Assembly (NCBI RefSeq): GCF_902706095.1
Contig: NZ_CACSJP010000009.1
Span: 1 to 64,000 of the forward strand
Length of the DNA stretch: 64,000 bases
Source: Rhizobium sp. 18065
GTDB taxonomy: Bacteria > Pseudomonadota > Alphaproteobacteria > Rhizobiales > Rhizobiaceae
Direction: 5' to 3'
The notes beneath the pieces were generated by a model. It was given only the letters and a program-made list of their open reading frames with translations, did not search any database and was not told where the DNA came from. Made by a program: the position numbers and the translations under genes. This document shows positions 1 to 64,000 of the stretch, in pieces; position 1 is the stretch's first letter; every line of letters starts with the position of its first letter.

Positions 1-1
1 G

Positions 2-280
2 CGCGTCGTGCTTGGCGCCGGCATGATCGGCGTCTATGGCAAGATCCAGCGCGAGGGCGAGGTGGTGCACCTCGTTGCCCACCGGTTGACCGACCTGTCC
101 GGTGAGCTAGCGAGCGTCGGATCGCGAGACGAGGCCTTTCCTCTGCCGCACGGGCGTGGCGATGAGTTTCATCACGGGTCGCCGATGCCCGACCCACGCG
201 GACTGCCGATAGTTCGCGATATCGTCGATCCTTATGGCCACATCGATCAGATCAGGGTCAAGGCGCGGGACTTCAAATAG
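2..280 (+). CDS. dnaE2: Error-prone DNA polymerase DnaE2, C-terminal end (partial)
   Basis: Only the last 92 residues are in the window; the frame is open to the left edge. The text resembles the C-terminal tail of DnaE2 (ImuC), the DNA polymerase III alpha-like subunit used in damage-induced mutagenesis with ImuA and ImuB. Typical DnaE2 end pieces are visible: GKIQREGEVVHLVAHRLTDL, then PLPHGRGDEFHHGSPMPDPR, then a final KARDF. It lies outside the repeat-bounded block and marks the left flank of the denitrification island. The internal GTG at 8 is not a real start. The polymerase domains are outside the window. Confidence 0.85.
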   Translation, partial: RVVLGAGMIGVYGKIQREGEVVHLVAHRLTDLSGELASVGSRDEAFPLPHGRGDEFHHGSPMPDPRGLPIVRDIVDPYGHIDQIRVKARDFK

Positions 281-570
281 CTGGGGACGGGGTGATCGAA
301 GGTTCTAGTCCGTTCAAAGCGTGCGACTGGATTGTTGTCGCTATACTAGATTCGCGAAATCAATATAGATCTGCCCCTCGGATCGTGATCGGTGTTAGAC
401 GAGGCATATGACCTCCTTGGCGGGACGCTGGCCTCCGGTTTTCGTTTCGTGAATGGCAGTCTGTCAGTCATAAGCAGAAAATAATACAGCCCGCTTATAG
501 GGTGCGAACAACCACGGTTTTCTCACAGATCGTACTTATACTAGAATTGCGAAAATGATATAAAGGACCT
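281..570. other. Intergenic region with two similar AT-rich promoter-like motifs
   Basis: No convincing gene in 290 bp. Two imperfect direct copies of a motif reading TATACTAGAttcGCGAAA occur at about 341-366 and 535-561. The second ends 10 bp before the ATG at 571 and overlaps a purine-rich ribosome site (AAAGGA). They could be promoter or operator copies for the interrupted gene that follows. Confidence 0.35.
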
Positions 571-645
571 ATGGCCAAGCAAATTGATCTCATGTTCCGG
601 ACGATGGTCGCTGAACTTCAGCAACGGGCATTCGATGACTGTTGA
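571..645 (+). pseudogene. N-terminal remnant of a nucleotidyltransferase-fold gene, cut by a repeat element
   Basis: ATG at 571 follows AAAGGACCT and encodes MAKQIDLMFRTMVAELQQRA and three more residues before running into the repeat element at 640 and stopping at 643-645. The peptide resembles, from memory, the N-terminus of the NTP_transf_8 / GSU2403-type nucleotidyltransferase-fold family. That assignment is tentative because only 23 residues remain. No continuation was seen after the element or next to the second copy near 51.5 kb, so the rest is probably deleted. It reads as a gene disrupted when the element inserted or when the island arrived. Confidence 0.45.
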
Positions 646-787
646 ATTTCAGCAGGATGTGATCCGTTTTTCCACGTTGCGCCGCCCCACCTAACCGGCA
701 GAACCGGCTGCTTCTAAACAAATATTTAGAGTTGAGCCGGGTCACGGCGCAATGAAAAACTGGATCAATCTCACCCGGTAATCAACA
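640..787 (+). repeat. 148-bp MITE-like element, copy 1 (left boundary of the island)
   Basis: It starts TGTTGA and ends TCAACA, giving short terminal inverted repeats. Inside lie larger imperfect inverted arms: TGATCCGTTTTTCCACGTTGC near the left end and, read from the right, TGATCCAGTTTTTCATTGCG. A closely similar copy in the same orientation is at 51354-51500. It has no coding capacity. The repeated internal arms resemble ends of IS21-family elements, so it may be a non-autonomous derivative or remnant; that is inference. No obvious target duplication was seen. Confidence 0.75.
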
Positions 788-1052
788 ACATAAGGCCTTA
801 TTTCTCGCACGATTCGATTGTTGTTAAAAACCTGTCCATCACGTACCCGACAAGCTCGACGGCGCAGGCTCCAGACAGGCATTCAAACGTATCACAAGCC
901 CGGTCCCAACGAAAAGAAGCCGAAATCGCGTCGTAGTGCTTCGCACAAGCCGGATGAGATCTCACCGCTGCCCTCCGAGGCATCGCTGCATCAGAAATGT
1001 TCGCCTCGGTGATATTTGTTGCTTCCATTGCTTAATCCATCGGTCAGAGGTG
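788..1052. other. Intergenic, no gene supported
   Basis: The 265 bp between the repeat and the 3' end of dnrN hold overlapping short open frames on both strands. One on the minus strand (798-1028, 76 codons) starts 24 bp after the dnrN stop and has a weak GGA ribosome site, but nothing in it is recognisable. It is not called as a gene. Confidence 0.4.
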
Positions 1053-1709
1053 TCAGGTCGTGTAACGGGGAAACAGAACTTCATTTTCCAGATGCATGTG
1101 CTGAACGAGATCTTCCACGAATTTTTTCAAACCAGCATACAGTACGTTCCAAGAGTTGCAGGCGCCAACCGGCGGAGCGAAGCCGTTGGTCAGATGTTCC
1201 AGGTTCACGACGTATAGAGCCTCGACTGCGTGCTCACGCTGCATCTGTGCGACCATGTGAACAATCGATACAGTGTCGCTGCGCGTCATCATCGGGAACA
1301 GCACAAGTTCTTCTTTTCGCATGTGCTCCTCCAGATCGCCTTGGATCCGTTGCAACAGGATCGCCAGACCGATCGGCGCTTCCGTATGCCCACCGTGGAC
1401 CCGCTCAACCTTCTGCGCCAGTGGAATGAGCCATTCCAACTCACTACGGTGAACTGCGTGATATCTTGTCAGAAGGCATTCTATTAGGTCCACGGTGTTT
1501 TCCGGCACGTCGCGCCGGGCTAAACATAGAAGTGTTTCCAGATCTCCTACCAGCGCGCCGGCGTCAATCCTCGCCTCTCCCGCTGCAGACTCGATCGTAG
1601 AGCCGCCACCACAACAAAAATTGATCCCGTGACGTCGAAAAAGATCGGCCGCGCCAGGAACCTCTGTTGCTACGCTTGCGACGGTTCGGCTAAGCTCGAT
1701 CTGCGTCAT
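1053..1709 (-). CDS. dnrN: RIC-family iron-sulfur cluster repair di-iron protein DnrN/YtfE/ScdA
   Basis: This 218-residue cytoplasmic protein belongs to the RIC family, which repairs Fe-S clusters damaged by nitric oxide. The N-terminal ScdA_N part has the FCCGGG motif at residues 31-36. The C-terminal half is a hemerythrin-like four-helix bundle with His and Glu pairs (RYHAVHRSE, HMRKEELVLFP, MQREH, HMHLENEVLFPR) that would hold the di-iron site. Length is normal for the family. The ATG follows GGGGAAGAGACC. An NnrR-type dyad lies 74 bp upstream (1783-1800), fitting NO induction. It is monocistronic: the next gene on this strand is ubiV, further upstream. Confidence 0.93.
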   Translation of the reverse strand: MTQIELSRTVASVATEVPGAADLFRRHGINFCCGGGSTIESAAGEARIDAGALVGDLETLLCLARRDVPENTVDLIECLLTRYHAVHRSELEWLIPLAQKVERVHGGHTEAPIGLAILLQRIQGDLEEHMRKEELVLFPMMTRSDTVSIVHMVAQMQREHAVEALYVVNLEHLTNGFAPPVGACNSWNVLYAGLKKFVEDLVQHMHLENEVLFPRYTT

Positions 1710-1782
1710 GGTCTCTTCCCCTATTGATGGTCGAAGACTGTCCCCAGCCTGAGTACCTCATGCCCGGCACCGCCGATTTGAT

Positions 1783-1800
1783 CGTTGTTCCGGCGCAAAC
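1783..1800 (-). promoter_or_regulatory. Degenerate NnrR/Fnr-type box upstream of dnrN
   Basis: CGTTGT-TCCGGC-GCAAAC matches the CTTTGC-N6-GCAAAG pattern seen before the nor genes with few changes. Its centre (1791.5) puts a start site near 1750 if activation is from -41.5, leaving a leader of about 40 nt to the dnrN ATG. Confidence 0.5.
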
Positions 1801-1891
1801 AATATCTGTGCAATTGGTTCACATGGTTGTCGCGCGCTGTAGAAATGCAATTTGTGCATCGACGGCGGCTTTGCCATGCTGGTCAGGTCAC

Positions 1892-2815
1892 TCAGCGGGC
1901 GAAGGATGCGCTTTTTGCTTTGGCAATCCAGGCGGCCCCTTCTTTGGCGTGATGGAAACCGTTTGAGAACGGCGCCGTCGGATAGATGGCTCTAAGCCGA
2001 TCAAGAGCAGACTGGGAACCGAGACGCCGGTCCAGAGCTTCGCGGAAGGTTTTCGCAACCTCGACCATGTCGCAGTCCTGCGGAGACAGGCGCAGCGATC
2101 TGATTCCGGCATCCTGCATTTCCTCCAACTCATGCACCAGGGCCTGACAGGTGTGCGACATAGTCTGCACCCCGTTCAGGACGAGAAAGGATTGTCGATC
2201 AAGCGTCTTCAGTGACAGGCCATCAGGTTCCTCACCACAGACGAACTGACAATTGTCCTTTATCTTGCCCTTTGACCGTGCATGGGCGCACCGGGCGGAG
2301 ATCGCCAAGGGAATGCGTCCGAAGACGAAGACCTCGATCGTCGCGCCGGTCTCGGCTGCTGCAATCTGCGAGACAGAGGCGAATGGCAGTTCCGGCGGCA
2401 GGCAGATGCGCTCTGCCCCCCTTTCAGCGAGGAGCCGCGCGGTTGCGCTGTTGTAGACATTGACCAGCGGGCCGACAAGGTGCCGGCGTCCCTTGATGAG
2501 GCCGATCGCCGAAAGATCGTTGACCTCAATTGGGTAATCCGAGGTCTCGATTAGTTCGCGGACGAAACGGCTTTCGCGTTCCAGTGTCACCAGCGCGAGA
2601 GACGAGAAGACCACGGTCTTTCCGGCACGTTCCAGCCGCTCCACCACTTCGACCAGATGCGGTTCGATGAAATGCTGTCGTTTGGAGCATACGGTTTCGC
2701 CAATCACGACACGGTCGACTGGTGCTTCTTCGGCCACACGTAAATAGAAGTCACGCCACTTCGGGCCATCCCAAAGATAGTAGACAGGCCCCATCGTCAG
2801 TTCGGTCATCGTCAT
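1892..2815 (-). CDS. ubiV: UbiV, U32-family subunit for O2-independent ubiquinone hydroxylation
   Basis: This 307-residue U32-family protein is UbiV, partner of UbiU in the anaerobic hydroxylation steps of ubiquinone synthesis. Four cysteines lie where UbiV binds its 4Fe-4S cluster: C43 (ETVCSKRQ), C176 (SARCAHAR), C189 and C193 (DNCQFVCGEE). The ATG overlaps the ubiU stop by 4 nt, so UbiU and UbiV are translationally coupled. The operon order is ubiT-ubiU-ubiV, and it lies inside a denitrification island, which fits a need for ubiquinone without oxygen. The alternative, a generic U32 peptidase, is unlikely given the paired subunits and the cysteine pattern. Confidence 0.93.
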   Translation of the reverse strand: MTMTELTMGPVYYLWDGPKWRDFYLRVAEEAPVDRVVIGETVCSKRQHFIEPHLVEVVERLERAGKTVVFSSLALVTLERESRFVRELIETSDYPIEVNDLSAIGLIKGRRHLVGPLVNVYNSATARLLAERGAERICLPPELPFASVSQIAAAETGATIEVFVFGRIPLAISARCAHARSKGKIKDNCQFVCGEEPDGLSLKTLDRQSFLVLNGVQTMSHTCQALVHELEEMQDAGIRSLRLSPQDCDMVEVAKTFREALDRRLGSQSALDRLRAIYPTAPFSNGFHHAKEGAAWIAKAKSASFAR

Positions 2816-3789
2816 CTCCAGCGCTTCTCATAGGCGCCTACAGTCGTCTTCTGTCCTTCACTCATGGCCCTAAGGCGCGACAGAAGCGGTCCACGCGCCG
2901 CCGGTTCGGTGGACAGGGCCTGCCGGAGCGTCGACACGACCTCCGCGACATAGGCCTTGCCGCGCTGGCGTCCCTCGATCTTCAAGGCTGAGACACCGGC
3001 GGCTTTCAAAGCTTCGATCTCCCCCATCACATCGAGCGAGACGGGGTCTTCGAAGGCGTAGCCTTCAGCGTCTCCTATGTTGAAGCGGCCCTTGCACAGC
3101 GTGGGATAGCCGGCGGCCTCGGCCGGACCGAACCGGTTGATGGTGAAGGGCCCGAGTTCGGAGATCATCTGCGGGCCTTCCTTGCGGTAACGGACATGGC
3201 TCGCGGGCGAGCAGATGCCGTTCATGTTGGGTGACTTGCCGGTGGCGTAAGACGACAGCGAGCAACGCCCTTCGGCCATCACGCAGAGGCCGCCGAAGAC
3301 AAAGACCTCGATCTCGCACGCCACTTTCCTGCCGATCCGGGCGATGTCGGCGATGGTCAACGTGCGGGGTAGAACGACCCGTCTGGCGTTGAATGCCTCG
3401 ACGAGGAAATTGATCGCTTCAGGATTGGAAGCGGAGGCCTGAACCGAGACATGCAGCCTCTGCTCGGGATAGTGCTCCCGGACATGCGCCATCAGTCCGA
3501 AATCTGCCAGGATCAGGGCATCAGCCCCGAGCTTCACCGCGTCGGATGCTGCCCTGTACCAGATGTCTTCATCGCCGGCCCGCATGAAGGTGTTAAGCGC
3601 GACGAAGGTTTGGCAGTTTTTCCTGCGTGCATATGCGATCGCGTCCCGCAATTCCTCGGGACTGAAGTTGAGGCCCGGAAAGTTGCGGGCGTTCGTCTCA
3701 TCCTGAAAGCCGCAATAGACTGCATCAGCGCCGGCATCGACGGCTTCGCGAAACGCGGCCGGCGTACCGGCAGGACATATCAGTTCCAT
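2812..3789 (-). CDS. ubiU: UbiU, U32-family subunit for O2-independent ubiquinone hydroxylation
   Basis: This 325-residue U32-family protein opens with MELICPAGTPAAFREAVDAG, typical of UbiU. The four cysteines that bind the 4Fe-4S cluster fall at C169, C176, C193 and C232, matching the positions I recall for the E. coli protein. UbiU forms a heterodimer with UbiV and hydroxylates the ubiquinone ring with prephenate rather than O2 as oxygen donor. Its ATG directly abuts the ubiT stop, and its own stop overlaps the ubiV start, giving a tight ubiTUV operon. Confidence 0.95.
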   Translation of the reverse strand: MELICPAGTPAAFREAVDAGADAVYCGFQDETNARNFPGLNFSPEELRDAIAYARRKNCQTFVALNTFMRAGDEDIWYRAASDAVKLGADALILADFGLMAHVREHYPEQRLHVSVQASASNPEAINFLVEAFNARRVVLPRTLTIADIARIGRKVACEIEVFVFGGLCVMAEGRCSLSSYATGKSPNMNGICSPASHVRYRKEGPQMISELGPFTINRFGPAEAAGYPTLCKGRFNIGDAEGYAFEDPVSLDVMGEIEALKAAGVSALKIEGRQRGKAYVAEVVSTLRQALSTEPAARGPLLSRLRAMSEGQKTTVGAYEKRWR

Positions 3790-4299
3790 TCAAGCCATTT
3801 CCTTCAGTGCCCGGCGGCGGATTACCGTCGCCAGCTGTTCAAAGAGGGGAGCTGCCAGGCCGCCGATCCGTGAAAGGTCCTTGGGCAGGTCAATGTCGCA
3901 GTCATCGAGTGCATTGCGCAGAGCAAGCACCGCCTCCATGTCGCCGCTCACTTGCACATCGCGGGAAAAGAACAGGGCATCCGCATCGCAGCGACCTTCG
4001 AGAAGTGCCAGTAGCATGAAGAGCGGTGCCTCAACCCCGGCATCCGCAGTGAATGGGGCGCCCTTGCGCACGAGCGAGAGGCTGGGGTCCGCTGGCTTGA
4101 CGAGGAAGACCAGCGGCAGATCCGCCGGCGTGAACGAGAAGCTGCAGTTCCGGTACGCGCCCATGCGGTCGAACAGGTCGGGATGTGCGTCGAACAAGTG
4201 CCCGAACAGCTTCCGGGCCATGTATTCAACCGGCATGATGGGCAGGACGTCGATCGGCATGGCGAACAGGGGCATGAGGTGCATTCTGGTCGATTTCAT
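3790..4299 (-). CDS. ubiT: UbiT, SCP2-domain accessory factor of anaerobic ubiquinone synthesis
   Basis: The 169-residue product fits UbiT, a small SCP2-type lipid-binding protein that accompanies UbiU and UbiV. The N-terminal part is hydrophobic (LMPLFAMPIDVLPIMPVEYM); the SCP2-like core lies at about residues 60-135. It is the first gene of the ubiTUV operon and ends one base before the ubiU ATG. A hybrid Fnr-type box lies 45 bp upstream (4344-4357), implying a short leader of about 10 nt if activation is from -41.5. The gene is divergent from the UbiD-type decarboxylase gene. Confidence 0.88.
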   Translation of the reverse strand: MKSTRMHLMPLFAMPIDVLPIMPVEYMARKLFGHLFDAHPDLFDRMGAYRNCSFSFTPADLPLVFLVKPADPSLSLVRKGAPFTADAGVEAPLFMLLALLEGRCDADALFFSRDVQVSGDMEAVLALRNALDDCDIDLPKDLSRIGGLAAPLFEQLATVIRRRALKEMA

Positions 4300-4343
4300 T
4301 TGTGTCGGGAGGCGCAGACTAGTCGGCCCGACAGCCAGGCAGA

Positions 4344-4357
4344 TTGAGCCAGCGCAA
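4344..4357. promoter_or_regulatory. Hybrid Fnr/NnrR-type box between ubiT and the ubiD-like gene
   Basis: TTGAGCCAGCGCAA has the TTG-N8-CAA frame of Fnr-family sites and shares the CGCAA half with the boxes before pseudoazurin, 34806 and nosR. It is best placed for ubiT. For the ubiD-like gene a start site at -41.5 would fall near 4392, on or just after the likely start codon, so control on that side is less clear. Confidence 0.5.
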
Positions 4358-4382
4358 AGACGCCAGCGATTTCACGGGCCAT

Positions 4383-5897
4383 ATGCAAACCATGACTTAC
4401 ACCGCCCCCCGCCGTCGCTATGACGGGCTTCAAGCCTTTCTCGAAGAACTCGAACTGCGAGGCCTACTCGTCCGCATCACTCCGCCGGTCAGTCTGATGC
4501 ACGAGGTGACCGAGATTCACCGCCGGGTGATCAGAGAGGATGGGCCAGCGCTGTTGTTCGAAAATCCTGTTGGCGCTGATGGCTCTCCGGCTTGCATGCC
4601 GCTTGTCGCCAATCTCTTCGGCACGCGCGAGCGTATTGAACTGGGCTTCGGCATTGGTGCGGGTGAAATTGGCAGCCTTGCCGCGTTGCTGGCTGATCTG
4701 CGCGAGCCGAGACCGCCGACCTCGCTGCGGGATGCCATCAGGAAACTGCCCCTGCTACAGTCGGCCTTGTCGTTGGGATGCCGCCGAGTATCGCGGGCAC
4801 CGTGCCAGGAGGTCGTGCGGCGAGGAACAGAGATCGATCTTTCTCGACTGCCGATCCAGTGGTGCTGGCCGGGCGAGCCGGCGCCGCTCGTCACCTGGCC
4901 GCTCGTCATCACCTCGTCGCCGACCGATCCGACAGATGTGAATGTCGGCGTCTATCGGCTGCAGGTGCTCGGCCGCGATCGCCTGATCACCCGCTGGCTG
5001 GCGCATCGAGGTGCTGCTCGGCATCATAGGCAATGGCAGTTGCTGGGGAAAGACATGCCGGTTGCGGTTGTGATCGGCGCAGATCCGCAGACCATTCTGT
5101 CTGCGGTCATGCCGCTACCGGAATCGATGAGCGAACTTGCCTTTGCGGGCGTCTTGCGGCGTAGGCGTAGCCGTGTGGTGCGTGCGATCACCCAGCCTCT
5201 CGACATTCCGGCCACAGCTGAGATCGTGCTTGAGGGCAGCGTGTCGGTCTCCGAAACTGCCCTTGAAGGCCCCTACGGGGACCACACCGGATACTACAAC
5301 TCCGTGGAGAGTTTCCCGGTCATGTCACTGAGTGCCATAACCATGCGCAGAGACCCGATCTATCTGTCGACCTTCACCGGCCGGCCGGCCGACGAACCTT
5401 CTGTTCTGGGAGAGGCGATGAACGACTTGTTCGTGCCGCTGGTGAAGCGGCAGTTTCCCGAGATTATCGATCTGTGGCTGCCGCCAGAAGCCTGTTCCTA
5501 TCGTGCAATCGTGGTTTCGCTCGACAAGCGGTATCCCGGCCAGGCCCGTCGCGTCATGCTGGGACTGTGGTCGATGCTGCCACAGTTCAGCTACACCAAA
5601 CTGATCATCGCCGTCGATCCGGATATCGACGTGCGCAACTGGAGCGACATCGTATGGGCCTTGTCGACGCGTTTCGATGCGTCACGAGACATGGTTACGG
5701 TGTCCGACACACCCATTGACTACCTCGACTTCGCCTCGCCGAAAGCGGGGCTGGGCGGCAAGCTCGGTCTCGATGCGACGAACAAGTTTGGGGCCGAAAC
5801 CGACCGGGAATGGGGGAGGGTGCTGCATATGAGCCCGGAAGTGTCTGCGAAAGTGGACCGTATCTGGACTGAACTCGGCATTGGAGAAGCGCGATGA
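4383..5897 (+). CDS. ubiD: UbiD-family prenylated-FMN-dependent decarboxylase
   Basis: The 504-residue product is a UbiD-family enzyme that would decarboxylate the polyprenyl-hydroxybenzoate intermediate of ubiquinone synthesis with the prenyl-FMN cofactor made by UbiX. Family landmarks include the N-terminal FLEELELRGLLVRI, GPYGDHTGYYN and the C-terminal GLGGKLGLDATNKFGAE. The 4-nt overlap with ubiX and the divergent ubiTUV operon support the pathway. ATG 4383 is chosen; an upstream TTG at 4344 lies inside the regulatory box and is rejected, while ATG 4392 is possible. Other UbiD members act on different aromatic acids, so the substrate is inferred from context. Confidence 0.85.
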   Translation: MQTMTYTAPRRRYDGLQAFLEELELRGLLVRITPPVSLMHEVTEIHRRVIREDGPALLFENPVGADGSPACMPLVANLFGTRERIELGFGIGAGEIGSLAALLADLREPRPPTSLRDAIRKLPLLQSALSLGCRRVSRAPCQEVVRRGTEIDLSRLPIQWCWPGEPAPLVTWPLVITSSPTDPTDVNVGVYRLQVLGRDRLITRWLAHRGAARHHRQWQLLGKDMPVAVVIGADPQTILSAVMPLPESMSELAFAGVLRRRRSRVVRAITQPLDIPATAEIVLEGSVSVSETALEGPYGDHTGYYNSVESFPVMSLSAITMRRDPIYLSTFTGRPADEPSVLGEAMNDLFVPLVKRQFPEIIDLWLPPEACSYRAIVVSLDKRYPGQARRVMLGLWSMLPQFSYTKLIIAVDPDIDVRNWSDIVWALSTRFDASRDMVTVSDTPIDYLDFASPKAGLGGKLGLDATNKFGAETDREWGRVLHMSPEVSAKVDRIWTELGIGEAR

Positions 5898-6463
5898 AGA
5901 GGCGCGTCATTCTCGGGATCTCCGGGGCGTCCGGCGCTTCGATTGGCCTTCGGATCGCACAGATCCTGGGCGGGATGGTAGACGTGGAACTGCATCTTGT
6001 GTTGACATCGGCGTCTCGACGGACAATTGCCCATGAAGCCGGCCCCCAAGCGCTGGGACGCCTGATCGATATTGCCGATCATTTTCACTCCGACGGCGAT
6101 ATCGGTGCTACCATCGCCAGTGGTTCATTCCGCACAGCTGGCATGATCGTCGCGCCTTGCTCGATGCGCTCGCTCGCGGCCATCGCCTCGGGTTTCACCG
6201 ATAATCTGCTGACAAGGGCCGCCGACGTCCAGCTTAAGGAGCGGCGGCGTCTGGTGCTTCTCGCCCGTGAAACGCCACTCCATCTCGGCCATCTGCGCAA
6301 CATGGTCTCCGTGACGGAAATGGGGGCCATCGTCATGCCGCCGGTCGCTGCCTTCTATCGCAATCCGATGTCGGTCGATGAGCTCGTTTCCGATATCGCC
6401 GCGCGCGCAGTCGACTTGCTCGGACTTTGCGATACGCCGCTCATTGCCGAATGGCAGGGATAG
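5894..6463 (+). CDS. ubiX: UbiX-type flavin prenyltransferase
   Basis: This 189-residue flavoprotein of the UbiX/Pad1 family joins a dimethylallyl group to FMN to make the prenyl-FMN used by UbiD. The N-terminal Rossmann-like motif LGISGASGASIGLRI and the later APCSMRSLAAIASGFTDNLL and RRRLVLLARETPLH are characteristic. The ATGA overlap with the preceding decarboxylase gene indicates translational coupling. It converges on the nnrS gene that follows, with 15 bp between stops. A housekeeping ubiX probably exists elsewhere in the genome; this copy seems dedicated to the anaerobic set. Confidence 0.93.
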   Translation: MKRRVILGISGASGASIGLRIAQILGGMVDVELHLVLTSASRRTIAHEAGPQALGRLIDIADHFHSDGDIGATIASGSFRTAGMIVAPCSMRSLAAIASGFTDNLLTRAADVQLKERRRLVLLARETPLHLGHLRNMVSVTEMGAIVMPPVAAFYRNPMSVDELVSDIAARAVDLLGLCDTPLIAEWQG

Positions 6464-6478
6464 GTCGGCGTAAGCGTT

Positions 6479-7669
6479 CTATCCTTTGCGCAGGATGAGT
6501 GGTCCATAGAACACCACATATCCGACAAAACCCATAATCCAGGCTAGCCCGGCAATTGGTAGCAAGGTCATTGTCTGGGCCGGCGCAAGTGCCGCCGCGA
6601 TGCGGGCGAGGGCAGACAAGACGATCGGCGCATAGATCAGCCACGTTGTTGTCCAGGGGGCATGCAGGGCCTGGCCTGTATGGCCACGGGTTGCCCGCGT
6701 CATGACCGCGAGCGTCATGATTCCGACGGCCCCGGTGGTCCAGGCATGCACACCTGCGGAGCGCAGACCTGTGTTGTCGAGCAGCGTAGGGGCGCTTGCC
6801 AAGAAGAACCCGAGTGGCACGAAGAAATAGGCCAGATGCAGGATGGTAACCAAAGGCTCGCGAAATGTCCGTTGTGGACACCATCTCGCCTGCCGCACGA
6901 TATGGCTGAGGCCCGTGATCAGCATCAGGACGGAGGCAGGCAATGCGAGCGTCTCCGGCGAAAAGGAGGCTGCGATCCAAGCCGTAAGGGCTACGCCTGT
7001 CAAAACCAGAACACCAAGGTCGTAACGCGAAAAGGGGGCGGGTAGAGGTCCCGGATTGGTTGCCTTCAGCCAGTTGCCGGTAAAGGCAGGAACAATGCGC
7101 CCGGCGACGATCGTGATCAGGAGAATGGTCGCGCTAAGCGCCAGGCGATCGGCCGTTTCAACTCGGCCATAGCGGTAGATCTCCAGATGGAACAGGACTT
7201 GGGCTGCGCTGAGGACGACGAGGACCGCGACGATCTTGTAGTTACGTCGATTGGCTGCGGCGACCAGTTCCCGCAAGATGATGACGGCGAGAACCGGAAG
7301 AAAGGCGAGCGTCAGCGCGGTTGGGACAAGTGGTCCGGTCAACTGCGAAATGCTGATGGTGATCCGGCCGACCAGCCACAGGGTAAAAAGAAGAAGCAGA
7401 GGCAGGCCGGAAACTCCTGGTCTTCCGGTCCAGTTCGGCACGGCCGTCAGGAGGAAGCCGGCGACCACGGCCGGGATGAAGCCGAAGAGCAATTCATGCT
7501 GGTGCCAGGCGACCGGTGGCAGGTGTGTTGGCATGTGCATGAAGCCGAGAAACCATGGCACCCAGACGGCAACGGTCAGCGCCGCGACCAGAGCACTGGC
7601 GGGGAAGAACAGGCGGAAACCGCCCGACAGCAGTCGTCGGGACACGGAGAGGTCGAGGAGATTGTTCAT
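6479..7669 (-). CDS. nnrS: NnrS family membrane protein
   Basis: The 396-residue product is a polytopic inner-membrane protein with about 12 hydrophobic segments. Family marks are the N-terminal GGFRLFFPASALVAAL, HQHELLFGFIPAVVAGFLLT and TAVPNWTGRPGVSGLPLLLL. NnrS proteins contain haem and copper and protect cells against nitric oxide; their genes are co-regulated with nir and nor. This is the last gene of an apparent five-gene operon (11443 to 6479) following a second NnrS-like gene with 1 bp between them. Three NnrS-type genes occur in the window. Confidence 0.93.
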   Translation of the reverse strand: MNNLLDLSVSRRLLSGGFRLFFPASALVAALTVAVWVPWFLGFMHMPTHLPPVAWHQHELLFGFIPAVVAGFLLTAVPNWTGRPGVSGLPLLLLFTLWLVGRITISISQLTGPLVPTALTLAFLPVLAVIILRELVAAANRRNYKIVAVLVVLSAAQVLFHLEIYRYGRVETADRLALSATILLITIVAGRIVPAFTGNWLKATNPGPLPAPFSRYDLGVLVLTGVALTAWIAASFSPETLALPASVLMLITGLSHIVRQARWCPQRTFREPLVTILHLAYFFVPLGFFLASAPTLLDNTGLRSAGVHAWTTGAVGIMTLAVMTRATRGHTGQALHAPWTTTWLIYAPIVLSALARIAAALAPAQTMTLLPIAGLAWIMGFVGYVVFYGPLILRKG

Positions 7670-7670
7670 G

Positions 7671-8891
7671 TCAGCACCTTTCCTGGTCGACTGTCGCCGG
7701 CGACCAGAGCAGAGGAAGATAGTCCGATGCCCACATCAGGAAGGCGAGGGCGAAGAGCGTCGCCGACAGCCCGTGAGGGCCGAGTGGCAGTGACAGCGCG
7801 GGGAAGAATTCCGGCAGGCAGCGCAGGAGAACGGCAATGACGAGTGTCACGATGGCGAGCCGGGTCGTGGTTGAAAACCGCAGAGGCCGCCCGGTGTGAA
7901 GAAGTCCGGCGACTGATAGGACCTGCATGACGCCAAGGCCCAGTCCTCCCATCAGAGCGAGATGCAGCCCTCCGAGCCAGGGGAGGGGCAGGCCGGTCAG
8001 CGCAAGACCGCAGACCAGCAGACCGCCACCGGCGAAGGCACTCGACAGCCAAAACCCTGCCAGTTCGAATGTCAGGCCCTCGCGACCGACGAAACCTTCC
8101 GCGACGCGGTCGAGGAAGGCCGCGCCTGCCGCAATCATCAGATAGCCGCGAACCGGCTCCGAGGTACCCAGGAATTCCGCGAGAATGACCAGCATGGTTA
8201 GGCCAGAAGAGAGATTGGCGCGGCCGGGATGCGGGCGATAGGGCGAGGTCTGTTCACTCGGATCAAGCACCAGATTGGTCACGGGCACCGTTATACGAGC
8301 AAGAGCAAGGCCGAGAAGACCGAGGAGCGCTAAGCCCGCCGTCCTGATCGCTGCTTCCGCCATGGCAGGGTGTTCAGCCGCCATGGCAATGCGCAGCACT
8401 GCCGCCGCTGCGGCGAGGGCCGCAAGAAACAAGATAAAACCGAGGAGATAGGTGGTCCGCACGGCAATCGCCAAGCGTAACGCGTAAACCAGCAAGAAGA
8501 TGATCCAGCTCTGGTCCAGTAACAGTCCGACGAGCCATGCCTCTTCCGCGCCGAAGAGGCCGATGACGCGCGCCAACGCCCAGAGGCTCGCCAGGAGGAA
8601 GAGAGGCCGGCCATGCAGACGGGGGGTGTCTGTCCATTCCGCCAGAGCGGAGGTCAGGAACCCGAGAAGGGCGCCTCCGAAGGACCCGATGAGCATTTCC
8701 TGGGCGTGCCAATGGCCGGGCAGGGAGCCTGCCGCGAAGGGCAACTCGAAAGACCAGAGGATAACCCAGAGGAACGGCCAGAGCCCGGCATGTAGGGCTG
8801 CAAACGGAAAGAGCAACCGCAGACCTTCGGCCGACATCGCCTCTACGATACCGGCCGGGATCACAAGACGTCTGATTGCCACCACGCTCAT
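7671..8891 (-). CDS. Divergent NnrS-like membrane protein
   Basis: The 406-residue polytopic membrane protein has the general NnrS layout: GLRLLFPFAALHAGLWPFLW near the N-terminus, GHWHAQEMLIGSFGGALLGFL with the paired histidines, then SALAEWTDTPRLHGRPLFLL in place of the canonical PNWTG block. It is more divergent than the other two NnrS genes here. The ATG at 8891 overlaps the stop of the ABC ATPase gene by 4 nt and is preferred over an upstream ATG at 8912 inside that gene. Its coupling to an ABC importer suggests a role with the transported substrate or in NO handling; the function is not known. Confidence 0.75.
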   Translation of the reverse strand: MSVVAIRRLVIPAGIVEAMSAEGLRLLFPFAALHAGLWPFLWVILWSFELPFAAGSLPGHWHAQEMLIGSFGGALLGFLTSALAEWTDTPRLHGRPLFLLASLWALARVIGLFGAEEAWLVGLLLDQSWIIFLLVYALRLAIAVRTTYLLGFILFLAALAAAAAVLRIAMAAEHPAMAEAAIRTAGLALLGLLGLALARITVPVTNLVLDPSEQTSPYRPHPGRANLSSGLTMLVILAEFLGTSEPVRGYLMIAAGAAFLDRVAEGFVGREGLTFELAGFWLSSAFAGGGLLVCGLALTGLPLPWLGGLHLALMGGLGLGVMQVLSVAGLLHTGRPLRFSTTTRLAIVTLVIAVLLRCLPEFFPALSLPLGPHGLSATLFALAFLMWASDYLPLLWSPATVDQERC

Positions 8892-9637
8892 GCTATTTTC
8901 CTCTCGTCGCATTCCTCGATGACGGAGAAAAACGGGTTCTCGCGCAGCAGGCGCCTTGCCGTTTCAAAGACCAGTTCGTCGCTGCGTTCTCCCGGCGCAT
9001 GGGGAACTGTCACGCAGTCGAGGACGCCGTGGCCGCGCCGGTCGAGCACTGCAATGCGGTGGCAAATGCGAACGGCCTCCTGGATGTCATGCGTAATGAA
9101 TAGCCCGCCCGTGCCGCGCCTGGCGACGGTGGTAATCACCAGATCCTGCATGCGTCTGCGCAGTGCGGCGTCAAGCGCGGTGAATGGTTCATCGAAATAG
9201 ACGAAGTCAGGATCCCCGACGAGCGCGCGGGCAATCGCTGTGCGCTGGCGCATGCCACCGGAGAGCTGGGAGGGAAATTTTTGACAGTCTGCCTCGTCGA
9301 GAGACACCCGCCGGCAGGCTGCCGCGATCCTGTCGATTTTCTCGCGGCGACTGAGCGAAATGCCGGAGAGGCCGAGGCCGACATTGGCGGCGACAGTCAC
9401 CCAGGGCAGGAGGCGGGGTTCCTGGAAGACGAAGGCGCTGCGCCGATAGCCGCGTTCGACCGTGCCATGTCTAGATGCAATAAGCCCTGCCGCGATCTGG
9501 GCCAGTGTGCTCTTGCCGCAGCCCGAGGGGCCGACAAGCGCGACCATTTCACCTTTGCGCACCGCAAGGCGGATGTTGTCAAGAATGGCTCTGCCCAGGA
9601 AACCGTGTCCGATTGATTTCAACTCAAGGAGATTCAT
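8888..9637 (-). CDS. ABC transporter ATP-binding protein, nitrate/sulfonate/taurine type
   Basis: A 249-residue ABC ATPase with Walker A GPSGCGKST, the signature LSGGMRQRTAIARAL, Walker B DFVYFDEP and the H-loop GLFITHD. It resembles TauB/SsuB/NrtD ATPases. The stop overlaps the downstream nnrS-like start and the ATG (9637) overlaps the permease stop, so the genes are translationally coupled; a longer frame opening at 9673 lies inside the permease and is rejected. The substrate cannot be read from the sequence. Confidence 0.88.
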   Translation of the reverse strand: MNLLELKSIGHGFLGRAILDNIRLAVRKGEMVALVGPSGCGKSTLAQIAAGLIASRHGTVERGYRRSAFVFQEPRLLPWVTVAANVGLGLSGISLSRREKIDRIAAACRRVSLDEADCQKFPSQLSGGMRQRTAIARALVGDPDFVYFDEPFTALDAALRRRMQDLVITTVARRGTGGLFITHDIQEAVRICHRIAVLDRRGHGVLDCVTVPHAPGERSDELVFETARRLLRENPFFSVIEECDERKIA

Positions 9638-10443
9638 CGATGCACACCCCAGGGACGTGCCGCCTCCCGCCATGCCTCGGCCTCGGCGCGCAACGGTTGG
9701 AGAAGGCCATATTCGACCGCAAGGAGTGCAAAGACGGACAGTAGTATCCAGGCGAGTGCCGCCTCCACGTCGAGGCTGGAACGGGCATTCGCCAACTGGC
9801 CACCGATCCCGCCGGCATTGGCCAGCAGTTCTGCCATCACGGCCGCCTTGAAAGCGGTGCCGAGGGCCATGACGAGGGCCGGAAACAGCGTGTCGAGCAT
9901 CTGACGCATGGCAATTCCGACGAGACGGCGCATTGGAGACAGACCCGCCATGCGAGCCATGTCTTCGAGTGCACGATCGCGCGTGAGAATTCCCTCTGCC
10001 GCACCTACAAACACCAGAGGCAATGCTGCGACGGCAGCAGTCGCCACGACGGTACCCGCACCGCTGCCGAACCAGATCATTAGGAGTACGATCCAGGCTA
10101 TGGGCGGGATGCCGATGAGCAAGGTGACCTGAGGCCGCGCTACGCGCATGACGGCTGGGTGATAACCGGCGACGATGCCGCAGAAGGCGCCGATCATCGC
10201 GGCCAAGGCAAAGCCCAGAAGCGCCCGGGTCCCTGTCGCTGCCACAAGTATCCAGTTTTTGGGAATGAACATCAGCTGGATCAATGTCGCAAATGTCGCC
10301 GCCGGCGTGGGCAGGACGAAGCTGCCATAGATTTCCGCGCCGAATTGCCAGACGGCGGCGAAGACCGCCAGTCCCGCGAGGCCGGCCCAGCCCAACCAGA
10401 GGAACTTCAACGTTCGCGCCGCACGATTTGCCAGACCCGCCAT
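9634..10443 (-). CDS. ABC transporter permease, nitrate/sulfonate/taurine type
   Basis: A 269-residue inner-membrane permease with about six hydrophobic spans and the BPD-type coupling loop EDMARMAGLSPMRRLVGIAM, where the conserved G of the EAA motif is visible. It belongs with SsuC/TauC-type permeases. The ATG at 10443 lies 10 bp after the binding-protein stop; an upstream frame start at 10488 would overlap that gene and is rejected. It is the second gene of the operon binding protein, permease, ATPase, NnrS-like, NnrS. Confidence 0.88.
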   Translation of the reverse strand: MAGLANRAARTLKFLWLGWAGLAGLAVFAAVWQFGAEIYGSFVLPTPAATFATLIQLMFIPKNWILVAATGTRALLGFALAAMIGAFCGIVAGYHPAVMRVARPQVTLLIGIPPIAWIVLLMIWFGSGAGTVVATAAVAALPLVFVGAAEGILTRDRALEDMARMAGLSPMRRLVGIAMRQMLDTLFPALVMALGTAFKAAVMAELLANAGGIGGQLANARSSLDVEAALAWILLSVFALLAVEYGLLQPLRAEAEAWREAARPWGVHR

Positions 10444-10453
10444 CGTCAAAGCC

Positions 10454-11443
10454 TCAGAGATAGAGTGCTGGATCGGGCATGCGGCCACCCACCATTTCAG
10501 GGTGCGTCTCCGCGACGGCCTTTAAAAGCGTCTCGATCGGATCACGGAGGTCGCGAGCGGGGACGGCAACCAGATTGGAATGAGGGATCGATGCCTCCAG
10601 CACGGGCCATGGCAGTTCAAGTGCCGACGCGGCCTGGCTGGCTGCCGCCGCCGGGTCGGCATTGACTTCTGATGTCGCCTTGGCGAGTGCCGCCAGGAGT
10701 GCCTCTACCCTATCAGGCTGTGCTTTCAGGAAAACGTCGGTGAGGGCCAGGCCCGCCTGGGGCATGACGGGGCTCTTGCCATTCATCTCGCCCCATTCGA
10801 TCTGCATGTCGATCGCCCTATAAAGGGCCACACCGCCCGTCTTCGCGCGGAAGATTGCGGCCGACACGGCCGGCTCTGGCAATAGGGCGGTTTCGATCCG
10901 GCCCGCCAGCAGCATCTGCATCGCCTCGATCGGTGTTCCGGCCCGTTCGATCTCCACTCTTCCCGTCATTCCATGATGTGCGAGAGCGGCATCGAAGATG
11001 AGTTCCGGCGTGTCATTTGGAAACGGGACGGTGATGCTGCGGCCATCGAGATCCGAGATGCTGCGGATACCCGGATCACGCGAGACGATGTAGAGAAGTC
11101 CGTTCGTCATGATATTGGCAAGCTTGAGGCCGATGCCTCGGGTGTGGAGGTTGGCGGCCGCCGTAGTCGGCATGACGACGGCCTGCATCGACCCGGAGGA
11201 CAGGCCGGCCCGCATTTCGTCCGGCGTGCGCCAGATCTTGAACTCGACCTTGTTGGCGACATCGCGCAGCAATCCCTTGCCGACAGCATAGGCGAGTGTG
11301 ATCGACGGACCCGCTGGAGGACCATGGAGGACAAGCTGATCGAGGGAAGCACCAAGGGCTCCACGGTTGAGGAAAGGCAGGGCGAGTGTGGCTGCAATGG
11401 TGGTACAAATAGTGCGCCTGGTCACTCCGATGGAGGGCCGCAT
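10454..11443 (-). CDS. Periplasmic substrate-binding protein of an ABC importer
   Basis: A 329-residue binding protein related to the NMT1/SsuA/TauA type. The N-terminus carries an export signal (TRRTICTTIAATLALPFLN, cleavage probably near GALGA), possibly a Tat signal given the paired arginines. The body has the usual order: substrate cleft start HGPPAGPSITLAYAVGKGLL, then PTTAAANLHTRG and a LPEPAVSAAI segment. ATG 11443 is preferred over frame starts at 11494 and 11548 because it follows AAGGGTACAGAT and directly precedes the signal peptide. An Fnr-like box lies at 11557-11570. Substrate unknown. Confidence 0.85.
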   Translation of the reverse strand: MRPSIGVTRRTICTTIAATLALPFLNRGALGASLDQLVLHGPPAGPSITLAYAVGKGLLRDVANKVEFKIWRTPDEMRAGLSSGSMQAVVMPTTAAANLHTRGIGLKLANIMTNGLLYIVSRDPGIRSISDLDGRSITVPFPNDTPELIFDAALAHHGMTGRVEIERAGTPIEAMQMLLAGRIETALLPEPAVSAAIFRAKTGGVALYRAIDMQIEWGEMNGKSPVMPQAGLALTDVFLKAQPDRVEALLAALAKATSEVNADPAAAASQAASALELPWPVLEASIPHSNLVAVPARDLRDPIETLLKAVAETHPEMVGGRMPDPALYL

Positions 11444-11556
11444 ATCTGTACCCTTGTCGTTTGATCCGAGTTTGATCACGCGGTCGCTCGCCATCGGCTG
11501 CCTTCTTCTAATGTGAACTGCTGGATCACCTTTATCGGATGCCGGCATTGCGTTGT

Positions 11557-11570
11557 TTGACGTGCGTCAA
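11557..11570 (-). promoter_or_regulatory. Palindromic Fnr-like box before the ABC-nnrS operon
   Basis: TTGACGTGCGTCAA is a perfect dyad of the Fnr form TTGAn-N4-nTCAA with C/G in place of T/A. Activation from -41.5 would start transcription near 11522, 79 bp before the binding-protein ATG. Confidence 0.6.
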
Positions 11571-11653
11571 GGATCGGAGCAGTCAGAATTTATTTCGCCG
11601 GTTCCGAAATCACGGTCGAGCTTGGCCCGGGAGCACCGCGCTTGTTCCCACGC

Positions 11654-12385
11654 TCAGTAGGCGAGCGCCGCTATCGGATCGGCCCCGAACAGGAGCGCGT
11701 GCCCGCCTGTCAGCAGCCATATGGTTGCCCCACACGTTAGGACAAATGCCGTCAGCATCGGTCCGTCCAAGCGCAGCATCGTCCGTCCCTCGATGAGTGC
11801 TGCCAGCGGTATGATAGAAGTCTGAGCCTGGACTAGGTGCCAGTCCAGATCCGGCCGTCGCCGTGCCCGACGATCGAGGATGAACAGACCCACGACGGAA
11901 AATATCCCGAGTCCGCCGAAAAGGGTCAGGGAACGGAGGTCGCCATTGACCAAAAGATGTCCAAGAGACCACAGAATGAAGCCCCAGAGCACCGGGTGAC
12001 GGGTGATGGCGACTATCGCTCCGGCGTGCGCTCCGGGGGGCGCATCGGAGGCTGTGTCGTAGCCAGCAACAGGAGCGTGTCCGGCCCGCAAACTGATAGA
12101 GAAGTGATTGGGGCTGATGAGACCAGCAAGGACGAGGAAGAGCGCGAGCGGCGATGTAACGATCGTCACGAGTGCCTGCCAGCCGGATGGGTCCCAGAGC
12201 TCGACAAAGTCGCTGCGAAGTGCTGCGTGAACAACCCAGACCATCACGGCGACCGAGACGGCCGAATAGGCGGCCAAATAGGTCCGTGATCCGATCAGGG
12301 AGATCAGATTGGATCGCAACATAGGAATGGCCGGAACGGAATGCAGCAGCAGGAAAACAAGCAGCGACAGAATGAGCTCGTTCAT
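11654..12385 (-). CDS. nnrU: NnrU family membrane protein
   Basis: The 243-residue integral membrane protein has several hydrophobic spans starting at the N-terminus (ILSLLVFLLLHSVPAIPMLR), with the family-typical SRTYLAAYSAVSVAVMVWVV and AITRHPVLWGFILWSLGHLL. NnrU genes accompany nir and nor clusters in rhizobia and Rhodobacter and are needed for denitrification, but the biochemical role is unknown; the domain is related to isoprenylcysteine methyltransferase-like folds. The ATG (12385) overlaps the hemerythrin-gene stop by 4 nt. A much longer upstream extension (to 12625) runs through that gene and is rejected. Confidence 0.92.
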   Translation of the reverse strand: MNELILSLLVFLLLHSVPAIPMLRSNLISLIGSRTYLAAYSAVSVAVMVWVVHAALRSDFVELWDPSGWQALVTIVTSPLALFLVLAGLISPNHFSISLRAGHAPVAGYDTASDAPPGAHAGAIVAITRHPVLWGFILWSLGHLLVNGDLRSLTLFGGLGIFSVVGLFILDRRARRRPDLDWHLVQAQTSIIPLAALIEGRTMLRLDGPMLTAFVLTCGATIWLLTGGHALLFGADPIAALAY

Positions 12386-12858
12386 TGGGCCGAACCGACC
12401 GTCTCGTCTTCGATTGCCAGAAGACAAAAAAGCAGCATCTGCTCCGCAGCGACGTGGCGCCTCAGATATTCCTGGAAGCCACGCACCATATTCGCCACGA
12501 TATCCAGTCCGAGCCTGGATCGACGGCCAGCAATTGCGGTAAGCGTGAGGGCCAACTCTCGTGCAGCCCGGTGATCCACGCGGTGCTCTGCCTTGATCTG
12601 GGCGATCATAAGAGATCCGAAGCACGAGCCAGCATGCCGCTCGAGATCCGGATATAAACTATCTTCTTCTATCCTGTGCGCTGCCGAGATCAGGGGTTCC
12701 ATCGTCTTTGCGAGGCGCTGTGTTTTTGGCGGGACGCGCCCGACGTCCAGTTCAGCTGCCACGTCCTCGAGCTCCAGGCAGAGCTGGAGGAGGTCACGGT
12801 GATGCACCTCAAGTTGTCGCACTTCCGCCGCCGTCAGTCCATGCGTCGATGAGCACAT
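12382..12858 (-). CDS. Hemerythrin-domain protein
   Basis: A 158-residue soluble protein with hemerythrin-type iron-ligand residues: HHRDLLQLCLELE near the N-terminus, AHRIEEDSLYPDLERH, KAEHRVDHRAARE and a C-terminal RRHVAAEQMLLF. It is coupled to nnrU by an ATGA overlap and lies behind a tiny membrane-protein gene, opposite norE. A paralogue of the same length is at 41252-41728. By analogy with the RIC and hemerythrin families it could bind NO or O2 at a di-iron site or help metal-centre maintenance; this is inference. Confidence 0.8.
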   Translation of the reverse strand: MCSSTHGLTAAEVRQLEVHHRDLLQLCLELEDVAAELDVGRVPPKTQRLAKTMEPLISAAHRIEEDSLYPDLERHAGSCFGSLMIAQIKAEHRVDHRAARELALTLTAIAGRRSRLGLDIVANMVRGFQEYLRRHVAAEQMLLFCLLAIEDETVGSAQ

Positions 12859-12867
12859 CCTCGCCTC

Positions 12868-13023
12868 CTACTGTCCGATAAAAAGGATGAAGGCGATCGC
12901 CACGGAGGCCCCGATGGCCGTTATCGTTCCAGCGGGCTGGAGAACGCCCATGCGGTGGAGCATGAGTGCGAAAACCATGATTGCCGGGGTGGCCACCAGG
13001 AGGCCAATCTGTGCATCGGTCAT
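12868..13023 (-). CDS. Small two-helix membrane protein of the nor region
   Basis: A 51-residue protein with two hydrophobic segments (IGLLVATPAIMVFALMLHRM and TITAIGASVAIAFILFIG) joined by a short GVLQPAG turn. ATG 13023 is chosen because TAAGG lies 8 bp upstream; ATG 13032 would sit on that site. It is the first gene of an operon with the hemerythrin gene (9 bp apart) and nnrU, divergent from norE across a perfect NnrR box. I do not recognise a named family. It may be a subunit or assembly factor for a membrane complex. Confidence 0.65.
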   Translation of the reverse strand: MTDAQIGLLVATPAIMVFALMLHRMGVLQPAGTITAIGASVAIAFILFIGQ

Positions 13024-13077
13024 GTCGGGCATCCTTATATTCCGAGCCGTCACACTGCCTTGCCTTTTGTCAGCCTT

Positions 13078-13095
13078 CTTTGCGTTCCCGCAAAG
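13078..13095. promoter_or_regulatory. Perfect NnrR-type box between the nnrU operon and norE
   Basis: CTTTGCG-TTCC-CGCAAAG is a perfect dyad. Its centre at 13086.5 fits a norE start site near 13128 (leader 20 nt). It is also 55 bp upstream of the divergent small membrane gene and can serve both directions. Confidence 0.8.
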
Positions 13096-13147
13096 AGGAG
13101 CGTGGTTGTGGCATCTAAGTCTCGTCGTAAGGACAAGGAGAAAAGAC

Positions 13148-13693
13148 ATGGTGTTCGACACGATTGCGCGGAAAGACGCCGATGAGGATCAACTGCTGCT
13201 TTGGATCCTGGTGTGGAGCGAACTGATCGCCTTCGGCATCCTGATCGTCGCCTTTCTTGTCCTCTCTGGCCTTCACGCGGAAGCCTTCGATCTCGCGCGC
13301 CTACACTTGCGACCGGGACTTGCTGCCACCAACACCGTGATTTTGCTTGTGAGCGGCTATCAGGTTGCGATTGCGGTAAGGCGGCGCGATGCGCTATCCC
13401 GCGTCAGGAGGCCCCTGGTGATCGCCGCGCTGCTCGGCTTCGCCTTCGTCGTGGTGAAGCTTTTCGAATACTGGGGTGAGGTCCGCTATGCAGGCAATGC
13501 CACCCTCAACATCTTCTTCGAACTCTATTTCCTCATCACCGGATTCCACCTTCTGCATGTGCTTTTCGCAGGCATCGCACTACTTCTGATCGCTTGGCGC
13601 CCGGCAAGGGAGAATGTCCTCCTGATCGGCACATTGTGGCATGTGATCGACCTCGTCTGGCTTGTGCTGTTTCCGATCCTCTATCTCGCGTGA
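13148..13693 (+). CDS. norE: NorE, cytochrome c oxidase subunit III-like protein of the nor operon
   Basis: The 181-residue protein has five hydrophobic spans and resembles subunit III of haem-copper oxidases (FFELYFLITGFHLLHVLFAG, LIGTLWHVIDLVWLVLFPIL). NorE is associated with full NO reductase activity in denitrifiers. ATG 13148 follows AAGGAG with ideal spacing; a longer frame from 12887 is an artefact crossing the promoter. norF follows after 8 bp. Confidence 0.93.
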   Translation: MVFDTIARKDADEDQLLLWILVWSELIAFGILIVAFLVLSGLHAEAFDLARLHLRPGLAATNTVILLVSGYQVAIAVRRRDALSRVRRPLVIAALLGFAFVVVKLFEYWGEVRYAGNATLNIFFELYFLITGFHLLHVLFAGIALLLIAWRPARENVLLIGTLWHVIDLVWLVLFPILYLA

Positions 13694-13701
13694 GAAACAT
13701 C

Positions 13702-13974
13702 ATGACCCGAAGAGAACGCGAAGAGCTTCTGGGTGCGCTTGCGGCTCTCCTGACGCTCGCCGTAGGCGGGGCGGTAGTGGCCGCACTTGCCGGAGACACG
13801 GTGGTCCCCGTCGCGGCCGTCCTTGCTATGGCTTTTGCCAAGGGACGATTGATCATTCTCGATTTCATGGAGTTTCGTGACAGCCGAAGCCTTCTGCGCG
13901 CGGCGTTGATTGCATGGCCCTGCGTGCTCTTGACCGCCGCCTTCGCGCGCTCCCTCGCCGTGGCCGTGTTTTGA
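13702..13974 (+). CDS. norF: NorF, small membrane protein of the nor operon
   Basis: The 90-residue protein has three hydrophobic segments and the AFAKGRLIILDFMEFRDS block typical of NorF and related cytochrome oxidase subunit IV-like proteins. It is thought to help NO reductase assembly or activity together with NorE. It follows norE closely and precedes an independent promoter box for norCB, so norEF form a separate unit. Confidence 0.9.
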   Translation: MTRREREELLGALAALLTLAVGGAVVAALAGDTVVPVAAVLAMAFAKGRLIILDFMEFRDSRSLLRAALIAWPCVLLTAAFARSLAVAVF

Positions 13975-13992
13975 ACACCTGACCGCTTCCTT

Positions 13993-14010
13993 CTTTGCCA
14001 AAAAGCAAAG
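13993..14010 (+). promoter_or_regulatory. NnrR-type box before norC
   Basis: CTTTGCCAAAAAGCAAAG gives CTTTGC-N6-GCAAAG, the same arms and spacing as the norE box. The centre at 14001.5 predicts transcription from near 14043, 88 bp before the norC ATG. Confidence 0.75.
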
Positions 14011-14130
14011 AAGTCTTCTGGCTGCGGCTTAGAAAGACGACGTCCCGCAATGCCGGAGAGCGGATCGCCGGATGTCATGGCGGGGATTAATGGCCGGCAC
14101 AGAGCTGCCGGCAGACGGAAGGACAAAGGC

Positions 14131-14583
14131 ATGGCAGAGCGCCTGACCAAGACCGGAGCGCGCAACGTCTTCTATGGCGGCTCCATATTCTTTTTTGCGA
14201 TCTTCGTGGGGCTCACCGCCCATAGTCACTATTACATCCGCACGGTCTCGACCGACGAGACGACGCTGACCGCCGGCGTCGCCCGCGGCAAGCATGTCTG
14301 GGAAAGGAATGCCTGCATCAATTGTCATACCTTGCTGGGAGAAGGCGCGTACTTCGCACCCGAACTCGGCAATGTCTGGACCCGCTGGGGTGGTCAAGAC
14401 GATCGCGACAGCGCGCGCGAAACCCTCCGCTCATGGATGGCGGCACAGCCCTCTCGTGTCGAAGGCCGTCGGCAGATGCCGCAATTCAACCTGACCGATG
14501 ACGAGATCAACGATCTCTCCGATTTCCTCGAATGGACCAGCAAGATCAAGACACAGAACTGGCCGCCGAACGAGGCCGGCTGA
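14131..14583 (+). CDS. norC: Nitric oxide reductase cytochrome c subunit NorC
   Basis: A 150-residue cytochrome c anchored by an uncleaved N-terminal helix (NVFYGGSIFFFAIFVGLTAH) with one haem-binding site CINCH at about residue 61 and an axial methionine expected in RRQMPQFN. NorC passes electrons from pseudoazurin or cytochrome c to NorB. ATG 14131 is used because GGACAAAGGC lies just upstream and the protein then has the usual length; an in-frame ATG at 14050 is rejected. norB starts 28 bp after its stop. Confidence 0.96.
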   Translation: MAERLTKTGARNVFYGGSIFFFAIFVGLTAHSHYYIRTVSTDETTLTAGVARGKHVWERNACINCHTLLGEGAYFAPELGNVWTRWGGQDDRDSARETLRSWMAAQPSRVEGRRQMPQFNLTDDEINDLSDFLEWTSKIKTQNWPPNEAG

Positions 14584-14611
14584 GCCCTTCGTGACCTCAA
14601 GGAGACATGAG

Positions 14612-15958
14612 ATGAAATACCAAACCCAGAAGGTCGCGATGCTGTATTTCTACGGCGCGCTCGGCCTCTTCCTCGCCCAGGTCCTGTTCGGCGTTGTTGC
14701 CGGCACGATCTACGTCCTGCCAAACACGCTCTCCGAACTGTTGCCCTTTAACATCGTTCGGATGATCCACACGAATTCGCTGATCGTGTGGCTGCTGATG
14801 GGCTTCATGGGCGCCACTTACTATCTGCTTCCCGAAGAAGCGGAAACCGAGCTTTACAGCCCCAAGCTGGCTGTCGCCCAGTTCTGGATCTTCCTTATCG
14901 CGGCAGCGGCGGCAGTCGTGGGTTACCTGTTTCACATCCACGAGGGCCGCGAATTCCTCGAGCAGCCTTTTGTCATCAAGGTCGGCATCGTCATCGTCGC
15001 CCTGATGCTGCTGTTCAACGTCACCATGACGGTCCTGAAAGGCCGCAAGACGGTGGTCACCAACATCCTGATCTTCGGTCTCTGGGGCGTGGCGATCTTC
15101 TTCCTGTTCGCGTTTTACAATCCGACCAACCTGGCGCTCGACAAGATGTACTGGTGGTATGTCGTGCACCTTTGGGTCGAAGGCGTCTGGGAACTGATCA
15201 TGGCCTCGGTACTGGCCTTCCTGATGATCAAGCTGAACGGCATCGACCGCGAGGTGGTCGAGAAGTGGCTCTATGTCATCGTCGGCCTCGCACTGTTCTC
15301 TGGCATTCTCGGCACAGGTCACCATTATTACTGGATCGGCGCGCCGGGCTACTGGCAGTGGATCGGCTCTCTCTTCTCGACTCTGGAAGTGGCTCCGTTC
15401 TTCACCATGGTCATCTTCACCTTCGTCATGACCTGGAAGGCGGGCCGCAAGCATCCGAACAAGGCGGCGCTGCTGTGGTCGATCGGCTGCTCGGTCATGG
15501 CGTTCTTCGGTGCCGGCGTCTGGGGCTTCCTGCATACGCTGTCGTCGGTGAACTACTACACACACGGAACGCAGGTGACGGCTGCCCACGGGCATCTCGC
15601 CTTCTTCGGCGCCTATGTGATGCTCAACCTTGCCGTCATGGCCTATGCAATTCCGGAACTGCGCGGTCGCCAGCCGTATAACCAGTGGCTGTCGATCGCC
15701 AGCTTCTGGATGATGTGCACAGCAATGTCGGTGATGACCTTCGCGCTCACCTTCGCCGGCGTTCTTCAGGTGCATCTCCAGCGCGTGCTGGGCGAAAGCT
15801 ACATGGACGTCCAGGACCAGCTGGCACTGTTCTACTGGGTCCGCCTCGGCTCCGGCGCAGTTGTTTTGGTCTCGGCGCTGATGTTTGCCTGGGCCGTGCT
15901 CGTGCCCGGCAAGGAAAAGGCTCCGGCCTTTGGCGGATATGTCGAGCCTGCCGAATAA
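14612..15958 (+). CDS. norB: Nitric oxide reductase catalytic subunit NorB
   Basis: A 448-residue haem-copper oxidase-family protein with about 12 membrane helices. Visible are the His ligand near NIVRMIHTNSLIVW, the conserved glutamate in HLWVEGVWELI, the paired His of GTGHHYYWIG that contribute to the Fe-B site, and the late HTLSSVNYYTHGTQVTAAHG block. It reduces two NO to N2O at the cytoplasmic membrane. ATG 14612 follows CAAGGAGACATGAG. A 10-bp hairpin with GGTTTT lies just after the stop, before norQ. Confidence 0.97.
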   Translation: MKYQTQKVAMLYFYGALGLFLAQVLFGVVAGTIYVLPNTLSELLPFNIVRMIHTNSLIVWLLMGFMGATYYLLPEEAETELYSPKLAVAQFWIFLIAAAAAVVGYLFHIHEGREFLEQPFVIKVGIVIVALMLLFNVTMTVLKGRKTVVTNILIFGLWGVAIFFLFAFYNPTNLALDKMYWWYVVHLWVEGVWELIMASVLAFLMIKLNGIDREVVEKWLYVIVGLALFSGILGTGHHYYWIGAPGYWQWIGSLFSTLEVAPFFTMVIFTFVMTWKAGRKHPNKAALLWSIGCSVMAFFGAGVWGFLHTLSSVNYYTHGTQVTAAHGHLAFFGAYVMLNLAVMAYAIPELRGRQPYNQWLSIASFWMMCTAMSVMTFALTFAGVLQVHLQRVLGESYMDVQDQLALFYWVRLGSGAVVLVSALMFAWAVLVPGKEKAPAFGGYVEPAE

Positions 15959-15968
15959 AGTGCCTGCT

Positions 15969-15999
15969 CCGCCGTCTCTGAGCGAGACGGCGGGGTTTT
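15969..15999 (+). terminator. Hairpin with T-run between norB and norQ
   Basis: Perfect 10-bp stem (CCGCCGTCTC / GAGACGGCGG), 5-nt loop, then GGTTTT. It begins 11 bp after norB. It could be a partial terminator lowering norQD relative to norCB, or an mRNA stabiliser. Confidence 0.6.
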
Positions 16000-16022
16000 C
16001 CGGATTTTTGAGGATCAGAACC

Positions 16023-16826
16023 ATGAACGCCATTCCCCGCAATCTTCATAGCGATATCCCGGCCTATTCGCCGACCGGCAATGAATGCGCGCTGTTCGAA
16101 ACGGCCTGGACACGGCAATTGCCGTTGCTGTTGAAAGGTCCGACCGGCTGCGGCAAGACCCGATTTGTAAGCCATATGGCTGAGAGGCTCAGCCTGCCGC
16201 TGACCACAGTCTCTTGCCACGACGATCTGGCGGCGGCCGACCTGACCGGTCGTTATCTTCTGAAGGGCGGCGATACCGTCTGGGTCGATGGTCCGCTCAC
16301 TCGCGCCGTCCGGCAAGGCGGCATCTGCTATCTCGACGAGGTGGTCGAAGCGCGCAAGGACGTTGCCGTCGTGTTGCATCCGCTGACCGATGATCGCCGC
16401 ATACTGCCATTGGAGCGGACCGGCGAGGAACTCGCTGCGCCGGCCTCGTTCATGCTCGTGGTTTCCTATAATCCCGGCTACCAAAGCCTGCTCAAGGCGT
16501 TGAAGCCTTCGACGCGCCAGCGCTTCGTCGCGATCGAATTCGACTTCCTTCCCAAGTCACGGGAAATCGAGGTTGTGTCTGCCGAAAGCGGTTTGTCGGT
16601 TACTGCCGTCGAACCTCTGGTCGAACTGGCCCGGCGGCTTCGGACGCTCAAGGGGCATGATCTCGAGGAAGGCGTATCGACCCGCCTTCTCGTCTACTGC
16701 GCGAGCTTGATCGATGCCGGTCTTTCTCCCCGCGATGCCGTTCGTGCGGCAATGATCGAGCCACTGACCGATGAACCGGATGTGCGCTCGGCTCTTAGCG
16801 AACTTGCACAAGCGATCATCCGCTAG
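16023..16826 (+). CDS. norQ: NorQ, MoxR-type AAA+ ATPase for NO reductase activation
   Basis: A 267-residue AAA+ ATPase of the MoxR/CbbQ/NorQ group. Walker A GPTGCGKTR is at about residue 40, Walker B ICYLDEVVEAR at about 100, and the sensor region SYNPGYQSLLKALKPSTRQR follows. NorQ works with the VWA protein NorD to mature the NorCB complex, probably by metal insertion at the Fe-B site. ATG 16023 lies 64 bp after norB; the frame upstream runs into norB and is rejected. norD begins 13 bp after the stop. Confidence 0.95.
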   Translation: MNAIPRNLHSDIPAYSPTGNECALFETAWTRQLPLLLKGPTGCGKTRFVSHMAERLSLPLTTVSCHDDLAAADLTGRYLLKGGDTVWVDGPLTRAVRQGGICYLDEVVEARKDVAVVLHPLTDDRRILPLERTGEELAAPASFMLVVSYNPGYQSLLKALKPSTRQRFVAIEFDFLPKSREIEVVSAESGLSVTAVEPLVELARRLRTLKGHDLEEGVSTRLLVYCASLIDAGLSPRDAVRAAMIEPLTDEPDVRSALSELAQAIIR

Positions 16827-16839
16827 AAGTGAGGCTCTT

Positions 16840-18738
16840 ATGCTGGATTTTCTCGAGCTGGAGGAAACCGTCGGGCGCGCTTGGCACAACCTCGCCGGCG
16901 ATACCCGGACCTGGCCGCGCTATCCGGCGGAGGCGGTCAGGCTAGAGGACATGCTGGTGGTGCTTTCCGTCTGCTTCCGTGGCTTCGGCGGTGAAAGAAC
17001 GGTTCAACTTTTGCCAGCGCGGGGCAACACTTCGACGCATCGCTTGCGGTTGCGCCAGCGCATGGGGCTTGGGGAGGAAAAGCTTATCCAGCCCGCGCGC
17101 GACGAGGCGAGCCTGATGCTGCCGCCGGTGATCGACCTTATGCCGGAACAGGAGCTCAACCGCGACCTCTACCTCTGGCTTGCTGCCTCAATGGCCGTTA
17201 TGCCGCTTGAACCCGTGGTGCATGTAGATCCACTGCGACGCGACTTTGCCACGCTGGAGCAGGCATCCGCGCTTGTAGAGCGGGTCCTGGAAGCCTTTCC
17301 GGGTCTTGCCAGCCGTTATCGCCGGCTTTGCCTCGCCCTGCTGGCCGAACGCCAGAGGGGTAAGCTGCCACGTGTCGAGCAGCAGATGGAAGCGCGCGCG
17401 ATCGACCTGCTGCGCCAGGGTGCCGACCTTGCGCCGCTGGTGATTCACGGGGATCTGCCGCTCTCGACCCCTCCCGGTTATCTGCCGGTCCTGCCCGTGC
17501 CACTGTGGCCGCAGGCTATGTCGCGGGCGGAATCGGACGGGCGACAGGCGCCAGACGAGCCTGTCGGCGCGGGGAGCCGGCAACAACAGGTGGGCGGCCG
17601 TCATGTCGCTATGCGCGAAAAGGATTCCGCCGCCAAAGGGGAGCGCAGCCCTTTTATTCTCAACCGGTTTGAAAAAATCCTCGCCATGGCCGAAATGGTC
17701 AATGTCGACCGGCCTTCCGACGACAGTGATGATCACGATGCCACAGCTGCGGATGAACTCGACGAAATGGTGCTGGGCGAGCGTCAGGGACGCCCGTCGG
17801 CCCGCTTTCGTTTCGATCTCGACCTGCCGCCAGAAGCGCTTCTCCACGCGGCGCTGCAATCCGACCTAACCTATCCGGAATGGGATTATCGCCGAGGCAT
17901 CTACCTCAAGGATCATTGCCGCGTCGTTGTCGGTCCCGCGCAGACAGAGGGGGATGCGCACGTTCAGAGCGAAGAGATGAAGAGCCTCGTCCGCCGTGTT
18001 CGACGCCAGTTCGAGGCGATGCGGCCCAAGCACGAACTGCTGCGAGCGCAGTTCGACGGCGCTGACCTCGATCTGGATGCGGTCGTTCGCAGCCGGACGG
18101 AATTCACGGCGAGCGGCGAATGCTCGGATCGCATCCACCTGATGAGCCGGCCTCAGACCCACGACCTCGCCGTGACCTTGCTGGTCGACGTTTCACTTTC
18201 GACAGATGCTTGGTTCAACGACCGGCGTGTGCTTGACGTCGAGAAGGAGGCTGTGATGGTGCTGGCTGAGGGGCTTGCCGCCTGCGGCGACAATCACTCC
18301 ATCCTCACCTTCACCTCCAGGCGGCGGGACTGGGTTCGGATCGAAACCGTGAAGGCCTTCGACGAACCGATGAGTGCAACCGTCCGCCAGCGCATCGCCT
18401 CGCTGAAACCCGGATATTACACCCGCATGGGGGCTGCCATCCGCCATGCGACCGCCGCACTGGCCGAACAGCCGAACCGAAAGCACCTGCTGCTCGTGCT
18501 GACCGACGGCAAGCCCAATGACGTCGATCACTACGAGGGACGCTTTGCCCTTGAGGATACAAGGCGCGCGATCACCGAGGCGCGGCGACGCGGCGTGCAC
18601 CTCTTCGGCGTTACCGTAGATCAGGACGCCAAGACCTATGTGCCGGCCATCTTCGGGCATCATGGCTTCGCTGTCGTTCCCGACATTCGTCGGCTTCCGG
18701 CGGCATTGCCCGCGATCTACCGCGCGCTCGTCCGCTGA
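16840..18738 (+). CDS. norD: NorD, von Willebrand factor A domain protein for NO reductase activation
   Basis: A 632-residue cytoplasmic protein with a C-terminal VWA domain whose metal-ion-dependent adhesion site DVSLSTD starts at about residue 448, with the later LVLTDGKPND. It pairs with NorQ in activation of NO reductase. A charged, low-complexity middle part (about residues 230-310) links the N-terminal region to the VWA end. ATG 16840 is preferred over 16771, which overlaps norQ. A strong hairpin follows the stop. Confidence 0.95.
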   Translation: MLDFLELEETVGRAWHNLAGDTRTWPRYPAEAVRLEDMLVVLSVCFRGFGGERTVQLLPARGNTSTHRLRLRQRMGLGEEKLIQPARDEASLMLPPVIDLMPEQELNRDLYLWLAASMAVMPLEPVVHVDPLRRDFATLEQASALVERVLEAFPGLASRYRRLCLALLAERQRGKLPRVEQQMEARAIDLLRQGADLAPLVIHGDLPLSTPPGYLPVLPVPLWPQAMSRAESDGRQAPDEPVGAGSRQQQVGGRHVAMREKDSAAKGERSPFILNRFEKILAMAEMVNVDRPSDDSDDHDATAADELDEMVLGERQGRPSARFRFDLDLPPEALLHAALQSDLTYPEWDYRRGIYLKDHCRVVVGPAQTEGDAHVQSEEMKSLVRRVRRQFEAMRPKHELLRAQFDGADLDLDAVVRSRTEFTASGECSDRIHLMSRPQTHDLAVTLLVDVSLSTDAWFNDRRVLDVEKEAVMVLAEGLAACGDNHSILTFTSRRRDWVRIETVKAFDEPMSATVRQRIASLKPGYYTRMGAAIRHATAALAEQPNRKHLLLVLTDGKPNDVDHYEGRFALEDTRRAITEARRRGVHLFGVTVDQDAKTYVPAIFGHHGFAVVPDIRRLPAALPAIYRALVR

Positions 18739-18755
18739 TTCGCGAACGCGCAAGA

Positions 18756-18789
18756 AGGAGCCCGGCTCGTACGGACCGAGCCGGGCTCT
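18756..18789. terminator. Bidirectional terminator between norD and hemN
   Basis: Perfect 12-bp stem GAGCCCGGCTCG / CGAGCCGGGCTC, 7-nt loop, followed by TTTC. It sits 17 bp past the norD stop and 20 bp before the convergent hemN stop. Confidence 0.75.
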
Positions 18790-18809
18790 TTCATATTCGC
18801 TGACGGGGC

Positions 18810-20177
18810 TCAGGCGGCGGCGGCGTGTGTGCGTCCGCTTTCGCCCAGATAGGCATCGAAGCAGGACGCGACAGTCCGGATCAGGAAGCGGTGCTTCGTG
18901 TCGACCGTCAGATTATTGCCATTCAGCGATACGATACCGTCGGCGAGCAAGGTCTCCAACATTGCATTGGTTTTTCTCAGGGCCTCGACGGGGTGGCCGA
19001 ACCGTTGGGCGATGTCTCCAAGGTCAACCTCGAAATCGCACATCAGCCGTTCAATGACCGAGGCCCGCATCCGGTCTTCGCCGGTTAATCTGTAGCCTTT
19101 CGAGGTTGCAAGCTCGCCCGACGATATACGCTGCGCATAGCGCCCGATCGCTACGTCGTTCTGAACATAGCCCTCGGACATGCGCCCGATCGCGGATGCC
19201 CCGAGTCCGATAAGGGTTTGCGAGCCGTCGGTGGTGTATCCTTGAAAGTTGCGGTGCAGCTCGCCACGATCGGCGGCGATCGAAAGCGCGTCGCCGGGCA
19301 GCGCGAAGTGATCGAGGCCGATCCGGCGGTAACCGGCAGCAACCAGCGTCTCTGCGATTGCTTCCGCCTGGGCGTGGCGCTGTCGGCCGTCTCCCAGAGC
19401 ATTTTCATCGATCAGGCGCTGATGTTTCTTGAACGTCGGGACATGCGCATAACCGAACACGGCAAATCGCTCCGGTCTCATGGCGGCGGCGATGCGGGCC
19501 GTTTCGGCAGCCGAGTTGACGGTCTGGTGCGGCAGGCCGTAGATCAAATCAAAATTGATGCTGTCCGCTCCGGCGTTGCGAAGACCGGCCAAGGCATCGG
19601 CGGTCTGCTCGACGGTCTGGATACGGTTGATCGCCTTCTGCACCTTCAGATCGAAGCTTTGTACACCGAGGCTGGCGCGCGTCAGTCCTGCTTGTCCGAG
19701 CGCATCCGTCATTTCCGGCGTCAGGGTCCGAGGGTCGATTTCGACGGCCAGTTCGACTGTCCGGTCAAGTTGGAACGCGCGATCGAGCGATTGCTTCAGG
19801 TCGAGAAACTCTTCTGGCTTCATGATCGTCGGCGTACCGCCGCCGAAGTGAATGGTGTCGACCTTTTGCCGCCGACCAATTGCCTCTGAGACCAACCGCA
19901 CTTCCCGCTTCAGCACGGTGAGATAGTCGAGGATCGGCGCATCCTTCTGGCTGATGGTCGTATGACAGCCGCAATACCAGCACATCGAGCGACAGAAGGG
20001 CACATGGAGATAGAGCGACGCCGGCTCCGTCTCAGAAATCTTTCCGAGCAGATCCCGGTAACTGCCGGGGCCGATGACGCTTGAGAAGCGTGGAGCCGTG
20101 GGATAGCTGGTGTAGCGGGGCAGGCGGGTCTCGCCGTAACGGCTGACGATGCCGCCAGTTGTAGTGTCGCTGGTCAT
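18810..20177 (-). CDS. hemN: Oxygen-independent coproporphyrinogen III dehydrogenase HemN
   Basis: A 455-residue radical SAM enzyme that converts coproporphyrinogen III to protoporphyrinogen IX without O2, supplying haem for NorB, NorC, NapB and NapC in anaerobic cells. The CxxxCxxC motif is in VPFCRSMCWYCGCHT, followed by the SAM-binding IHFGGGTPT. Length is normal for HemN rather than the shorter HemW. ATG 20177 is chosen; the frame upstream to 20357 has no support. An NnrR-like box lies 53 bp upstream. Confidence 0.94.
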   Translation of the reverse strand: MTSDTTTGGIVSRYGETRLPRYTSYPTAPRFSSVIGPGSYRDLLGKISETEPASLYLHVPFCRSMCWYCGCHTTISQKDAPILDYLTVLKREVRLVSEAIGRRQKVDTIHFGGGTPTIMKPEEFLDLKQSLDRAFQLDRTVELAVEIDPRTLTPEMTDALGQAGLTRASLGVQSFDLKVQKAINRIQTVEQTADALAGLRNAGADSINFDLIYGLPHQTVNSAAETARIAAAMRPERFAVFGYAHVPTFKKHQRLIDENALGDGRQRHAQAEAIAETLVAAGYRRIGLDHFALPGDALSIAADRGELHRNFQGYTTDGSQTLIGLGASAIGRMSEGYVQNDVAIGRYAQRISSGELATSKGYRLTGEDRMRASVIERLMCDFEVDLGDIAQRFGHPVEALRKTNAMLETLLADGIVSLNGNNLTVDTKHRFLIRTVASCFDAYLGESGRTHAAAA

Positions 20178-20229
20178 GGTGTCGCTCCAATTGATCTGAC
20201 CTTGACAATAGTCACGACGCGCGATGCCT

Positions 20230-20247
20230 CTTTGTCGAAAGGCAAGC
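20230..20247 (-). promoter_or_regulatory. NnrR-like box before hemN
   Basis: CTTTGT-CGAAAG-GCAAGC matches CTTTGC-N6-GCAAAG at nine of twelve arm positions. The centre at 20238.5 predicts a hemN start site near 20197, 20 nt before the ATG. Confidence 0.55.
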
Positions 20248-20275
20248 ATCATTTCGTTGACAGACGCACGCTCAT

Positions 20276-20293
20276 CTTTGTCGCAGCACAACG
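20276..20293 (+). promoter_or_regulatory. NnrR-like box before the first DUF2249 gene
   Basis: CTTTGT-CGCAGC-ACAACG contains the dyad TTGT-N6-ACAA. The centre at 20284.5 predicts transcription from near 20326, 56 nt before the ATG at 20382. Confidence 0.5.
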
Positions 20294-20381
20294 ATGCGCA
20301 ATGGCAATGCGGTCTAGATATTTGAGCCACTGCCCGTTTGGTGGTGACAGGTGCCAACTCAATCTACAGGACCAAGTATCC

Positions 20382-20663
20382 ATGACATTGCTCGACGAGC
20401 AGACGATCTCGCTTGACGTTCGAACCATTCCGCGGCCAGCACGACATCCGCAGATTTTCGGAATGTTGAATTCGCTCCAGCCAGGCCAAGCCGTGACGCT
20501 GATTGTCGATCACGACCCGGTTCCATTACACTACCATTTGGAAACCCATTTCGACGGGCTGTTCAGGTGGGACTATCTTGAACGTGGCCCGGAAATCTGG
20601 CGTGTGCAGATCACGCGGGAGAAACATGAAGGGTGTAATTGCAATTGCGGTGGCGGTCATTGA
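20382..20663 (+). CDS. DUF2249 domain protein with C-terminal Cys-rich tail
   Basis: A 93-residue protein consisting of one DUF2249 domain (LDVRTIPRPARHPQIFGMLN at the start, VTLIVDHDPVPLHYHLETH in the middle) and a tail HEGCNCNCGGGH rich in Cys, Gly and His. The family is related to the TusA/SirA-like fold and is frequent in denitrification clusters; its function is not established. The tail could bind a metal. It lies 94 bp before a second DUF2249 gene and shares its direction. Confidence 0.8.
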   Translation: MTLLDEQTISLDVRTIPRPARHPQIFGMLNSLQPGQAVTLIVDHDPVPLHYHLETHFDGLFRWDYLERGPEIWRVQITREKHEGCNCNCGGGH

Positions 20664-20670
20664 TGTAGAG

Positions 20671-20698
20671 TGGAGCGGCTGCCCCGGCAGCCGCTCCA
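20671..20698 (+). terminator. GC-rich hairpin between the two DUF2249 genes
   Basis: Perfect 12-bp stem TGGAGCGGCTGC / GCAGCCGCTCCA with a 4-nt loop, 8 bp after the first gene. No T-run follows, so it may be an attenuator or stabiliser. Confidence 0.5.
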
Positions 20699-20756
20699 TC
20701 CGCGATTAAATCGATCGGCATTTTGTTGTGTGCCCGGTCCAGGGAGAGGTGATCTT

Positions 20757-21275
20757 ATGCAGCCGCGCTTCAAGGAACTCGATGTTCGGCCGATGTTGAT
20801 GAATGGTGGAGAACCGTTTCCGTCCATTATGCAGGCGGTCGAACTGTTGGAGCCGGGTGAGGGCTTGCGGCTCATGGCGACGTTTCGACCGACGCCTCTG
20901 CTGAGCGTGATGGCCAGGCGCGGCTTTTCGGCGGATGTGAGGCAAATCGATGACGGTAACTGGGAGGTTCTGTTTTCTCCTGTGGAGAAGCCTGTTCCGC
21001 AGGTCTCGGTCTCGGCCGGCGCGGAAGAGGCAGCAGGATGGCCGGATCCCCTGTGGCGGATTGACCTCACCGGCCTTGAGCCTCCGGGTCCGATGGAGAA
21101 AGTCCTCTCACGTATCGACCTCATGGATTCTGGCGAGGTCCTGTTCGCCATTTTTTCGACCGAGCCCGTCTTCCTAATGCCCGAACTTGAAAAACTCGGG
21201 CATCAGTGGGTTGGCAATTACGACGATTCAGGCAACACCTACCGCATGTTCATCCGTATCGGCGGTGGTGCCTGA
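20757..21275 (+). CDS. Tandem DUF2249 domain protein
   Basis: A 172-residue protein with two DUF2249-like repeats: residues 1-75 (FKELDVRPMLMNGGEPFPSI, LRLMATFRPTPLLSVM) and residues 100-172 (WRIDLTGLEPPGPMEKVLSR, VLFAIFSTEPVFLMPELEKL). ATG 20757 follows GGGAGAGGTGATCTT. The 3' end overlaps the convergent nnrS gene by 37 nt. Function unknown; context suggests a role in NO or redox metabolism shared with the single-domain neighbour. Confidence 0.8.
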   Translation: MQPRFKELDVRPMLMNGGEPFPSIMQAVELLEPGEGLRLMATFRPTPLLSVMARRGFSADVRQIDDGNWEVLFSPVEKPVPQVSVSAGAEEAAGWPDPLWRIDLTGLEPPGPMEKVLSRIDLMDSGEVLFAIFSTEPVFLMPELEKLGHQWVGNYDDSGNTYRMFIRIGGGA

Positions 21276-22519
21276 CGGTTGGACTGGCGCCGAACACGTG
21301 TCAGAAGTGGCGCTGCGTTGATCAGGAAGAGCGTAAACCCCGCAATCCACAGGAGCCCTGCCGCAACAATCAGCAGGAAATAAGACTCGGGCAACAGATC
21401 GGCCGCCACCCGAATGAGGCCTGCAAGCAGCAGGCAGGGGCTCGACAATAGGAGCGCTACAGCTCCTCGCTCGGATCGGCCAATATGCAAGCGGATAGAG
21501 CGGTTCATGATAGCCAGGATCATGCCTGCTACAGCACCAATTCCAAGCAGATGAAGCCCCGCATGGTCCGGCATGACCCCCAGGCTCGCGGCAGCAACAC
21601 CGAAAAGTCCAAGCGGAATAAAGACGTAGGATAGCTGCAACGCCAGGATCAAGGGTGCGCCGAGAACGAAGCGGCTGAACCAACCCTTTATACGGATTAA
21701 CTGACATGTCGTGGCTATGCAGGTGGCAATGGTTGTCATTGCACCGTGCGGCGCTGCGGTCCAGATCATCAAAGCGACCGCCGTTGACAACAAGACCGCT
21801 CGATCGATTTTCCGGTTGGCGGGTTCAAGTCGCTTTTTACCGCTTTGTGCCAGCCAACTGTTGGTGAAACTCGGTACCAATTTTGCACTGGTCGACGTGA
21901 TCAGCAGGACATAGATCGACAAGCTTGCGCGTACCCAGAATGTGGTATCGGTGGTCGTCGCGGCGGAAGCATGAAAACCGGCATTGAACGCCGAGAGTAG
22001 CATGAGCGCTGCTAGGGGCTTCAGATCAAGCACACGCCGAGACTTCCGAAACTCCCTGGCACAGAAAAAGGCGAAGATGGGGAGAAAGAGCCAGTCGACC
22101 GAAAGGCATAGTAACATCGGCAGGTGATCGACCGAGAGCAAGGCGATCCGCCCCGCCAGCCACAGAAGCGCGAGACCCGCCAGCGGCCTGCCTGCCAGAG
22201 GGAAGCCACCTGTCCAGTTAGGGATTGTGGTCATCAGATAGCCGACGAGAGCGGCAGTAGCGAAGCCGAACAGCAATTCGTGCGCATGCCAGTTTGACTG
22301 ACCGTAGCGATGGGCAAAGTCAAAGTCTTGCGTCAACAGCGCCAGCCACAAGATCATCGCGATGATCGCCCACACACCGGCCCCCAGGAAAAATGGACGA
22401 AATCCATAGGATAGAAGAACAGGGCCGTCCTGCTGAAGTCCCCTCGGCGTACCATGACCTCTCAGTTGAGATGTTATCTCCCGTGGTATTTTTTCATAGG
22501 TGTTCTTGTCCAAACGCAT
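21239..22519 (-). CDS. nnrS: NnrS family haem-copper membrane protein
   Basis: A 426-residue polytopic membrane protein, the most canonical NnrS of the three here: SYGFRPFFLGAGVWAI at the N-terminus, NWHAHELLFGFATAALVGYL with the paired His, TIPNWTGGFPLAGRPLAGLA, and a later MPDHAGLHLLGIGAVAGM. NnrS helps cells tolerate NO, with genes under NnrR control. A perfect Fnr box lies only 34 bp upstream, shared with nirK on the other side. If activation is from -41.5 the transcript would start almost at the annotated ATG, so the true start may lie slightly downstream. Confidence 0.94.
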   Translation of the reverse strand: MRLDKNTYEKIPREITSQLRGHGTPRGLQQDGPVLLSYGFRPFFLGAGVWAIIAMILWLALLTQDFDFAHRYGQSNWHAHELLFGFATAALVGYLMTTIPNWTGGFPLAGRPLAGLALLWLAGRIALLSVDHLPMLLCLSVDWLFLPIFAFFCAREFRKSRRVLDLKPLAALMLLSAFNAGFHASAATTTDTTFWVRASLSIYVLLITSTSAKLVPSFTNSWLAQSGKKRLEPANRKIDRAVLLSTAVALMIWTAAPHGAMTTIATCIATTCQLIRIKGWFSRFVLGAPLILALQLSYVFIPLGLFGVAAASLGVMPDHAGLHLLGIGAVAGMILAIMNRSIRLHIGRSERGAVALLLSSPCLLLAGLIRVAADLLPESYFLLIVAAGLLWIAGFTLFLINAAPLLTRVRRQSNRQAPPPIRMNMR

Positions 22520-22552
22520 TTTTCCTTCGCAAGACTTTCTGGCCAGATACGA

Positions 22553-22566
22553 TTGATCCAGATCAA
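22553..22566. promoter_or_regulatory. Perfect Fnr/FixK-type box between nnrS and nirK
   Basis: TTGATCCAGATCAA matches TTGAT-N4-ATCAA exactly. For nirK the predicted start site is near 22601, 117 bp before the ATG, with TATTAT as a possible -10 around 22589. Confidence 0.85.
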
Positions 22567-22717
22567 ACTATTTGGTCCTATTATTGAGCTGGTGGCAGAA
22601 TGCCGCATTCGATCTCCTGTTGAAGTTGTTCCACATCAAATAAAAATCTGCACCTCCATTTAAAACAGAAAGCAACGGAGCGCTTCCTGCTCTGCTCTTC
22701 TAAAAGGAGTGAATGAC

Positions 22718-23857
22718 ATGACCGATAGCTTCAGTTTCACCAGGCGAACAATACTGGCGGGTGCTTCTTTCGCCGGTGCCCTTGCGCCGATGATGGCGAC
22801 GACGACGGCGCGGGCGGAAGGCGGTGACATCAAGACCGATGCGTCGGCAGTTGCCGGCGATATCGCCAAGCTGGAGCGTATCAAGGTCGACCTCGTCCGT
22901 CCCCCATTCGTCCATGCGCATGCCCAGAAAGCCGAAGGCGCGCCGAAGGTGGTGGAATTCACCCTGACGATCGAAGAGAAGAAGATCGTCGTCGACGACC
23001 AGGGCACGGAAGTGCACGCCATGACGTTCAACGGCTCTGTGCCCGGTCCAATGATGGTCGTGCATCAGGGCGACTATGTCGAGCTGACCCTGATTAACCC
23101 GGAAAGCAACAGCCTGCAGCACAACATCGATTTCCATTCAGCCACAGGTGCGCTGGGCGGTGGTGCGCTGACCCTCGTCAACCCGGGTGAAAAAGCAGTG
23201 CTGCGCTTCAAGGCGACGAAGGCAGGCGTCTTCGTCTATCACTGCGCACCTCCCGGAATGGTTCCGTGGCACGTCACATCGGGTATGAACGGTGCGATCA
23301 TGGTTCTGCCGCGCGAGGGACTGACCGACCACAAGGGCAACGACCTCGTCTACGACAAGATTTATTATGTCGGCGAGCAGGATTTCTATGTCCCGAAAGA
23401 CCAGGACGGAAACTTCAAGAAATACGAAAGTGCGGGAGACGCCTATACGGACGTCCTGGATGTCATGAAGACACTCACGCCGAGCCATATTGTCTTCAAC
23501 GGCGCGGTCGGCGCTCTCACCGGCGACAATGCGATGACGGCGGAAGTGGGTGATCGCGTTCTGATCGTACATTCGCAGGCAAATCGCGACACTCGCCCGC
23601 ACCTGATCGGTGGCCATGGCGACTTTGTCTGGGCGACGGGAAAGTTCGCCAACCCGCCGGAACTCGACCAGGAAACGTGGTTCATACCAGGCGGTGCGGC
23701 GGGGGCTGCTTACTATACCTTCCAGCAGCCGGGCATCTACGCCTATGTCAACCACAACCTGATTGAAGCTTTCGAGCTCGGTGCTGCCGGCCACTTCAAG
23801 GTCACCGGCGATTGGAATGATGATCTGATGACCGCGCTGGTCAAACCTGAAAGCTGA
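22718..23857 (+). CDS. nirK: Copper-containing nitrite reductase NirK
   Basis: A 379-residue periplasmic enzyme that reduces nitrite to NO. The N-terminus is a Tat signal ([17 protein letters not shown]). Type 1 and type 2 copper ligands are visible: [10 protein letters not shown] (with the catalytic Asp), [18 protein letters not shown] (His, Cys, His, Met), [14 protein letters not shown] and [20 protein letters not shown] 22718 sits 9 bp after AAGGAG; a GTG at 22709 overlaps that site and is rejected. nirV follows after a hairpin, and nnrR and pseudoazurin are next. Confidence 0.98.
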
Positions 23858-23873
23858 TCTGTCGGAAATAGAG

Positions 23874-23893
23874 GGTGCCCGCCGTCGGGCACC
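23874..23893 (+). terminator. Short hairpin between nirK and nirV
   Basis: 8-bp stem GGTGCCCG / CGGGCACC with loop CCGT, 16 bp after nirK. It lacks a T-run, so partial termination or 3' end protection of nirK mRNA is more likely than full termination. Confidence 0.5.
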
Positions 23894-23927
23894 TTCAAGA
23901 TTTGTCTCTTTGACAACGAGCATCGTC

Positions 23928-24821
23928 ATGTCAATTTCGATCCCCACATCTGGCCACTGGCTGTCCATGGGTTCGGTCGCGCTGCCGATCGTTCTCATCG
24001 GCGCTCTCTCGCTCGCCTTGGCGACGCAGTCCGGCGTCGTGCGGTTCAGCACTGCGAGCCTTCCCTCGCCGCCGACAATTTTGATCGCTGCGGGTTCTTT
24101 TTCCTACCGCCAGCCAGGTGAGTTCTATCGCTCCGGTTACGCCGTCGATGGTCCAAAAGCAGCCGAGGCAATGCTGCGGCCGGTGACCATCATGAAGTAC
24201 CAGGTCAGCACGATGGGCTACGACACCTGCGTAGCCGAAGCGGCGTGCCCCGCGCGGGAATCGGTGACGCCGTCGCTGGCCCATATGCCGGCGACAGGCG
24301 TCAGTCATGACGATGCGACAGCCTATGCACGGTGGTTTTCGGAAAAGACTGGTGTTACCTGGCGCCTGCCGAGCGACAAGGAACTCGCTTTCGCTGCTGG
24401 TAATAGGTTTCCGGATGATGCGCTGGGGATAGATCCTTCTGGCAACAACCCGGCACTCCGCTGGCTCGCCGACTACGAGCGGGAGGCTGCTCGCAAGGGA
24501 TCGCGAGAGCCGGAGCCGCTTGCATACGGCAGTTTCGGTGAAAGTGAGCATGGTCTCTCCGACTTTGCCGGCAATGTCTGGGAGTGGACCTCGACATGCA
24601 ATCGTCGCGTCGATCTGTCGATCGAAGGACAGGCGGTAACTTCCGAAAGCTGCGGGGTCTACATTGCTGCGGGAAAACACCGCGCGCCGTTAAGCTCTTT
24701 TATCCGTGATCCGAAGAGTGGCGGCTGCTCCGTCGGGGTTCCTCCAGACCATGTCGGTTTTCGTCTGGTCAAAGATACCCGTTGGTACGCGCCTGTGCTC
24801 TATGCTCTTCACCTCGGGTGA
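23928..24821 (+). CDS. nirV: NirV, formylglycine-generating-enzyme-like protein
   Basis: A 297-residue protein of the SUMF1/FGE-sulfatase fold that accompanies nirK in many denitrifiers. An N-terminal hydrophobic helix (VALPIVLIGALSLALAT) suggests export or anchoring on the periplasmic side. Family motifs include TGVTWRLPSDKELAFAAGNR and LSDFAGNVWEWTSTCNRR. The role is uncertain; it is not strictly needed for NirK activity in species tested, as far as I recall. ATG 23928 is used; a TTG 18 nt earlier is possible. Confidence 0.9.
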   Translation: MSISIPTSGHWLSMGSVALPIVLIGALSLALATQSGVVRFSTASLPSPPTILIAAGSFSYRQPGEFYRSGYAVDGPKAAEAMLRPVTIMKYQVSTMGYDTCVAEAACPARESVTPSLAHMPATGVSHDDATAYARWFSEKTGVTWRLPSDKELAFAAGNRFPDDALGIDPSGNNPALRWLADYEREAARKGSREPEPLAYGSFGESEHGLSDFAGNVWEWTSTCNRRVDLSIEGQAVTSESCGVYIAAGKHRAPLSSFIRDPKSGGCSVGVPPDHVGFRLVKDTRWYAPVLYALHLG

Positions 24822-24895
24822 TGTAGCTTGCTGCCGCCTCACCGATATCCATCCTTCGGTTGATGCGATCAGCAGGTGGGTAAAGGAAGTATGTT

Positions 24896-25597
24896 GTGAA
24901 ACTCGATCGGACGGTCATCAAGTCGCTGCTGTTGTTTGATCGCATGACAGACGACGAGTTGGATCGCCTCTTGTTACCAGCCCAGTCCCGCCGCGTGCCG
25001 ATCGGAGAGACTGTTTTCGAGCAGGGGCAACCCGCGGAGAGTTTTTTCCTGCTGCTCCATGGGCGCCTCAAGGTTACACAGGTGACCGCCGATGGTCAGC
25101 AGATCATCGTTCGGGTCGTTCATCCGGGGGACCTGTTCGGTTTCGCCAAGGCGTTGCAACGGCCGGACTACCCTGGAACGGCAATCGCGGCGGTTGACAG
25201 CGTGACACTATGCTGGCCGACTGATCTTTGGCCCAACTTCGTCGAACACAATCCGCGTCTTGCCGTGAGTGCGATGGAAACCATCGGGCAAAGGCTCGAA
25301 GAAGCGCATGTTCGTATTCGCGAAATGTCCACGCAGGAAGTTGAAAAACGTGTCGCCCACACGGTTCTGCGGCTGGTCAAGAAGGCGGGCCGTCCTGAGC
25401 CGGAGGGTCTGCGGATCGATTTCCCGATTTCCCGGCAGGACATTGCCGAGATGACCGGGACAACACTCCATACAGTTTCGCGCATTCTCAGCGCATGGGA
25501 AGGCAAGGGGCTGATCAAGGGCGGGCGGCAGAAGCTCCTGGTGTGCAACGTGACTGCGCTTGAACAGCTGGCTTTGGCGGCACCGGAACGCAAATGA
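24896..25597 (+). CDS. nnrR: NnrR, NO-responsive Crp/Fnr-family regulator
   Basis: A 233-residue Crp/Fnr-family activator: an N-terminal cyclic-nucleotide-type beta barrel (residues about 20-120), dimer helix (residues 125-150), and winged helix-turn-helix with [20 protein letters not shown]. The HTVSR recognition element fits TTG-type half sites. It lacks the N-terminal cysteine cluster of Fnr, which suits NnrR, a haem-linked NO sensor. GTG start at 24896 follows AAAGGAAG. It probably controls the nir, nor, nnrS and other boxes in this window and lies between nirV and the pseudoazurin gene. Confidence 0.92.
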
Positions 25598-25633
25598 GCG
25601 AAGTTACAGTGTGTATGGACTTCTCTTTAAAAA

Positions 25634-25647
25634 TTGATCTTGCGCAA
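25634..25647 (+). promoter_or_regulatory. Hybrid Fnr/NnrR box before the pseudoazurin gene
   Basis: TTGATCTTGCGCAA has a TTGAT half as in Fnr sites and a CGCAA half. It is the same motif as at 34740 and 42427. A start site near 25682 would leave a 38-nt leader. Confidence 0.7.
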
Positions 25648-25719
25648 AGAAGGGATCGACTCGACGTCCTATGTTTCCAGCAACGGAACATTTTTGTTCC
25701 CGGAATTGGAGACAAAAAA

Positions 25720-26163
25720 ATGAACCGCCACCTAGTTCAATTCGTTGCCGCTGCTGTGTTCGCGGCTATTCCCGGCCTTGTAGCTGCTGCAGATTTCGAG
25801 ATGCACATGCTCAACAAGGGTGCCGAGGGCGCCATGGTCTTCGAACCGGCAGGGCTGAAGATCGCACCTGGCGACAGCGTGACCTTCATTCCGACTGACA
25901 AAGGACACAATGCGGAAGTGATCAAAGGCATGTTCCCGGACGGTGCAGTCGAATTCAAAGGCAAGATGAACGAACAGATCAAGGTGACGTTCGAAGTGCC
26001 CGGACTTTATGGCGTGAAATGCGCGCCGCATGTCGGCATGGGAATGGTCTCCGCAGTTCTCGTCGGAGATGCGCCCGCAACCAATCTTGTTGCTTTCAAC
26101 GCTGCGAAGCTACCGAAAAAGGCGAGAGAACGGATGGATGCCGCCGTCGTAGCTGCGAAATAG
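25720..26163 (+). CDS. azu: Pseudoazurin, periplasmic blue copper electron carrier
   Basis: A 147-residue precursor with a signal peptide ([20 protein letters not shown], cleavage near VAAA). The type 1 copper ligands are His in DKGHNAEV and Cys, His, Met in [11 protein letters not shown]. Pseudoazurin donates electrons to NirK and can feed NosZ. ATG 25720 lies downstream of GGAGAC. A strong terminator follows, so it is monocistronic with its own promoter box. Confidence 0.95.
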
Positions 26164-26190
26164 AAACGCCTTGTCTGAGTGCAGAAAAGC

Positions 26191-26223
26191 CGCCGCGGTC
26201 ATCGATGCTGCGGCGTTTTTTTT
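26191..26223 (+). terminator. Rho-independent terminator after pseudoazurin
   Basis: Stem CGCCGCGG / CTGCGGCG (one mismatch), 9-nt loop, then eight T residues, 28 bp after the stop. Confidence 0.85.
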
Positions 26224-26519
26224 GGCTAAGAGAGTTTTCCTGGAGGCATTCGACCGACTTTTGTGAACCAATGGGCGAGGGTGATCTGAGGTGTATGTGA
26301 GACACATGTTGCCCGTATTCCGTCCTAAGAACGCTACGAGCTGCGTTGGCGGTGGAGCGGGGGTTGCGCAAGGAACTAAACCGCAAAAGGCGTATCCGCC
26401 CCTTGCCTTTTGTGGAGAAAAGTCTGACACTTGAAAAACGAAAATTGCCTCAGACACGCCTCCCGTGTGCATTTGATTTGACTTGGTTTCCGCTGAAATC
26501 GAATTCAAGGTCGACTGGC
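26224..26519. other. Intergenic region upstream of napE without a recognisable Fnr/NnrR box
   Basis: About 300 bp between the pseudoazurin terminator and napE. It contains TTGCGCAA at 26364-26371 and TTGATTTGACTTGG further on, but no TTG-N8-CAA dyad like those elsewhere. The nap promoter must lie here; its control is not evident. Confidence 0.5.
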
Positions 26520-26711
26520 ATGACAGAATTTTCGACGGAAGATCTCTCCGCGCACGCACGCAAATCGAGACGAAGGTCCGAGTTGGTGATGTTCCTCGTC
26601 CTGGCTTTCGGGATCTGGCCGGTGGTCGCCATCGGCTTTGTCGCTGGCTATGGCTTCTTGGTTTGGATGTACCAGATCATCTTCGGTCCACCAGGCCCCC
26701 TCGGTCACTAG
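26520..26711 (+). CDS. napE: NapE, small membrane protein of periplasmic nitrate reductase operon
   Basis: A 63-residue protein with one long hydrophobic helix (VMFLVLAFGIWPVVAIGFVA) and a charged N-terminus, typical of NapE, a poorly understood membrane component of alphaproteobacterial nap operons. The sequence GFLVWMYQIIFGPPGPLGH at the end is family-typical. It begins the napEFDABC operon. ATG 26520 is chosen over a 58-codon upstream extension that has no support; napF starts 10 bp after its stop. Confidence 0.9.
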   Translation: MTEFSTEDLSAHARKSRRRSELVMFLVLAFGIWPVVAIGFVAGYGFLVWMYQIIFGPPGPLGH

Positions 26712-26721
26712 GGAGGTTGAA

Positions 26722-27219
26722 ATGGCTGGGAGGAGTGCCATTTCGAGACGTCGTTTCCTGGGAGGGTCGTCCGCTGAGGAGCACTGTCGCATCGTGCCTC
26801 CAGGCGCGAGCGCCGAGAGTATTGACAACTGCTCGGGCTGCGGGGAATGCGTCAAGGTCTGCCCCACGGCCATCATAAGACTGGTAGCTGGACGCCCTTC
26901 TCTCGACTTTTCAGCAGGTGAATGTCTGCTGTGCGGTGAATGCGCAGACACCTGCCCCGAGCCCGTGTTTGCCGAGGCGGCACGCTTCACCCATGTCGTG
27001 GCCATCGCTTCGCACTGTCTCGCCCGCAACGCGGTTTCATGCCAGTCGTGTCGGGACACATGCCTGCCCTCTGCCATTCACTTTCACCCTCAAGTGGGTG
27101 GCCCTTTCATGCCCGAAATTGATGCGTCGGCCTGCAATGGCTGTGGCGCCTGCATCGCCATTTGCCCCGTCTCGGCAATCAGAGTTTGGCACCCGAACTT
27201 GGAGCGCACCGATGCATGA
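26722..27219 (+). CDS. napF: NapF, ferredoxin-type maturation protein
   Basis: A 165-residue cytoplasmic iron-sulfur protein with cysteine clusters CSGCGECVKVCP, CLLCGECADTCP, CQSCRDTC and CNGCGACIAICP. NapF assists NapA maturation, probably loading its 4Fe-4S cluster before export. ATG 26722 follows GGGAGGTTGAA; an earlier in-frame ATG at 26638 lies inside napE. The 3' end overlaps napD by 8 nt. Confidence 0.94.
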   Translation: MAGRSAISRRRFLGGSSAEEHCRIVPPGASAESIDNCSGCGECVKVCPTAIIRLVAGRPSLDFSAGECLLCGECADTCPEPVFAEAARFTHVVAIASHCLARNAVSCQSCRDTCLPSAIHFHPQVGGPFMPEIDASACNGCGACIAICPVSAIRVWHPNLERTDA

Positions 27220-27478
27220 CTTGTCCATCCAACATTACATATCAAGTGCCGTTGTGCTGACTAGACGACTGGGCATGCAAGACGTTGCCGACATGATCGC
27301 TACGATCGAGGGCGTTGAAATCCATGCGGCTGAAGCCGGCAAGATCGTTGTTGTGATCGAAGGTTGCAGCAGCGGCGCGCTTGGCGAACGATTGGCTGAG
27401 ATCTCGGCGCTGGACGGCGTCCTGGCGGCCAATATGGTTTTTGAGCACATGGAAACACGGGGAGACGACAGGCCATGA
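27212..27478 (+). CDS. napD: NapD, NapA-specific chaperone
   Basis: An 88-residue cytoplasmic chaperone that binds the Tat signal of NapA until the cofactor is in place. Family pattern is visible in [20 protein letters not shown] and [20 protein letters not shown]. The ATG lies inside the end of napF, and the stop overlaps the napA ATG (ATGA), so expression is coupled to NapA. Confidence 0.93.
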
Positions 27479-29979
27479 CCGACACATTGACGCGGCGTGA
27501 GCTTTTGAAGGCCCATGCGGCGGGCATCGCAGCGGCGGCTGCGGGCATTGCCCTGCCCGCCGCTGCCCAGACGGTACCGGGTGGCGTTAGTGCGCTGGAG
27601 ATCAAATGGTCAAAGGCGCCATGTCGTTTCTGCGGTACAGGCTGCGGCGTCATGGTCGGCGTCAAGGAGGGCCAGGTCGTGGCCACTCACGGTGACATGC
27701 AGGCCGAGGTCAATCGCGGCCTCAACTGCATCAAGGGCTATTTTCTCTCCAAGATCATGTACGGCAAGGACCGCCTGACAACGCCTCTGCTACGCAAGCG
27801 CAATGGCAACTTTGCCAAGGACGGAGACTTCGAACCGGTCTCTTGGGATGAAGCCTTCGACGTCATGGCGACCCAGGCAAAGAAAGTGCTGAAGGACAAG
27901 GGACCGACCGCACTTGGAATGTTCGGTTCAGGCCAATGGACCATTTTCGAGGGTTATGCCGCAACCAAGTTGATGCGGGCCGGATTCCGCTCCAACAATC
28001 TCGATCCCAATGCCCGCCATTGTATGGCATCGGCAGCCTACGCCTTCATGCGCACCTTTGGCATGGACGAACCGATGGGTTGTTATGACGACTTTGAGCA
28101 TGCCGATGCGTTCGTGCTCTGGGGATCGAACATGGCCGAGATGCACCCGATCCTCTGGACACGGCTTGCCGATCGAAGGCTCGGTCACGAACATGTCAGG
28201 GTGGCCGTGCTGTCGACTTTTACCCATCGCAGTATGGATCTCGCCGACGTTCCGATCATTTTCAAGCCCGGTACGGACCTCGCTATCCTCAACTATATCG
28301 CCAATCACATCATCACGACCGGTCGCGTGAACGAAGCATTTGTCAACGCGCATACGACCTTCATGACCGGCGTTACCGATATCGGCTATGGATTGCGACC
28401 GGAACACCCGCTTGAGACAGCTGCCGCAAATTCCGCCGAACCGGCGAAGATGGAACCAAGCAGCTTCGAGGCCTTCAAGGCGTTGGTGGCCGAATACACG
28501 CTTGAAAAAACAGTAGAACTCACGGGCGCAGATCCAGGCTTTCTGAAGCAGCTGGCAGAGCTCTATGCCGACCCCAACCGCAAGGTCATGTCACTCTGGA
28601 CCATGGGGTTCAATCAGCATGTGCGCGGCGTCTGGGCCAATCAGATGGTATATAATCTGCATCTTCTGACCGGCAAGATCTCCGAACCGGGCAATAGCCC
28701 CTTCTCGCTGACGGGCCAGCCTTCGGCTTGCGGCACGGCGCGCGAAGTCGGCACCTTCGCCCACCGGCTGCCTGCGGACATGACGGTAACGAACCCGGAG
28801 CATCGTAAACATGCGGAAGAGATCTGGCAACTTCCCCTTGGCCTGCTGCCGGACAAACCCGGATATCATGCCGTACAGCAGGACCGTATGCTGAAGGACG
28901 GCAAGCTCAGTTTTTACTGGGTTCAGGTCAACAACAACATTCAGGCCGCGCCAAATACCAGCAACGAGACTTACCAGGGCTACCGAAATCCCGAGAATTT
29001 CATCGTGGTCTCGGATGCCTATCCAACCATAACAGCAATGAGTGCCGATCTGATCCTGCCGGCAGCCATGTGGGTGGAAAAGGAAGGCGCTTACGGCAAT
29101 GCCGAACGCCGTACCCATGTCTGGCATCAGCTCGTAGATGCGCCCGGCGACGCCCGTTCCGATCTTTGGCAGCTGGTCGAATTTTCCAAGCGCTTCACCA
29201 CGGACGAGGTATGGCCTGTTGACCTGCTCGATGCCAATCCAACCTATCGCGGCAAGAGCCTTTTTGACGTGCTGTTCAAGAACGGCAAAGTCGATCGCTT
29301 TCCCCTGAACGAGGCCGCTACGGACTATGAGAACCATGAGGCAAAAGCATTCGGCTTCTATATTCAGAAAGGACTGTTTGAGGAATATGCTGCCTTCGGA
29401 CGAGGCCATGGGCATGACCTTGCCCCCTATGACCGTTACCATCAAGAACGAGGGCTGCGATGGCCGGTGGTCAACGGCCAGGAAACCCGGTGGCGCTATC
29501 GCGAAGGCTATGATCCCTATGTGAAGCCTGGCGAGGGCGTTAGATTCTATGGCAGACCAGATGGCCGTGCTGTAATCCTGGGTGTGCCCTATGAACCGCC
29601 TGCCGAAAGTCCGGACGAGGACTTCGATTTCTGGCTGGTTACCGGCCGCGTTCTAGAGCATTGGCATTCCGGGTCGATGACCATGCGCGTTCCTGAACTC
29701 TACAGGGCCTTTCCGGGTGCGCGCTGCTTCATGAATGCCGACGATGCGCGAAAGCGCGGCATCAACCAGGGAGCTGAAATCAGGATTGTCTCGCGACGCG
29801 GCGAGATGCGCAGTCGCGTCGAGACGCGCGGACGCAATCGAATGCCGCCGGGCGTGATCTTTGTCCCCTGGTTCGATGCCAGCCAGTTGATCAACAAGGT
29901 TACGCTCGACGCGACCGATCCCATCTCCAAACAGACGGATTTCAAGAAATGCGCGGTCAAAGTCGTTCCAATCGCCTGA
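27475..29979 (+). CDS. napA: Periplasmic nitrate reductase catalytic subunit NapA
   Basis: An 834-residue molybdoenzyme of the DMSO reductase family that reduces nitrate to nitrite in the periplasm. The Tat signal contains TRRELLK followed by alanine-rich helix to about residue 32. The 4Fe-4S motif [13 protein letters not shown] starts at residue 51, with the fourth Cys in GLNCIKGYF. The molybdenum-ligand cysteine is in [13 protein letters not shown] (about residue 182). Length is normal. napB overlaps its last 31 nt. Confidence 0.98.
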
Positions 29980-30440
29980 TCCGGTCGCATGGTCGGATAT
30001 TGCTTGCCACCGGCATATTGCTCATTGCCGGCACCGTCACTCTGGCGCAGATGGTTCCAGATCTGTCGGGCCCACCCGATCAGATGGGCGAAGTCAGAGC
30101 GGAGCCGGTACCAAAATGGGTCGTCGACGATGTTCGCAAGATGCGCGCCTATCCCGACCAGCCACCGGTCATCCCTCATTCTATCGAGGGTTATCAATTG
30201 TCGATCAACAGCAACAGGTGCCTTTCCTGCCACAAACGGGAATTCACCGAGGCTTCCGGGGCTCCGATGATCAGCGTGACACATTACATGACACGGGAGG
30301 GGCAGATGATTGCCGACGTTTCACCGCGACGCTATTTTTGTTCAGCCTGCCATGTCCCTCAGGCCGACACTCGGCCCCTGATCGAAAACACCTTCCGTGA
30401 CATGAGCGAAATGGGCGTCAAGCATCTTGGGGACCAATAG
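29949..30440 (+). CDS. napB: Periplasmic nitrate reductase dihaem cytochrome NapB
   Basis: A 163-residue periplasmic cytochrome with two haem-binding sites, RCLSCH and FCSACH, and an N-terminal signal ([18 protein letters not shown]). It carries electrons from NapC to NapA. The start overlaps napA by 31 nt and napC begins 3 bp after the stop. Confidence 0.96.
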
Positions 30441-30443
30441 GCA

Positions 30444-31148
30444 ATGAACAGGATTAAACGCATAGCCGCCTGGGTCTGGACAATCCTCACCACACCTGCA
30501 GCCACGCTGAGCCTGGCCTTCCTGACGCTTGGTGGTTTTGTCGGCGGCATCATGTTTTGGGGTGCGTTCAACACCGCGCTCGAGCTCACCAATACGGAAT
30601 CCTTTTGCATCTCGTGCCACGAGATGAAAAACAATGTCTATGAAGAGTTGTCACGAACAGTCCACTTCTCCAATCGTTCCGGTGTTCGAGCCTCCTGTCC
30701 CGACTGCCACGTTCCACATCAATGGACGGACAAGATCGCCCGCAAGATGCAGGCCTCCAAGGAGGTCTGGGGCAAGGTCTTTGGCACGATCAATACCCGC
30801 CAGAAATTCCTCGATCACCGTCTGGAGCTTGCCCAGCACGAATGGTCCCGCTTGAAGTCGAATGACAGCCTGGAGTGCCGCAATTGCCATTCCGCCGGTG
30901 CGATGGACTTTTCCAAACAGACTGTGCGGGCAGCGGAAATTCACGGACGTTATCTGATCAGCGGCAGGGCAACCTGTATCGATTGCCACAAGGGCATAGC
31001 ACACGAATTGCCGAACATGCGCGGTATCGACCCTGGCTGGAAGGTACCGCCCGAAATGGAAGGAACACCCTTGCCACAAGCCAATGCGGTGGACGAACTG
31101 AAGAGGGTGATCGCCGAGGCTCATTACATGGTTGAAACCGATTGGTGA
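30444..31148 (+). CDS. napC: NapC, membrane-anchored tetrahaem quinol dehydrogenase
   Basis: A 234-residue NapC/NirT-family protein with an N-terminal membrane anchor ([20 protein letters not shown]) and four CxxCH sites: FCISCH, SCPDCH, ECRNCH and TCIDCH. It oxidises membrane quinol and passes electrons to NapB. Last gene of the nap operon; it converges on mogA with 34 bp between the stops. Confidence 0.96.
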
Positions 31149-31182
31149 AATGCGACATCTCGGGCGTGCACGGATAACAAGG

Positions 31183-31698
31183 CTAGGGAGCGGGCCGTGT
31201 AGTTTTCACTTTGTCGGGATTGGTCTCGACGCGGCCTGCGCCAATCAAATCGAGACAGTAGGGAACGGCAGGAAATACGGCATCAAGGCTGAGTGAGATC
31301 GATGCTGGATTGCCGGGCAGATTGATGATCAGGCACCGGCCACGGATACCAGCTGTTTGTCGTGATAAAATGGCCGTTGCCGTCTGTCTGAGACTGGCAA
31401 AGCGCAAGAGTTCGCCGAAGCCTGGCAGTTCCTTGACAAGGACTTCACGCATCGCTTCGGGCGTCTCGTCACGCTCGGCGGGGCCCGTACCGCCACTGGT
31501 CAATATCAGATCGCAGTGATCTGTAAGCGCGATCAGTTCGTCTCGGACCGGTATTAAACCATCAGGAATGATCCGCCTGGTGATGGCGAAGGGCGAGGAA
31601 ATAGCTTCACTTAACCAGGCTTCAATCGCTGGTCCACTTCTATCCGGATAGTCGCCCCTGCTGGCACGGTCCGATATGGTGACGATTGCGATCTGCAC
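31183..31698 (-). CDS. mogA: MogA/MoaB-type molybdopterin adenylyltransferase
   Basis: A 171-residue MoCF-domain protein for the adenylylation step of molybdenum cofactor synthesis. The family core LILTSGGTGPAERDETPEAM and the loop INLPGNPASISLSLDAVFPA are clear. GTG 31698 is chosen because AGGAGG lies 6 nt upstream; a GTG at 31719 would place that site inside the gene. Next to nap, it would supply cofactor for NapA. MoaB is an alternative name for close relatives. Confidence 0.88.
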   Translation of the reverse strand: MQIAIVTISDRASRGDYPDRSGPAIEAWLSEAISSPFAITRRIIPDGLIPVRDELIALTDHCDLILTSGGTGPAERDETPEAMREVLVKELPGFGELLRFASLRQTATAILSRQTAGIRGRCLIINLPGNPASISLSLDAVFPAVPYCLDLIGAGRVETNPDKVKTTRPAP

Positions 31699-31715
31699 GT
31701 TCTGCCTCCTCGATC

Positions 31716-33884
31716 TCACGCGGCGAGACCTCTTGCCTGCCGATGCACGAAGTCACCGACATTGGTTTGGAAGCAATCCAGATGCTCTCCCAGCTTGCAG
31801 GTTTCTTCTGCCAAAAACTGCGTTGCCGCGTTAGCCTGCTCTACCATGGTGGCATTCTGCTGAGTGATCTGATCCAGTTGCCCCACCGTTGAGGTTATCT
31901 CTGCAAGTGCAACGGATTGCTCCTTTGACGACTGCACGATGCCGCTGACCTGCTGATTGATAATATGCACATGGCTTTCTATGCCGGCGAGCGCTGCGCC
32001 GGTATGGCCGACTAGTGCGACGCCGCTCGACACATCCTTCGAAGCTCGCTCGACAAGCAGCTTGATTTCACGCGCAGCAGCGGCGGAGCGTTGTGCCAAT
32101 TCGCGGACCTCCTGTGCCACGACGGCGAAACCCTTACCCGCATCACCCGCCCGCGCTGCCTCGACACCGGCGTTGAGCGCCAGGAGATTGGTCTGGAAAG
32201 CAATCTCGTCGATCACCCCGATGATCTGGCCGATCTGATCAGACGAACTGGCTATGTCACGCATAGCCTCGACCGTATCGGCCACGATACGTGCAGCTTC
32301 AGTCGTATCGGCATTGGCGACGCTGACAGACACTCTTGCTTCCTCGGCGCCTTGCGCAGACATCTTCACTGCAGTGGCAACCTCTTCCAGGGCCGCCGCA
32401 GCCTCCTCCAGGGCCGCCGCCTGTCCGGCGGTGCGGCGCGCAAGATCGTTGGCACCACGCTTGAGATCAGCGCAACCGGTGTTGATCGAGCGAGCATTGG
32501 CTCTCGCCATTGCTACCAGGGATTCAAGCGTCTGGACCGACTGGTTGTAGGCCTCACGCAGCGGATCCAAGGTGGGCGCCAAAGGCTGATCGATACGATA
32601 GTAGAGCTGTCCCGCAGCAAGCGCACGCAACCCACGATCCAGGGCTCCCAAGGCGTCTTCGATCTCACGCGTGCGGGTGGCTCTCTCCTGTGCTACGAGT
32701 TCAACCTCAACCTGACGCGCTTCATTGCGACGAAGGTCCTCAGCGCGCTCAGATGCTGCCCTTTCGCTGGCAGCTTCGATGGCGTGGCGAACGGCCCGCG
32801 CCATGGCCCCAATTTCATCCCCGCTGTCACTGACGACTTCAGTGGCATCGGCCTCTCCCCTGGCGAGTTGTTCAATCGCGGCGGTCAGATTTTTGATAGG
32901 TCGCACGACACCCAGGCCGATAGCAATCGACAACGCTAGTCCGGCGGAAAGCACGACCAGTAAGACCACACCGACTGCGGCGAGTGATTGCGTTTCATTG
33001 CTCAGCAACGCCTCTGCGTGATCGCTCAGCGCCTCAAGGACTTTGATTTCCAGCAACCGCATGTCATTGATCCGCCTGCTTGCAGCATCATGCCATTCTG
33101 ACGATTTCCAATTCGAAAGGTCAGCCTGTTGGCCCGAGGAAAGCAAAGCCAACCGCATCTCAGTGAGTTTCCCAGGAGCATCTGGCTGAACGCTCCCAAG
33201 CTCGCTGATGTAGGCAGGGCTGGAAGCTCTGAATTGTTGAAGTAGGTTCGTTTGAGCGCCGTAGAGATACGCAAGTCTGAGGACCTGCGCAGCACTGATC
33301 CTCCCCAACGAAATAGCCCCATTTCCAAGGGCACGCTCCTGCCCCGCGAGTTCCTTGACTTGAGAAAACTGGTTGAAGGCGGCGATTTCTTTCGTCAATT
33401 CAGCATCTGAATCGCCCACCGCAAGCCGGCCGGGAATAGCCAGTAACTTCGACACGAACTGTGTGTAAAACTGGCTGCTTTGCTCCGCGGTCAACTTGCG
33501 CTCATCCACCTCTCGACGAAAAGCGGGTAACGCACTCAATGCTCTAGTTATTTCCTCAACTGCCAGCAAGGATCGCACAAGCCCGTCTTGTTCGACTAGA
33601 GAGGCTACCCGGTCGAAGTCGGCCCGTATCTTGTTCAGCGCATCGGCGCCAGTGAGACCTTTACCCCCGATAAATTCCGCGCTCAGGCCTCGCTCGGTCT
33701 GTAGGAGATGAACGGCGTCTCCAACCGACGCGATATAGTCGCTCACGCCGACCAGTCGCGCAGCCTCGCGATACCGGTCGAGACCGCTATCAATTTTGCC
33801 GTAGGCGAGACCGAGGACAAGTAGGACAGGCACGGTGACGGCGAGAAGGATCCTCTTGGTAATAGATACATCGGACAAACGCAT
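31716..33884 (-). CDS. Methyl-accepting chemotaxis protein with NIT-type sensor domain
   Basis: A 722-residue chemoreceptor. Residues 8-28 form membrane helix 1 ([20 protein letters not shown]). The periplasmic part (about 35-300) looks like a NIT domain, with the diagnostic [19 protein letters not shown] near its start. A second helix ([20 protein letters not shown]) precedes a HAMP region and a cytoplasmic signalling domain with the conserved hairpin [23 protein letters not shown] domains sense nitrate and nitrite. ATG 33884 is preferred; a frame extending to 34346 overlaps the divergent gene and has no support. The neighbourhood of nap and a degenerate Fnr box upstream fit a nitrate/nitrite taxis receptor. 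Confidence 0.85.
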
Positions 33885-33976
33885 GAACAACCGCTCCTGG
33901 GTATCGGCCTCATGCCATGTCGTCGGGAATTCATTTCCACAATCCCGCCAAAGCAACAGATTGATGAGAAAACATC

Positions 33977-33992
33977 TTTGTCGCATCTCAAA
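33977..33992. promoter_or_regulatory. Degenerate Fnr-type box between the chemoreceptor and 34087 genes
   Basis: TTTG-TCGCATCT-CAAA keeps the TTG-N8-CAA frame. Predicted starts at -41.5 would be near 33943 for the chemoreceptor and 34026 for the divergent gene, both about 60 nt before the ATG. Confidence 0.4.
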
Positions 33993-34086
33993 TAGAAATG
34001 TCTTTGTTCCTGCCGTAGACTGGTATCTCCCATCAATCAGGGTCATGTTCCCCTTCACGAACTTTCGTTTCTGAGAGGCAGTATCC

Positions 34087-34398
34087 ATGAAGATCGAACG
34101 TGACATCCAAGGCGACTTCGTTGTCGAGCCGGACGATCTGGCAAATCGCTTCGGTCTGAGTGGTGCCGACCTCCGCCTGAAATTGAAGCGAGGACTGGTT
34201 AAAAGCAGGGTTGAAACCGGGCAAGCAGAGGACGCGGGCAATTTCCGCCTCACTGTCCGTATCGGGAATCGAATCTGGTTGGCAATCCTTGATGCAGACG
34301 GACGGATGGTTCGTGAAACAGGGCCTTTGCACGGCAAGGCGATCACGCGCGCGCATTATGGACTGAGGCAAAACAGCTCTGGCGCCGGCGAGGGATAG
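34087..34398 (+). CDS. Small conserved protein, probable DUF6522 family
   Basis: A 103-residue soluble protein: [20 protein letters not shown], then a helix-rich [20 protein letters not shown], then a beta-strand-like [21 protein letters not shown] recall this pattern as DUF6522, whose function is unknown. It is divergent from the NIT chemoreceptor across a degenerate Fnr-type box. No signal peptide or metal motif is visible. Confidence 0.65.
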
Positions 34399-34690
34399 TT
34401 ACTTGATCGTCCGGCACGAGTGGTTGTGAAATCAGAGCGACGGTCGCGGTTTCTTTCCCCGAACTGCTTTATTGGGCGTGAGCCACTGTCTGTGTTGCCA
34501 ACTTGTCTCATGGTGTGTGGTAAAATCCCATGCAAAGATCCTCCCATTGGATAGTTTCGAAAGGAGTGGACGAACCCATAACGCATGCGCATCTGATTGC
34601 CGCTGCGGGACCGCCACGAATTTTGACAGTCTTCCGTCCGTTGACGAGAGTGCGACAGGCAAGCTGACCAAGAACGAGCAAGCAGCCGCA
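34399..34690. other. Intergenic, no gene seen
   Basis: About 290 bp of low coding quality between the 34087 gene and the inverted repeat and box that precede 34806. No RNA gene or strong hairpin was recognised. Confidence 0.4.
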
Positions 34691-34713
34691 GTGAAAACCA
34701 CGTGGTTTTTCAC
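34691..34713. promoter_or_regulatory. Near-perfect inverted repeat upstream of the metal-uptake operon
   Basis: GTGAAAACCAC followed by GTGGTTTTTCAC; the arms differ by one inserted T. It lies 26 bp upstream of the Fnr-type box, so it could be an operator for a second regulator. Confidence 0.4.
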
Positions 34714-34739
34714 GTCCAACCCGGAAAACGCTTCCTTAA

Positions 34740-34753
34740 TTGATCTGGCGCAA
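34740..34753 (+). promoter_or_regulatory. Hybrid Fnr/NnrR box before 34806
   Basis: TTGATCTGGCGCAA, the same hybrid motif as before pseudoazurin and nosR. A start site near 34788 leaves an 18-nt leader to the GTG at 34806. Confidence 0.65.
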
Positions 34754-34805
34754 CCGTCGACATCGGTCAGTGCGATAGCAATCTGTTGGCAAAGGAGATG
34801 CGGTT

Positions 34806-35198
34806 GTGAGACGGATTGGCGGCAGATGGCTGGTAGCTTTGCGCATGCTTTGCGCTATTGCTGTACTGTTCGTCGGGTTCGCACATAAGCCACCGGAAGA
34901 TCTGCGGACCGCAATTTCAGTCTTGGATCTTTCTGCGTTTGCCCTGCCAGACGGGGAGGTGCCTGTACTTTGCTTGAGTGTAGGGCATCAACCCGACCAG
35001 GATCATCGCTATAGCGGCAATTGCGAGGCATGCCGTCTCGGCACAGCCATTCTTGTGCCTCATCCTACCGATTCCGTTGGGCGCCGAATGATGGTCACCA
35101 GCGCGCTGTCATTTGTCCTTCGCCCCATTACGGTCGAGCGGCAAGTCGTCAGCCCCAACACTGCTCCACGAGCTCCTCCCCGTTCCCTGATCGTGTGA
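34806..35198 (+). CDS. Small exported protein, DUF2946-like, first gene of the metal-uptake unit
   Basis: A 130-residue protein with an N-terminal hydrophobic helix (LRMLCAIAVLFVGFA) and a later CEAC motif in the GNCEACRLG segment. The layout resembles DUF2946-type small proteins that often lie beside TonB receptor and metal-transport genes. GTG 34806 is taken as start; it lies 18 nt past the predicted transcription start. The ABC importer genes begin 225 bp downstream in the same direction. Identification is tentative and no function is proven. Confidence 0.55.
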   Translation: MRRIGGRWLVALRMLCAIAVLFVGFAHKPPEDLRTAISVLDLSAFALPDGEVPVLCLSVGHQPDQDHRYSGNCEACRLGTAILVPHPTDSVGRRMMVTSALSFVLRPITVERQVVSPNTAPRAPPRSLIV

Positions 35199-35423
35199 AG
35201 CCCCGCGGCGCCTTGGTGCCTGCAGACATCATTGGCAAAGGCACGGCTACGTTTGCAGCACAGATGTGGCGCAGCGCCCAATAGCTGGAACAATACCATG
35301 CCCGATATATCGACCTTGAATGTGGCGACGCCCGCGCCGCTACCCCAACGGCGCGCTCGTCCATTGGCGTCCACCGCCGTCCGCCCGCCGCAGCGCCCCC
35401 TATAGACCGGAAAGAGACATTCT

Positions 35424-36530
35424 ATGTACAAGACACTCAGACTTCTAACCGCATTTCTTGGCGTGACGCTTGCCGGTCATGCCATGGCGGACATCAAAGT
35501 CACCGACGTCAAGGGTCGTGAGGTGAGCCTTGACGCGCCCGCCAAGCGCATTGTGCTTGGTTTCTACTACGAAGATTTCATTGCCGTGGCAGGCCCAGGC
35601 GCGATGGAAAGAGTGGTCGCTCTGTCCCTATCAACCTGGAAAGACTGGCGTCCGAACCAATTCGCCGCCTATGCCAAGGCCATCCCGATGATCGCCTCCA
35701 TCCCCGATATCGGAGATACTGAGAACGGCACTTTTTCGATCGAAAAAGCGATCGCAGCCAAGCCTGATCTTATCATTCTTGCGGCCTGGTCGTTCGACGC
35801 ACTTGGCGAGAGCGTAAAGCAGTTTGACACAGCGGGTATTCCCGTACTCACCTTGGACTACAACGCACAGACCGTTGAGAAACATGTCCAGTCCACGCTT
35901 CTGCTCGGCAAAGTCCTCGGATCAGAGACGCGCGCTCAGGCATTGGCCGCTCGCTATAAGTCCGCGATGGAGGACATCGACCGGCGCATTGCACAAGCAG
36001 GGCCGACAACAAAGAAAGTCTATGTCGAGCTTGCCCAGAAGGGGCCGTCGGAGGTCGGAAACAGCTATGGCAACGGCATGTGGGGAACCCTTATCGAAAA
36101 GCTCGGGGGCACCAATATAGCCAAAGGGCAAGTTGAAAACTGGGGTCCGCTGAGCCCGGAATATGTACTTGCACAACAACCAGACTTGATCTTCCTCGCC
36201 GGTTCCGAATGGCTGAACAAACCGCAGGCGGTTACGATTGGTTTCGGGGCAGATCTCCAAGTCGCTCGCGATCGGATGCAAGCCTATATAAATCGCCCAG
36301 GCTGGGAGACACTGCCTGCAGTCAAGGCAGGCAATGTGCATGCGATCTATCACGGTGGTGCCCGCACCCTCTCGGACTACGTCTACGCCCAGTACATCGC
36401 AAAGCAACTCTATCCCGATGCGTTTGTGGATATCGATCCATCATCTGAGATCCGCGATTACTATAAAACCTGGTTGCCGATCGAGGCCGACGGCGTTTTC
36501 GTGCTTCCCTATCAGGCCAATGGACAATGA
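35424..36530 (+). CDS. Periplasmic binding protein of a Fe-chelate-type ABC importer
   Basis: A 368-residue binding protein of the FecB/BtuF/FhuD class (PF01497 type). Signal peptide LRLLTAFLGVTLAGHAMA, then VTDVKGREVSLDAPAKRIVL, the usual start of such proteins, and AAKPDLIILAAWSFDALGES. It would bind a metal chelate (siderophore, haem or cobalamin) delivered by the TonB receptor encoded at 38643. The stop overlaps the permease ATG by 4 nt. Confidence 0.88.
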   Translation: MYKTLRLLTAFLGVTLAGHAMADIKVTDVKGREVSLDAPAKRIVLGFYYEDFIAVAGPGAMERVVALSLSTWKDWRPNQFAAYAKAIPMIASIPDIGDTENGTFSIEKAIAAKPDLIILAAWSFDALGESVKQFDTAGIPVLTLDYNAQTVEKHVQSTLLLGKVLGSETRAQALAARYKSAMEDIDRRIAQAGPTTKKVYVELAQKGPSEVGNSYGNGMWGTLIEKLGGTNIAKGQVENWGPLSPEYVLAQQPDLIFLAGSEWLNKPQAVTIGFGADLQVARDRMQAYINRPGWETLPAVKAGNVHAIYHGGARTLSDYVYAQYIAKQLYPDAFVDIDPSSEIRDYYKTWLPIEADGVFVLPYQANGQ

Positions 36531-37591
36531 GTGTCCTCGTTCCCACACTTCAACACCTGCGCGGCGACTATCGCCGCGCGACCCTTGACCGATTGATTGC
36601 GCTCGCCACCGCGTCCACGGCACTTGTCATCCTCTGCCTCACAGATCTGGTCACCGGCCCATCGGGTATGTCATTGGCTGAGGTCTGGTCTGCTCTACGT
36701 GCCGGCCCATGGGGTGAGGATCTGGTTGCTTCAACGATCCTATGGCAATTGCGCATGCCCCAGACGGTCATGGGCGTGCTCGTTGGCTCTTGCCTCGGCC
36801 TGGCGGGGCTGCAGATGCAGACAATCCTTTCCAACCCGCTTGCAAGCCCGTTCACGCTCGGCTTCTCAGCGGCAGCAGGATTTGGGGCGGCCCTTGCCAT
36901 GATGTTTGGAGGTTTGATTCCCCTGCCTACATTTGTCGTCGTGCCGGCCTCCGCGTTTCTCATGACACTGATTGCATGCGCACTCGTCTATTTTGTCGCG
37001 CTGCTGCGTGGTTCGACACCGGAGATTCTTGTTCTGGCCGGTATCGCGGTGCTTTTCTTCTTTCAGTCTATGCAGTCCCTGCTGCAGTTCTTGGCCTCAC
37101 CTGAAGTTCTGCAGCAGATCGTCTTCTGGCTGTTCGGCAGTCTATTGAAAGCAAGCTGGACTTCGGTCACCGTCATCGCGACCATTTTTGCCCTTTGCGT
37201 GCCGCTTGTCATCCGCGACAGCTGGAACCTCACTCTTCTGCGTCTCGGCGACGTGAATGCCTCAAGTCTCGGGCTGTCGGTCGATGCTCTGCGCAAGCGC
37301 AGCTTCCTCCTCGTTGCCCTGTTGACCGCAGGCGCTGTTTCCTTTGTCGGGACCATTGGCTTCGTCGGGCTCATCGCACCCCATGTGGCGCGCGCTGCCG
37401 TCGGTGAAGATCATCGTTTTGCTCTGCCGCTTTCTGCCGTCATCGGCGCTGTAATCCTGATTGGCGCCTCCGTGTTCGGCAAGTTCATATCGCCAGCCGC
37501 AGTCATCCCTGTCGGCATTATCACCGCGGTCGCCGGCGTGCCCATGTTGTTTGTAGTGATTGCCCGTCGGGGCAGTGGAGATATTTCATGA
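36527..37591 (+). CDS. FecCD-family ABC permease for a metal chelate
   Basis: A 354-residue permease with about ten hydrophobic helices. FecCD features: the first conserved block LRMPQTVMGVLVGSCLGLAG, NPLASPFTLGFSAAAGFGAA, and the late VGTIGFVGLIAPHVARAAVG. Coupled by ATGA overlaps to genes on both sides. It is the only permease gene and would act as a homodimer. Confidence 0.92.
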   Translation: MSVLVPTLQHLRGDYRRATLDRLIALATASTALVILCLTDLVTGPSGMSLAEVWSALRAGPWGEDLVASTILWQLRMPQTVMGVLVGSCLGLAGLQMQTILSNPLASPFTLGFSAAAGFGAALAMMFGGLIPLPTFVVVPASAFLMTLIACALVYFVALLRGSTPEILVLAGIAVLFFFQSMQSLLQFLASPEVLQQIVFWLFGSLLKASWTSVTVIATIFALCVPLVIRDSWNLTLLRLGDVNASSLGLSVDALRKRSFLLVALLTAGAVSFVGTIGFVGLIAPHVARAAVGEDHRFALPLSAVIGAVILIGASVFGKFISPAAVIPVGIITAVAGVPMLFVVIARRGSGDIS

Positions 37592-38406
37592 CGAACCCTC
37601 TTTGCCTGAACAAGGTCAGCGTCCACCTCGGAAAGACAAGGATTATCAATGAGATTTCCCTCTCACTTGCCGCCGGTCAAGTGGTTGCCGTGGTTGGACC
37701 CAACGGTGCGGGAAAATCCACGCTTTTGGGGGCGGTAGCCGGAGCGGTAGCCCATACCGGTCGAATCCAGTGGCTAGGCGGGAAAGTGGATCGACGCAAG
37801 ATAGGCTTCATGCCACAACATTGCACAGTCAAAGCCCAGCTCTCGGTGCTGCAAACACTTATTCTGGCGCGCCACGAACAATTGGGCTGGCATGTCGGTG
37901 CCCACGATATCGAAGCGGCCGGACGGATGCTACAGGAGTTCGGGCTTGAACAGCTGGCCGATCGCCATATCAACACTCTGTCCGGCGGCCAGCAACAACT
38001 GGTGCTTCTGGCGCAACGACTTATGCGCCAGCCCCGCCTGTTGATCTTGGACGAAGCCACATGCGCACTCGATCTTCGTCACCAGATGATTGTTCTGGAA
38101 CGGCTTGGCGCCTATGTGGCAAGGACGGGCGCTCTGGTCCTGATGGCGATCCACGACCTCAATCTGGCCGCGCGCCACACTGCCTGCCTGCTTTTGCTGG
38201 AGAAAGGCAGCCTCGCTGGACAGGGGAGCGCATCCGAGGTCCTGACCCGCGCCACACTCCGTAATGTCTACGGTATAGAGGTCGATATCGTCCAGCACGG
38301 AAGGAGTGCGCCGTTCATCATTCCAGTATCGCCGACATCCGAGCGCCAGGCATGGATTACGCCGGCCACCGGCTTCCGGGCGCAGGTGGAAAGCAACGTC
38401 GCCTGA
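37588..38406 (+). CDS. ABC ATPase for a metal chelate (FecE/FhuC type)
   Basis: A 272-residue ABC ATPase with Walker A GPNGAGKST, signature TLSGGQQQLVLLAQRL, Walker B LLILDEATCALDL and the H-loop LMAIHDLNLAARHT. The C-terminus is family-typical (LRNVYGIEVDIVQHG). It is the last gene of the binding protein-permease-ATPase operon. A decayed relative lies at 41812-42159. Confidence 0.93.
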   Translation: MTNPLCLNKVSVHLGKTRIINEISLSLAAGQVVAVVGPNGAGKSTLLGAVAGAVAHTGRIQWLGGKVDRRKIGFMPQHCTVKAQLSVLQTLILARHEQLGWHVGAHDIEAAGRMLQEFGLEQLADRHINTLSGGQQQLVLLAQRLMRQPRLLILDEATCALDLRHQMIVLERLGAYVARTGALVLMAIHDLNLAARHTACLLLLEKGSLAGQGSASEVLTRATLRNVYGIEVDIVQHGRSAPFIIPVSPTSERQAWITPATGFRAQVESNVA

Positions 38407-38438
38407 GCGAACGAACGGGTGATTCCAATCGCGTTCGT

Positions 38439-38456
38439 CTTTGTTGCGGCGCAAAG
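38439..38456 (+). promoter_or_regulatory. NnrR-type box before the TonB receptor gene
   Basis: CTTTGT-TGCGGC-GCAAAG differs from the perfect arms by one base. A start site near 38489 would leave a leader of about 154 nt to the ATG at 38643. Confidence 0.65.
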
Positions 38457-38642
38457 AAGCCCCTGCGTGGGTGACCTATGTCATTTGCATGCGCGCAATT
38501 CACTATACGTCTCGTTCTGTGAGGCTTCTTAGCCCTCTTAACCCCCTCTGTCGGTGGTCGCGCGTGTCTCGGAGATGAGGAACTCTCCATCCAATGAACG
38601 CTGCGACCTAACCACCAACGTATTTGGGGGAAAGGAACCCGT

Positions 38643-40925
38643 ATGTTTTCGAGATGGGGTTGTAGTATGCGGCGGACAAGACTCCGCTTAGGTTCGGATT
38701 TTCGAACGGGACTTGAGAGAATGCTGGCGGCCACGTTGTTGGTGTCATCGACGGCAATCGGCGGAGCACTTGCACAGTCGGCCGCGCCCGGGGCAGGCAC
38801 TGTGCTAGACACCATCGTCGTGAAGGCAAAGCGCGATGGATCGCCTGCGGCCATTGCGGAACGGCTCCGTGCGGTGCCAGGTGGGGTCTCGCTGGTGTTG
38901 ACCCAAGACTATTCGTCGCTTGTCGCCCCAACTCTGTCGGATGCCCTAGCCTCCGCGCCAGGTGTCATCGTTCAGAATTTCTTCGGCGCCAACGATCAGC
39001 CACGTGTGCAGATCAGAGGTTCGGGTCTTCAACAGAATCCTGTTGAGCGCGGCATACTGATGCTACGCGACGGACTTCCGATCAATCGGGCCGACGGATC
39101 CTATATAGTCGGCTTTGCCAATCCGGGAGCCGCCGATGCGATTGAAGTCTATCGCGGTTACGTGGCGAACCGGCTGGGTGCCACCGTGCTGGGTGGGGCG
39201 ATCAATTTCATGTCTGCCAATGCGTCGGCAGCGCCCGGCACCGAACTGACGGTCGGTGGTGGCAGTTTCGGTCAGCTCGGCACCTCGGGACAAACCGCCT
39301 ATGAGGGGGATCGTTTTGATGCGACACTCCATTTCGACGTCACGCGCCGCGATGGTTTTCGCGACTACAATGGATCCGAGCGGATCGAGGTCGGCGGCAG
39401 CATAGCTTCGGAACTGTCTGACTTCGTCACGACAAGGCTGTTTTTCGGGTATACGGATCTCGGCTTCGACGTAGCCGGGCCGATCAACAAGGGTGCGCTT
39501 GAAGCAGACCCGTCCCAAGTCTCTAACGGCCCCCTGGTCACACCTGCGGGTGTAATTAATCCCGGGCCGAACGTCGCACGAGACAAACCCCGACGGGATG
39601 CCAGCCAGTATTTGATTGGTTCTCGCACGACGATCGATCTCGGTGAGCATCAGTTCGACCTGGGCCTCGGCTACACGTATACTGACGACACATTCCGCTT
39701 CCCTGTCTCTTCAGGCATTCGCGACACTAGCGGTGGAGATCTGACTGGAATGATGCGGTATGCCTATTCACCGGACACCGATCGTCTGTTGCCGCTGTTT
39801 GAAACGACGGCCCAATATACAATCGGCTCGGCCGAACGGCGCTATTATCTTAACCAGTCGGGACTGCAAGGCGCACTTTTTGGCGAGAACGATCTTGATG
39901 CCTCGACGCTCTCGCTCCATTCCGGTTTCAACATTCCGCTCGCCGACAACTGGAGCATTTCACCGGCGCTTTCCTATGCGCATGCGACCCGCAGCAGCGA
40001 TGACACCTATTCATCCGCGACAAGACCGACAATCGCCTACAATCCGGCAAACCCGACGATCCGTCTGCTGAACGGGACAGTGCCGACAGGGAGCACGGCT
40101 TACGATAGCAGCTATGATGCCTGGAGTCCGAGCCTCGGAGTAACGTTCGAGCCAACACCGGATCAGATCCTGTTTGCCGCCGTGAGCCGGAGTTTCGAAC
40201 CTCCGACCCATGATGACCTGCTCGCCACGGTTAACGGCACGCCGAATAGCAGTCCGGGACGTCCGACGCCCGGAAATCCATCGCTGGCAGCAGCAGCATT
40301 CTCGACCCCGGATCTTGAGGCGCAAACCGCAACGACAGCCGAGCTTGGCTGGCGCGGAAACCTGGGTGGCTTGAGTTGGGACGCGACCACCTATTACGCA
40401 TGGGTCGACAATGAGTTACTCAGCCTGCGAGATGCGACTGGTGCCTCGCTTGGCGCGATCAATGCGGACCAGACGCGGCATTTCGGAATTGAGCTCGGCC
40501 TTACCGCCGAGCTGTATGACGGGTTGATGGGACGTCTGGCCTACACCTATCAGGATTTCAGGTTTCACGATGATGTATTACGGGGAAACAATCGACTGGC
40601 AGGCGCGCCTCGACACGTTTTCAATGCCGCATTCTCCCATCAGGCGACAGAAGACTGGTCGTTTGGCACAAGCGTAAAATGGGTCCCGGACAGAACCCCT
40701 GTCGACAACATGAACTCCCTGTGGGCAGACCCGTATGCCGTGATAGACCTCAAGACCGAATACCGCATCAACGATCATCTGTCGGTGTTTGGCGAAGTCA
40801 CAAATGTGTTCAACGAAACATATGCTTCATCCACTCTTATTGTCGACCAGGCAACGCCGAACCAGGCGGCCTTTCTACCTGGCGACGGTCGTGGCTTCTA
40901 TCTCGGCGTGAAAAGCCAGTTCTGA
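38643..40925 (+). CDS. TonB-dependent outer-membrane receptor (FecA-like)
   Basis: A 760-residue receptor. N-terminal signal (MLAATLLVSSTAIGGALAQ) is followed by the TonB box DTIVVKAKR. The plug domain shows LSDALASAPGVIVQNFFGAN and RVQIRGSGLQQNPVERGILM; the beta barrel ends with FLPGDGRGFYLGVKSQF, with the terminal aromatic residue typical of barrels. It resembles receptors for siderophores or ferric citrate. No FecA-type signalling extension is seen. ATG 38643 or 38670 are both possible. An NnrR-type box lies upstream. Confidence 0.9.
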   Translation: MFSRWGCSMRRTRLRLGSDFRTGLERMLAATLLVSSTAIGGALAQSAAPGAGTVLDTIVVKAKRDGSPAAIAERLRAVPGGVSLVLTQDYSSLVAPTLSDALASAPGVIVQNFFGANDQPRVQIRGSGLQQNPVERGILMLRDGLPINRADGSYIVGFANPGAADAIEVYRGYVANRLGATVLGGAINFMSANASAAPGTELTVGGGSFGQLGTSGQTAYEGDRFDATLHFDVTRRDGFRDYNGSERIEVGGSIASELSDFVTTRLFFGYTDLGFDVAGPINKGALEADPSQVSNGPLVTPAGVINPGPNVARDKPRRDASQYLIGSRTTIDLGEHQFDLGLGYTYTDDTFRFPVSSGIRDTSGGDLTGMMRYAYSPDTDRLLPLFETTAQYTIGSAERRYYLNQSGLQGALFGENDLDASTLSLHSGFNIPLADNWSISPALSYAHATRSSDDTYSSATRPTIAYNPANPTIRLLNGTVPTGSTAYDSSYDAWSPSLGVTFEPTPDQILFAAVSRSFEPPTHDDLLATVNGTPNSSPGRPTPGNPSLAAAAFSTPDLEAQTATTAELGWRGNLGGLSWDATTYYAWVDNELLSLRDATGASLGAINADQTRHFGIELGLTAELYDGLMGRLAYTYQDFRFHDDVLRGNNRLAGAPRHVFNAAFSHQATEDWSFGTSVKWVPDRTPVDNMNSLWADPYAVIDLKTEYRINDHLSVFGEVTNVFNETYASSTLIVDQATPNQAAFLPGDGRGFYLGVKSQF

Positions 40926-40951
40926 ACTCTTCAGAGTGCTCTCCCTTCACT

Positions 40952-40984
40952 CCCGCGTCGCGCACCGAAGCTGCGCGACGCGGG
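40952..40984. terminator. Strong GC-rich hairpin after the TonB receptor gene
   Basis: Perfect 13-bp stem CCCGCGTCGCGCA / TGCGCGACGCGGG with a 7-nt loop, 26 bp after the stop; no T-run. Confidence 0.6.
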
Positions 40985-41251
40985 GATGGTTGCCGGGGCG
41001 CATTCGAAGTCCACGTGCCGCCAGGATTGTGACGGTGGTGCGAAGGCATCCATCGCCACGACGACGACATGCAGTGAACGCCATCTTTTGGATCACGGCA
41101 TTTAATAGCCTCGTGCCGCTTTATTGTCCTTCGCAAAGAGAAGCAAGGCGAGCGAGACTAGATTGGGTAGGGTGAAAGGATGACGTGGAGGTGATCTGCT
41201 CTCGTCGTGGGACCGCAAGACCGCCGGCAGATCAGTGAGCGGGAGGTAGGA

Positions 41252-41728
41252 ATGAAAGAGTCTAGTGGACTGCAGCCGCAAAACATCGAAAAACTGAGGA
41301 GAAATCATATCGACCTTCTGAAACTTTGCTCTCAGCTCGAAGCAATCGCCGACGGTTTGCCCGCGCGTATTGATGAGCGTCTTTGCGTTAATGTCTCCGG
41401 AACATTGGTTTCTTCGCTTGAGCGGGCACAGGCTCTTGAGGAATTGATCCTGTTCCCTCTCTTGGGCCAGAAGCCCGGCGGTTCCAACAGGGCGGTTTCG
41501 ATTGAACATCTGGTGGCTGAACACCGACATGACCGGTTGGCTGCGGTCGAAGTTGTGCATGCACTCCAAACCTTGGCTGCTGGCGGCTGCGAGATATCAC
41601 CTGATGGAACCGGATACATGTTGAGAGGTTTTTTCGAATGCGTGCGTCGCCACGTTGCGGCGGAGCAAACAGGTCTTGCTATGCTTGTCGATGAAGGACG
41701 GCGACCCGCAGTGAACAAAATCAAATAG
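41252..41728 (+). CDS. Hemerythrin-domain protein, paralogue of 12382-12858
   Basis: A 158-residue protein, equal in length to its paralogue. Shared parts include RRNHIDLLKLCSQLEAIADG, the ALEELILFPLLGQ block, VAEHRHDRLAAVE and RRHVAAEQ near the end. Metal ligands are kept as in hemerythrins. ATG 41252 follows GGGAGGTAGGA. It stands alone between the TonB receptor and a decayed ATPase gene. A role in NO, O2 or iron handling is inferred. Confidence 0.8.
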   Translation: MKESSGLQPQNIEKLRRNHIDLLKLCSQLEAIADGLPARIDERLCVNVSGTLVSSLERAQALEELILFPLLGQKPGGSNRAVSIEHLVAEHRHDRLAAVEVVHALQTLAAGGCEISPDGTGYMLRGFFECVRRHVAAEQTGLAMLVDEGRRPAVNKIK

Positions 41729-41811
41729 GGGCGACAACGGCAGACTACCTTGCAAAGACCATGACGGTTAAAATCTGGAAGGATCGAATTTTCGCTCGCG
41801 GCAAGACATGA

Positions 41812-42159
41812 CTTGCACAGGCGTTGCTGCATCCTGAATTTCTATGTCGCCGGATCGGCACACTGGTGCTGATCGCCCTTCACGACCTCAACCTTGCCGC
41901 CGGCACAGTCCTCACTGACGATATCGTGACACCCGATGCGCTGCGGACTGTCTACCGCGTCGACGTGCAATTTCTGACCTGCCATGCCGCAACGCAGGTG
42001 ATCGTTCCACTGTCGGGAGCCGAGGTTGCACAGGTGCGTGAGACCGGATGGTGCGTTCGTCAGCGCGCCTTGCCTTTCCTCCCCTCCATGGCCGCCATTC
42101 CGGAGCACGCCAGCACCAGCGGCAAGGCAGCAGAAAGGCGGATGCCAACGGTCGTCTGA
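41812..42159 (+). pseudogene. Remnant of a FecE-type ABC ATPase, internally deleted
   Basis: Starting LAQALLHPEFL, the frame reads into TLVLIALHDLNLAAG and then jumps to TVLTDDIVTPDALRTVYRVDV. These match the last third of a FecE/FhuC ATPase (compare LVLMAIHDLNLAARHT and LRNVYGIEVDIVQHG in the intact gene at 37588), but the Walker B stretch and the segment after the H-loop are missing. No Walker A or signature motif is present upstream. It reads as the tail of a lost second transporter and has no ribosome site. Confidence 0.7.
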
Positions 42160-42426
42160 ACAGGCCACCAGCAGTGAGAGCCACGACAAATTAGAAAGCG
42201 ACGGCGCCTGGGCTTTCGGTGCGGCTCAGCCTTCTCACCATGATGAGTGCAAAGGCAGTGGGTAAGGCCCATCAGCAAACCCAGTTCGTACCCGAACAGG
42301 CGCGACAGGACTGTGCGGCTTTGGCTGAATTCCGGCCGGACGAGGGCGAGAACACCCCCAGGTCGAGCAGCATCCCGCCAATCCGCCACACAGGCCACGG
42401 ATTTTGCTTGGATAAACTGTGATTGG
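42160..42426. other. Intergenic, upstream of nosR
   Basis: About 270 bp with no convincing gene. Overlapping short minus-strand frames occur but lack support. The region ends at the Fnr-type box. Confidence 0.4.
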
Positions 42427-42440
42427 TTGATCTAGCGCAA
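42427..42440 (+). promoter_or_regulatory. Hybrid Fnr/NnrR box before nosR
   Basis: TTGATCTAGCGCAA, identical in design to the boxes at 25634 and 34740. The centre at 42433.5 predicts transcription from near 42475 and a 22-nt leader. Confidence 0.75.
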
Positions 42441-42496
42441 GGATCCCCTTCGACGAAGGTTCCAATGCTTCGGTGACGATTTGCAGGAATGTTGGA

Positions 42497-44653
42497 ATGA
42501 AAATCTACCGTCTGGTCCTTTTGCTGTGTGCCACACTTTGCCTTGCGGTTTCGGCCAGCGCGGCGACGGTGTTGCACCAGTATCTGCCTGCGGCAACCGC
42601 CTCGGATCTCGTTCCGGGCGCAGAGGCGTTCGGTCCCGTGCGCGAGGATATCGCCGTTGCACCGGTACTGAAGGACGGGCAAACCGTCGCTTGGGTATTC
42701 GTCACATCGGATTTCGTCGGCACGACGGGCTACTCCGGAAAGCCAATTCACACGCTTGTGGCGGTGGACATGGACGCGAAAATCATCGGCGTCCAGTTGA
42801 TAAAGCACTCGGAGCCCATCGTTCTGATTGGCATTCCGGAAGCGAAGGTCAAGGCTCTGGTCGCCGGCTACGCCGGCCTCGATCTGGTCGCTGAAGCAAA
42901 TTCCGGCGGCACGGCCCATGAGGTTGATATCATCTCCGGCGCGACGGTGACGGTTATGGTGATCGACGATTCCATCGTCCGTTCAGGACTGAAGGTCGCT
43001 CGTGCGCTCGGTCTTGGCGGCTTGACGACGAAAGCGCAGGATGCTGGACCGCGCTTTGTAATTGCCCCCGATGCCGCACCTCCCGTCGACTGGGTCGAGG
43101 CCGAGGGCGATGGCACTCTCCGACGGCTGTCGCTGGACGTGGCCCAGGTCAATAGCGCTTTCGCTGGGCATCCCGATGCGCGCGCCGGTGAGCGCGCGCT
43201 GACGGAACCGCAGGAAACGACTTACATTGACATGCATGCTGCCCTGGTTTCCGTGCCAGCCATCGGCAAGGCATTGCTCGGCTCCGCCGAAGAGACCAAT
43301 CTCAATGCCTGGCTGGGGCAGGGCGAAAGCGCTATCGCCTTGGTAGGACGCGGGCTCTATTCGTTCAAGGGCTCGGGCTACGTGCGCGGCGGCATCTTCG
43401 ATCGCATCGTCCTAATCCAGGATGATGTCTCCGTCCGCTTTCGTGACCGCGACCATCGTCGTCTCGGCAGTATCGCCCTTCCTGGAACGCCAAACTTCAC
43501 CGAAATGGATCTCTTCCGCATACCCGCAAATGTTGGCTTCGATCCGAGCAAGCCGTTCCGCATCCAGCTTCTGGCGCATCGCGAGGTAGGCCCAATCGAA
43601 AAGGTCTTCCATACTTTCGATCTCGGCTACCAGCTACCGCAGAAATATCTGAAGGCTGTCGCGGCACCGGTGAAAAATGTCGAGACCGTCGTTGACCGGG
43701 ATGAGGGAACGGCGCAGGCGAATTTGTGGAAACGCATCTGGGCCGACAAGACACTGGAGATTGCGGTCCTTGGCTCCATGCTGTTCGTGCTGACCGGTGT
43801 CTTCTTCTTCCAGACCTACGCGGTCCAAAACGCCAGAGGATTTTACATCTTCCGCATTCTTTTCCTGACGGTGACGCTCGTCTTCCTTGGGTGGTATGCC
43901 AACGCCCAGCTGTCAGTGGTCAATCTGATGGCGCTGTTCGGCAGCCTCGTCACCGGCTTCAGCTGGCAGGCCTTTCTGCTCGATCCGATGACTTTCATTC
44001 TCTGGTTCTCAGTTGCGGCAGCTCTACTGTTCTGGGGACGTGGTGCCTATTGTGGCTGGCTTTGCCCATTCGGCGCCCTGCAGGAACTGACCAACCAGAT
44101 CGCCCGCAAGCTGCGCATCCCACAATGGACACTCCCCTGGGGGCTGCATGAGCGGTTGTGGCCGCTCAAATACATGATTTTCCTAGGTCTGTTCGGGGTC
44201 TCATTGATGAGTGTCGAACAAGCCGAGCATCTGGCCGAGATAGAACCGTTCAAGACCGCGATCATACTGAAGTTCATCCGCGCCTGGCCGTTCGTGGCTT
44301 ACGTGGCAGCACTTCTTGTTGCCGGGCTTTTCGTTGAACGCTTCTACTGCCGCTATCTATGCCCTCTGGGAGCAGCACTCGCGATCCCGGCGCGCATGCG
44401 CATGTTCGATTGGCTCAAGCGCTACCATGAGTGTGGAAGTCCCTGCCAGACCTGCGCCAATCAATGTCCGGTACAGGCGATCCACCGAACCGGCGAGATC
44501 AACCCGAACGAGTGCATCAACTGCCTGCACTGTCAGGTGCTCTACCAGTCCGAAAGCGTCTGCCCCGTCGTGATCAAGAAGATGAAGTCGCGGGCAAAAA
44601 TCGCGGCAAGCCCTGGGATTAGTCCGGTTCACCAATCTGCAGCACAAGTCTAA
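42497..44653 (+). CDS. nosR: NosR, flavin and iron-sulfur membrane protein for N2O reductase
   Basis: A 718-residue protein needed for N2O respiration. Signal ([17 protein letters not shown]), a periplasmic FMN-binding domain with the flavinylation-type motif SGATVT (about residue 146), then membrane helices and a cytoplasmic polyferredoxin end with [35 protein letters not shown] and [12 protein letters not shown]. It is thought to carry electrons or act in NosZ maturation, with flavin added by an ApbE-type enzyme such as NosX. ATG 42497 is chosen; an upstream start at 42473 leaves no leader. Confidence 0.96.
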
Positions 44654-44672
44654 GCAAAAAAGGAAGTCGATT

Positions 44673-46601
44673 ATGGAAATGAATGACAAAAAGGGTCTGA
44701 GCCGGCGGGAGCTGTTCAGTGCCACGGCAGGTACAGCCGTCCTAGCCAGTACGGTGGGCACTGCTGCGCTCGGCCTAGGCGCTACGACCTTGGCAACTTC
44801 GGCCCGCGCTGCGACAGGAGGCGAAGGTTCTGTCGCACCCGGCAAGCTAGACGACTATTATGGATTCTGGTCATCGGGCCAGACCGGTGAGATGCGCATC
44901 CTCGGCATTCCCTCCATGCGCGAGTTGATGCGCGTACCGGTGTTCAACCGCTGCTCTGCCACCGGCTGGGGGCAGACAAATGAATCGATCCAGATCCATC
45001 AGCGCACGATGTCGGAGAAGACGAAGAAGCAACTTGCCGCCAATGGCAAGCAGATCCACGACAACGGTGACCTGCACCACGTCCACATGTCCTTTACCGA
45101 GGGTAAGTATGACGGCCGCTTCCTGTTCATGAACGACAAGGCGAACACGCGCGTCGCCCGCGTACGCTGCGACGTGATGAAGACCGACGCAATTCTGGAA
45201 ATCCCGAATGCCAAGGGTATCCACGGCTTGCGTCCGCAAAAATGGCCGCGCTCCAATTACGTCTTCTGCAATGGCGAAGACGAGGCGCCGCTGGTCAACG
45301 ACGGTTCGACCATGACCGACGTGTCGACCTATGTAAACATCTTCACTGCAGTCGATGCCGACAAGTGGGACGTGGCTTGGCAGGTCAAGGTATCGGGGAA
45401 CCTCGACAATTGCGACGCCGACTACGAAGGCAAATGGGCGTTCTCGACCAGCTATAATTCGGAAATGGGCATGAACCTCGAGGAAATGACCAAGTCTGAG
45501 ATGGACCATGTCGTCGTCTTCAACCTCGCCGAAATCGAGAAGGCAATCGCCGCCGGCCGCTTCGAGGAGATCAATGGCGTCAAGGTCGTAGATGGCCGCA
45601 AGGAAGCGAAGTCCCTCTTCACCCGTTACATCCCGATCGCCAATAATCCGCACGGCTGCAACATGGCGCCGGACAAGAAGCACTTGTGCATTGGCGGCAA
45701 GCTTTCGCCAACTGTCACCGTTCTTGACGTGACGAAGTTCGACGCGTTGTTCTACGACAATGCCGAGCCACGCAGCGCAGTTGTGGCAGAGCCAGAACTC
45801 GGCCTTGGACCGCTACACACAGCTTTCGACGGACGCGGCAATGCCTACACATCGCTCTTCCTCGACAGCCAGGTGGTGAAGTGGAATATCGACGAGGCCA
45901 TCCGTGCGTACGCCGGCGAGAAGGTCGATCCGATCAAGGATAAGATCGATGTCCAATACCAGCCCGGTCATTTGAAGATCGTGATGGGCGAGACGCTTGA
46001 TGCGGCAAACGACTGGTTGGTGTGCCTTTGCAAATTCTCCAAAGACCGCTTCCTGAATGTCGGACCGCTGAAGCCGGAAAACGACCAGCTCATTGACATC
46101 TCCGGCGACAAGATGAGGCTGGTGCATGATGGCCCGACTTTTGCCGAGCCTCACGATGCCATCGCCGTCGCGCCCTCGATCTTGCCAAACATCCGTTCAA
46201 TCTGGGAGCGCAAGGATCCGATGTGGGCCGAAACGCGTAAGCGGGCCGAGGCCGACGACGTCAATATCGATGAGTGGACGGATGCGGTTGTCCGCGATGG
46301 CAACAAGGTACGCGTCTACATGACCTCTGTAGCTCCTGCGTTCAGTCTGGAAAGCTTTTCCGTGAAGGAGGGTGACGAGGTTACTGTCATCGTCACCAAT
46401 CTCGACGAGATCGATGATCTCACTCACGGCTTCACAATGGGCAATCATGGTGTCGCGATGGAGATTGGTCCACAGCAGACGAGTTCGGTCACCTTCGTCG
46501 CGGCGAATCCGGGTGTCTATTGGTACTATTGCCAATGGTTTTGCCATGCGCTGCATATGGAAATGCGAGGACGCATGTTTGTCGAGCCGAAGGACGCCTG
46601 A
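44673..46601 (+). CDS. nosZ: Nitrous oxide reductase NosZ
   Basis: A 642-residue periplasmic multicopper enzyme reducing N2O to N2. The twin-arginine signal [11 protein letters not shown] shows Tat export, placing it in the clade I type. Seven-bladed propeller His ligands for CuZ are seen in [35 protein letters not shown] and EPHDAIAV; the CuA cupredoxin end carries GNHGVAMEI and [16 protein letters not shown]. Full length. Confidence 0.98.
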
Positions 46602-46604
46602 TCC

Positions 46605-47933
46605 ATGCGGTTCTCTGTTCTCCTGATCGGGCTTGTTCTCACCTCGCCGCTTGCGGCTGAGGAGCGTTCGATCGCACCGGGAACAGGCAGCCTTGCAGTC
46701 GCCATCGCCGGGGCAGCCCCCGGCGATGTGCTGAGATTGAAAGACGGAACCTATACAGGTCCCGTTGTCATCGACCGGGCGCTTTCCGTCATCGGCCCGC
46801 GAGGGGCGGTGGTGGACGGGCAAGGGTCAGGCAGCGTGGTTACAATCAGCGCGACCGACGTGACTTTGACAGGGTTCACTGTCACCGGCTCGGGCCGCAT
46901 CAACCAGGACCTTGATGCGGGTGTGAAGATCCTGGAAGGGGCCGATCGGGTACGTGTGGAAAAATTGCTCGTCGCCGGCAATATGCATGGCATCGATGTA
47001 CATGGAGGTCGCGACGCCGCCGTCATCGGCAACGAGATCATCGGCACGGACAGCCCGCGGATGAACGAGCGGGGAAACGGCATCTATGTCTGGAACAGCC
47101 CCGGCACACTGCTGGAAGGCAACTCCATTCGCTACGGTCGCGACGGCATATTCTCCAATGCCAGTTCGAACAGCATCTATCGCGGCAATATCATGCGCGA
47201 CCTGCGCTTTGCCGTGCACTTCATGTATACGCGAAATACCGAGGTTTCCGGCAACATCTCGATCGGCAATCATCTTGGCTTTGCCATCATGTTTTCCGAC
47301 CGGGCCAGGATCATCGACAATCTCAGCCTCGGCGACCGCGAACACGGGCTAATGCTGAACTATGCCAACAATGCCGATGTCACCGGCAATCTGGTGCGCG
47401 GCGGCACGAAGAAATGCCTGTTCATCTACAACGCCCACAAGAATCTCATCTGGGAAAACCGGTTCGAGGGTTGCGGTATTGGCCTTCACTTTACCGCGGG
47501 CTCGGAGAAGAACGTGCTGACCGGCAACGCGTTCATCGCCAATCGCGAGCAGGTCAAGTATGTCGGCACCCGGAACATGGAATGGAGCCATGAGGGCAGG
47601 GGCAATTTCTGGTCTGATCATCCGGCTTTCGACCTCGACGGCAACGGAAGAGCCGACAGCTTCTACCGGCCAAACGATGTTATGGATCAAATCCTGTGGT
47701 CACAACCTGCGGCCAGCCTGTTGATCGGTTCGCCGGCCGTGCAGCTCGTGCGCTGGAGCCAGCGGGATTTTCCGGCCACGCTTCCAGGCGGCGTCCGCGA
47801 TAGTTCCCCCTTGATGCGCCCCCTAACCATAGCGGTTCCCTCTAGAATTCTCGGGTACGAAGCCGAGGCTGCCGGTCGTTGGGCCGAAGGAAATTACGAT
47901 GACACCGACGCTGACGATCTCTCGACTCACTAA
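46605..47933 (+). CDS. nosD: NosD, periplasmic beta-helix protein for CuZ assembly
   Basis: A 442-residue protein with a signal peptide (FSVLLIGLVLTSPLAAEE) and a right-handed beta-helix made of carbohydrate-binding-type repeats (for example GNEIIGTDSP, GNSIRYGRDG, GNISIGNHLG). NosD works with the ABC pair NosFY in building the CuZ sulfide centre of NosZ. Starts 3 bp after nosZ; its 3' end overlaps nosF by 35 nt. Confidence 0.95.
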   Translation: MRFSVLLIGLVLTSPLAAEERSIAPGTGSLAVAIAGAAPGDVLRLKDGTYTGPVVIDRALSVIGPRGAVVDGQGSGSVVTISATDVTLTGFTVTGSGRINQDLDAGVKILEGADRVRVEKLLVAGNMHGIDVHGGRDAAVIGNEIIGTDSPRMNERGNGIYVWNSPGTLLEGNSIRYGRDGIFSNASSNSIYRGNIMRDLRFAVHFMYTRNTEVSGNISIGNHLGFAIMFSDRARIIDNLSLGDREHGLMLNYANNADVTGNLVRGGTKKCLFIYNAHKNLIWENRFEGCGIGLHFTAGSEKNVLTGNAFIANREQVKYVGTRNMEWSHEGRGNFWSDHPAFDLDGNGRADSFYRPNDVMDQILWSQPAASLLIGSPAVQLVRWSQRDFPATLPGGVRDSSPLMRPLTIAVPSRILGYEAEAAGRWAEGNYDDTDADDLSTH

Positions 47934-48798
47934 GCGCTTCCAGTCCGTCGATGCGCTGAGGGATGTCTCGCTGACATTGCAGCCAGGGATGCGCGCAGCC
48001 TTGCTCGGCCATAACGGTGCGGGCAAATCGACGATGATGAAGATCATCCTTGGCCTCATTCCGTTCGACAGCGGAGACGTTTCGGTCTGCGGCGAGGCGC
48101 CGGGGTCGCCGGCTGCGCGCACGCAGGTTGCCTATCTGCCGGAGAATGTCGCCTTTCACCCGGCGCTCACCGGCGACGAGCAGGTCCGCCATTATCTGGC
48201 GCTGCGCGGAGAAAACCCGCGCGAAGCAACAGCACTTCTGGCGCGTGTCGGTCTCGCGCACGCTGCGCGGCGGCGGATCGGCACCTATTCCAAAGGCATG
48301 CGTCAGCGCGTCGGTCTCGCACAGACACTCATCGGTCGCCCTCGTCTCCTCGTGCTCGACGAGCCTACCTCGGGTCTCGACCCGGTTTCGCGGCGGGATT
48401 TCTACGACCTGCTCGATGGACTGGCCGCCGACGGAACCGCTATCCTTCTCTCCTCTCACGTGCTGACCGAGGTGGAAGCGCGCACGGACAGCATCCTGAT
48501 CCTGTCCGGTGGTGCTCTGGTAGCGGAAGGTACCCTTGCCGAACTCAGAACCCGCGCTGCTCTCCCGATCGTCCTTCTTGTTCGCCCGGCGGACGGTCAT
48601 GAACTCACGCTGGCAGCGGCATTTCCGGAAGCATCCGTCGGTGCCGATGGCCTGCTGCATCTGTGCTGCGCGCAAGCGGAGAAACTACCACTTCTCGCAC
48701 GTATCACTGCACGGGGCGCAGAGGTCGCAGATCTGGATGTCGTCCCGCCGAGCCTCGAAGATATTTATAGCCATTTCAGCCGGAGAGACGGGCAATGA
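47899..48798 (+). CDS. nosF: NosF, ABC ATPase for NosZ maturation
   Basis: A 299-residue ABC ATPase with Walker A GHNGAGKST, signature YSKGMRQRVGLAQTL, Walker B LLVLDEPTSGLDP and the H-loop ILLSSHVL. It pairs with the permease NosY and with NosD. ATG 47899 lies inside nosD, and the stop overlaps the nosY ATG. Confidence 0.95.
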   Translation: MTPTLTISRLTKRFQSVDALRDVSLTLQPGMRAALLGHNGAGKSTMMKIILGLIPFDSGDVSVCGEAPGSPAARTQVAYLPENVAFHPALTGDEQVRHYLALRGENPREATALLARVGLAHAARRRIGTYSKGMRQRVGLAQTLIGRPRLLVLDEPTSGLDPVSRRDFYDLLDGLAADGTAILLSSHVLTEVEARTDSILILSGGALVAEGTLAELRTRAALPIVLLVRPADGHELTLAAAFPEASVGADGLLHLCCAQAEKLPLLARITARGAEVADLDVVPPSLEDIYSHFSRRDGQ

Positions 48799-49616
48799 GC
48801 AGAATCATCGCCACCGCGATCTCGGAATTCAGCATTGCCTTCCGCAATCGCTGGGTCTCGATTGCTACCGGCATGATGGTGCTGTTTGCACTTGTGCTTG
48901 CTGCGGCCGGATCCGCCCCGACGGGCGATGTCGGCGTGGACCGGCTGTCCGTGACCGTCGCCTCCCTCACTTCGTTGGCCGTCTATCTCGTGCCGCTCCT
49001 TGCGTTGCTGATGAGTTTTGACGCCGTGGCGGGCGAGGTAGAGCGCGGGACACTTCCGCTACTCCTCACCTATCCTGTCTCTCGCCTGCAGATCCTGCTC
49101 GGCAAGCTCCTGGCGCATCTGGCAATCCTCGCGCTTGCGGTGACCCTGGGTTATGGCGCAGCAACGCTTGTAGCCGTCTGGTCCGATCAGGACGCGATCC
49201 AGGGAATGGGCTCGCTGTGGCGGTTGATCTGGTCCTCGGTTCTGCTCGGCGCTACCTTTCTCGGCGCCGGCTATGCGCTTTCGTCGTTGGCGAGGCGCCC
49301 GTCCGGTGCCGCGGGTCTTGCGATCGCGCTCTGGCTGGTTGCTGTGGTGCTTTACGATCTGGCGCTTCTGGCGCTGATCGTTACCGATAGCGGCGGCGCC
49401 TTCACGACGCAGGCATTGCCTTTCGCCTTGCTCGCAAATCCGGCCGATGCCTTTCGCGTCTTCAACCTCTCGGCAGGCGAGGCTGTCGCAGCCGCCGGCG
49501 GAATTGGCGGGGCGGCAGGTGCCATTCCCCTCTGGCAATCGGCCGCCTCGCTTGTCCTCTGGCCACTCGTCGCCATTGCGATTGCAGTTGCCGCGTTCCG
49601 AAAGGTGACCCCATGA
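48795..49616 (+). CDS. nosY: NosY, ABC permease for NosZ maturation
   Basis: A 273-residue ABC-2-type permease with about six helices (VSIATGMMVLFALVLAAAGS, LTSLAVYLVPLLALLMSFDA with the conserved VAGEVERGTLPLLLTYPVSR). Coupled by 4-nt overlaps to nosF and nosL. Confidence 0.94.
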   Translation: MSRIIATAISEFSIAFRNRWVSIATGMMVLFALVLAAAGSAPTGDVGVDRLSVTVASLTSLAVYLVPLLALLMSFDAVAGEVERGTLPLLLTYPVSRLQILLGKLLAHLAILALAVTLGYGAATLVAVWSDQDAIQGMGSLWRLIWSSVLLGATFLGAGYALSSLARRPSGAAGLAIALWLVAVVLYDLALLALIVTDSGGAFTTQALPFALLANPADAFRVFNLSAGEAVAAAGGIGGAAGAIPLWQSAASLVLWPLVAIAIAVAAFRKVTP

Positions 49617-50230
49617 CAAAAGCTATGAGAAACCCGATGATACCGTCGCTGGGTGCAGGCCTTCGCTCCTTGTTGTTTGTTGTCTCGCTCGCACTTCTGC
49701 CTGCCTGCCAGCGTGACGAAGTCCAGAACGTCACGCCGCAAGACATGACGGCGGAAACTCTCGGCCATTACTGCCAGATGAACCTGCTGGAGCATCCGGG
49801 TCCGAAAGCGCAGGTGTTTCTCGAAGGCAATCCTGCGCCACTCTTCTTCAGCCAGGTGCGCGATGCAATCGCCTATATGCGCGGTCCCGAGCAGATGGCG
49901 CCGATCGTTGCTGTTTACGTCAACGACATGGGAGCCGAGGGCGCGACCTGGGATCGGCCCGGCGACGGCAACTGGTTCGCGGTCGACAAGGTCGTCTACG
50001 TTGTCGGTTCGACCCGTATGGGTGGGATGGGTGCTCCGGAGACAGTGCCGTTTTCCAGCAGGGAGAAAGCCGAGGCCTTCGCCTTGGCTGATGGTGGACG
50101 ATTGCTGACATTGGCTGAAATTACCGACAACATGGTTCTGGCGCCGGTCGAAACCGAGCCGGAGCAAGACGGTTTTGACGCGGATTTTCAAAGTCGCCTA
50201 CGTGCCCTGCCCAACCAAGCTGGAGGATAA
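49613..50230 (+). CDS. nosL: NosL, copper chaperone lipoprotein
   Basis: A 205-residue lipoprotein with lipobox LLPACQ after the hydrophobic SLLFVVSLALLPA. The CQMNL motif corresponds to the Cys-x-Met copper-binding site of NosL. It delivers Cu(I) to NosZ assembly. ATG 49613 overlaps nosY by 4 nt, and nosX begins 3 bp after the stop. Confidence 0.93.
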   Translation: MTKAMRNPMIPSLGAGLRSLLFVVSLALLPACQRDEVQNVTPQDMTAETLGHYCQMNLLEHPGPKAQVFLEGNPAPLFFSQVRDAIAYMRGPEQMAPIVAVYVNDMGAEGATWDRPGDGNWFAVDKVVYVVGSTRMGGMGAPETVPFSSREKAEAFALADGGRLLTLAEITDNMVLAPVETEPEQDGFDADFQSRLRALPNQAGG

Positions 50231-50233
50231 TCC

Positions 50234-51163
50234 ATGCCTATAACCCGTCGCCGTCTTATCAGTATCTCTGCTGCCCTTGCCATCCTTCCTGCAACCGCGC
50301 GTGCCGCGACGCATTCAATCCGCCACTGGACAGGGCAAGCACTTGGCGCGCGCGCCTCGGTCCGGCTCGACCATCCAGAGGGCGAAGCCATCGCCGGCCG
50401 GGTCATGGCAGAAATCAACCGGCTGGAAGACATTCTTAGCCTGTATCGCCCGGACAGCGCTCTGGTCACCCTCAATCGAGACGGCCGGCTTGCCAATCCG
50501 CCCTTCGAACTGCTGGAATGCCTGTCGCTGGCCAGTGCGATACACAAGGCGAGCAGCGGGCGCTTCGATCCTACAATACAACCGCTCTGGGCTCTCTGGG
50601 CCGAAGCTGCCGCCCGGGGTGAGCGACCCAATGCTCGAGCGATAGAAGTTGCAAGACGCAATGTCGGCTGGCCCATGGTTCGGCTGGATACGTCTGTGAT
50701 CACAATGAACCCGGGCATGGCAATGACGCTCAACGGAATTGGTCAAGGCTACGTAGGAGACCGTGTGGCTGCGTTGCTGGAGGCTGAAGGCTTGACCGAC
50801 ATTCTGATCGACACAGGCGAGTGGCGCGCGCTCGGCGGTCGCCCCGGCGGCGGTGAATGGCCGGTCCGGCTGGAATCGGGCGAGCGACTGGGCCTGCGTC
50901 AACGCGCGCTCGCTACGTCAGCCCCGTTCGGCACGACCTTCGACCAGACCGGCAAGGACGGGCACATCCTCGATCCCGCAACGGGCATGCCCACACCTGC
51001 GCCATGGCATATGGTATCGATCTCCGCTTCCTCTGCAGCGGTTGCCGATGCGCTCGCAACAGCTGCCTGCCTTATGCCCGACATAAGGTCGATGGAATCG
51101 CTAATTGAGGGGTTCTCTGATGCGCGGTTGGAGGCCAGGGTGTTGATTTTCACTGAGAAGTGA
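50234..51163 (+). CDS. nosX: NosX, ApbE-family FMN transferase
   Basis: A 309-residue exported flavin transferase with an N-terminal signal (RRRLISISAALAILPATARA), the ApbE core NGIGQGYVGDRVAALLEAEG, LIDTGEWRALGG and the Asp-containing DKTGKDGHIL-like region (DQTGKDGHILDPATG). It attaches FMN to the NosR periplasmic domain. Last gene of nosRZDFYLX and of the island. Confidence 0.95.
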   Translation: MPITRRRLISISAALAILPATARAATHSIRHWTGQALGARASVRLDHPEGEAIAGRVMAEINRLEDILSLYRPDSALVTLNRDGRLANPPFELLECLSLASAIHKASSGRFDPTIQPLWALWAEAAARGERPNARAIEVARRNVGWPMVRLDTSVITMNPGMAMTLNGIGQGYVGDRVAALLEAEGLTDILIDTGEWRALGGRPGGGEWPVRLESGERLGLRQRALATSAPFGTTFDQTGKDGHILDPATGMPTPAPWHMVSISASSAAVADALATAACLMPDIRSMESLIEGFSDARLEARVLIFTEK

Positions 51164-51353
51164 CCCAGCGATGGAGTGAACCCCTCGGGCTGGACCACGG
51201 GAAACGGAAAGACTGACACACTGTGCGGGCCTCAATCGGAGAAGGCTCGTGAAGTCCCGAGGTCCATATCGACGCCGTTCAAATTGTAGCATACTCAGCA
51301 CTCTTGGCGTCTCGACCACCCAGTTGAGCGTGGGCCGCGCGTCAAGCATCGCC

Positions 51354-51500
51354 TGTTGAATTTCAGCAGGATTTGATCCGTTTTTCCACGTTGCCCGCCC
51401 CACCTAGACCGGCGTAACCATCCGCTTATAAACACATATTTAGAGTTGTGCCGGGTCACGGCGCAATGAAAAACTGGATCAATCTCCCCGGTACTCAACA
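51354..51500 (+). repeat. 147-bp MITE-like element, copy 2 (right boundary of the island)
   Basis: Same orientation and high similarity to 640-787, with identical TGTTGA and TCAACA ends and the same internal inverted arms. It lies 190 bp past nosX. Left and right flanks differ from those of copy 1, and no target duplication is visible. Confidence 0.75.
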
Positions 51501-51873
51501 ATAGCAGTTCTCGTTTATCTAACGCACACCTGAAAGGGCCGCGAATTGCGACTTGACTACTACAATGGAGTGGTCGTTTTCGACGTCTGCGGAGTTTGCT
51601 GCTCGAAACAGGTGGGACAGGGGCTGAACTCTCGGTCCGAAAGAGCGCAGCTTTCGGCCAAGTGCTGGTTGCGATCCCATGCAGAGCAATGGATCATTGC
51701 CTCTCTAGGCCGCTGATCTTGGTTTGGTGTCGGCACGGCCATAAGCTTGGCTCATACTACGCGTTTCGCTTTGCCACGAGCCAGCCAGGTGTTCTGTTTA
51801 ATGTCCGCCACTCTTCCGCTACGGCCCCATATATTCAGCAGTCTGCCGGCGGAGCCGAGCATAGTTTATCGGT
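51501..51873. other. Intergenic, no gene seen
   Basis: About 370 bp between the repeat and the 3' end of the broken aldolase gene. The missing short-chain dehydrogenase half expected next to the aldolase part is not found here. Confidence 0.4.
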
Positions 51874-52961
51874 TCAGCTTGCTGCCACCTTCAACTTGGC
51901 TTGCTCGAGGGACCAGTACTCCATATCAAGAAGGTCGGCTTCTCCGATCGGTGTAAACCGGCCGTAGGCCTCGGCGGCATTGATGGCGCGCGTCGCCTGT
52001 TCGCACAGATCACCGCCAATTTTCGCGGCTTTGTCCGTGCCTCCAAGCGCATACATGCCTCTGTGTCGAACGACGATCACACGTGGATCGCTATCGAGAA
52101 TCTGCTTGGGTTCGGTTTGCTGTGCAGCGTTCCGCGCGAAATACGATCTGTAGCGGTCAGCGTATGCATCGAGCGCCTTGATGATGGTGTCTTCGTCCGC
52201 ATCCGTGTCGATGATCATCGGCCAAGGTTTGATCCTGATGACGTGATCGGGTGTGACGGTACCTCGCAGTGCAAGTTCATCGAGCGTTTCTTTCGCAGCA
52301 TAATCTCGGATCGAGACCATGGAGCGATAGTCCAGAGAAAGCTTTTTCTCGAAAGGCGATGGCGGGCGTTTGAGAGCGCTTTCAAGCTTTTTTCTGAGTG
52401 CAAGATCCTCTTGACCATCACTGGTCTGGATACCGGTTAGTGTGACGCCCGCACGGGCCAGCTCTTCCTCTGCCATCGTCACGAATTCAATCATCAGTTC
52501 ATAGGAGGTGCGGGCATTGTTTGCGAAGGTGAAAAGCCCGTGGCTCTGGAGCCATAGCCCTTCGCATCCCGGATTGTCCCTGTAGAAAAGGTCGCCTGCA
52601 ATGGAGAGGTCGAAGCCCGGCATGACATAAGGGACATATGCTACGCGGTTACCGTAGATACGCTTGACTGTCTTGCGCATGTCCGGCTGGTTGGCCAGTG
52701 CAAGTATAGCCGTCGCATGTGTGTGATCGACAAAAGTGAAGGATAGGAACACGTGCAGCAGCGCCTCGACGGACGGACGGACGGATTGGGTGCATCTGCT
52801 GAGATCAGGTTCCGGCGCAGCAGCGCAACCATGTCGGGATCGGAAGGTTTTGGCCCGTCGCGCACCTCGAGCAGCGGCGCGAGCTGAACGGCGGTAGACC
52901 GTTCTCCAGCCGAGGTGGTCCGCGGTTCGGATCCCTTCAAAGCGAAGCACACTCGATCCAT
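51874..52961 (-). pseudogene. Broken class II aldolase / RhaD-type gene with tetranucleotide expansion
   Basis: The minus strand encodes most of the class II aldolase/adducin half of a bifunctional rhamnulose-phosphate aldolase/dehydrogenase (TFVDHTHATAILALANQPD, ending MEYWSLEQAKLKVAAS). Three defects are seen. The first 30-40 residues expected are missing. The frame shifts within a run of four ACGG units (52769-52784): before it the reading frame is LLRRNLISADAPNPS, after it VEALLHVF in another frame, whereas two units would keep frame. The dehydrogenase half is absent. It reads as a decayed gene. Confidence 0.75.
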
Positions 52962-53176
52962 CCGGACTAGGTTCCTGATCTATATATCATAAAGGACATT
53001 GTCATACACAAGGTAGGCAGCAATGCCTTTGTGGCCGACCCGGAACACGGAGAACATCACTGCGTATTCAGATAGATTGTCAGCCAACCGGGATGACCAA
53101 AGCTATTGAGGAAGAGAAATCTAAACTACTCTTTATCCGGCTTGATTAGGCCAGATCTGTGCGATGCTGAAGGCTC

Positions 53177-54070
53177 TCACAGCGTCGTTTTCTGTCGCTC
53201 CACCATCACCGCCCGATAGTTGGAAAACAAGATAATCCCACCTCCGAGGAAGACCCAAAGATCGATGGCTTCGGCGTAAGCGTAATAGCCGACAATGGCA
53301 GCCATTGGCACGCGCAGGAAGTCGATTGGCATGACGACGGATGCGTCGAGACGTTTGAGTGCCTGGGCCTGACAGTAATGGGCGGCAAGCGCGCCGAGTC
53401 CAGCGACCAACATCCAGGGGATGTCGGTGAAGCTCACTGGACGCCAGTCCGTTAGCGACGCAAGGAAGCCGAGCGGCAGCTGGATGAAGATCATCCAGAC
53501 GACGATTGCGCCGGCCGAAACCTCCCGCGTCAGCTGCTTGACTAAGATCAGTGACAGACCGTAGCCGGCGGCGGCAATCAGCACGAGCCCTGCGGCCGGA
53601 TCTACCATGCCGATGCCCGGCCGGACGATGACGAGGACGCCGATGAAGCCGCCGATGGTGGCAAGTATCCGCAACCTCGTCAGCTGTTCCTTTAAGAACA
53701 GGAAGGCGAAAAAGGCAACCCAGATCGGCATGGTAAATTCCAGAGCGAACACTGAAGCGAGTGGCAGCATCACGACGCCGATCGTCCATAGGTATTGGGC
53801 AAAGAAATGCACGACATTTCGCGCCAAATGTAGCCCAATCAGCTTGCCTTTCCGCAGTTCGGGCAGCAGCGCACGGCCGAGCGTAAGGATGACGAAGAGG
53901 CCCACGAGCGCGCGGAAGAACAGCACCTGCTGGATGGACAGTGTGCTGGCAAGCTCGCGCGAGCCGACTGACATGCCGATGAAAGAGATCATGCTGAGGC
54001 CCATCCACAGGAGCCCTTGCGTGAACGTATTATGCGGCAACTCTTGTGCTGGGGGGGAATTGTTCGACAT
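53177..54070 (-). CDS. DMT-family (EamA) membrane transporter
   Basis: A 297-residue protein with ten hydrophobic helices in two EamA halves: first around GLLWMGLSMISFIGMSVGSR to IVRPGIGMVDPAAG, second from LVLIAAAGYGLSLILVKQLT to the C-terminus. Such permeases export or import small metabolites; the substrate is not predictable. It is 106 bp upstream of no close partner and separate from the broken aldolase. Confidence 0.85.
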   Translation of the reverse strand: MSNNSPPAQELPHNTFTQGLLWMGLSMISFIGMSVGSRELASTLSIQQVLFFRALVGLFVILTLGRALLPELRKGKLIGLHLARNVVHFFAQYLWTIGVVMLPLASVFALEFTMPIWVAFFAFLFLKEQLTRLRILATIGGFIGVLVIVRPGIGMVDPAAGLVLIAAAGYGLSLILVKQLTREVSAGAIVVWMIFIQLPLGFLASLTDWRPVSFTDIPWMLVAGLGALAAHYCQAQALKRLDASVVMPIDFLRVPMAAIVGYYAYAEAIDLWVFLGGGIILFSNYRAVMVERQKTTL

Positions 54071-54147
54071 GCTGGAGCCTTCTTCATGTTCTTGCCCAGA
54101 CGCGCGCTGCGTCGAGAGCGCGTCTGTGTCAAAGGTTCGGGTGCAGA

Positions 54148-54687
54148 TCAGGCCGCTGACGGGCCCGGATCATCAGTAGCATCCGGTGCGGCGGGAACCT
54201 TGAGGCGCGCTTGATCCATCCCGCTGGACACTATGCGCAGCAGTGGCTTCTGCCTTAGGGGATTGGCTGCTTGTTTAAGCGCCCGGCGTTCGCGCAATGA
54301 AGCCTCCGGCTGATATTCCACTCTCTCGAGTAGAATCCGGTCTTCCAGTCCGTTTGCATTGGTGAACACCATATCTTGGCCTTCCTTAAGACCGAGAAGA
54401 CCCAGACCGCGCGTAGTCGTGATGGGCAGGAACATGCCAATCGGCGCGGTGACCTGACCGGTCGAGAGCACGCGGGTATCCCTCGCGCTGCCATTGACAC
54501 GGAAGCTAACTCTACTGTTGATGCTGGCGATCCCGTCTGGCAGATCCTCGCGAAAAACGACGACTGCCTTGGCGATTTTATGGCAAATGATCGGAAGAAG
54601 CAGTTGGTATCGACCGCGCGGGTCGTCAGCCATCGCCTCCAAAATGGAGCAATCTTTCGTGGTGAGGATGAAGTGATCGTCTGACAT
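54148..54687 (-). CDS. GreA/Rnk-like protein
   Basis: A 179-residue protein with a C-terminal GreA/GreB-type domain: IGMFLPITTTRGLGLLGLKE, an FKBP-like piece. The N-terminal part resembles Rnk (ILTTKDCSILEAM). Such proteins bind RNA polymerase through the secondary channel or regulate nucleoside diphosphate kinase. The tail (residues 140-179) is basic then acidic and differs from Rnk. ATG 54687 follows AAGGAG. Confidence 0.7.
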   Translation of the reverse strand: MSDDHFILTTKDCSILEAMADDPRGRYQLLLPIICHKIAKAVVVFREDLPDGIASINSRVSFRVNGSARDTRVLSTGQVTAPIGMFLPITTTRGLGLLGLKEGQDMVFTNANGLEDRILLERVEYQPEASLRERRALKQAANPLRQKPLLRIVSSGMDQARLKVPAAPDATDDPGPSAA

Positions 54688-54833
54688 CGCAGTTCTCCTT
54701 TGCTCCAGCGGGAGCACGCATATGAAATATGAACTGGAGATCCCCTGCCCACACGAGACGGGGGCAGGGGGCGACTATCCTGCGATGAGGCAACCTCCAT
54801 AGAGTGAGCGGCGGCAAGGTAGCGGACATCGCA

Positions 54834-55286
54834 TTATGATGCGGACCGCACTTCCACGGTGCCTTTGGAGGCGGGAAAACCTGCAGCCAGCGCCTCCACC
54901 CTCTCTACTGTGAGGCGATGGACTCGCCCATCTCGAGATGTCCAGTCGATGGACTGACCCGTGGAAAGGCCGATCAGGGCGGCGCCGATAGGCGTAAGAA
55001 CGGATACTTTGCCGGCCGCGATATTGGCTTCGCCGGGGAAAACGAGCATGACTAGGCGTTCATCGCCGAGGTCGCTTACAAAGTGGAGCGTCGAGCCCAT
55101 GCGCACGACATCAGAGCCGATCTTGTTGTCTGGAACAATGCGGGCGCGGTCGAGCTCGACCAGGAGTTCTTCGGACACCTCCGGATTGCGCGCCATGTGT
55201 GCCTCGGCAAGGCGTGAGAGCCTCTCGTGGTCGGAATGGGTAACGACGATGGCCGGCTTGCGATGCGATTTCTTTTCGGTAGCCAT
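54834..55286 (-). CDS. rnk: Rnk-type nucleoside diphosphate kinase regulator
   Basis: A 150-residue Rnk family member with an N-terminal coil (VVTHSDHERLSRLAEAHMAR) and the GreA-like C-terminal domain (MGSTLHFVSDLGDERLVMLV, VSVLTPIGAALIGLSTGQSI). ATG 55286 follows AGGAAACCAGCA; an in-frame ATG at 55382 is rejected. It is a paralogue of the gene at 54148, 146 bp away in the same direction. Confidence 0.8.
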   Translation of the reverse strand: MATEKKSHRKPAIVVTHSDHERLSRLAEAHMARNPEVSEELLVELDRARIVPDNKIGSDVVRMGSTLHFVSDLGDERLVMLVFPGEANIAAGKVSVLTPIGAALIGLSTGQSIDWTSRDGRVHRLTVERVEALAAGFPASKGTVEVRSAS

Positions 55287-55689
55287 TGCTGGTTTCCTAT
55301 ATATGTACGCAGCCACGCACAAAGCGCGCTGCATTCGATTAGATAGAATTGGAAAGACTGTCGCCTCTTTCGGCTGCTTCAACCGACTTGCGGAAAGCTA
55401 CCTATGCCCCTCGACCGGGGTGAGACACGACCGGGCCGGGGGTCATATGCCTGCGATAAGGCATACTCGCTTGAGACTATTGTGGAGGGGCTCGATCAAC
55501 ATCTCTTGAAGATGTGCCCGTTAATCGCGGAAGTCAAGCAGGGTAGGTGAAGCTGTTAGGTGATTGACGGTTTGATTAAAGCTAATCCACTCAAGCCTGT
55601 TTCATAACCATCATAAAATCCACGCTACCAATCGGCTCCCCAAACCCATTTCGTTTTGCATATGTTTTGAGGTGCCAGCCAATTCGCCG
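55287..55689. other. Intergenic, no gene seen
   Basis: About 400 bp between the rnk start and the gdh remnant. No coding frame, RNA gene or repeat was recognised. Confidence 0.35.
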
Positions 55690-56496
55690 CCCGATATTCA
55701 AGCGCCTCACCAATCGTTACGAGGCGGAGTGTTAACCGGCAAGGCGCTGTTTTATGGCGGCTCAAGAGAGCGGAGGGAAGTGACCGGATATGGTGCAACC
55801 TATTTTGTCGCGCGGATGCTTTCGACGAAAGGCCACAGCTTTGAAAGCAAACGCGTGCTGGTCTCTGGATCCGGCAACGTCGCAAGCTAGAACATGGAAA
55901 GTCGTGGAATTCGGGGGGGAAGATTGCCGCTTGCTCGGCTTCCGGCGTCTGTATCCTCGATGAGAATGGCGTCTATCTCGACCTCTTTAAAGGAGATCAA
56001 GCAACAACGCCGCGGTCGGATATCAGAATATGTTGGTTTATTGGGCGCTGGTAGCAACTGAATCGAATGGGGGGCAATCTGGGAAGTAGCGCGCGATATC
56101 GCAGTACCTTCAGTGGCTCAGAACCAGTTGACGGGAAGCGATGCCAAGGCCCTGATCAGGAACAAGGTCATCGCAGTCGGCGAAGGCGCCAGCATGCCGA
56201 CCACACCGCAAGCAGTGCGGCGTTTTCAGGAGGCAGGGGTCTTGTTTGTACCGGGCAAACCCGCCAATGCAGGTTGCCTCGCAACGTCGGCGTTGGAAAT
56301 GCAGCGGAATGCGTCGCGGGATAGCTGGACCTTCGAGCAGACAGAAAAGCGCTTGGCGACGACAATGCAGAATATCCATGATACATGCGCTACGATAGCC
56401 GAAGAATACGGCGCGGCGGGCGACTTTGTGCTCGGCGCCAACATCTGTGGCTTCGTCAGAGTGGCCGAGGCGATGGATGCGCTCGGCATGATCTGA
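55690..56496 (+). pseudogene. Decayed second copy of glutamate dehydrogenase
   Basis: Pieces match the C-terminal two thirds of the intact gdhA at 62949-64000: KRLTNRYEA then [46 protein letters not shown], and an open end from NQLTGSDAKALIRNKVIAVG to [14 protein letters not shown] one-base loss within the Glu-Ala-Gly codons around 55730, in-frame stops, and at least one further frame change after GSGNVA break it. The N-terminal third is missing. It is inverted relative to the intact copy. Confidence 0.85.
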
Positions 56497-56744
56497 CGAC
56501 CTCGTGGTGACACCTGTCGGCGCTGATGCGCGTTGACAGGTTTGACTTTTGCGATCTACCGGCGCAAAGACGCGGTATGGCAACGTTTGTGATTCAACTC
56601 CCCAGAGAGCCTCAGCGCTCGAAAAACGGCTCCTGGCCCGAACGCAGGTAAATCCTGGTTTGCGTTCGGGGAACCAGGATCATGTCGTTCCCTAAACGAT
56701 AGCGGTGGCTGACGCCTCTCGCTAAATCTTCCGGCTTTAACATC

Positions 56745-57500
56745 TTGAGCAGAAAACCCATAGCACCCCGCGGTAAGCGGGTGACGCTTCCGCGAGCGCT
56801 GTCCAAACTTGGCCACTGTTCGCGAACTCAGGCCGAACGGTTGATTGCCGAGGGCCGGGTGGCGCTTAATGGCCGTCGCGCCATGGATCCATCGGTATGG
56901 GTGGATATTGTATCGGACCAAATGGCAGTCGATGGACAGCCTGTTTCGGAACCGACGAAGCTCTACATCATGATGAACAAACCACGCGGTCTGATTACGA
57001 CGCGTGATGATCCCGCTGGCCGTGCGACGGTATTCGACTGCCTCAGGCTTAAGGACATGGGGTTCGTTTCACCGGTCGGTCGCCTGGACAAAGCCAGCGA
57101 AGGCTTGCTGTTGTTTACCAATGACACAGTCCTCTCGCAGCGGCTTCTTGACCCTGTCACGAATGTACCCAAGATCTACCACGTCCAAGTCGGGGGAGAA
57201 ATTGGCACTCCGGAACTGGAACAGATGATTTTCGGCATTCCCAGCGACGGTGAGCTCCTCCGCGCCACCTCCGTTGACCTTTTGCGTCGCGGCAGCAAGA
57301 ACTCATGGATTGAGGTCGAACTGCGCGAGGGTCGGTACCGGCAAATCCGCAGAATGCTGGAAGGTGTTGGACTGGACTGTCTGCGCCTGGTCAGGATAGC
57401 GGTCGACACGCTGCGATTGGGTGATTTACAAAAAGGAGACAGCAGGCCTCTCACCACCTCTGAAATCGCCTCACTGCGCAAGCGCGCAGGGTTCGAATAG
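56745..57500 (+). CDS. RsuA/RluB/RluF-family RNA pseudouridine synthase
   Basis: A 251-residue protein with an N-terminal S4 RNA-binding domain (LPRALSKLGHCSRTQAERLI) and the catalytic domain with the active-site motif VGRLDKASEGLLLFTNDT, where Asp is the nucleophile, followed by REGRYRQIRRMLEGVG. It modifies uridine in rRNA. Its position (16S or 23S, residue) cannot be told. A TTG at 56745 is taken as start; no clear ribosome site precedes it, so the start is uncertain. Confidence 0.85.
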   Translation: MSRKPIAPRGKRVTLPRALSKLGHCSRTQAERLIAEGRVALNGRRAMDPSVWVDIVSDQMAVDGQPVSEPTKLYIMMNKPRGLITTRDDPAGRATVFDCLRLKDMGFVSPVGRLDKASEGLLLFTNDTVLSQRLLDPVTNVPKIYHVQVGGEIGTPELEQMIFGIPSDGELLRATSVDLLRRGSKNSWIEVELREGRYRQIRRMLEGVGLDCLRLVRIAVDTLRLGDLQKGDSRPLTTSEIASLRKRAGFE

Positions 57501-57753
57501 TCTATTGGGCATGTCACTTTTTGACGAGAAGCCGGCGCTTGTCGTCAATATAAAAAATGAAATCCCGCGTTCCTCCATCTCGAATATGCCAGACTATCAC
57601 CGATCATTAGGTTCAGTTTTAGGCTGAAATTGCCTCGCTGCATTCGGCCTGAACTTATGAAGCAGTCCAACCTTTTATCCGCACCCCTATCCTGTGCTAC
57701 CGGGTCAGTTCTCAGTGGCAATCAACAACTTGATGTAGACATTGCAGGCTCAG

Positions 57754-57787
57754 GGCGCGTACCGAGCAAATACGCTCGGTACGCGCC
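57754..57787. terminator. Perfect 14-bp hairpin between convergent genes
   Basis: GGCGCGTACCGAGC and GCTCGGTACGCGCC flank a 6-nt loop. It lies between the pseudouridine synthase (ends 57500) and the convergent Nudix gene (ends 57843), 56 bp from the latter. No T-run. Confidence 0.6.
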
Positions 57788-57842
57788 ATACCAGCGAGAT
57801 GCCCCACGGTTGGTTCCCCGCAAGCCGAATTGGATACGAACG

Positions 57843-58319
57843 CTACGCATTGAATATGCTCAGTTCCTCAGCAGCAGACTGCAATAATCGAGCGAAGTCC
57901 GGTTCAGATGCCTTCTCCACCGTTTCGCTCAATGACTGCCAACTGCGCGTCCGTTGGTGCTTCTCAGGCCATTGAAGCAGGGTTGCACGCACACGCAGTG
58001 CGAAGAGAGTGACCCGGAAAAGCGGCTTGCAGCCGTCTTCGAGATCGCGTCCATGTATGTAGCTTCCAATTGGGGCCGGATGCATATCGCCGAAGACGCC
58101 GGCCTCTTCAAACGCCTCTCGGGCAGCCGATTGCGCTGGAGTCCGGCCGTTGATGAGTGACCCTTTAGGAACGATCCAGCGACCACGCCTCCGGGACGTA
58201 ATCATCAGAATTCTGACGTTACCTTGACGATCGCGGCGCCAGGGCAAAGCACCGAACTGATGCACCACTCCCGGTTGATCGAAGATGGCGGCACTTACGA
58301 ACCCCTCATGTGCGTTCAT
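57843..58319 (-). CDS. Nudix hydrolase
   Basis: A 158-residue protein of the diphosphoinositol-polyphosphate-hydrolase-like Nudix type. The Nudix box is partly degenerate at its first Glu (GSLINGR instead of GX5E) but keeps REAFEEAGVFG, with KGSLINGRTPAQSAAREAFE spanning it. Such proteins hydrolyse nucleoside diphosphate derivatives; the substrate is unknown. A short frame with CPSC and CPWC motifs (58306-58488) overlaps its start upstream but lacks support. Confidence 0.8.
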   Translation of the reverse strand: MNAHEGFVSAAIFDQPGVVHQFGALPWRRDRQGNVRILMITSRRRGRWIVPKGSLINGRTPAQSAAREAFEEAGVFGDMHPAPIGSYIHGRDLEDGCKPLFRVTLFALRVRATLLQWPEKHQRTRSWQSLSETVEKASEPDFARLLQSAAEELSIFNA

Positions 58320-58958
58320 GTCGTTGCCTCCCTGGTCGAGCGGTCAACACAAAATTGTCACGTGGGAAAGACACGTAGATCGACAAAAGCGCACAGCACC
58401 AAGGGCAGCGGTACGCCGCACGCGGGAGGGCGCGATTGCATGAGGGGCAGGGATTAATTTTCAACGGAGTGCTCACGGAGGGCTCCACTCACTGCAACGT
58501 CAGGAACGCCGCAAAAATGAACCGCATGAATTAAACTATCCCGGAGCAGAAGGCTTGGCGGTCTTCCAGTATCAAATCGAGTTACTGCTCCGGGCAAAGC
58601 GGCGTGCTTTACTCGTAAGCCTCGATAGTCTGATAAATGTTTCCATGCACATGTTCGTTATGTAGGAATTAGATTACGCTCTTTCAAGCCAATGAGCGAA
58701 CGTCGTGCTAATTTTTGTTGTCTATCAAGAATTTGACTTTCCGCTAGAACTATCCCATGCTTCCTCAAATGATCAGTTTTGTGATTATAAGCGCTTTTCA
58801 GGTGCGGCTTCAAATTGGCCATTAGCCCTGGTTCGGACATGTTGCGATAGCGACGCCGGGCCAGGGGACCTTTCCCATTCGTGTAGTTCTCTGGAGCAGT
58901 CTCAGCCGCAGCGCGAATGGCGTCATGCGCCCTTATGGCTGCTGGAAAGGCAAAAAAT
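58320..58958. other. Intergenic, no gene supported
   Basis: About 640 bp. One minus-strand frame (58306-58488) encodes a zinc-ribbon-like CPSC...CPWC pair but starts with GTG and has no ribosome site. Other frames look like chance. Confidence 0.35.
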
Positions 58959-59081
58959 ATGGCCAAACGTATTGGTAACCGTGAAGTTCGCAAACCAAAG
59001 AAAATCACGGAAAAGAAGCAGGAGGCGATGTCCGTCGCAACACTAGGCGCAGGTGGTTCGAACCCCAAGAAGCGCAAATAG
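58959..59081 (+). CDS. Tiny lysine-rich protein of rhizobial type
   Basis: A 40-residue basic peptide: MAKRIGNREVRKPKKITEKK, then a segment ending with NPKKRK before TAG. Very similar short proteins starting MAKRxGNREVKKPKK occur in many rhizobia, as I recall, with unknown function. The upstream GGAAAGGC is a plausible ribosome site. Confidence 0.6.
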   Translation: MAKRIGNREVRKPKKITEKKQEAMSVATLGAGGSNPKKRK

Positions 59082-59291
59082 GTGAGACCAGGCGCCCTCA
59101 CGCGATAAAATCGGAAGGACGTCTTGCGCCTAAACGCCGGCATATGCGGCATGAGGAATTGCCTGGGAAAAGCGACCGCGGGACGCCTTCAGGACGGAGC
59201 TGTAACCTGTAGATGTCCGCGATGTGGTACTTGACCACCGGTCTCCGACCGGTGGTCCTCATGTTGGAAAACCAAGCGTATCACGCGTGCT
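59082..59291. other. Gap with a perfect 11-bp hairpin
   Basis: GACCACCGGTC / GACCGGTGGTC (59233-59257, 3-nt loop) lies 35 bp beyond the stop of the carboxynorspermidine dehydrogenase gene on the minus strand and could end that operon. No T-run. Confidence 0.5.
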
Positions 59292-60533
59292 TTAGCGCGA
59301 TGTCAAAGGACGGTCTCCATTGATATCTCTGATGCGTGTTGGGAGCCCCATACCGTTCAACAGTTCAAGAAGCGGGCGCGGGCGCAGTTCTTCGACATTC
59401 GCCATTCTTCCGATATCCCATTCTCCTGTTGCGACGAGCATTGCGGCTGCGACGGCCGGAACGCCAGCCGTATAGGAAATCCCTTGGGAGCCAACTTCCT
59501 CGAAAGCCTGCTTGTGATCGGCGACGTTATAGATGAACACCTCGCGCTCCACCCCATCCTTGATGCCCTTGACGAAATCGCCGATGCAGGTCTTGCCAAC
59601 ATAATCCGGGGCAAGGGACGTCGGGTCTGGCAACACCGCCTTGACGACCTTGATCGGCACGACCTCAAGTCCCTCCGCCGTTTTCACCGGCTGCTCGGAG
59701 AGAAGGCCGAGCGTGTTCAGCACCGTGAAGACGTTGATGTAGTGATCGCCGAACCCCATCCAGAAGCGTATATCCGCACCTTCCATATGCCTTGAGAGCG
59801 AGTGAACCTCATCATGGCCGGTCAAATAGGCCTTTTGCCTGCCGACGACAGGCAGATCGAATTCCTGACCAACCTCAAACATCGTGTTTGTCTGCCAGGC
59901 GCCTTTTTGCCAGGAATAGACTTTGCCGGTGAATTCGCGGAAATTGATTTCCGGGTCGAAGTTGGTGGAGAAATACCGGCCGTGGCTACCGGCATTGATA
60001 TCGACGATATCGACGGCGGTGACCGTGTCGAAATACTCGTCCTTGGCGAGCCTCGCATAGGCGTTGACGACGCCTGGATCGAACCCGATGCCGAGAATGG
60101 CCGTTAGACCCTTGTGCTCGCACTCCTCGGCCCGTTTCCACTCGTAGTTTCCATACCACGGCGGTGTTTCGCAGATCTTTTTGGGGTCCTCGTGGATCGC
60201 CGTGTCCAGATAGGCCGCACCAGCGTCGATGCAGGCGCGCAGCACCGACATGTTGACGAAGGCGGAACCGACATTGATCACGATCTGGGAACCTGTTCTG
60301 GCAATAAGCGCCTTGGTCGCTTCCGGATCCATGGCGTCGAGCGTATGCGCCTCAAGCCTCACGTCCGTCTTCAGGCTGTTTTTCCCATGAATGGACTCCA
60401 CGATCCTGTAGCATTTTTCGACAGTGCGGGATGCAATGTGAATGTCTCCCAATACATCGCTGTTCTGGGCGCACTTGTGTGCCACGACCTGAGCCACGCC
60501 ACCGGCGCCAATGATGAGAACGTTCTTTTTCAT
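59292..60533 (-). CDS. Carboxynorspermidine/carboxyspermidine dehydrogenase
   Basis: A 413-residue saccharopine dehydrogenase-fold enzyme with the NAD(P)-binding motif LIIGAGGVAQVVAHKCAQ. It makes carboxy(nor)spermidine from aspartate semialdehyde and diamines, the first step of the alternative spermidine route. Key stretches are LDTAIHEDPKKICETPPWYG and ILGIGFDPGVVNAYARL. It lies directly after the decarboxylase gene in the same direction (39 bp gap), the usual pairing. Confidence 0.92.
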   Translation of the reverse strand: MKKNVLIIGAGGVAQVVAHKCAQNSDVLGDIHIASRTVEKCYRIVESIHGKNSLKTDVRLEAHTLDAMDPEATKALIARTGSQIVINVGSAFVNMSVLRACIDAGAAYLDTAIHEDPKKICETPPWYGNYEWKRAEECEHKGLTAILGIGFDPGVVNAYARLAKDEYFDTVTAVDIVDINAGSHGRYFSTNFDPEINFREFTGKVYSWQKGAWQTNTMFEVGQEFDLPVVGRQKAYLTGHDEVHSLSRHMEGADIRFWMGFGDHYINVFTVLNTLGLLSEQPVKTAEGLEVVPIKVVKAVLPDPTSLAPDYVGKTCIGDFVKGIKDGVEREVFIYNVADHKQAFEEVGSQGISYTAGVPAVAAAMLVATGEWDIGRMANVEELRPRPLLELLNGMGLPTRIRDINGDRPLTSR

Positions 60534-60572
60534 TTCGGGGGATAACTCCTTGCAATACTAGAATGAATGGCC

Positions 60573-61670
60573 TCAGGAGAGGCTCTGCTTGTAGTCCGCA
60601 TAGGTGAATTCACGGACCGTCCTGACGCTTCCGTCGAGATCCTTGATGGCGATCGCCGGCATCTTGACGCCGTTGAACCAGTTTTTCTTGACCATCGTGT
60701 AACCAGCGGCATCCTGAAAAGAGATGCGGTCGCCAACCTTCAACTCGGCCGCAAAGCGGAATTCCCCGAAAATGTCACCGGCAAGGCACGACTTGCCGCA
60801 GATCAGGGTGCTGTGTGGACCTTCGTTCGGCGAGACCTTGGCACTCTCGCGATAAATCAGAAGATCCAGCATATGGGCTTCGATTGAGCTGTCCACGATC
60901 GCCAGATGCTTGCCATTGTAAAGCGTATCGAGCACCGTCACTTCGAGGGTCGTACTGTGGGTAATCGTGGCTTCCCCCGGTTCAAGATAGACCTGCACGC
61001 CGTGGCGCTGCGCGAAAGCCAGCAGACGCGAGCAGAAAGCATCGATCGGGTAGCCGTCACCGGTAAAGTGGATGCCACCCCCAAGGCTGACCCATTCTAC
61101 CCGTCTGAGCAGAGAACCGAACCTTTCCTCGATTTGGTTCAGCATCCTGTCAAAGAGGGCAAAGTTGGTGTTCTCGCAATTGTTGTGGATCATGAAGCCG
61201 CTAATCATGCTCATGATGGCTTCGACCTTGCCGGCATCCCATTCGCCGAGCCGGCTGAATGGGCGGGCAGGGTCTGCAAGGTCGAAGCTCGACGAACTGA
61301 TTTGTGGATTGAGACGCAGGCCGCATGGCCGGCCGGCAGCTTTTGCGGCATACCGTTCCAGCTGGGAGATCGAGTTGAAGATGATCTTGTCGGCATGCGA
61401 GATTACGCCATCAATCTCGTCGTCGTCATAAGCGACACTGTAAGCATGTGTCTCTCCGCCGAACTGCTCGTGACCCAGGCGTGTCTCGAACAAAGACGAC
61501 GATGTGGTTCCATCCATGTAGCCGCGCATGACGTCAAAGACCGACCATGTCGCGAAGCACTTCAACGCCAACAGGGCTTTGGCGCCGGATTTTTCTCTTA
61601 CGTGGGCGATCTTCTCCAGATTCTGGATCAGCTTTGATGTGTCGATCAGGTAGTATGGGGTTTTCATCAT
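60573..61670 (-). CDS. nspC: Carboxynorspermidine decarboxylase
   Basis: A 365-residue PLP-dependent decarboxylase of the alanine-racemase fold (type III). The PLP lysine is in LLALKCFATWSVFDVMRGYM, and a later GGGIHFTGDGYPIDAF and VYLEPGEATITHSTTLEV carry cofactor and substrate residues. It converts carboxy(nor)spermidine to (nor)spermidine. ATG 61670 or 61667 is likely; the frame opening at 61766 lies upstream and is rejected. Confidence 0.92.
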   Translation of the reverse strand: MMKTPYYLIDTSKLIQNLEKIAHVREKSGAKALLALKCFATWSVFDVMRGYMDGTTSSSLFETRLGHEQFGGETHAYSVAYDDDEIDGVISHADKIIFNSISQLERYAAKAAGRPCGLRLNPQISSSSFDLADPARPFSRLGEWDAGKVEAIMSMISGFMIHNNCENTNFALFDRMLNQIEERFGSLLRRVEWVSLGGGIHFTGDGYPIDAFCSRLLAFAQRHGVQVYLEPGEATITHSTTLEVTVLDTLYNGKHLAIVDSSIEAHMLDLLIYRESAKVSPNEGPHSTLICGKSCLAGDIFGEFRFAAELKVGDRISFQDAAGYTMVKKNWFNGVKMPAIAIKDLDGSVRTVREFTYADYKQSLS

Positions 61671-61762
61671 GGATAGTCCGGCGTTGAGGGTGAAAAGGGG
61701 GAGGGTTCTCGGCAAACGGCGTCGGGTTGCGACGCCGTGTTTTTGAAATATGCATAAGAAAA

Positions 61763-62590
61763 TCACCGAGGCAGCGCGGCACCCGGAATACTGACCCTGA
61801 GGCCAAGCGATCGTCGCTTCATAATGCGAGCAGCCAGGGATATGTTGATGGATATCTTGGTTCTGTAATTCGTCTCAAGCGTGGAAATCGCGGAGTTGGC
61901 CTGTTCGAAAACCGAGCTTGGTAAGCGGCGCTCTTTGCCGTTTTGAGGCGCTTGTGGCAGAAACGCTTCGCCGATGACCCGTCCGACCCAGACACGATCG
62001 TGACAAACTGATCGATTCAAACCAGCCAATTGCTGCAGGAATTCCTGCCGGGCGACGAAGTCGTGCGGATTTGCCAAAACGTGTCTTGATCGCTCGTCCA
62101 GATTTCTGGCTGTAACCAACGGCTCGATTTCTGGCCTTCGCCATAAAAGAAACCGCTCGTCGACAAGGTCCAGATACTCATCTGTCACCTGCACGGGTAG
62201 TGCGTCATCCGCAATTGTCTCGAAAAACCGGAAAGGATCGGAGCTCTCTTGGTTTTGCTGGAAATCGACGATTGCGGCCACCGAGGCGCCGATTTGCGGC
62301 CAGCTGAACACGACCTGAGCTGCGATTTCACTCGATACTCTCGCTTGTCTCCACAACGCGTGAGCGATCGCAAGATTGGCTCTCATGCCGGGGGAAAGGT
62401 CAAAGCAACGCGTGCTGCCTTTTTGTTCTTGCCGAACGAACTGGTTGAAGAATTGGCAATCCAGCAGTTCGCTGAGCGCCACTGCGTTTTCTCCCAAAGC
62501 TTCGGAAATCTGTAATTGGCTGAGCACGCCAGAGTGCCAGCCATCACCTTCGTGAAAGCATCCCATACGAACCTGCATTTCGGGCTTCAT
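61763..62590 (-). CDS. Unrecognised protein upstream of the polyamine genes
   Basis: A 275-residue soluble protein I do not recognise. The middle has helical stretches (MRANLAIAHALWRQARVSSE and FSWPQIGASVAAIVDFQQNQ) that might be DNA-binding or packing helices, and the rest (VTDEYLDLVDERFLLWRRPE) is charged. No signal peptide, membrane segment or catalytic motif is seen. It precedes nspC on the same strand with about 92 bp between, so it may share the polyamine operon. Confidence 0.5.
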   Translation of the reverse strand: MKPEMQVRMGCFHEGDGWHSGVLSQLQISEALGENAVALSELLDCQFFNQFVRQEQKGSTRCFDLSPGMRANLAIAHALWRQARVSSEIAAQVVFSWPQIGASVAAIVDFQQNQESSDPFRFFETIADDALPVQVTDEYLDLVDERFLLWRRPEIEPLVTARNLDERSRHVLANPHDFVARQEFLQQLAGLNRSVCHDRVWVGRVIGEAFLPQAPQNGKERRLPSSVFEQANSAISTLETNYRTKISINISLAARIMKRRSLGLRVSIPGAALPR

Positions 62591-62650
62591 TGGCCTTCAA
62601 TCGGCTGTGTCATCAGAAGGATATTCTAATCAGCCGCACTCATCTTGTCG
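62591..62650. other. Intergenic, no gene seen
   Basis: Short gap before the coding-like fragment on the minus strand; nothing recognised. Confidence 0.4.
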
Positions 62651-62763
62651 TCACGCCGCAGCGTGCGATACGAAAAAGCGATACCCGGCCGAGGCGACCT
62701 CGTCCGGGCTAAATTCCCGCTTTGAGACGTAGAGGCTCCCGTCTCGGATGATGATTAAGTGGC
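62651..62763 (-). pseudogene. Coding-like fragment without a start codon
   Basis: On the minus strand the codons read IIIRDGSLYVSKREFSPDEV and continue to VSHAAA and a TGA (62651-62653), with strong GC-rich third positions. Upstream the frame meets a TGA with no ATG, GTG or TTG between. It looks like the 3' end of a lost gene. I do not recognise the family. Confidence 0.4.
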
Positions 62764-62948
62764 ATCATGGGTATATCGTAGATGGCGAAGGCTGGAAGTC
62801 AAGTTGTGTTTCAATGACCACAAATTGGAGATCCCTCCCGGTATGGGAAGGCGTCGAGATGGCCTAGCGAGCGCCGGCCATCGCTGATTTTCAACAGAGA
62901 TTTTTGGTTGACGACGGTCTTGTAAATATACGACACCCAAAGCAGACT

Positions 62949-64000
<1,052 letters not shown>

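Follow-up and report, generated by a model that had tools for sequence, protein, structure and literature searches.

Denitrification genes between two copies of a short repeat

The window analysed here, a 64,000-nucleotide stretch of DNA from Rhizobium sp. 18065 at the start of contig C9, holds the nir, nor, nap and nos genes, together with quinone, haem, molybdopterin and uptake functions, between two direct copies of a short repeat (Table 1). This gene content, proposed by a sequence-only reading of the locus, was confirmed by HMM searches, which also placed hemN within the bracketed segment. We take the ORFs of the nor region to be norECBQD, judging by their order; the large last ORF had no family match in the HMM search. 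The nirV-like name is likewise presumed, from position. No Rfam family, tRNA or tmRNA was detected in the window, none of the 60 ORFs scanned in it matched an integrase family, and the borders carry neither the tRNA nor the integrase that would mark an integrase-type genomic island or ICE.

Table 1 Features of the window and copies of the repeat elsewhere in the genome
Feature	Position	Strand	Remarks
dnaE2, 3' end	1..277	+	continues across circular contig end; imuA-imuB-dnaE2 from C9:183874
GSU2403-family nucleotidyltransferase-fold gene, first 23 codons	571..639	+	cut exactly at copy 1 (between 639 and 640)
MITE copy 1	640..787	+	148 bp, TGTTGA...TCAACA ends
ytfE/ric-type iron-sulphur repair gene	1053..1709	-	HMM; near left end of block
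ubiV, ubiU, ubiT (-), ubiD, ubiX (+)	1892..6463		anaerobic quinone genes; HMM
nor region	12887..18738	+	oxidase subunit III-like, cytochrome c, subunit I-like, MoxR/GvpN-type ATPase, large last ORF
nirK, nirV-like ORF, Crp/Fnr regulator, pseudoazurin	22709..26163	+	
napD, napA, napB, napC	26918..31148	+	
mog, chemotaxis receptor, iron/haem-type ABC transporter, TonB receptor	31183..40925		
nosR, nosZ, nosD, (nosF by position), nosY-like, nosL, apbE/nosX	42473..51163	+	
IS remnant between nosX and copy 2	51140..51290	+	IS21-type end, then start of IS3-family element
MITE copy 2	51354..51500	+	147 bp, orientation as copy 1, 91% identical to copy 1
Class II aldolase-type gene	51874..52950	-	first gene right of copy 2
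EamA transporter gene	53177..54070	-	3' end (53038-53308) repeated at contig 68293-68552
MITE copy 3	C9:68553-68692		outside window; direct, same plasmid as copies 1 and 2; last 9 bp absent
MITE copy 4	C14:69903-70051		outside window, on another contig

The contig forms a circular plasmid of 189,041 bp: its ends share an exact 127-bp overlap, and dnaE2 reads across the junction. Together with repABC, it carries tra and trb genes of the Ti type, which place it among repABC plasmids with Ti-type transfer genes. The repABC, traI, trbB/E/I, traG and traB genes align without stops to proteins of Rhizobium sp. SL42, at full length for repA, repB, repC, traI, trbB and trbI and nearly so for trbE, trbL, traG and traB; the traA homology is split into two pieces. 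Around the circle we distinguished a backbone block, an SOS/repair block, the denitrification block, a block with aldolase, EamA and glutamate dehydrogenase genes, and the tra/rep/trb backbone. The flanks of the repeats had been called unrelated; since the contig is circular, both belong to one plasmid.

A short repeat with IS21-like ends

The two bracketing copies, the longer of two direct repeat families in the window, share their ends and internal arms as first described: both have the ends TGTTGA...TCAACA, and the long arms within them form imperfect inverted repeats. As single-stranded DNA, copy 1 folds better than 200 of 200 shuffles (z −5.7). A genome-wide sequence search of the assembly (96% complete, 31 contigs) gave four copies in total, three of them on the plasmid and all three in one direction, not the many scattered copies that would tell against a link with the denitrification block. 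Copies 1 and 2 have no exact run in common longer than 37 bp, a length that we judged a poor substrate for recombination between them; no pair of copies shares an exact run of more than 41 bp, so that recombination between copies should be rare.

The element is a low-copy, non-coding MITE with ends built like those of the IS21 family. The 17 family copies that we tabulated do not include copy 3 (one end missing), locus L104, whose ends could not be identified, or pattern matches lacking an identifiable right end; the length was 147-150 bp in 16 and 156 bp in one. Shortness, lack of coding sequence and terminal inverted repeats, all expected of a MITE, are present. Target duplication is not: an exact duplication of at least 4 bp flanks one of the 17 copies, against a shuffled mean of 0.11. 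Duplications are also absent at the three copies in this genome with both ends intact, which, with 16 of 17 family copies in the same state, says little about rearrangement; decay or rearrangement could possibly account for it.

Both ends of copy 1 carry TGTTGA at positions 1-6 and TGATCC at 21-26. Annotated istA/istB elements at two loci (L201 and L202) have the same end spacing with the box TGACCC (shared box TGAYCC), and the repeat thus has the istA/istB-like ends of an IS21-derived element. Such an end was found in a third region (L200), where istA/istB are not annotated. As read by eye, the L201 element is flanked by a 9-bp duplication, whereas the L202 element has none. No autonomous parent with the ends of the MITE was found: none of the 5 plasmid records whose annotation was read, out of 44 with a left-end match, had istA/istB, and the genus pattern matches were read 170 bases onward. 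An istB gene beside copy 4 was considered as a parent and rejected, with no MITE-like end visible by eye between it and the copy.

At E≤1e-8, the MITE was detected in 7 of 63 genus genomes including its own, a count that omits the divergent copies of genome G045 found by pattern scan. Across the family, at least 7 of 394 genomes (own included) had it at E≤1e-6, a lower bound since at most two candidates were scored per genome (two of the four in the present one). An exact pattern scan of genome contigs gave a single locus, in Ciceribacter sichuanensis S101. In a collection of 72,556 plasmid records, the 148-bp element had matches in 3; the 40 records listed of the 138 that match nosZ include none of these. 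Searches for empty sites returned none for the lone Agrobacterium tumefaciens CFBP6624 copy (one of 405 records, the query itself, covers most of it) or the lone A. vitis copy (two of 127, its own plasmid and a twin of that plasmid), and among the matches listed for copy 4 only its own locus spans both flanks. A literature search found no earlier description of this family; the RIME elements of rhizobia were also considered.

Copies near the edges of plasmid blocks

The left edges of copies 1 and 3 coincide to the base with gene cuts. At copy 1, the nucleotidyltransferase gene (family name taken from the SL42 annotation) ends after 23 codons; its remainder is not on the contig, and no further part was found in the genome, in which one candidate was examined. 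Given 96% completeness and 31 contigs, the missing part could lie outside the assembly. At copy 3, the duplicate of the EamA 3' end stops exactly at the left end of the copy (between 68552 and 68553). In neither case was the rest of the cut gene found beyond the copy, the EamA search covering the plasmid. On the other side of copy 1, sequence homologous to G045 sets in at 814, within 26 bp of the copy.

At copy 2 the picture is less exact. Homology of the nos block to five relatives stops at 51072-51087, 0.27 kb before the copy and next to the IS remnant, and copy 2 thus lies beside, not at, the exact end of the block. For the adjoining stretch at 51502-51872, no relative was found in the genus or among the best 8 of 58 plasmid records. 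The aldolase gene beyond it had been described as decayed; the position of dnaE2 on the other flank stands, but decay of the aldolase is not evident, since its reading frame stays open for 358 codons and encodes a class II aldolase domain, and 4 of the 62 other genus genomes have a match to it of about 1.0 kb.

The nearest of 84 block ends lie 26, 267 and 192 bp from copies 1, 2 and 3, all within 0.3 kb. By comparison, 17.4% of the plasmid is within 300 bp of some block end, a figure that overstates the surprise, since the block ends were defined after the copies had been seen and both tend to be intergenic.

Comparison with related plasmids and genomes

The closest plasmid is unnamed2 of Rhizobium sp. 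SL42 (NZ_CP063399.1; RepA 99.5%, RepB 95.2% and RepC 98.0% identical). The rep/trb and tra blocks are collinear in both plasmids, whereas SL42 has no denitrification genes, nor NosZ in its whole genome. Positions 164386-178918 of C9 correspond to 90353-104865 of the SL42 plasmid (93.7%), and 68884-69927 to 106771-107817 (91.2%). In SL42 these matches are only 1.9 kb apart, so that about 79 kb are missing at this place. This 79-kb segment does not have copies 1 and 2 as its ends. The comparison with an empty site, suggested in the sequence-only reading, thus held in that the sister lacks the cluster at that place, but the missing segment is longer and bounded elsewhere. The SL42 joint holds an HlyD fragment and an IS5 element; it therefore does not represent an unaltered ancestral site, and which of the two arrangements came first is not proven.

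In G045, a single contig (C34) carries the counterpart of C9 168181-179632 and, 3.6 kb on, the cluster counterpart of 814-51076, with most of nap missing. No MITE stands at the borders of this cluster: 91001-95300 gave no match better than E 0.89, and 143401-150000 none at E≤1. Elsewhere that genome does hold members of the family, two of them on C34 itself, 54 kb to the right of the cluster. G045 is thus a related strain with the same genes and no repeats at these sites, a finding that the sequence-only reading had named as one that would refute it. More generally, relatives carry the denitrification genes in internally rearranged form, and no MITEs border their clusters. Of the 63 genomes of the genus, counting the present one, the MITE occurs in 7, NosZ in 16 and both in 2, against 1.8 expected; in the second of these two (G019), MITE and NosZ are on different contigs. 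At the DNA level, nosZ matches 138 of the 72,556 plasmid records, with 85.6% identity at best.

Discussion

The best reading of these data is that the MITE does not delimit a mobile island. On balance we think it likely that the copies and other IS remnants mark the places where the pieces of a patchwork plasmid were put together. Copies and IS remnants would have taken part in joining the blocks: two molecules may have recombined through the copies they carried, or a deletion may have occurred beside a copy, and the DNA to the right of the copies would have been replaced in the process. Judging from gene content, the denitrification genes may have spread with the plasmid by conjugation; they probably travel with it and not as a MITE-bounded unit. 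Against marking of seams count the offset of copy 2 from the exact edge, the post hoc definition of block ends, the short exact runs, the unclean joint in SL42, the family members elsewhere in G045 and the chance that a missing gene part lies outside the assembly.

The copies might instead have inserted independently after assembly, at dispensable spots on block edges, with later deletions removing gene parts and no role in building the plasmid. We regard this as possible but unlikely. It agrees with the mostly single copies in unrelated contexts in other genomes, with the presence of just three copies on the plasmid and with the place of copy 2 beside the nos-block end. It fits poorly with two left edges that match gene cuts to the base, the other part being found neither in the genome (nucleotidyltransferase) nor on the plasmid (EamA), and with the return of G045 homology so close to copy 1; the lack of target duplications weighs weakly against it, given its commonness in the family. 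A bolder form of the seam account, in which the 148-bp element acted as repeated portable homology and three block joints, including that between denitrification and repair genes, were each made at a copy with the right side replaced, seems to us doubtful.

The earlier view is improbable. It takes copies 1 and 2 for the termini of a 51-kb unit, which would move or excise when the repeats recombine or would behave as a composite transposon. Direct copies do bracket the entire cluster, which lies in a segment absent from the sister plasmid, with transposon remnants at or near its edges, and to this extent the view is supported. The copies as its ends did not hold up: the absent segment ends elsewhere, the G045 cluster adjoins the same backbone block with no repeat at its borders, the 37-bp exact run is short, and MITE and NosZ co-occur about as often as expected. 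A composite transposon would have the flanking copies seen here, but no target duplication lies outside them (..GATGAC left of copy 1 versus ATAGCA.. right of copy 2), and 148 bp are too short to encode a transposase. That the seams are an assembly artefact of the repeated element, as a draft assembly with a 127-bp end overlap of the short-read-assembler kind might suggest, is very improbable, since exact runs common to the copies reach 41 bases at most, well under 127, and for every copy taken singly, one flank or both have homology to relatives.

The ability of a strain to make or remove N2O depends on such gene sets, and their carrier here looks like an entire plasmid with transfer genes, built from blocks. 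The case shows that repeats framing a gene cluster say little in favour of a mobile island before related genomes have been examined. Should MITEs have made the joints, the layout of a metabolic plasmid would have been set by very small non-coding elements and not by transposases.

The element resembles MITEs with IS21-type ends, non-autonomous derivatives of istA/istB elements, in its length of about 148 bp, its imperfect terminal inverted repeats and the spacing of TGTTGA and TGAYCC. MITEPye1 of Paracoccus yeei is also a low-copy MITE, with 1-3 copies in chromosomes, preferentially intergenic, and can fold into a long stem-loop (PMC11578231). MITEPye1 differs in its IS1182-like ends and in being bordered by direct repeats (PMC11578231). 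Plasmid-borne denitrification clusters of alphaproteobacteria are comparable through their nosZ matches, taken apart from flanking contexts. The present case is plasmid mosaicism of a known kind.

Repeats and genes of the window

The sequence-only reading had described two direct copies of one element enclosing the denitrification genes. Both (copies 1 and 2) were found where it placed them. They share one orientation, are 91% identical and have 37 bp as the longest exact run in common; of the two direct repeat families listed for the window, theirs is the longer. Scanning 60 ORFs of the window with HMMs recovered the quinone, nor, nirK, nap, molybdopterin, uptake and nos genes between them. 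The observation is confirmed, but its interpretation is only partly supported. The window also contains an inverted pair of glutamate dehydrogenase sequences, 69.5% identical, one of them partial.

Positions of the features discussed (C9, NZ_CACSJP010000009.1)
Feature	Position	Nearest block end (bp)
Copy 1	C9:640-787	26
Copy 2	C9:51354-51500	267
Copy 3	C9:68553-68692	192
Fourth MITE copy	C14:69903	
Exact overlap of contig ends	C9:1-127 = 189042-189168	
IS21-type end remnant, then start of IS3-family element	C9:51140-51290	
End of homology to five relatives	C9:51072-51087	
TraA homology, two pieces (outside the window)	C9:73046-76636	
Backbone block shared with G045	C9:168181-179632	
Cluster stretch shared with G045	C9:814-51076	
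Segment absent from SL42	C9:178919 through contig joint to 68883	
Glutamate dehydrogenase sequences	C9:55700-56496, 62949-63746	

The element is a MITE on a repABC plasmid

Contig C9, whose first 64 kb form the window, is 189,168 bp long. Since its ends are identical over 127 bp and dnaE2 homology reads across the joint, we treated it as circular, with a length of 189,041 bp. Its RepA, RepB and RepC have counterparts on plasmid unnamed2 of Rhizobium sp. SL42 (NZ_CP063399.1), at 99.5, 95.2 and 98.0% identity, and TraI, Trb and Tra proteins are also encoded. These genes identify the replicon as a repABC plasmid with Ti-type transfer genes, of which the window is a part. TraA homology is split, and the traA relaxase gene may be either interrupted or diverged in its central part.

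The termini of the element read TGTTGA...TCAACA, and the fold of copy 1 is a single long hairpin (z -5.7 relative to 200 shuffles). TGTTGA at positions 1-6 and TGATCC or TGACCC at 21-26 of the end have the spacing found in two istA/istB-annotated plasmid elements, so the element is best called, from its sequence, a MITE with IS21-type ends; no istA/istB is annotated in a third region bearing this kind of end, and no parent element of the MITE was found. The genome holds four copies. Matches at E<=1e-8 occur in 7 of the 63 genus genomes (own included) and a looser end pattern in 13, and family members of ~148-156 bp lie on plasmids of Agrobacterium, Ensifer and Rhizobium. Target duplications of 4 bp or more accompany 1 of 17 tabulated copies, a count limited to copies with both ends recognised, and none flanks the copy 1/copy 2 pair. 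By eye, one istA/istB element has a 9-bp duplication and the other none.

Among tabulated family copies, a clear 5-bp duplication (CCGTG) is present only at L161 in SL42 (G035:C3:147471). MITE-like left ends at L158, L160, L169 and L172 (G022, G034, G035) pass into other IS-type sequence within 22-27 bases, as if the TGACCC box of IS21-type ends were a recurrent insertion site for other elements, which we take to be of the IS3 family.

The cluster in related genomes

The sequence-only reading had proposed that the cluster moves as a unit through the repeats, and had regarded relatives with the same genes but no repeats at the borders as speaking against this. Such a relative is G045, whose contig C34 carries the backbone block and, 3.6 kb on, the cluster in kept order, with most of nap missing. 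No MITE-like match better than E 0.89 was found in G045:C34 91001-95300, and none at E<=1 in 143401-150000. Four pattern matches to the family occur elsewhere in G045. Two of these, at G045:C34:197111-197259 and 199837-199985, are divergent, directly oriented copies 2.7 kb apart and lie ~54 kb to the right of the cluster. G003, G062 and G023 have the ubi/nor/nir and nos parts at ~66-80% DNA identity, while their middle parts are absent, relocated or inverted, and G011 has the nos part alone (70 kb read). From these layouts, the cluster is not a fixed unit and has no tie to the MITEs. NosZ is encoded in 16 of the 63 genus genomes; it co-occurs with the MITE (E<=1e-8) in 2, versus 1.8 expected, and in G019 the two are on separate contigs.

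In SL42 unnamed2, the counterparts of C9 178918 and 68884 are only 1.9 kb apart, so that ~79 kb are absent, but the ends of this segment differ from copies 1 and 2. An HlyD fragment and IS5 occupy the gap, and the SOS/repair block is found elsewhere in SL42, inverted; as the SL42 joint is itself rearranged, the comparison does not prove which way the change went. Two of these results contradict movement of the cluster as a unit through copies 1 and 2: the cluster occurs with MITE-free borders, and the absent segment has other ends. Such movement would, moreover, have to rely on a longest exact run of 37 bp, in a pair that no target duplication flanks.

Seams at the MITE copies

At copy 1, a gene for a GSU2403-family nucleotidyltransferase breaks off after its first 23 codons. 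Open full-length versions exist in G035, G056, G060 and G061, and no more of the gene was found in the own genome (96% complete). G045 homology starts 26 bp right of this copy. A duplicated EamA gene end stops exactly at the left edge of copy 3, and SL42 tra-side backbone homology resumes 192 bp to its right. Ahead of copy 2, just after nosX, lie the IS21-type remnant and the IS3-family start, and homology to G003, G011, G023, G045 and G062 has already ended. For comparison, positions no more than 300 bp from one of the 84 block ends make up 17.4% of the plasmid. The block ends derive from alignments with seven relatives that span at least 1 kb, and all these values were calculated post hoc.

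All three direct copies on the plasmid are close to block joints, and two cut a gene exactly, the rest of which was not found rightward. These positions and cuts fit joints that would have formed by recombination between MITE copies on different molecules or, alternatively, by deletions running out from a copy; copy 2 may have taken part. That the seams are assembly errors is unlikely, because no two copies have more than 41 exact bases in common, versus the 127-base overlap. The plasmid, a mosaic that combines transfer genes with a denitrification cluster and has IS-derived remnants at its seams, is of an already known sort.
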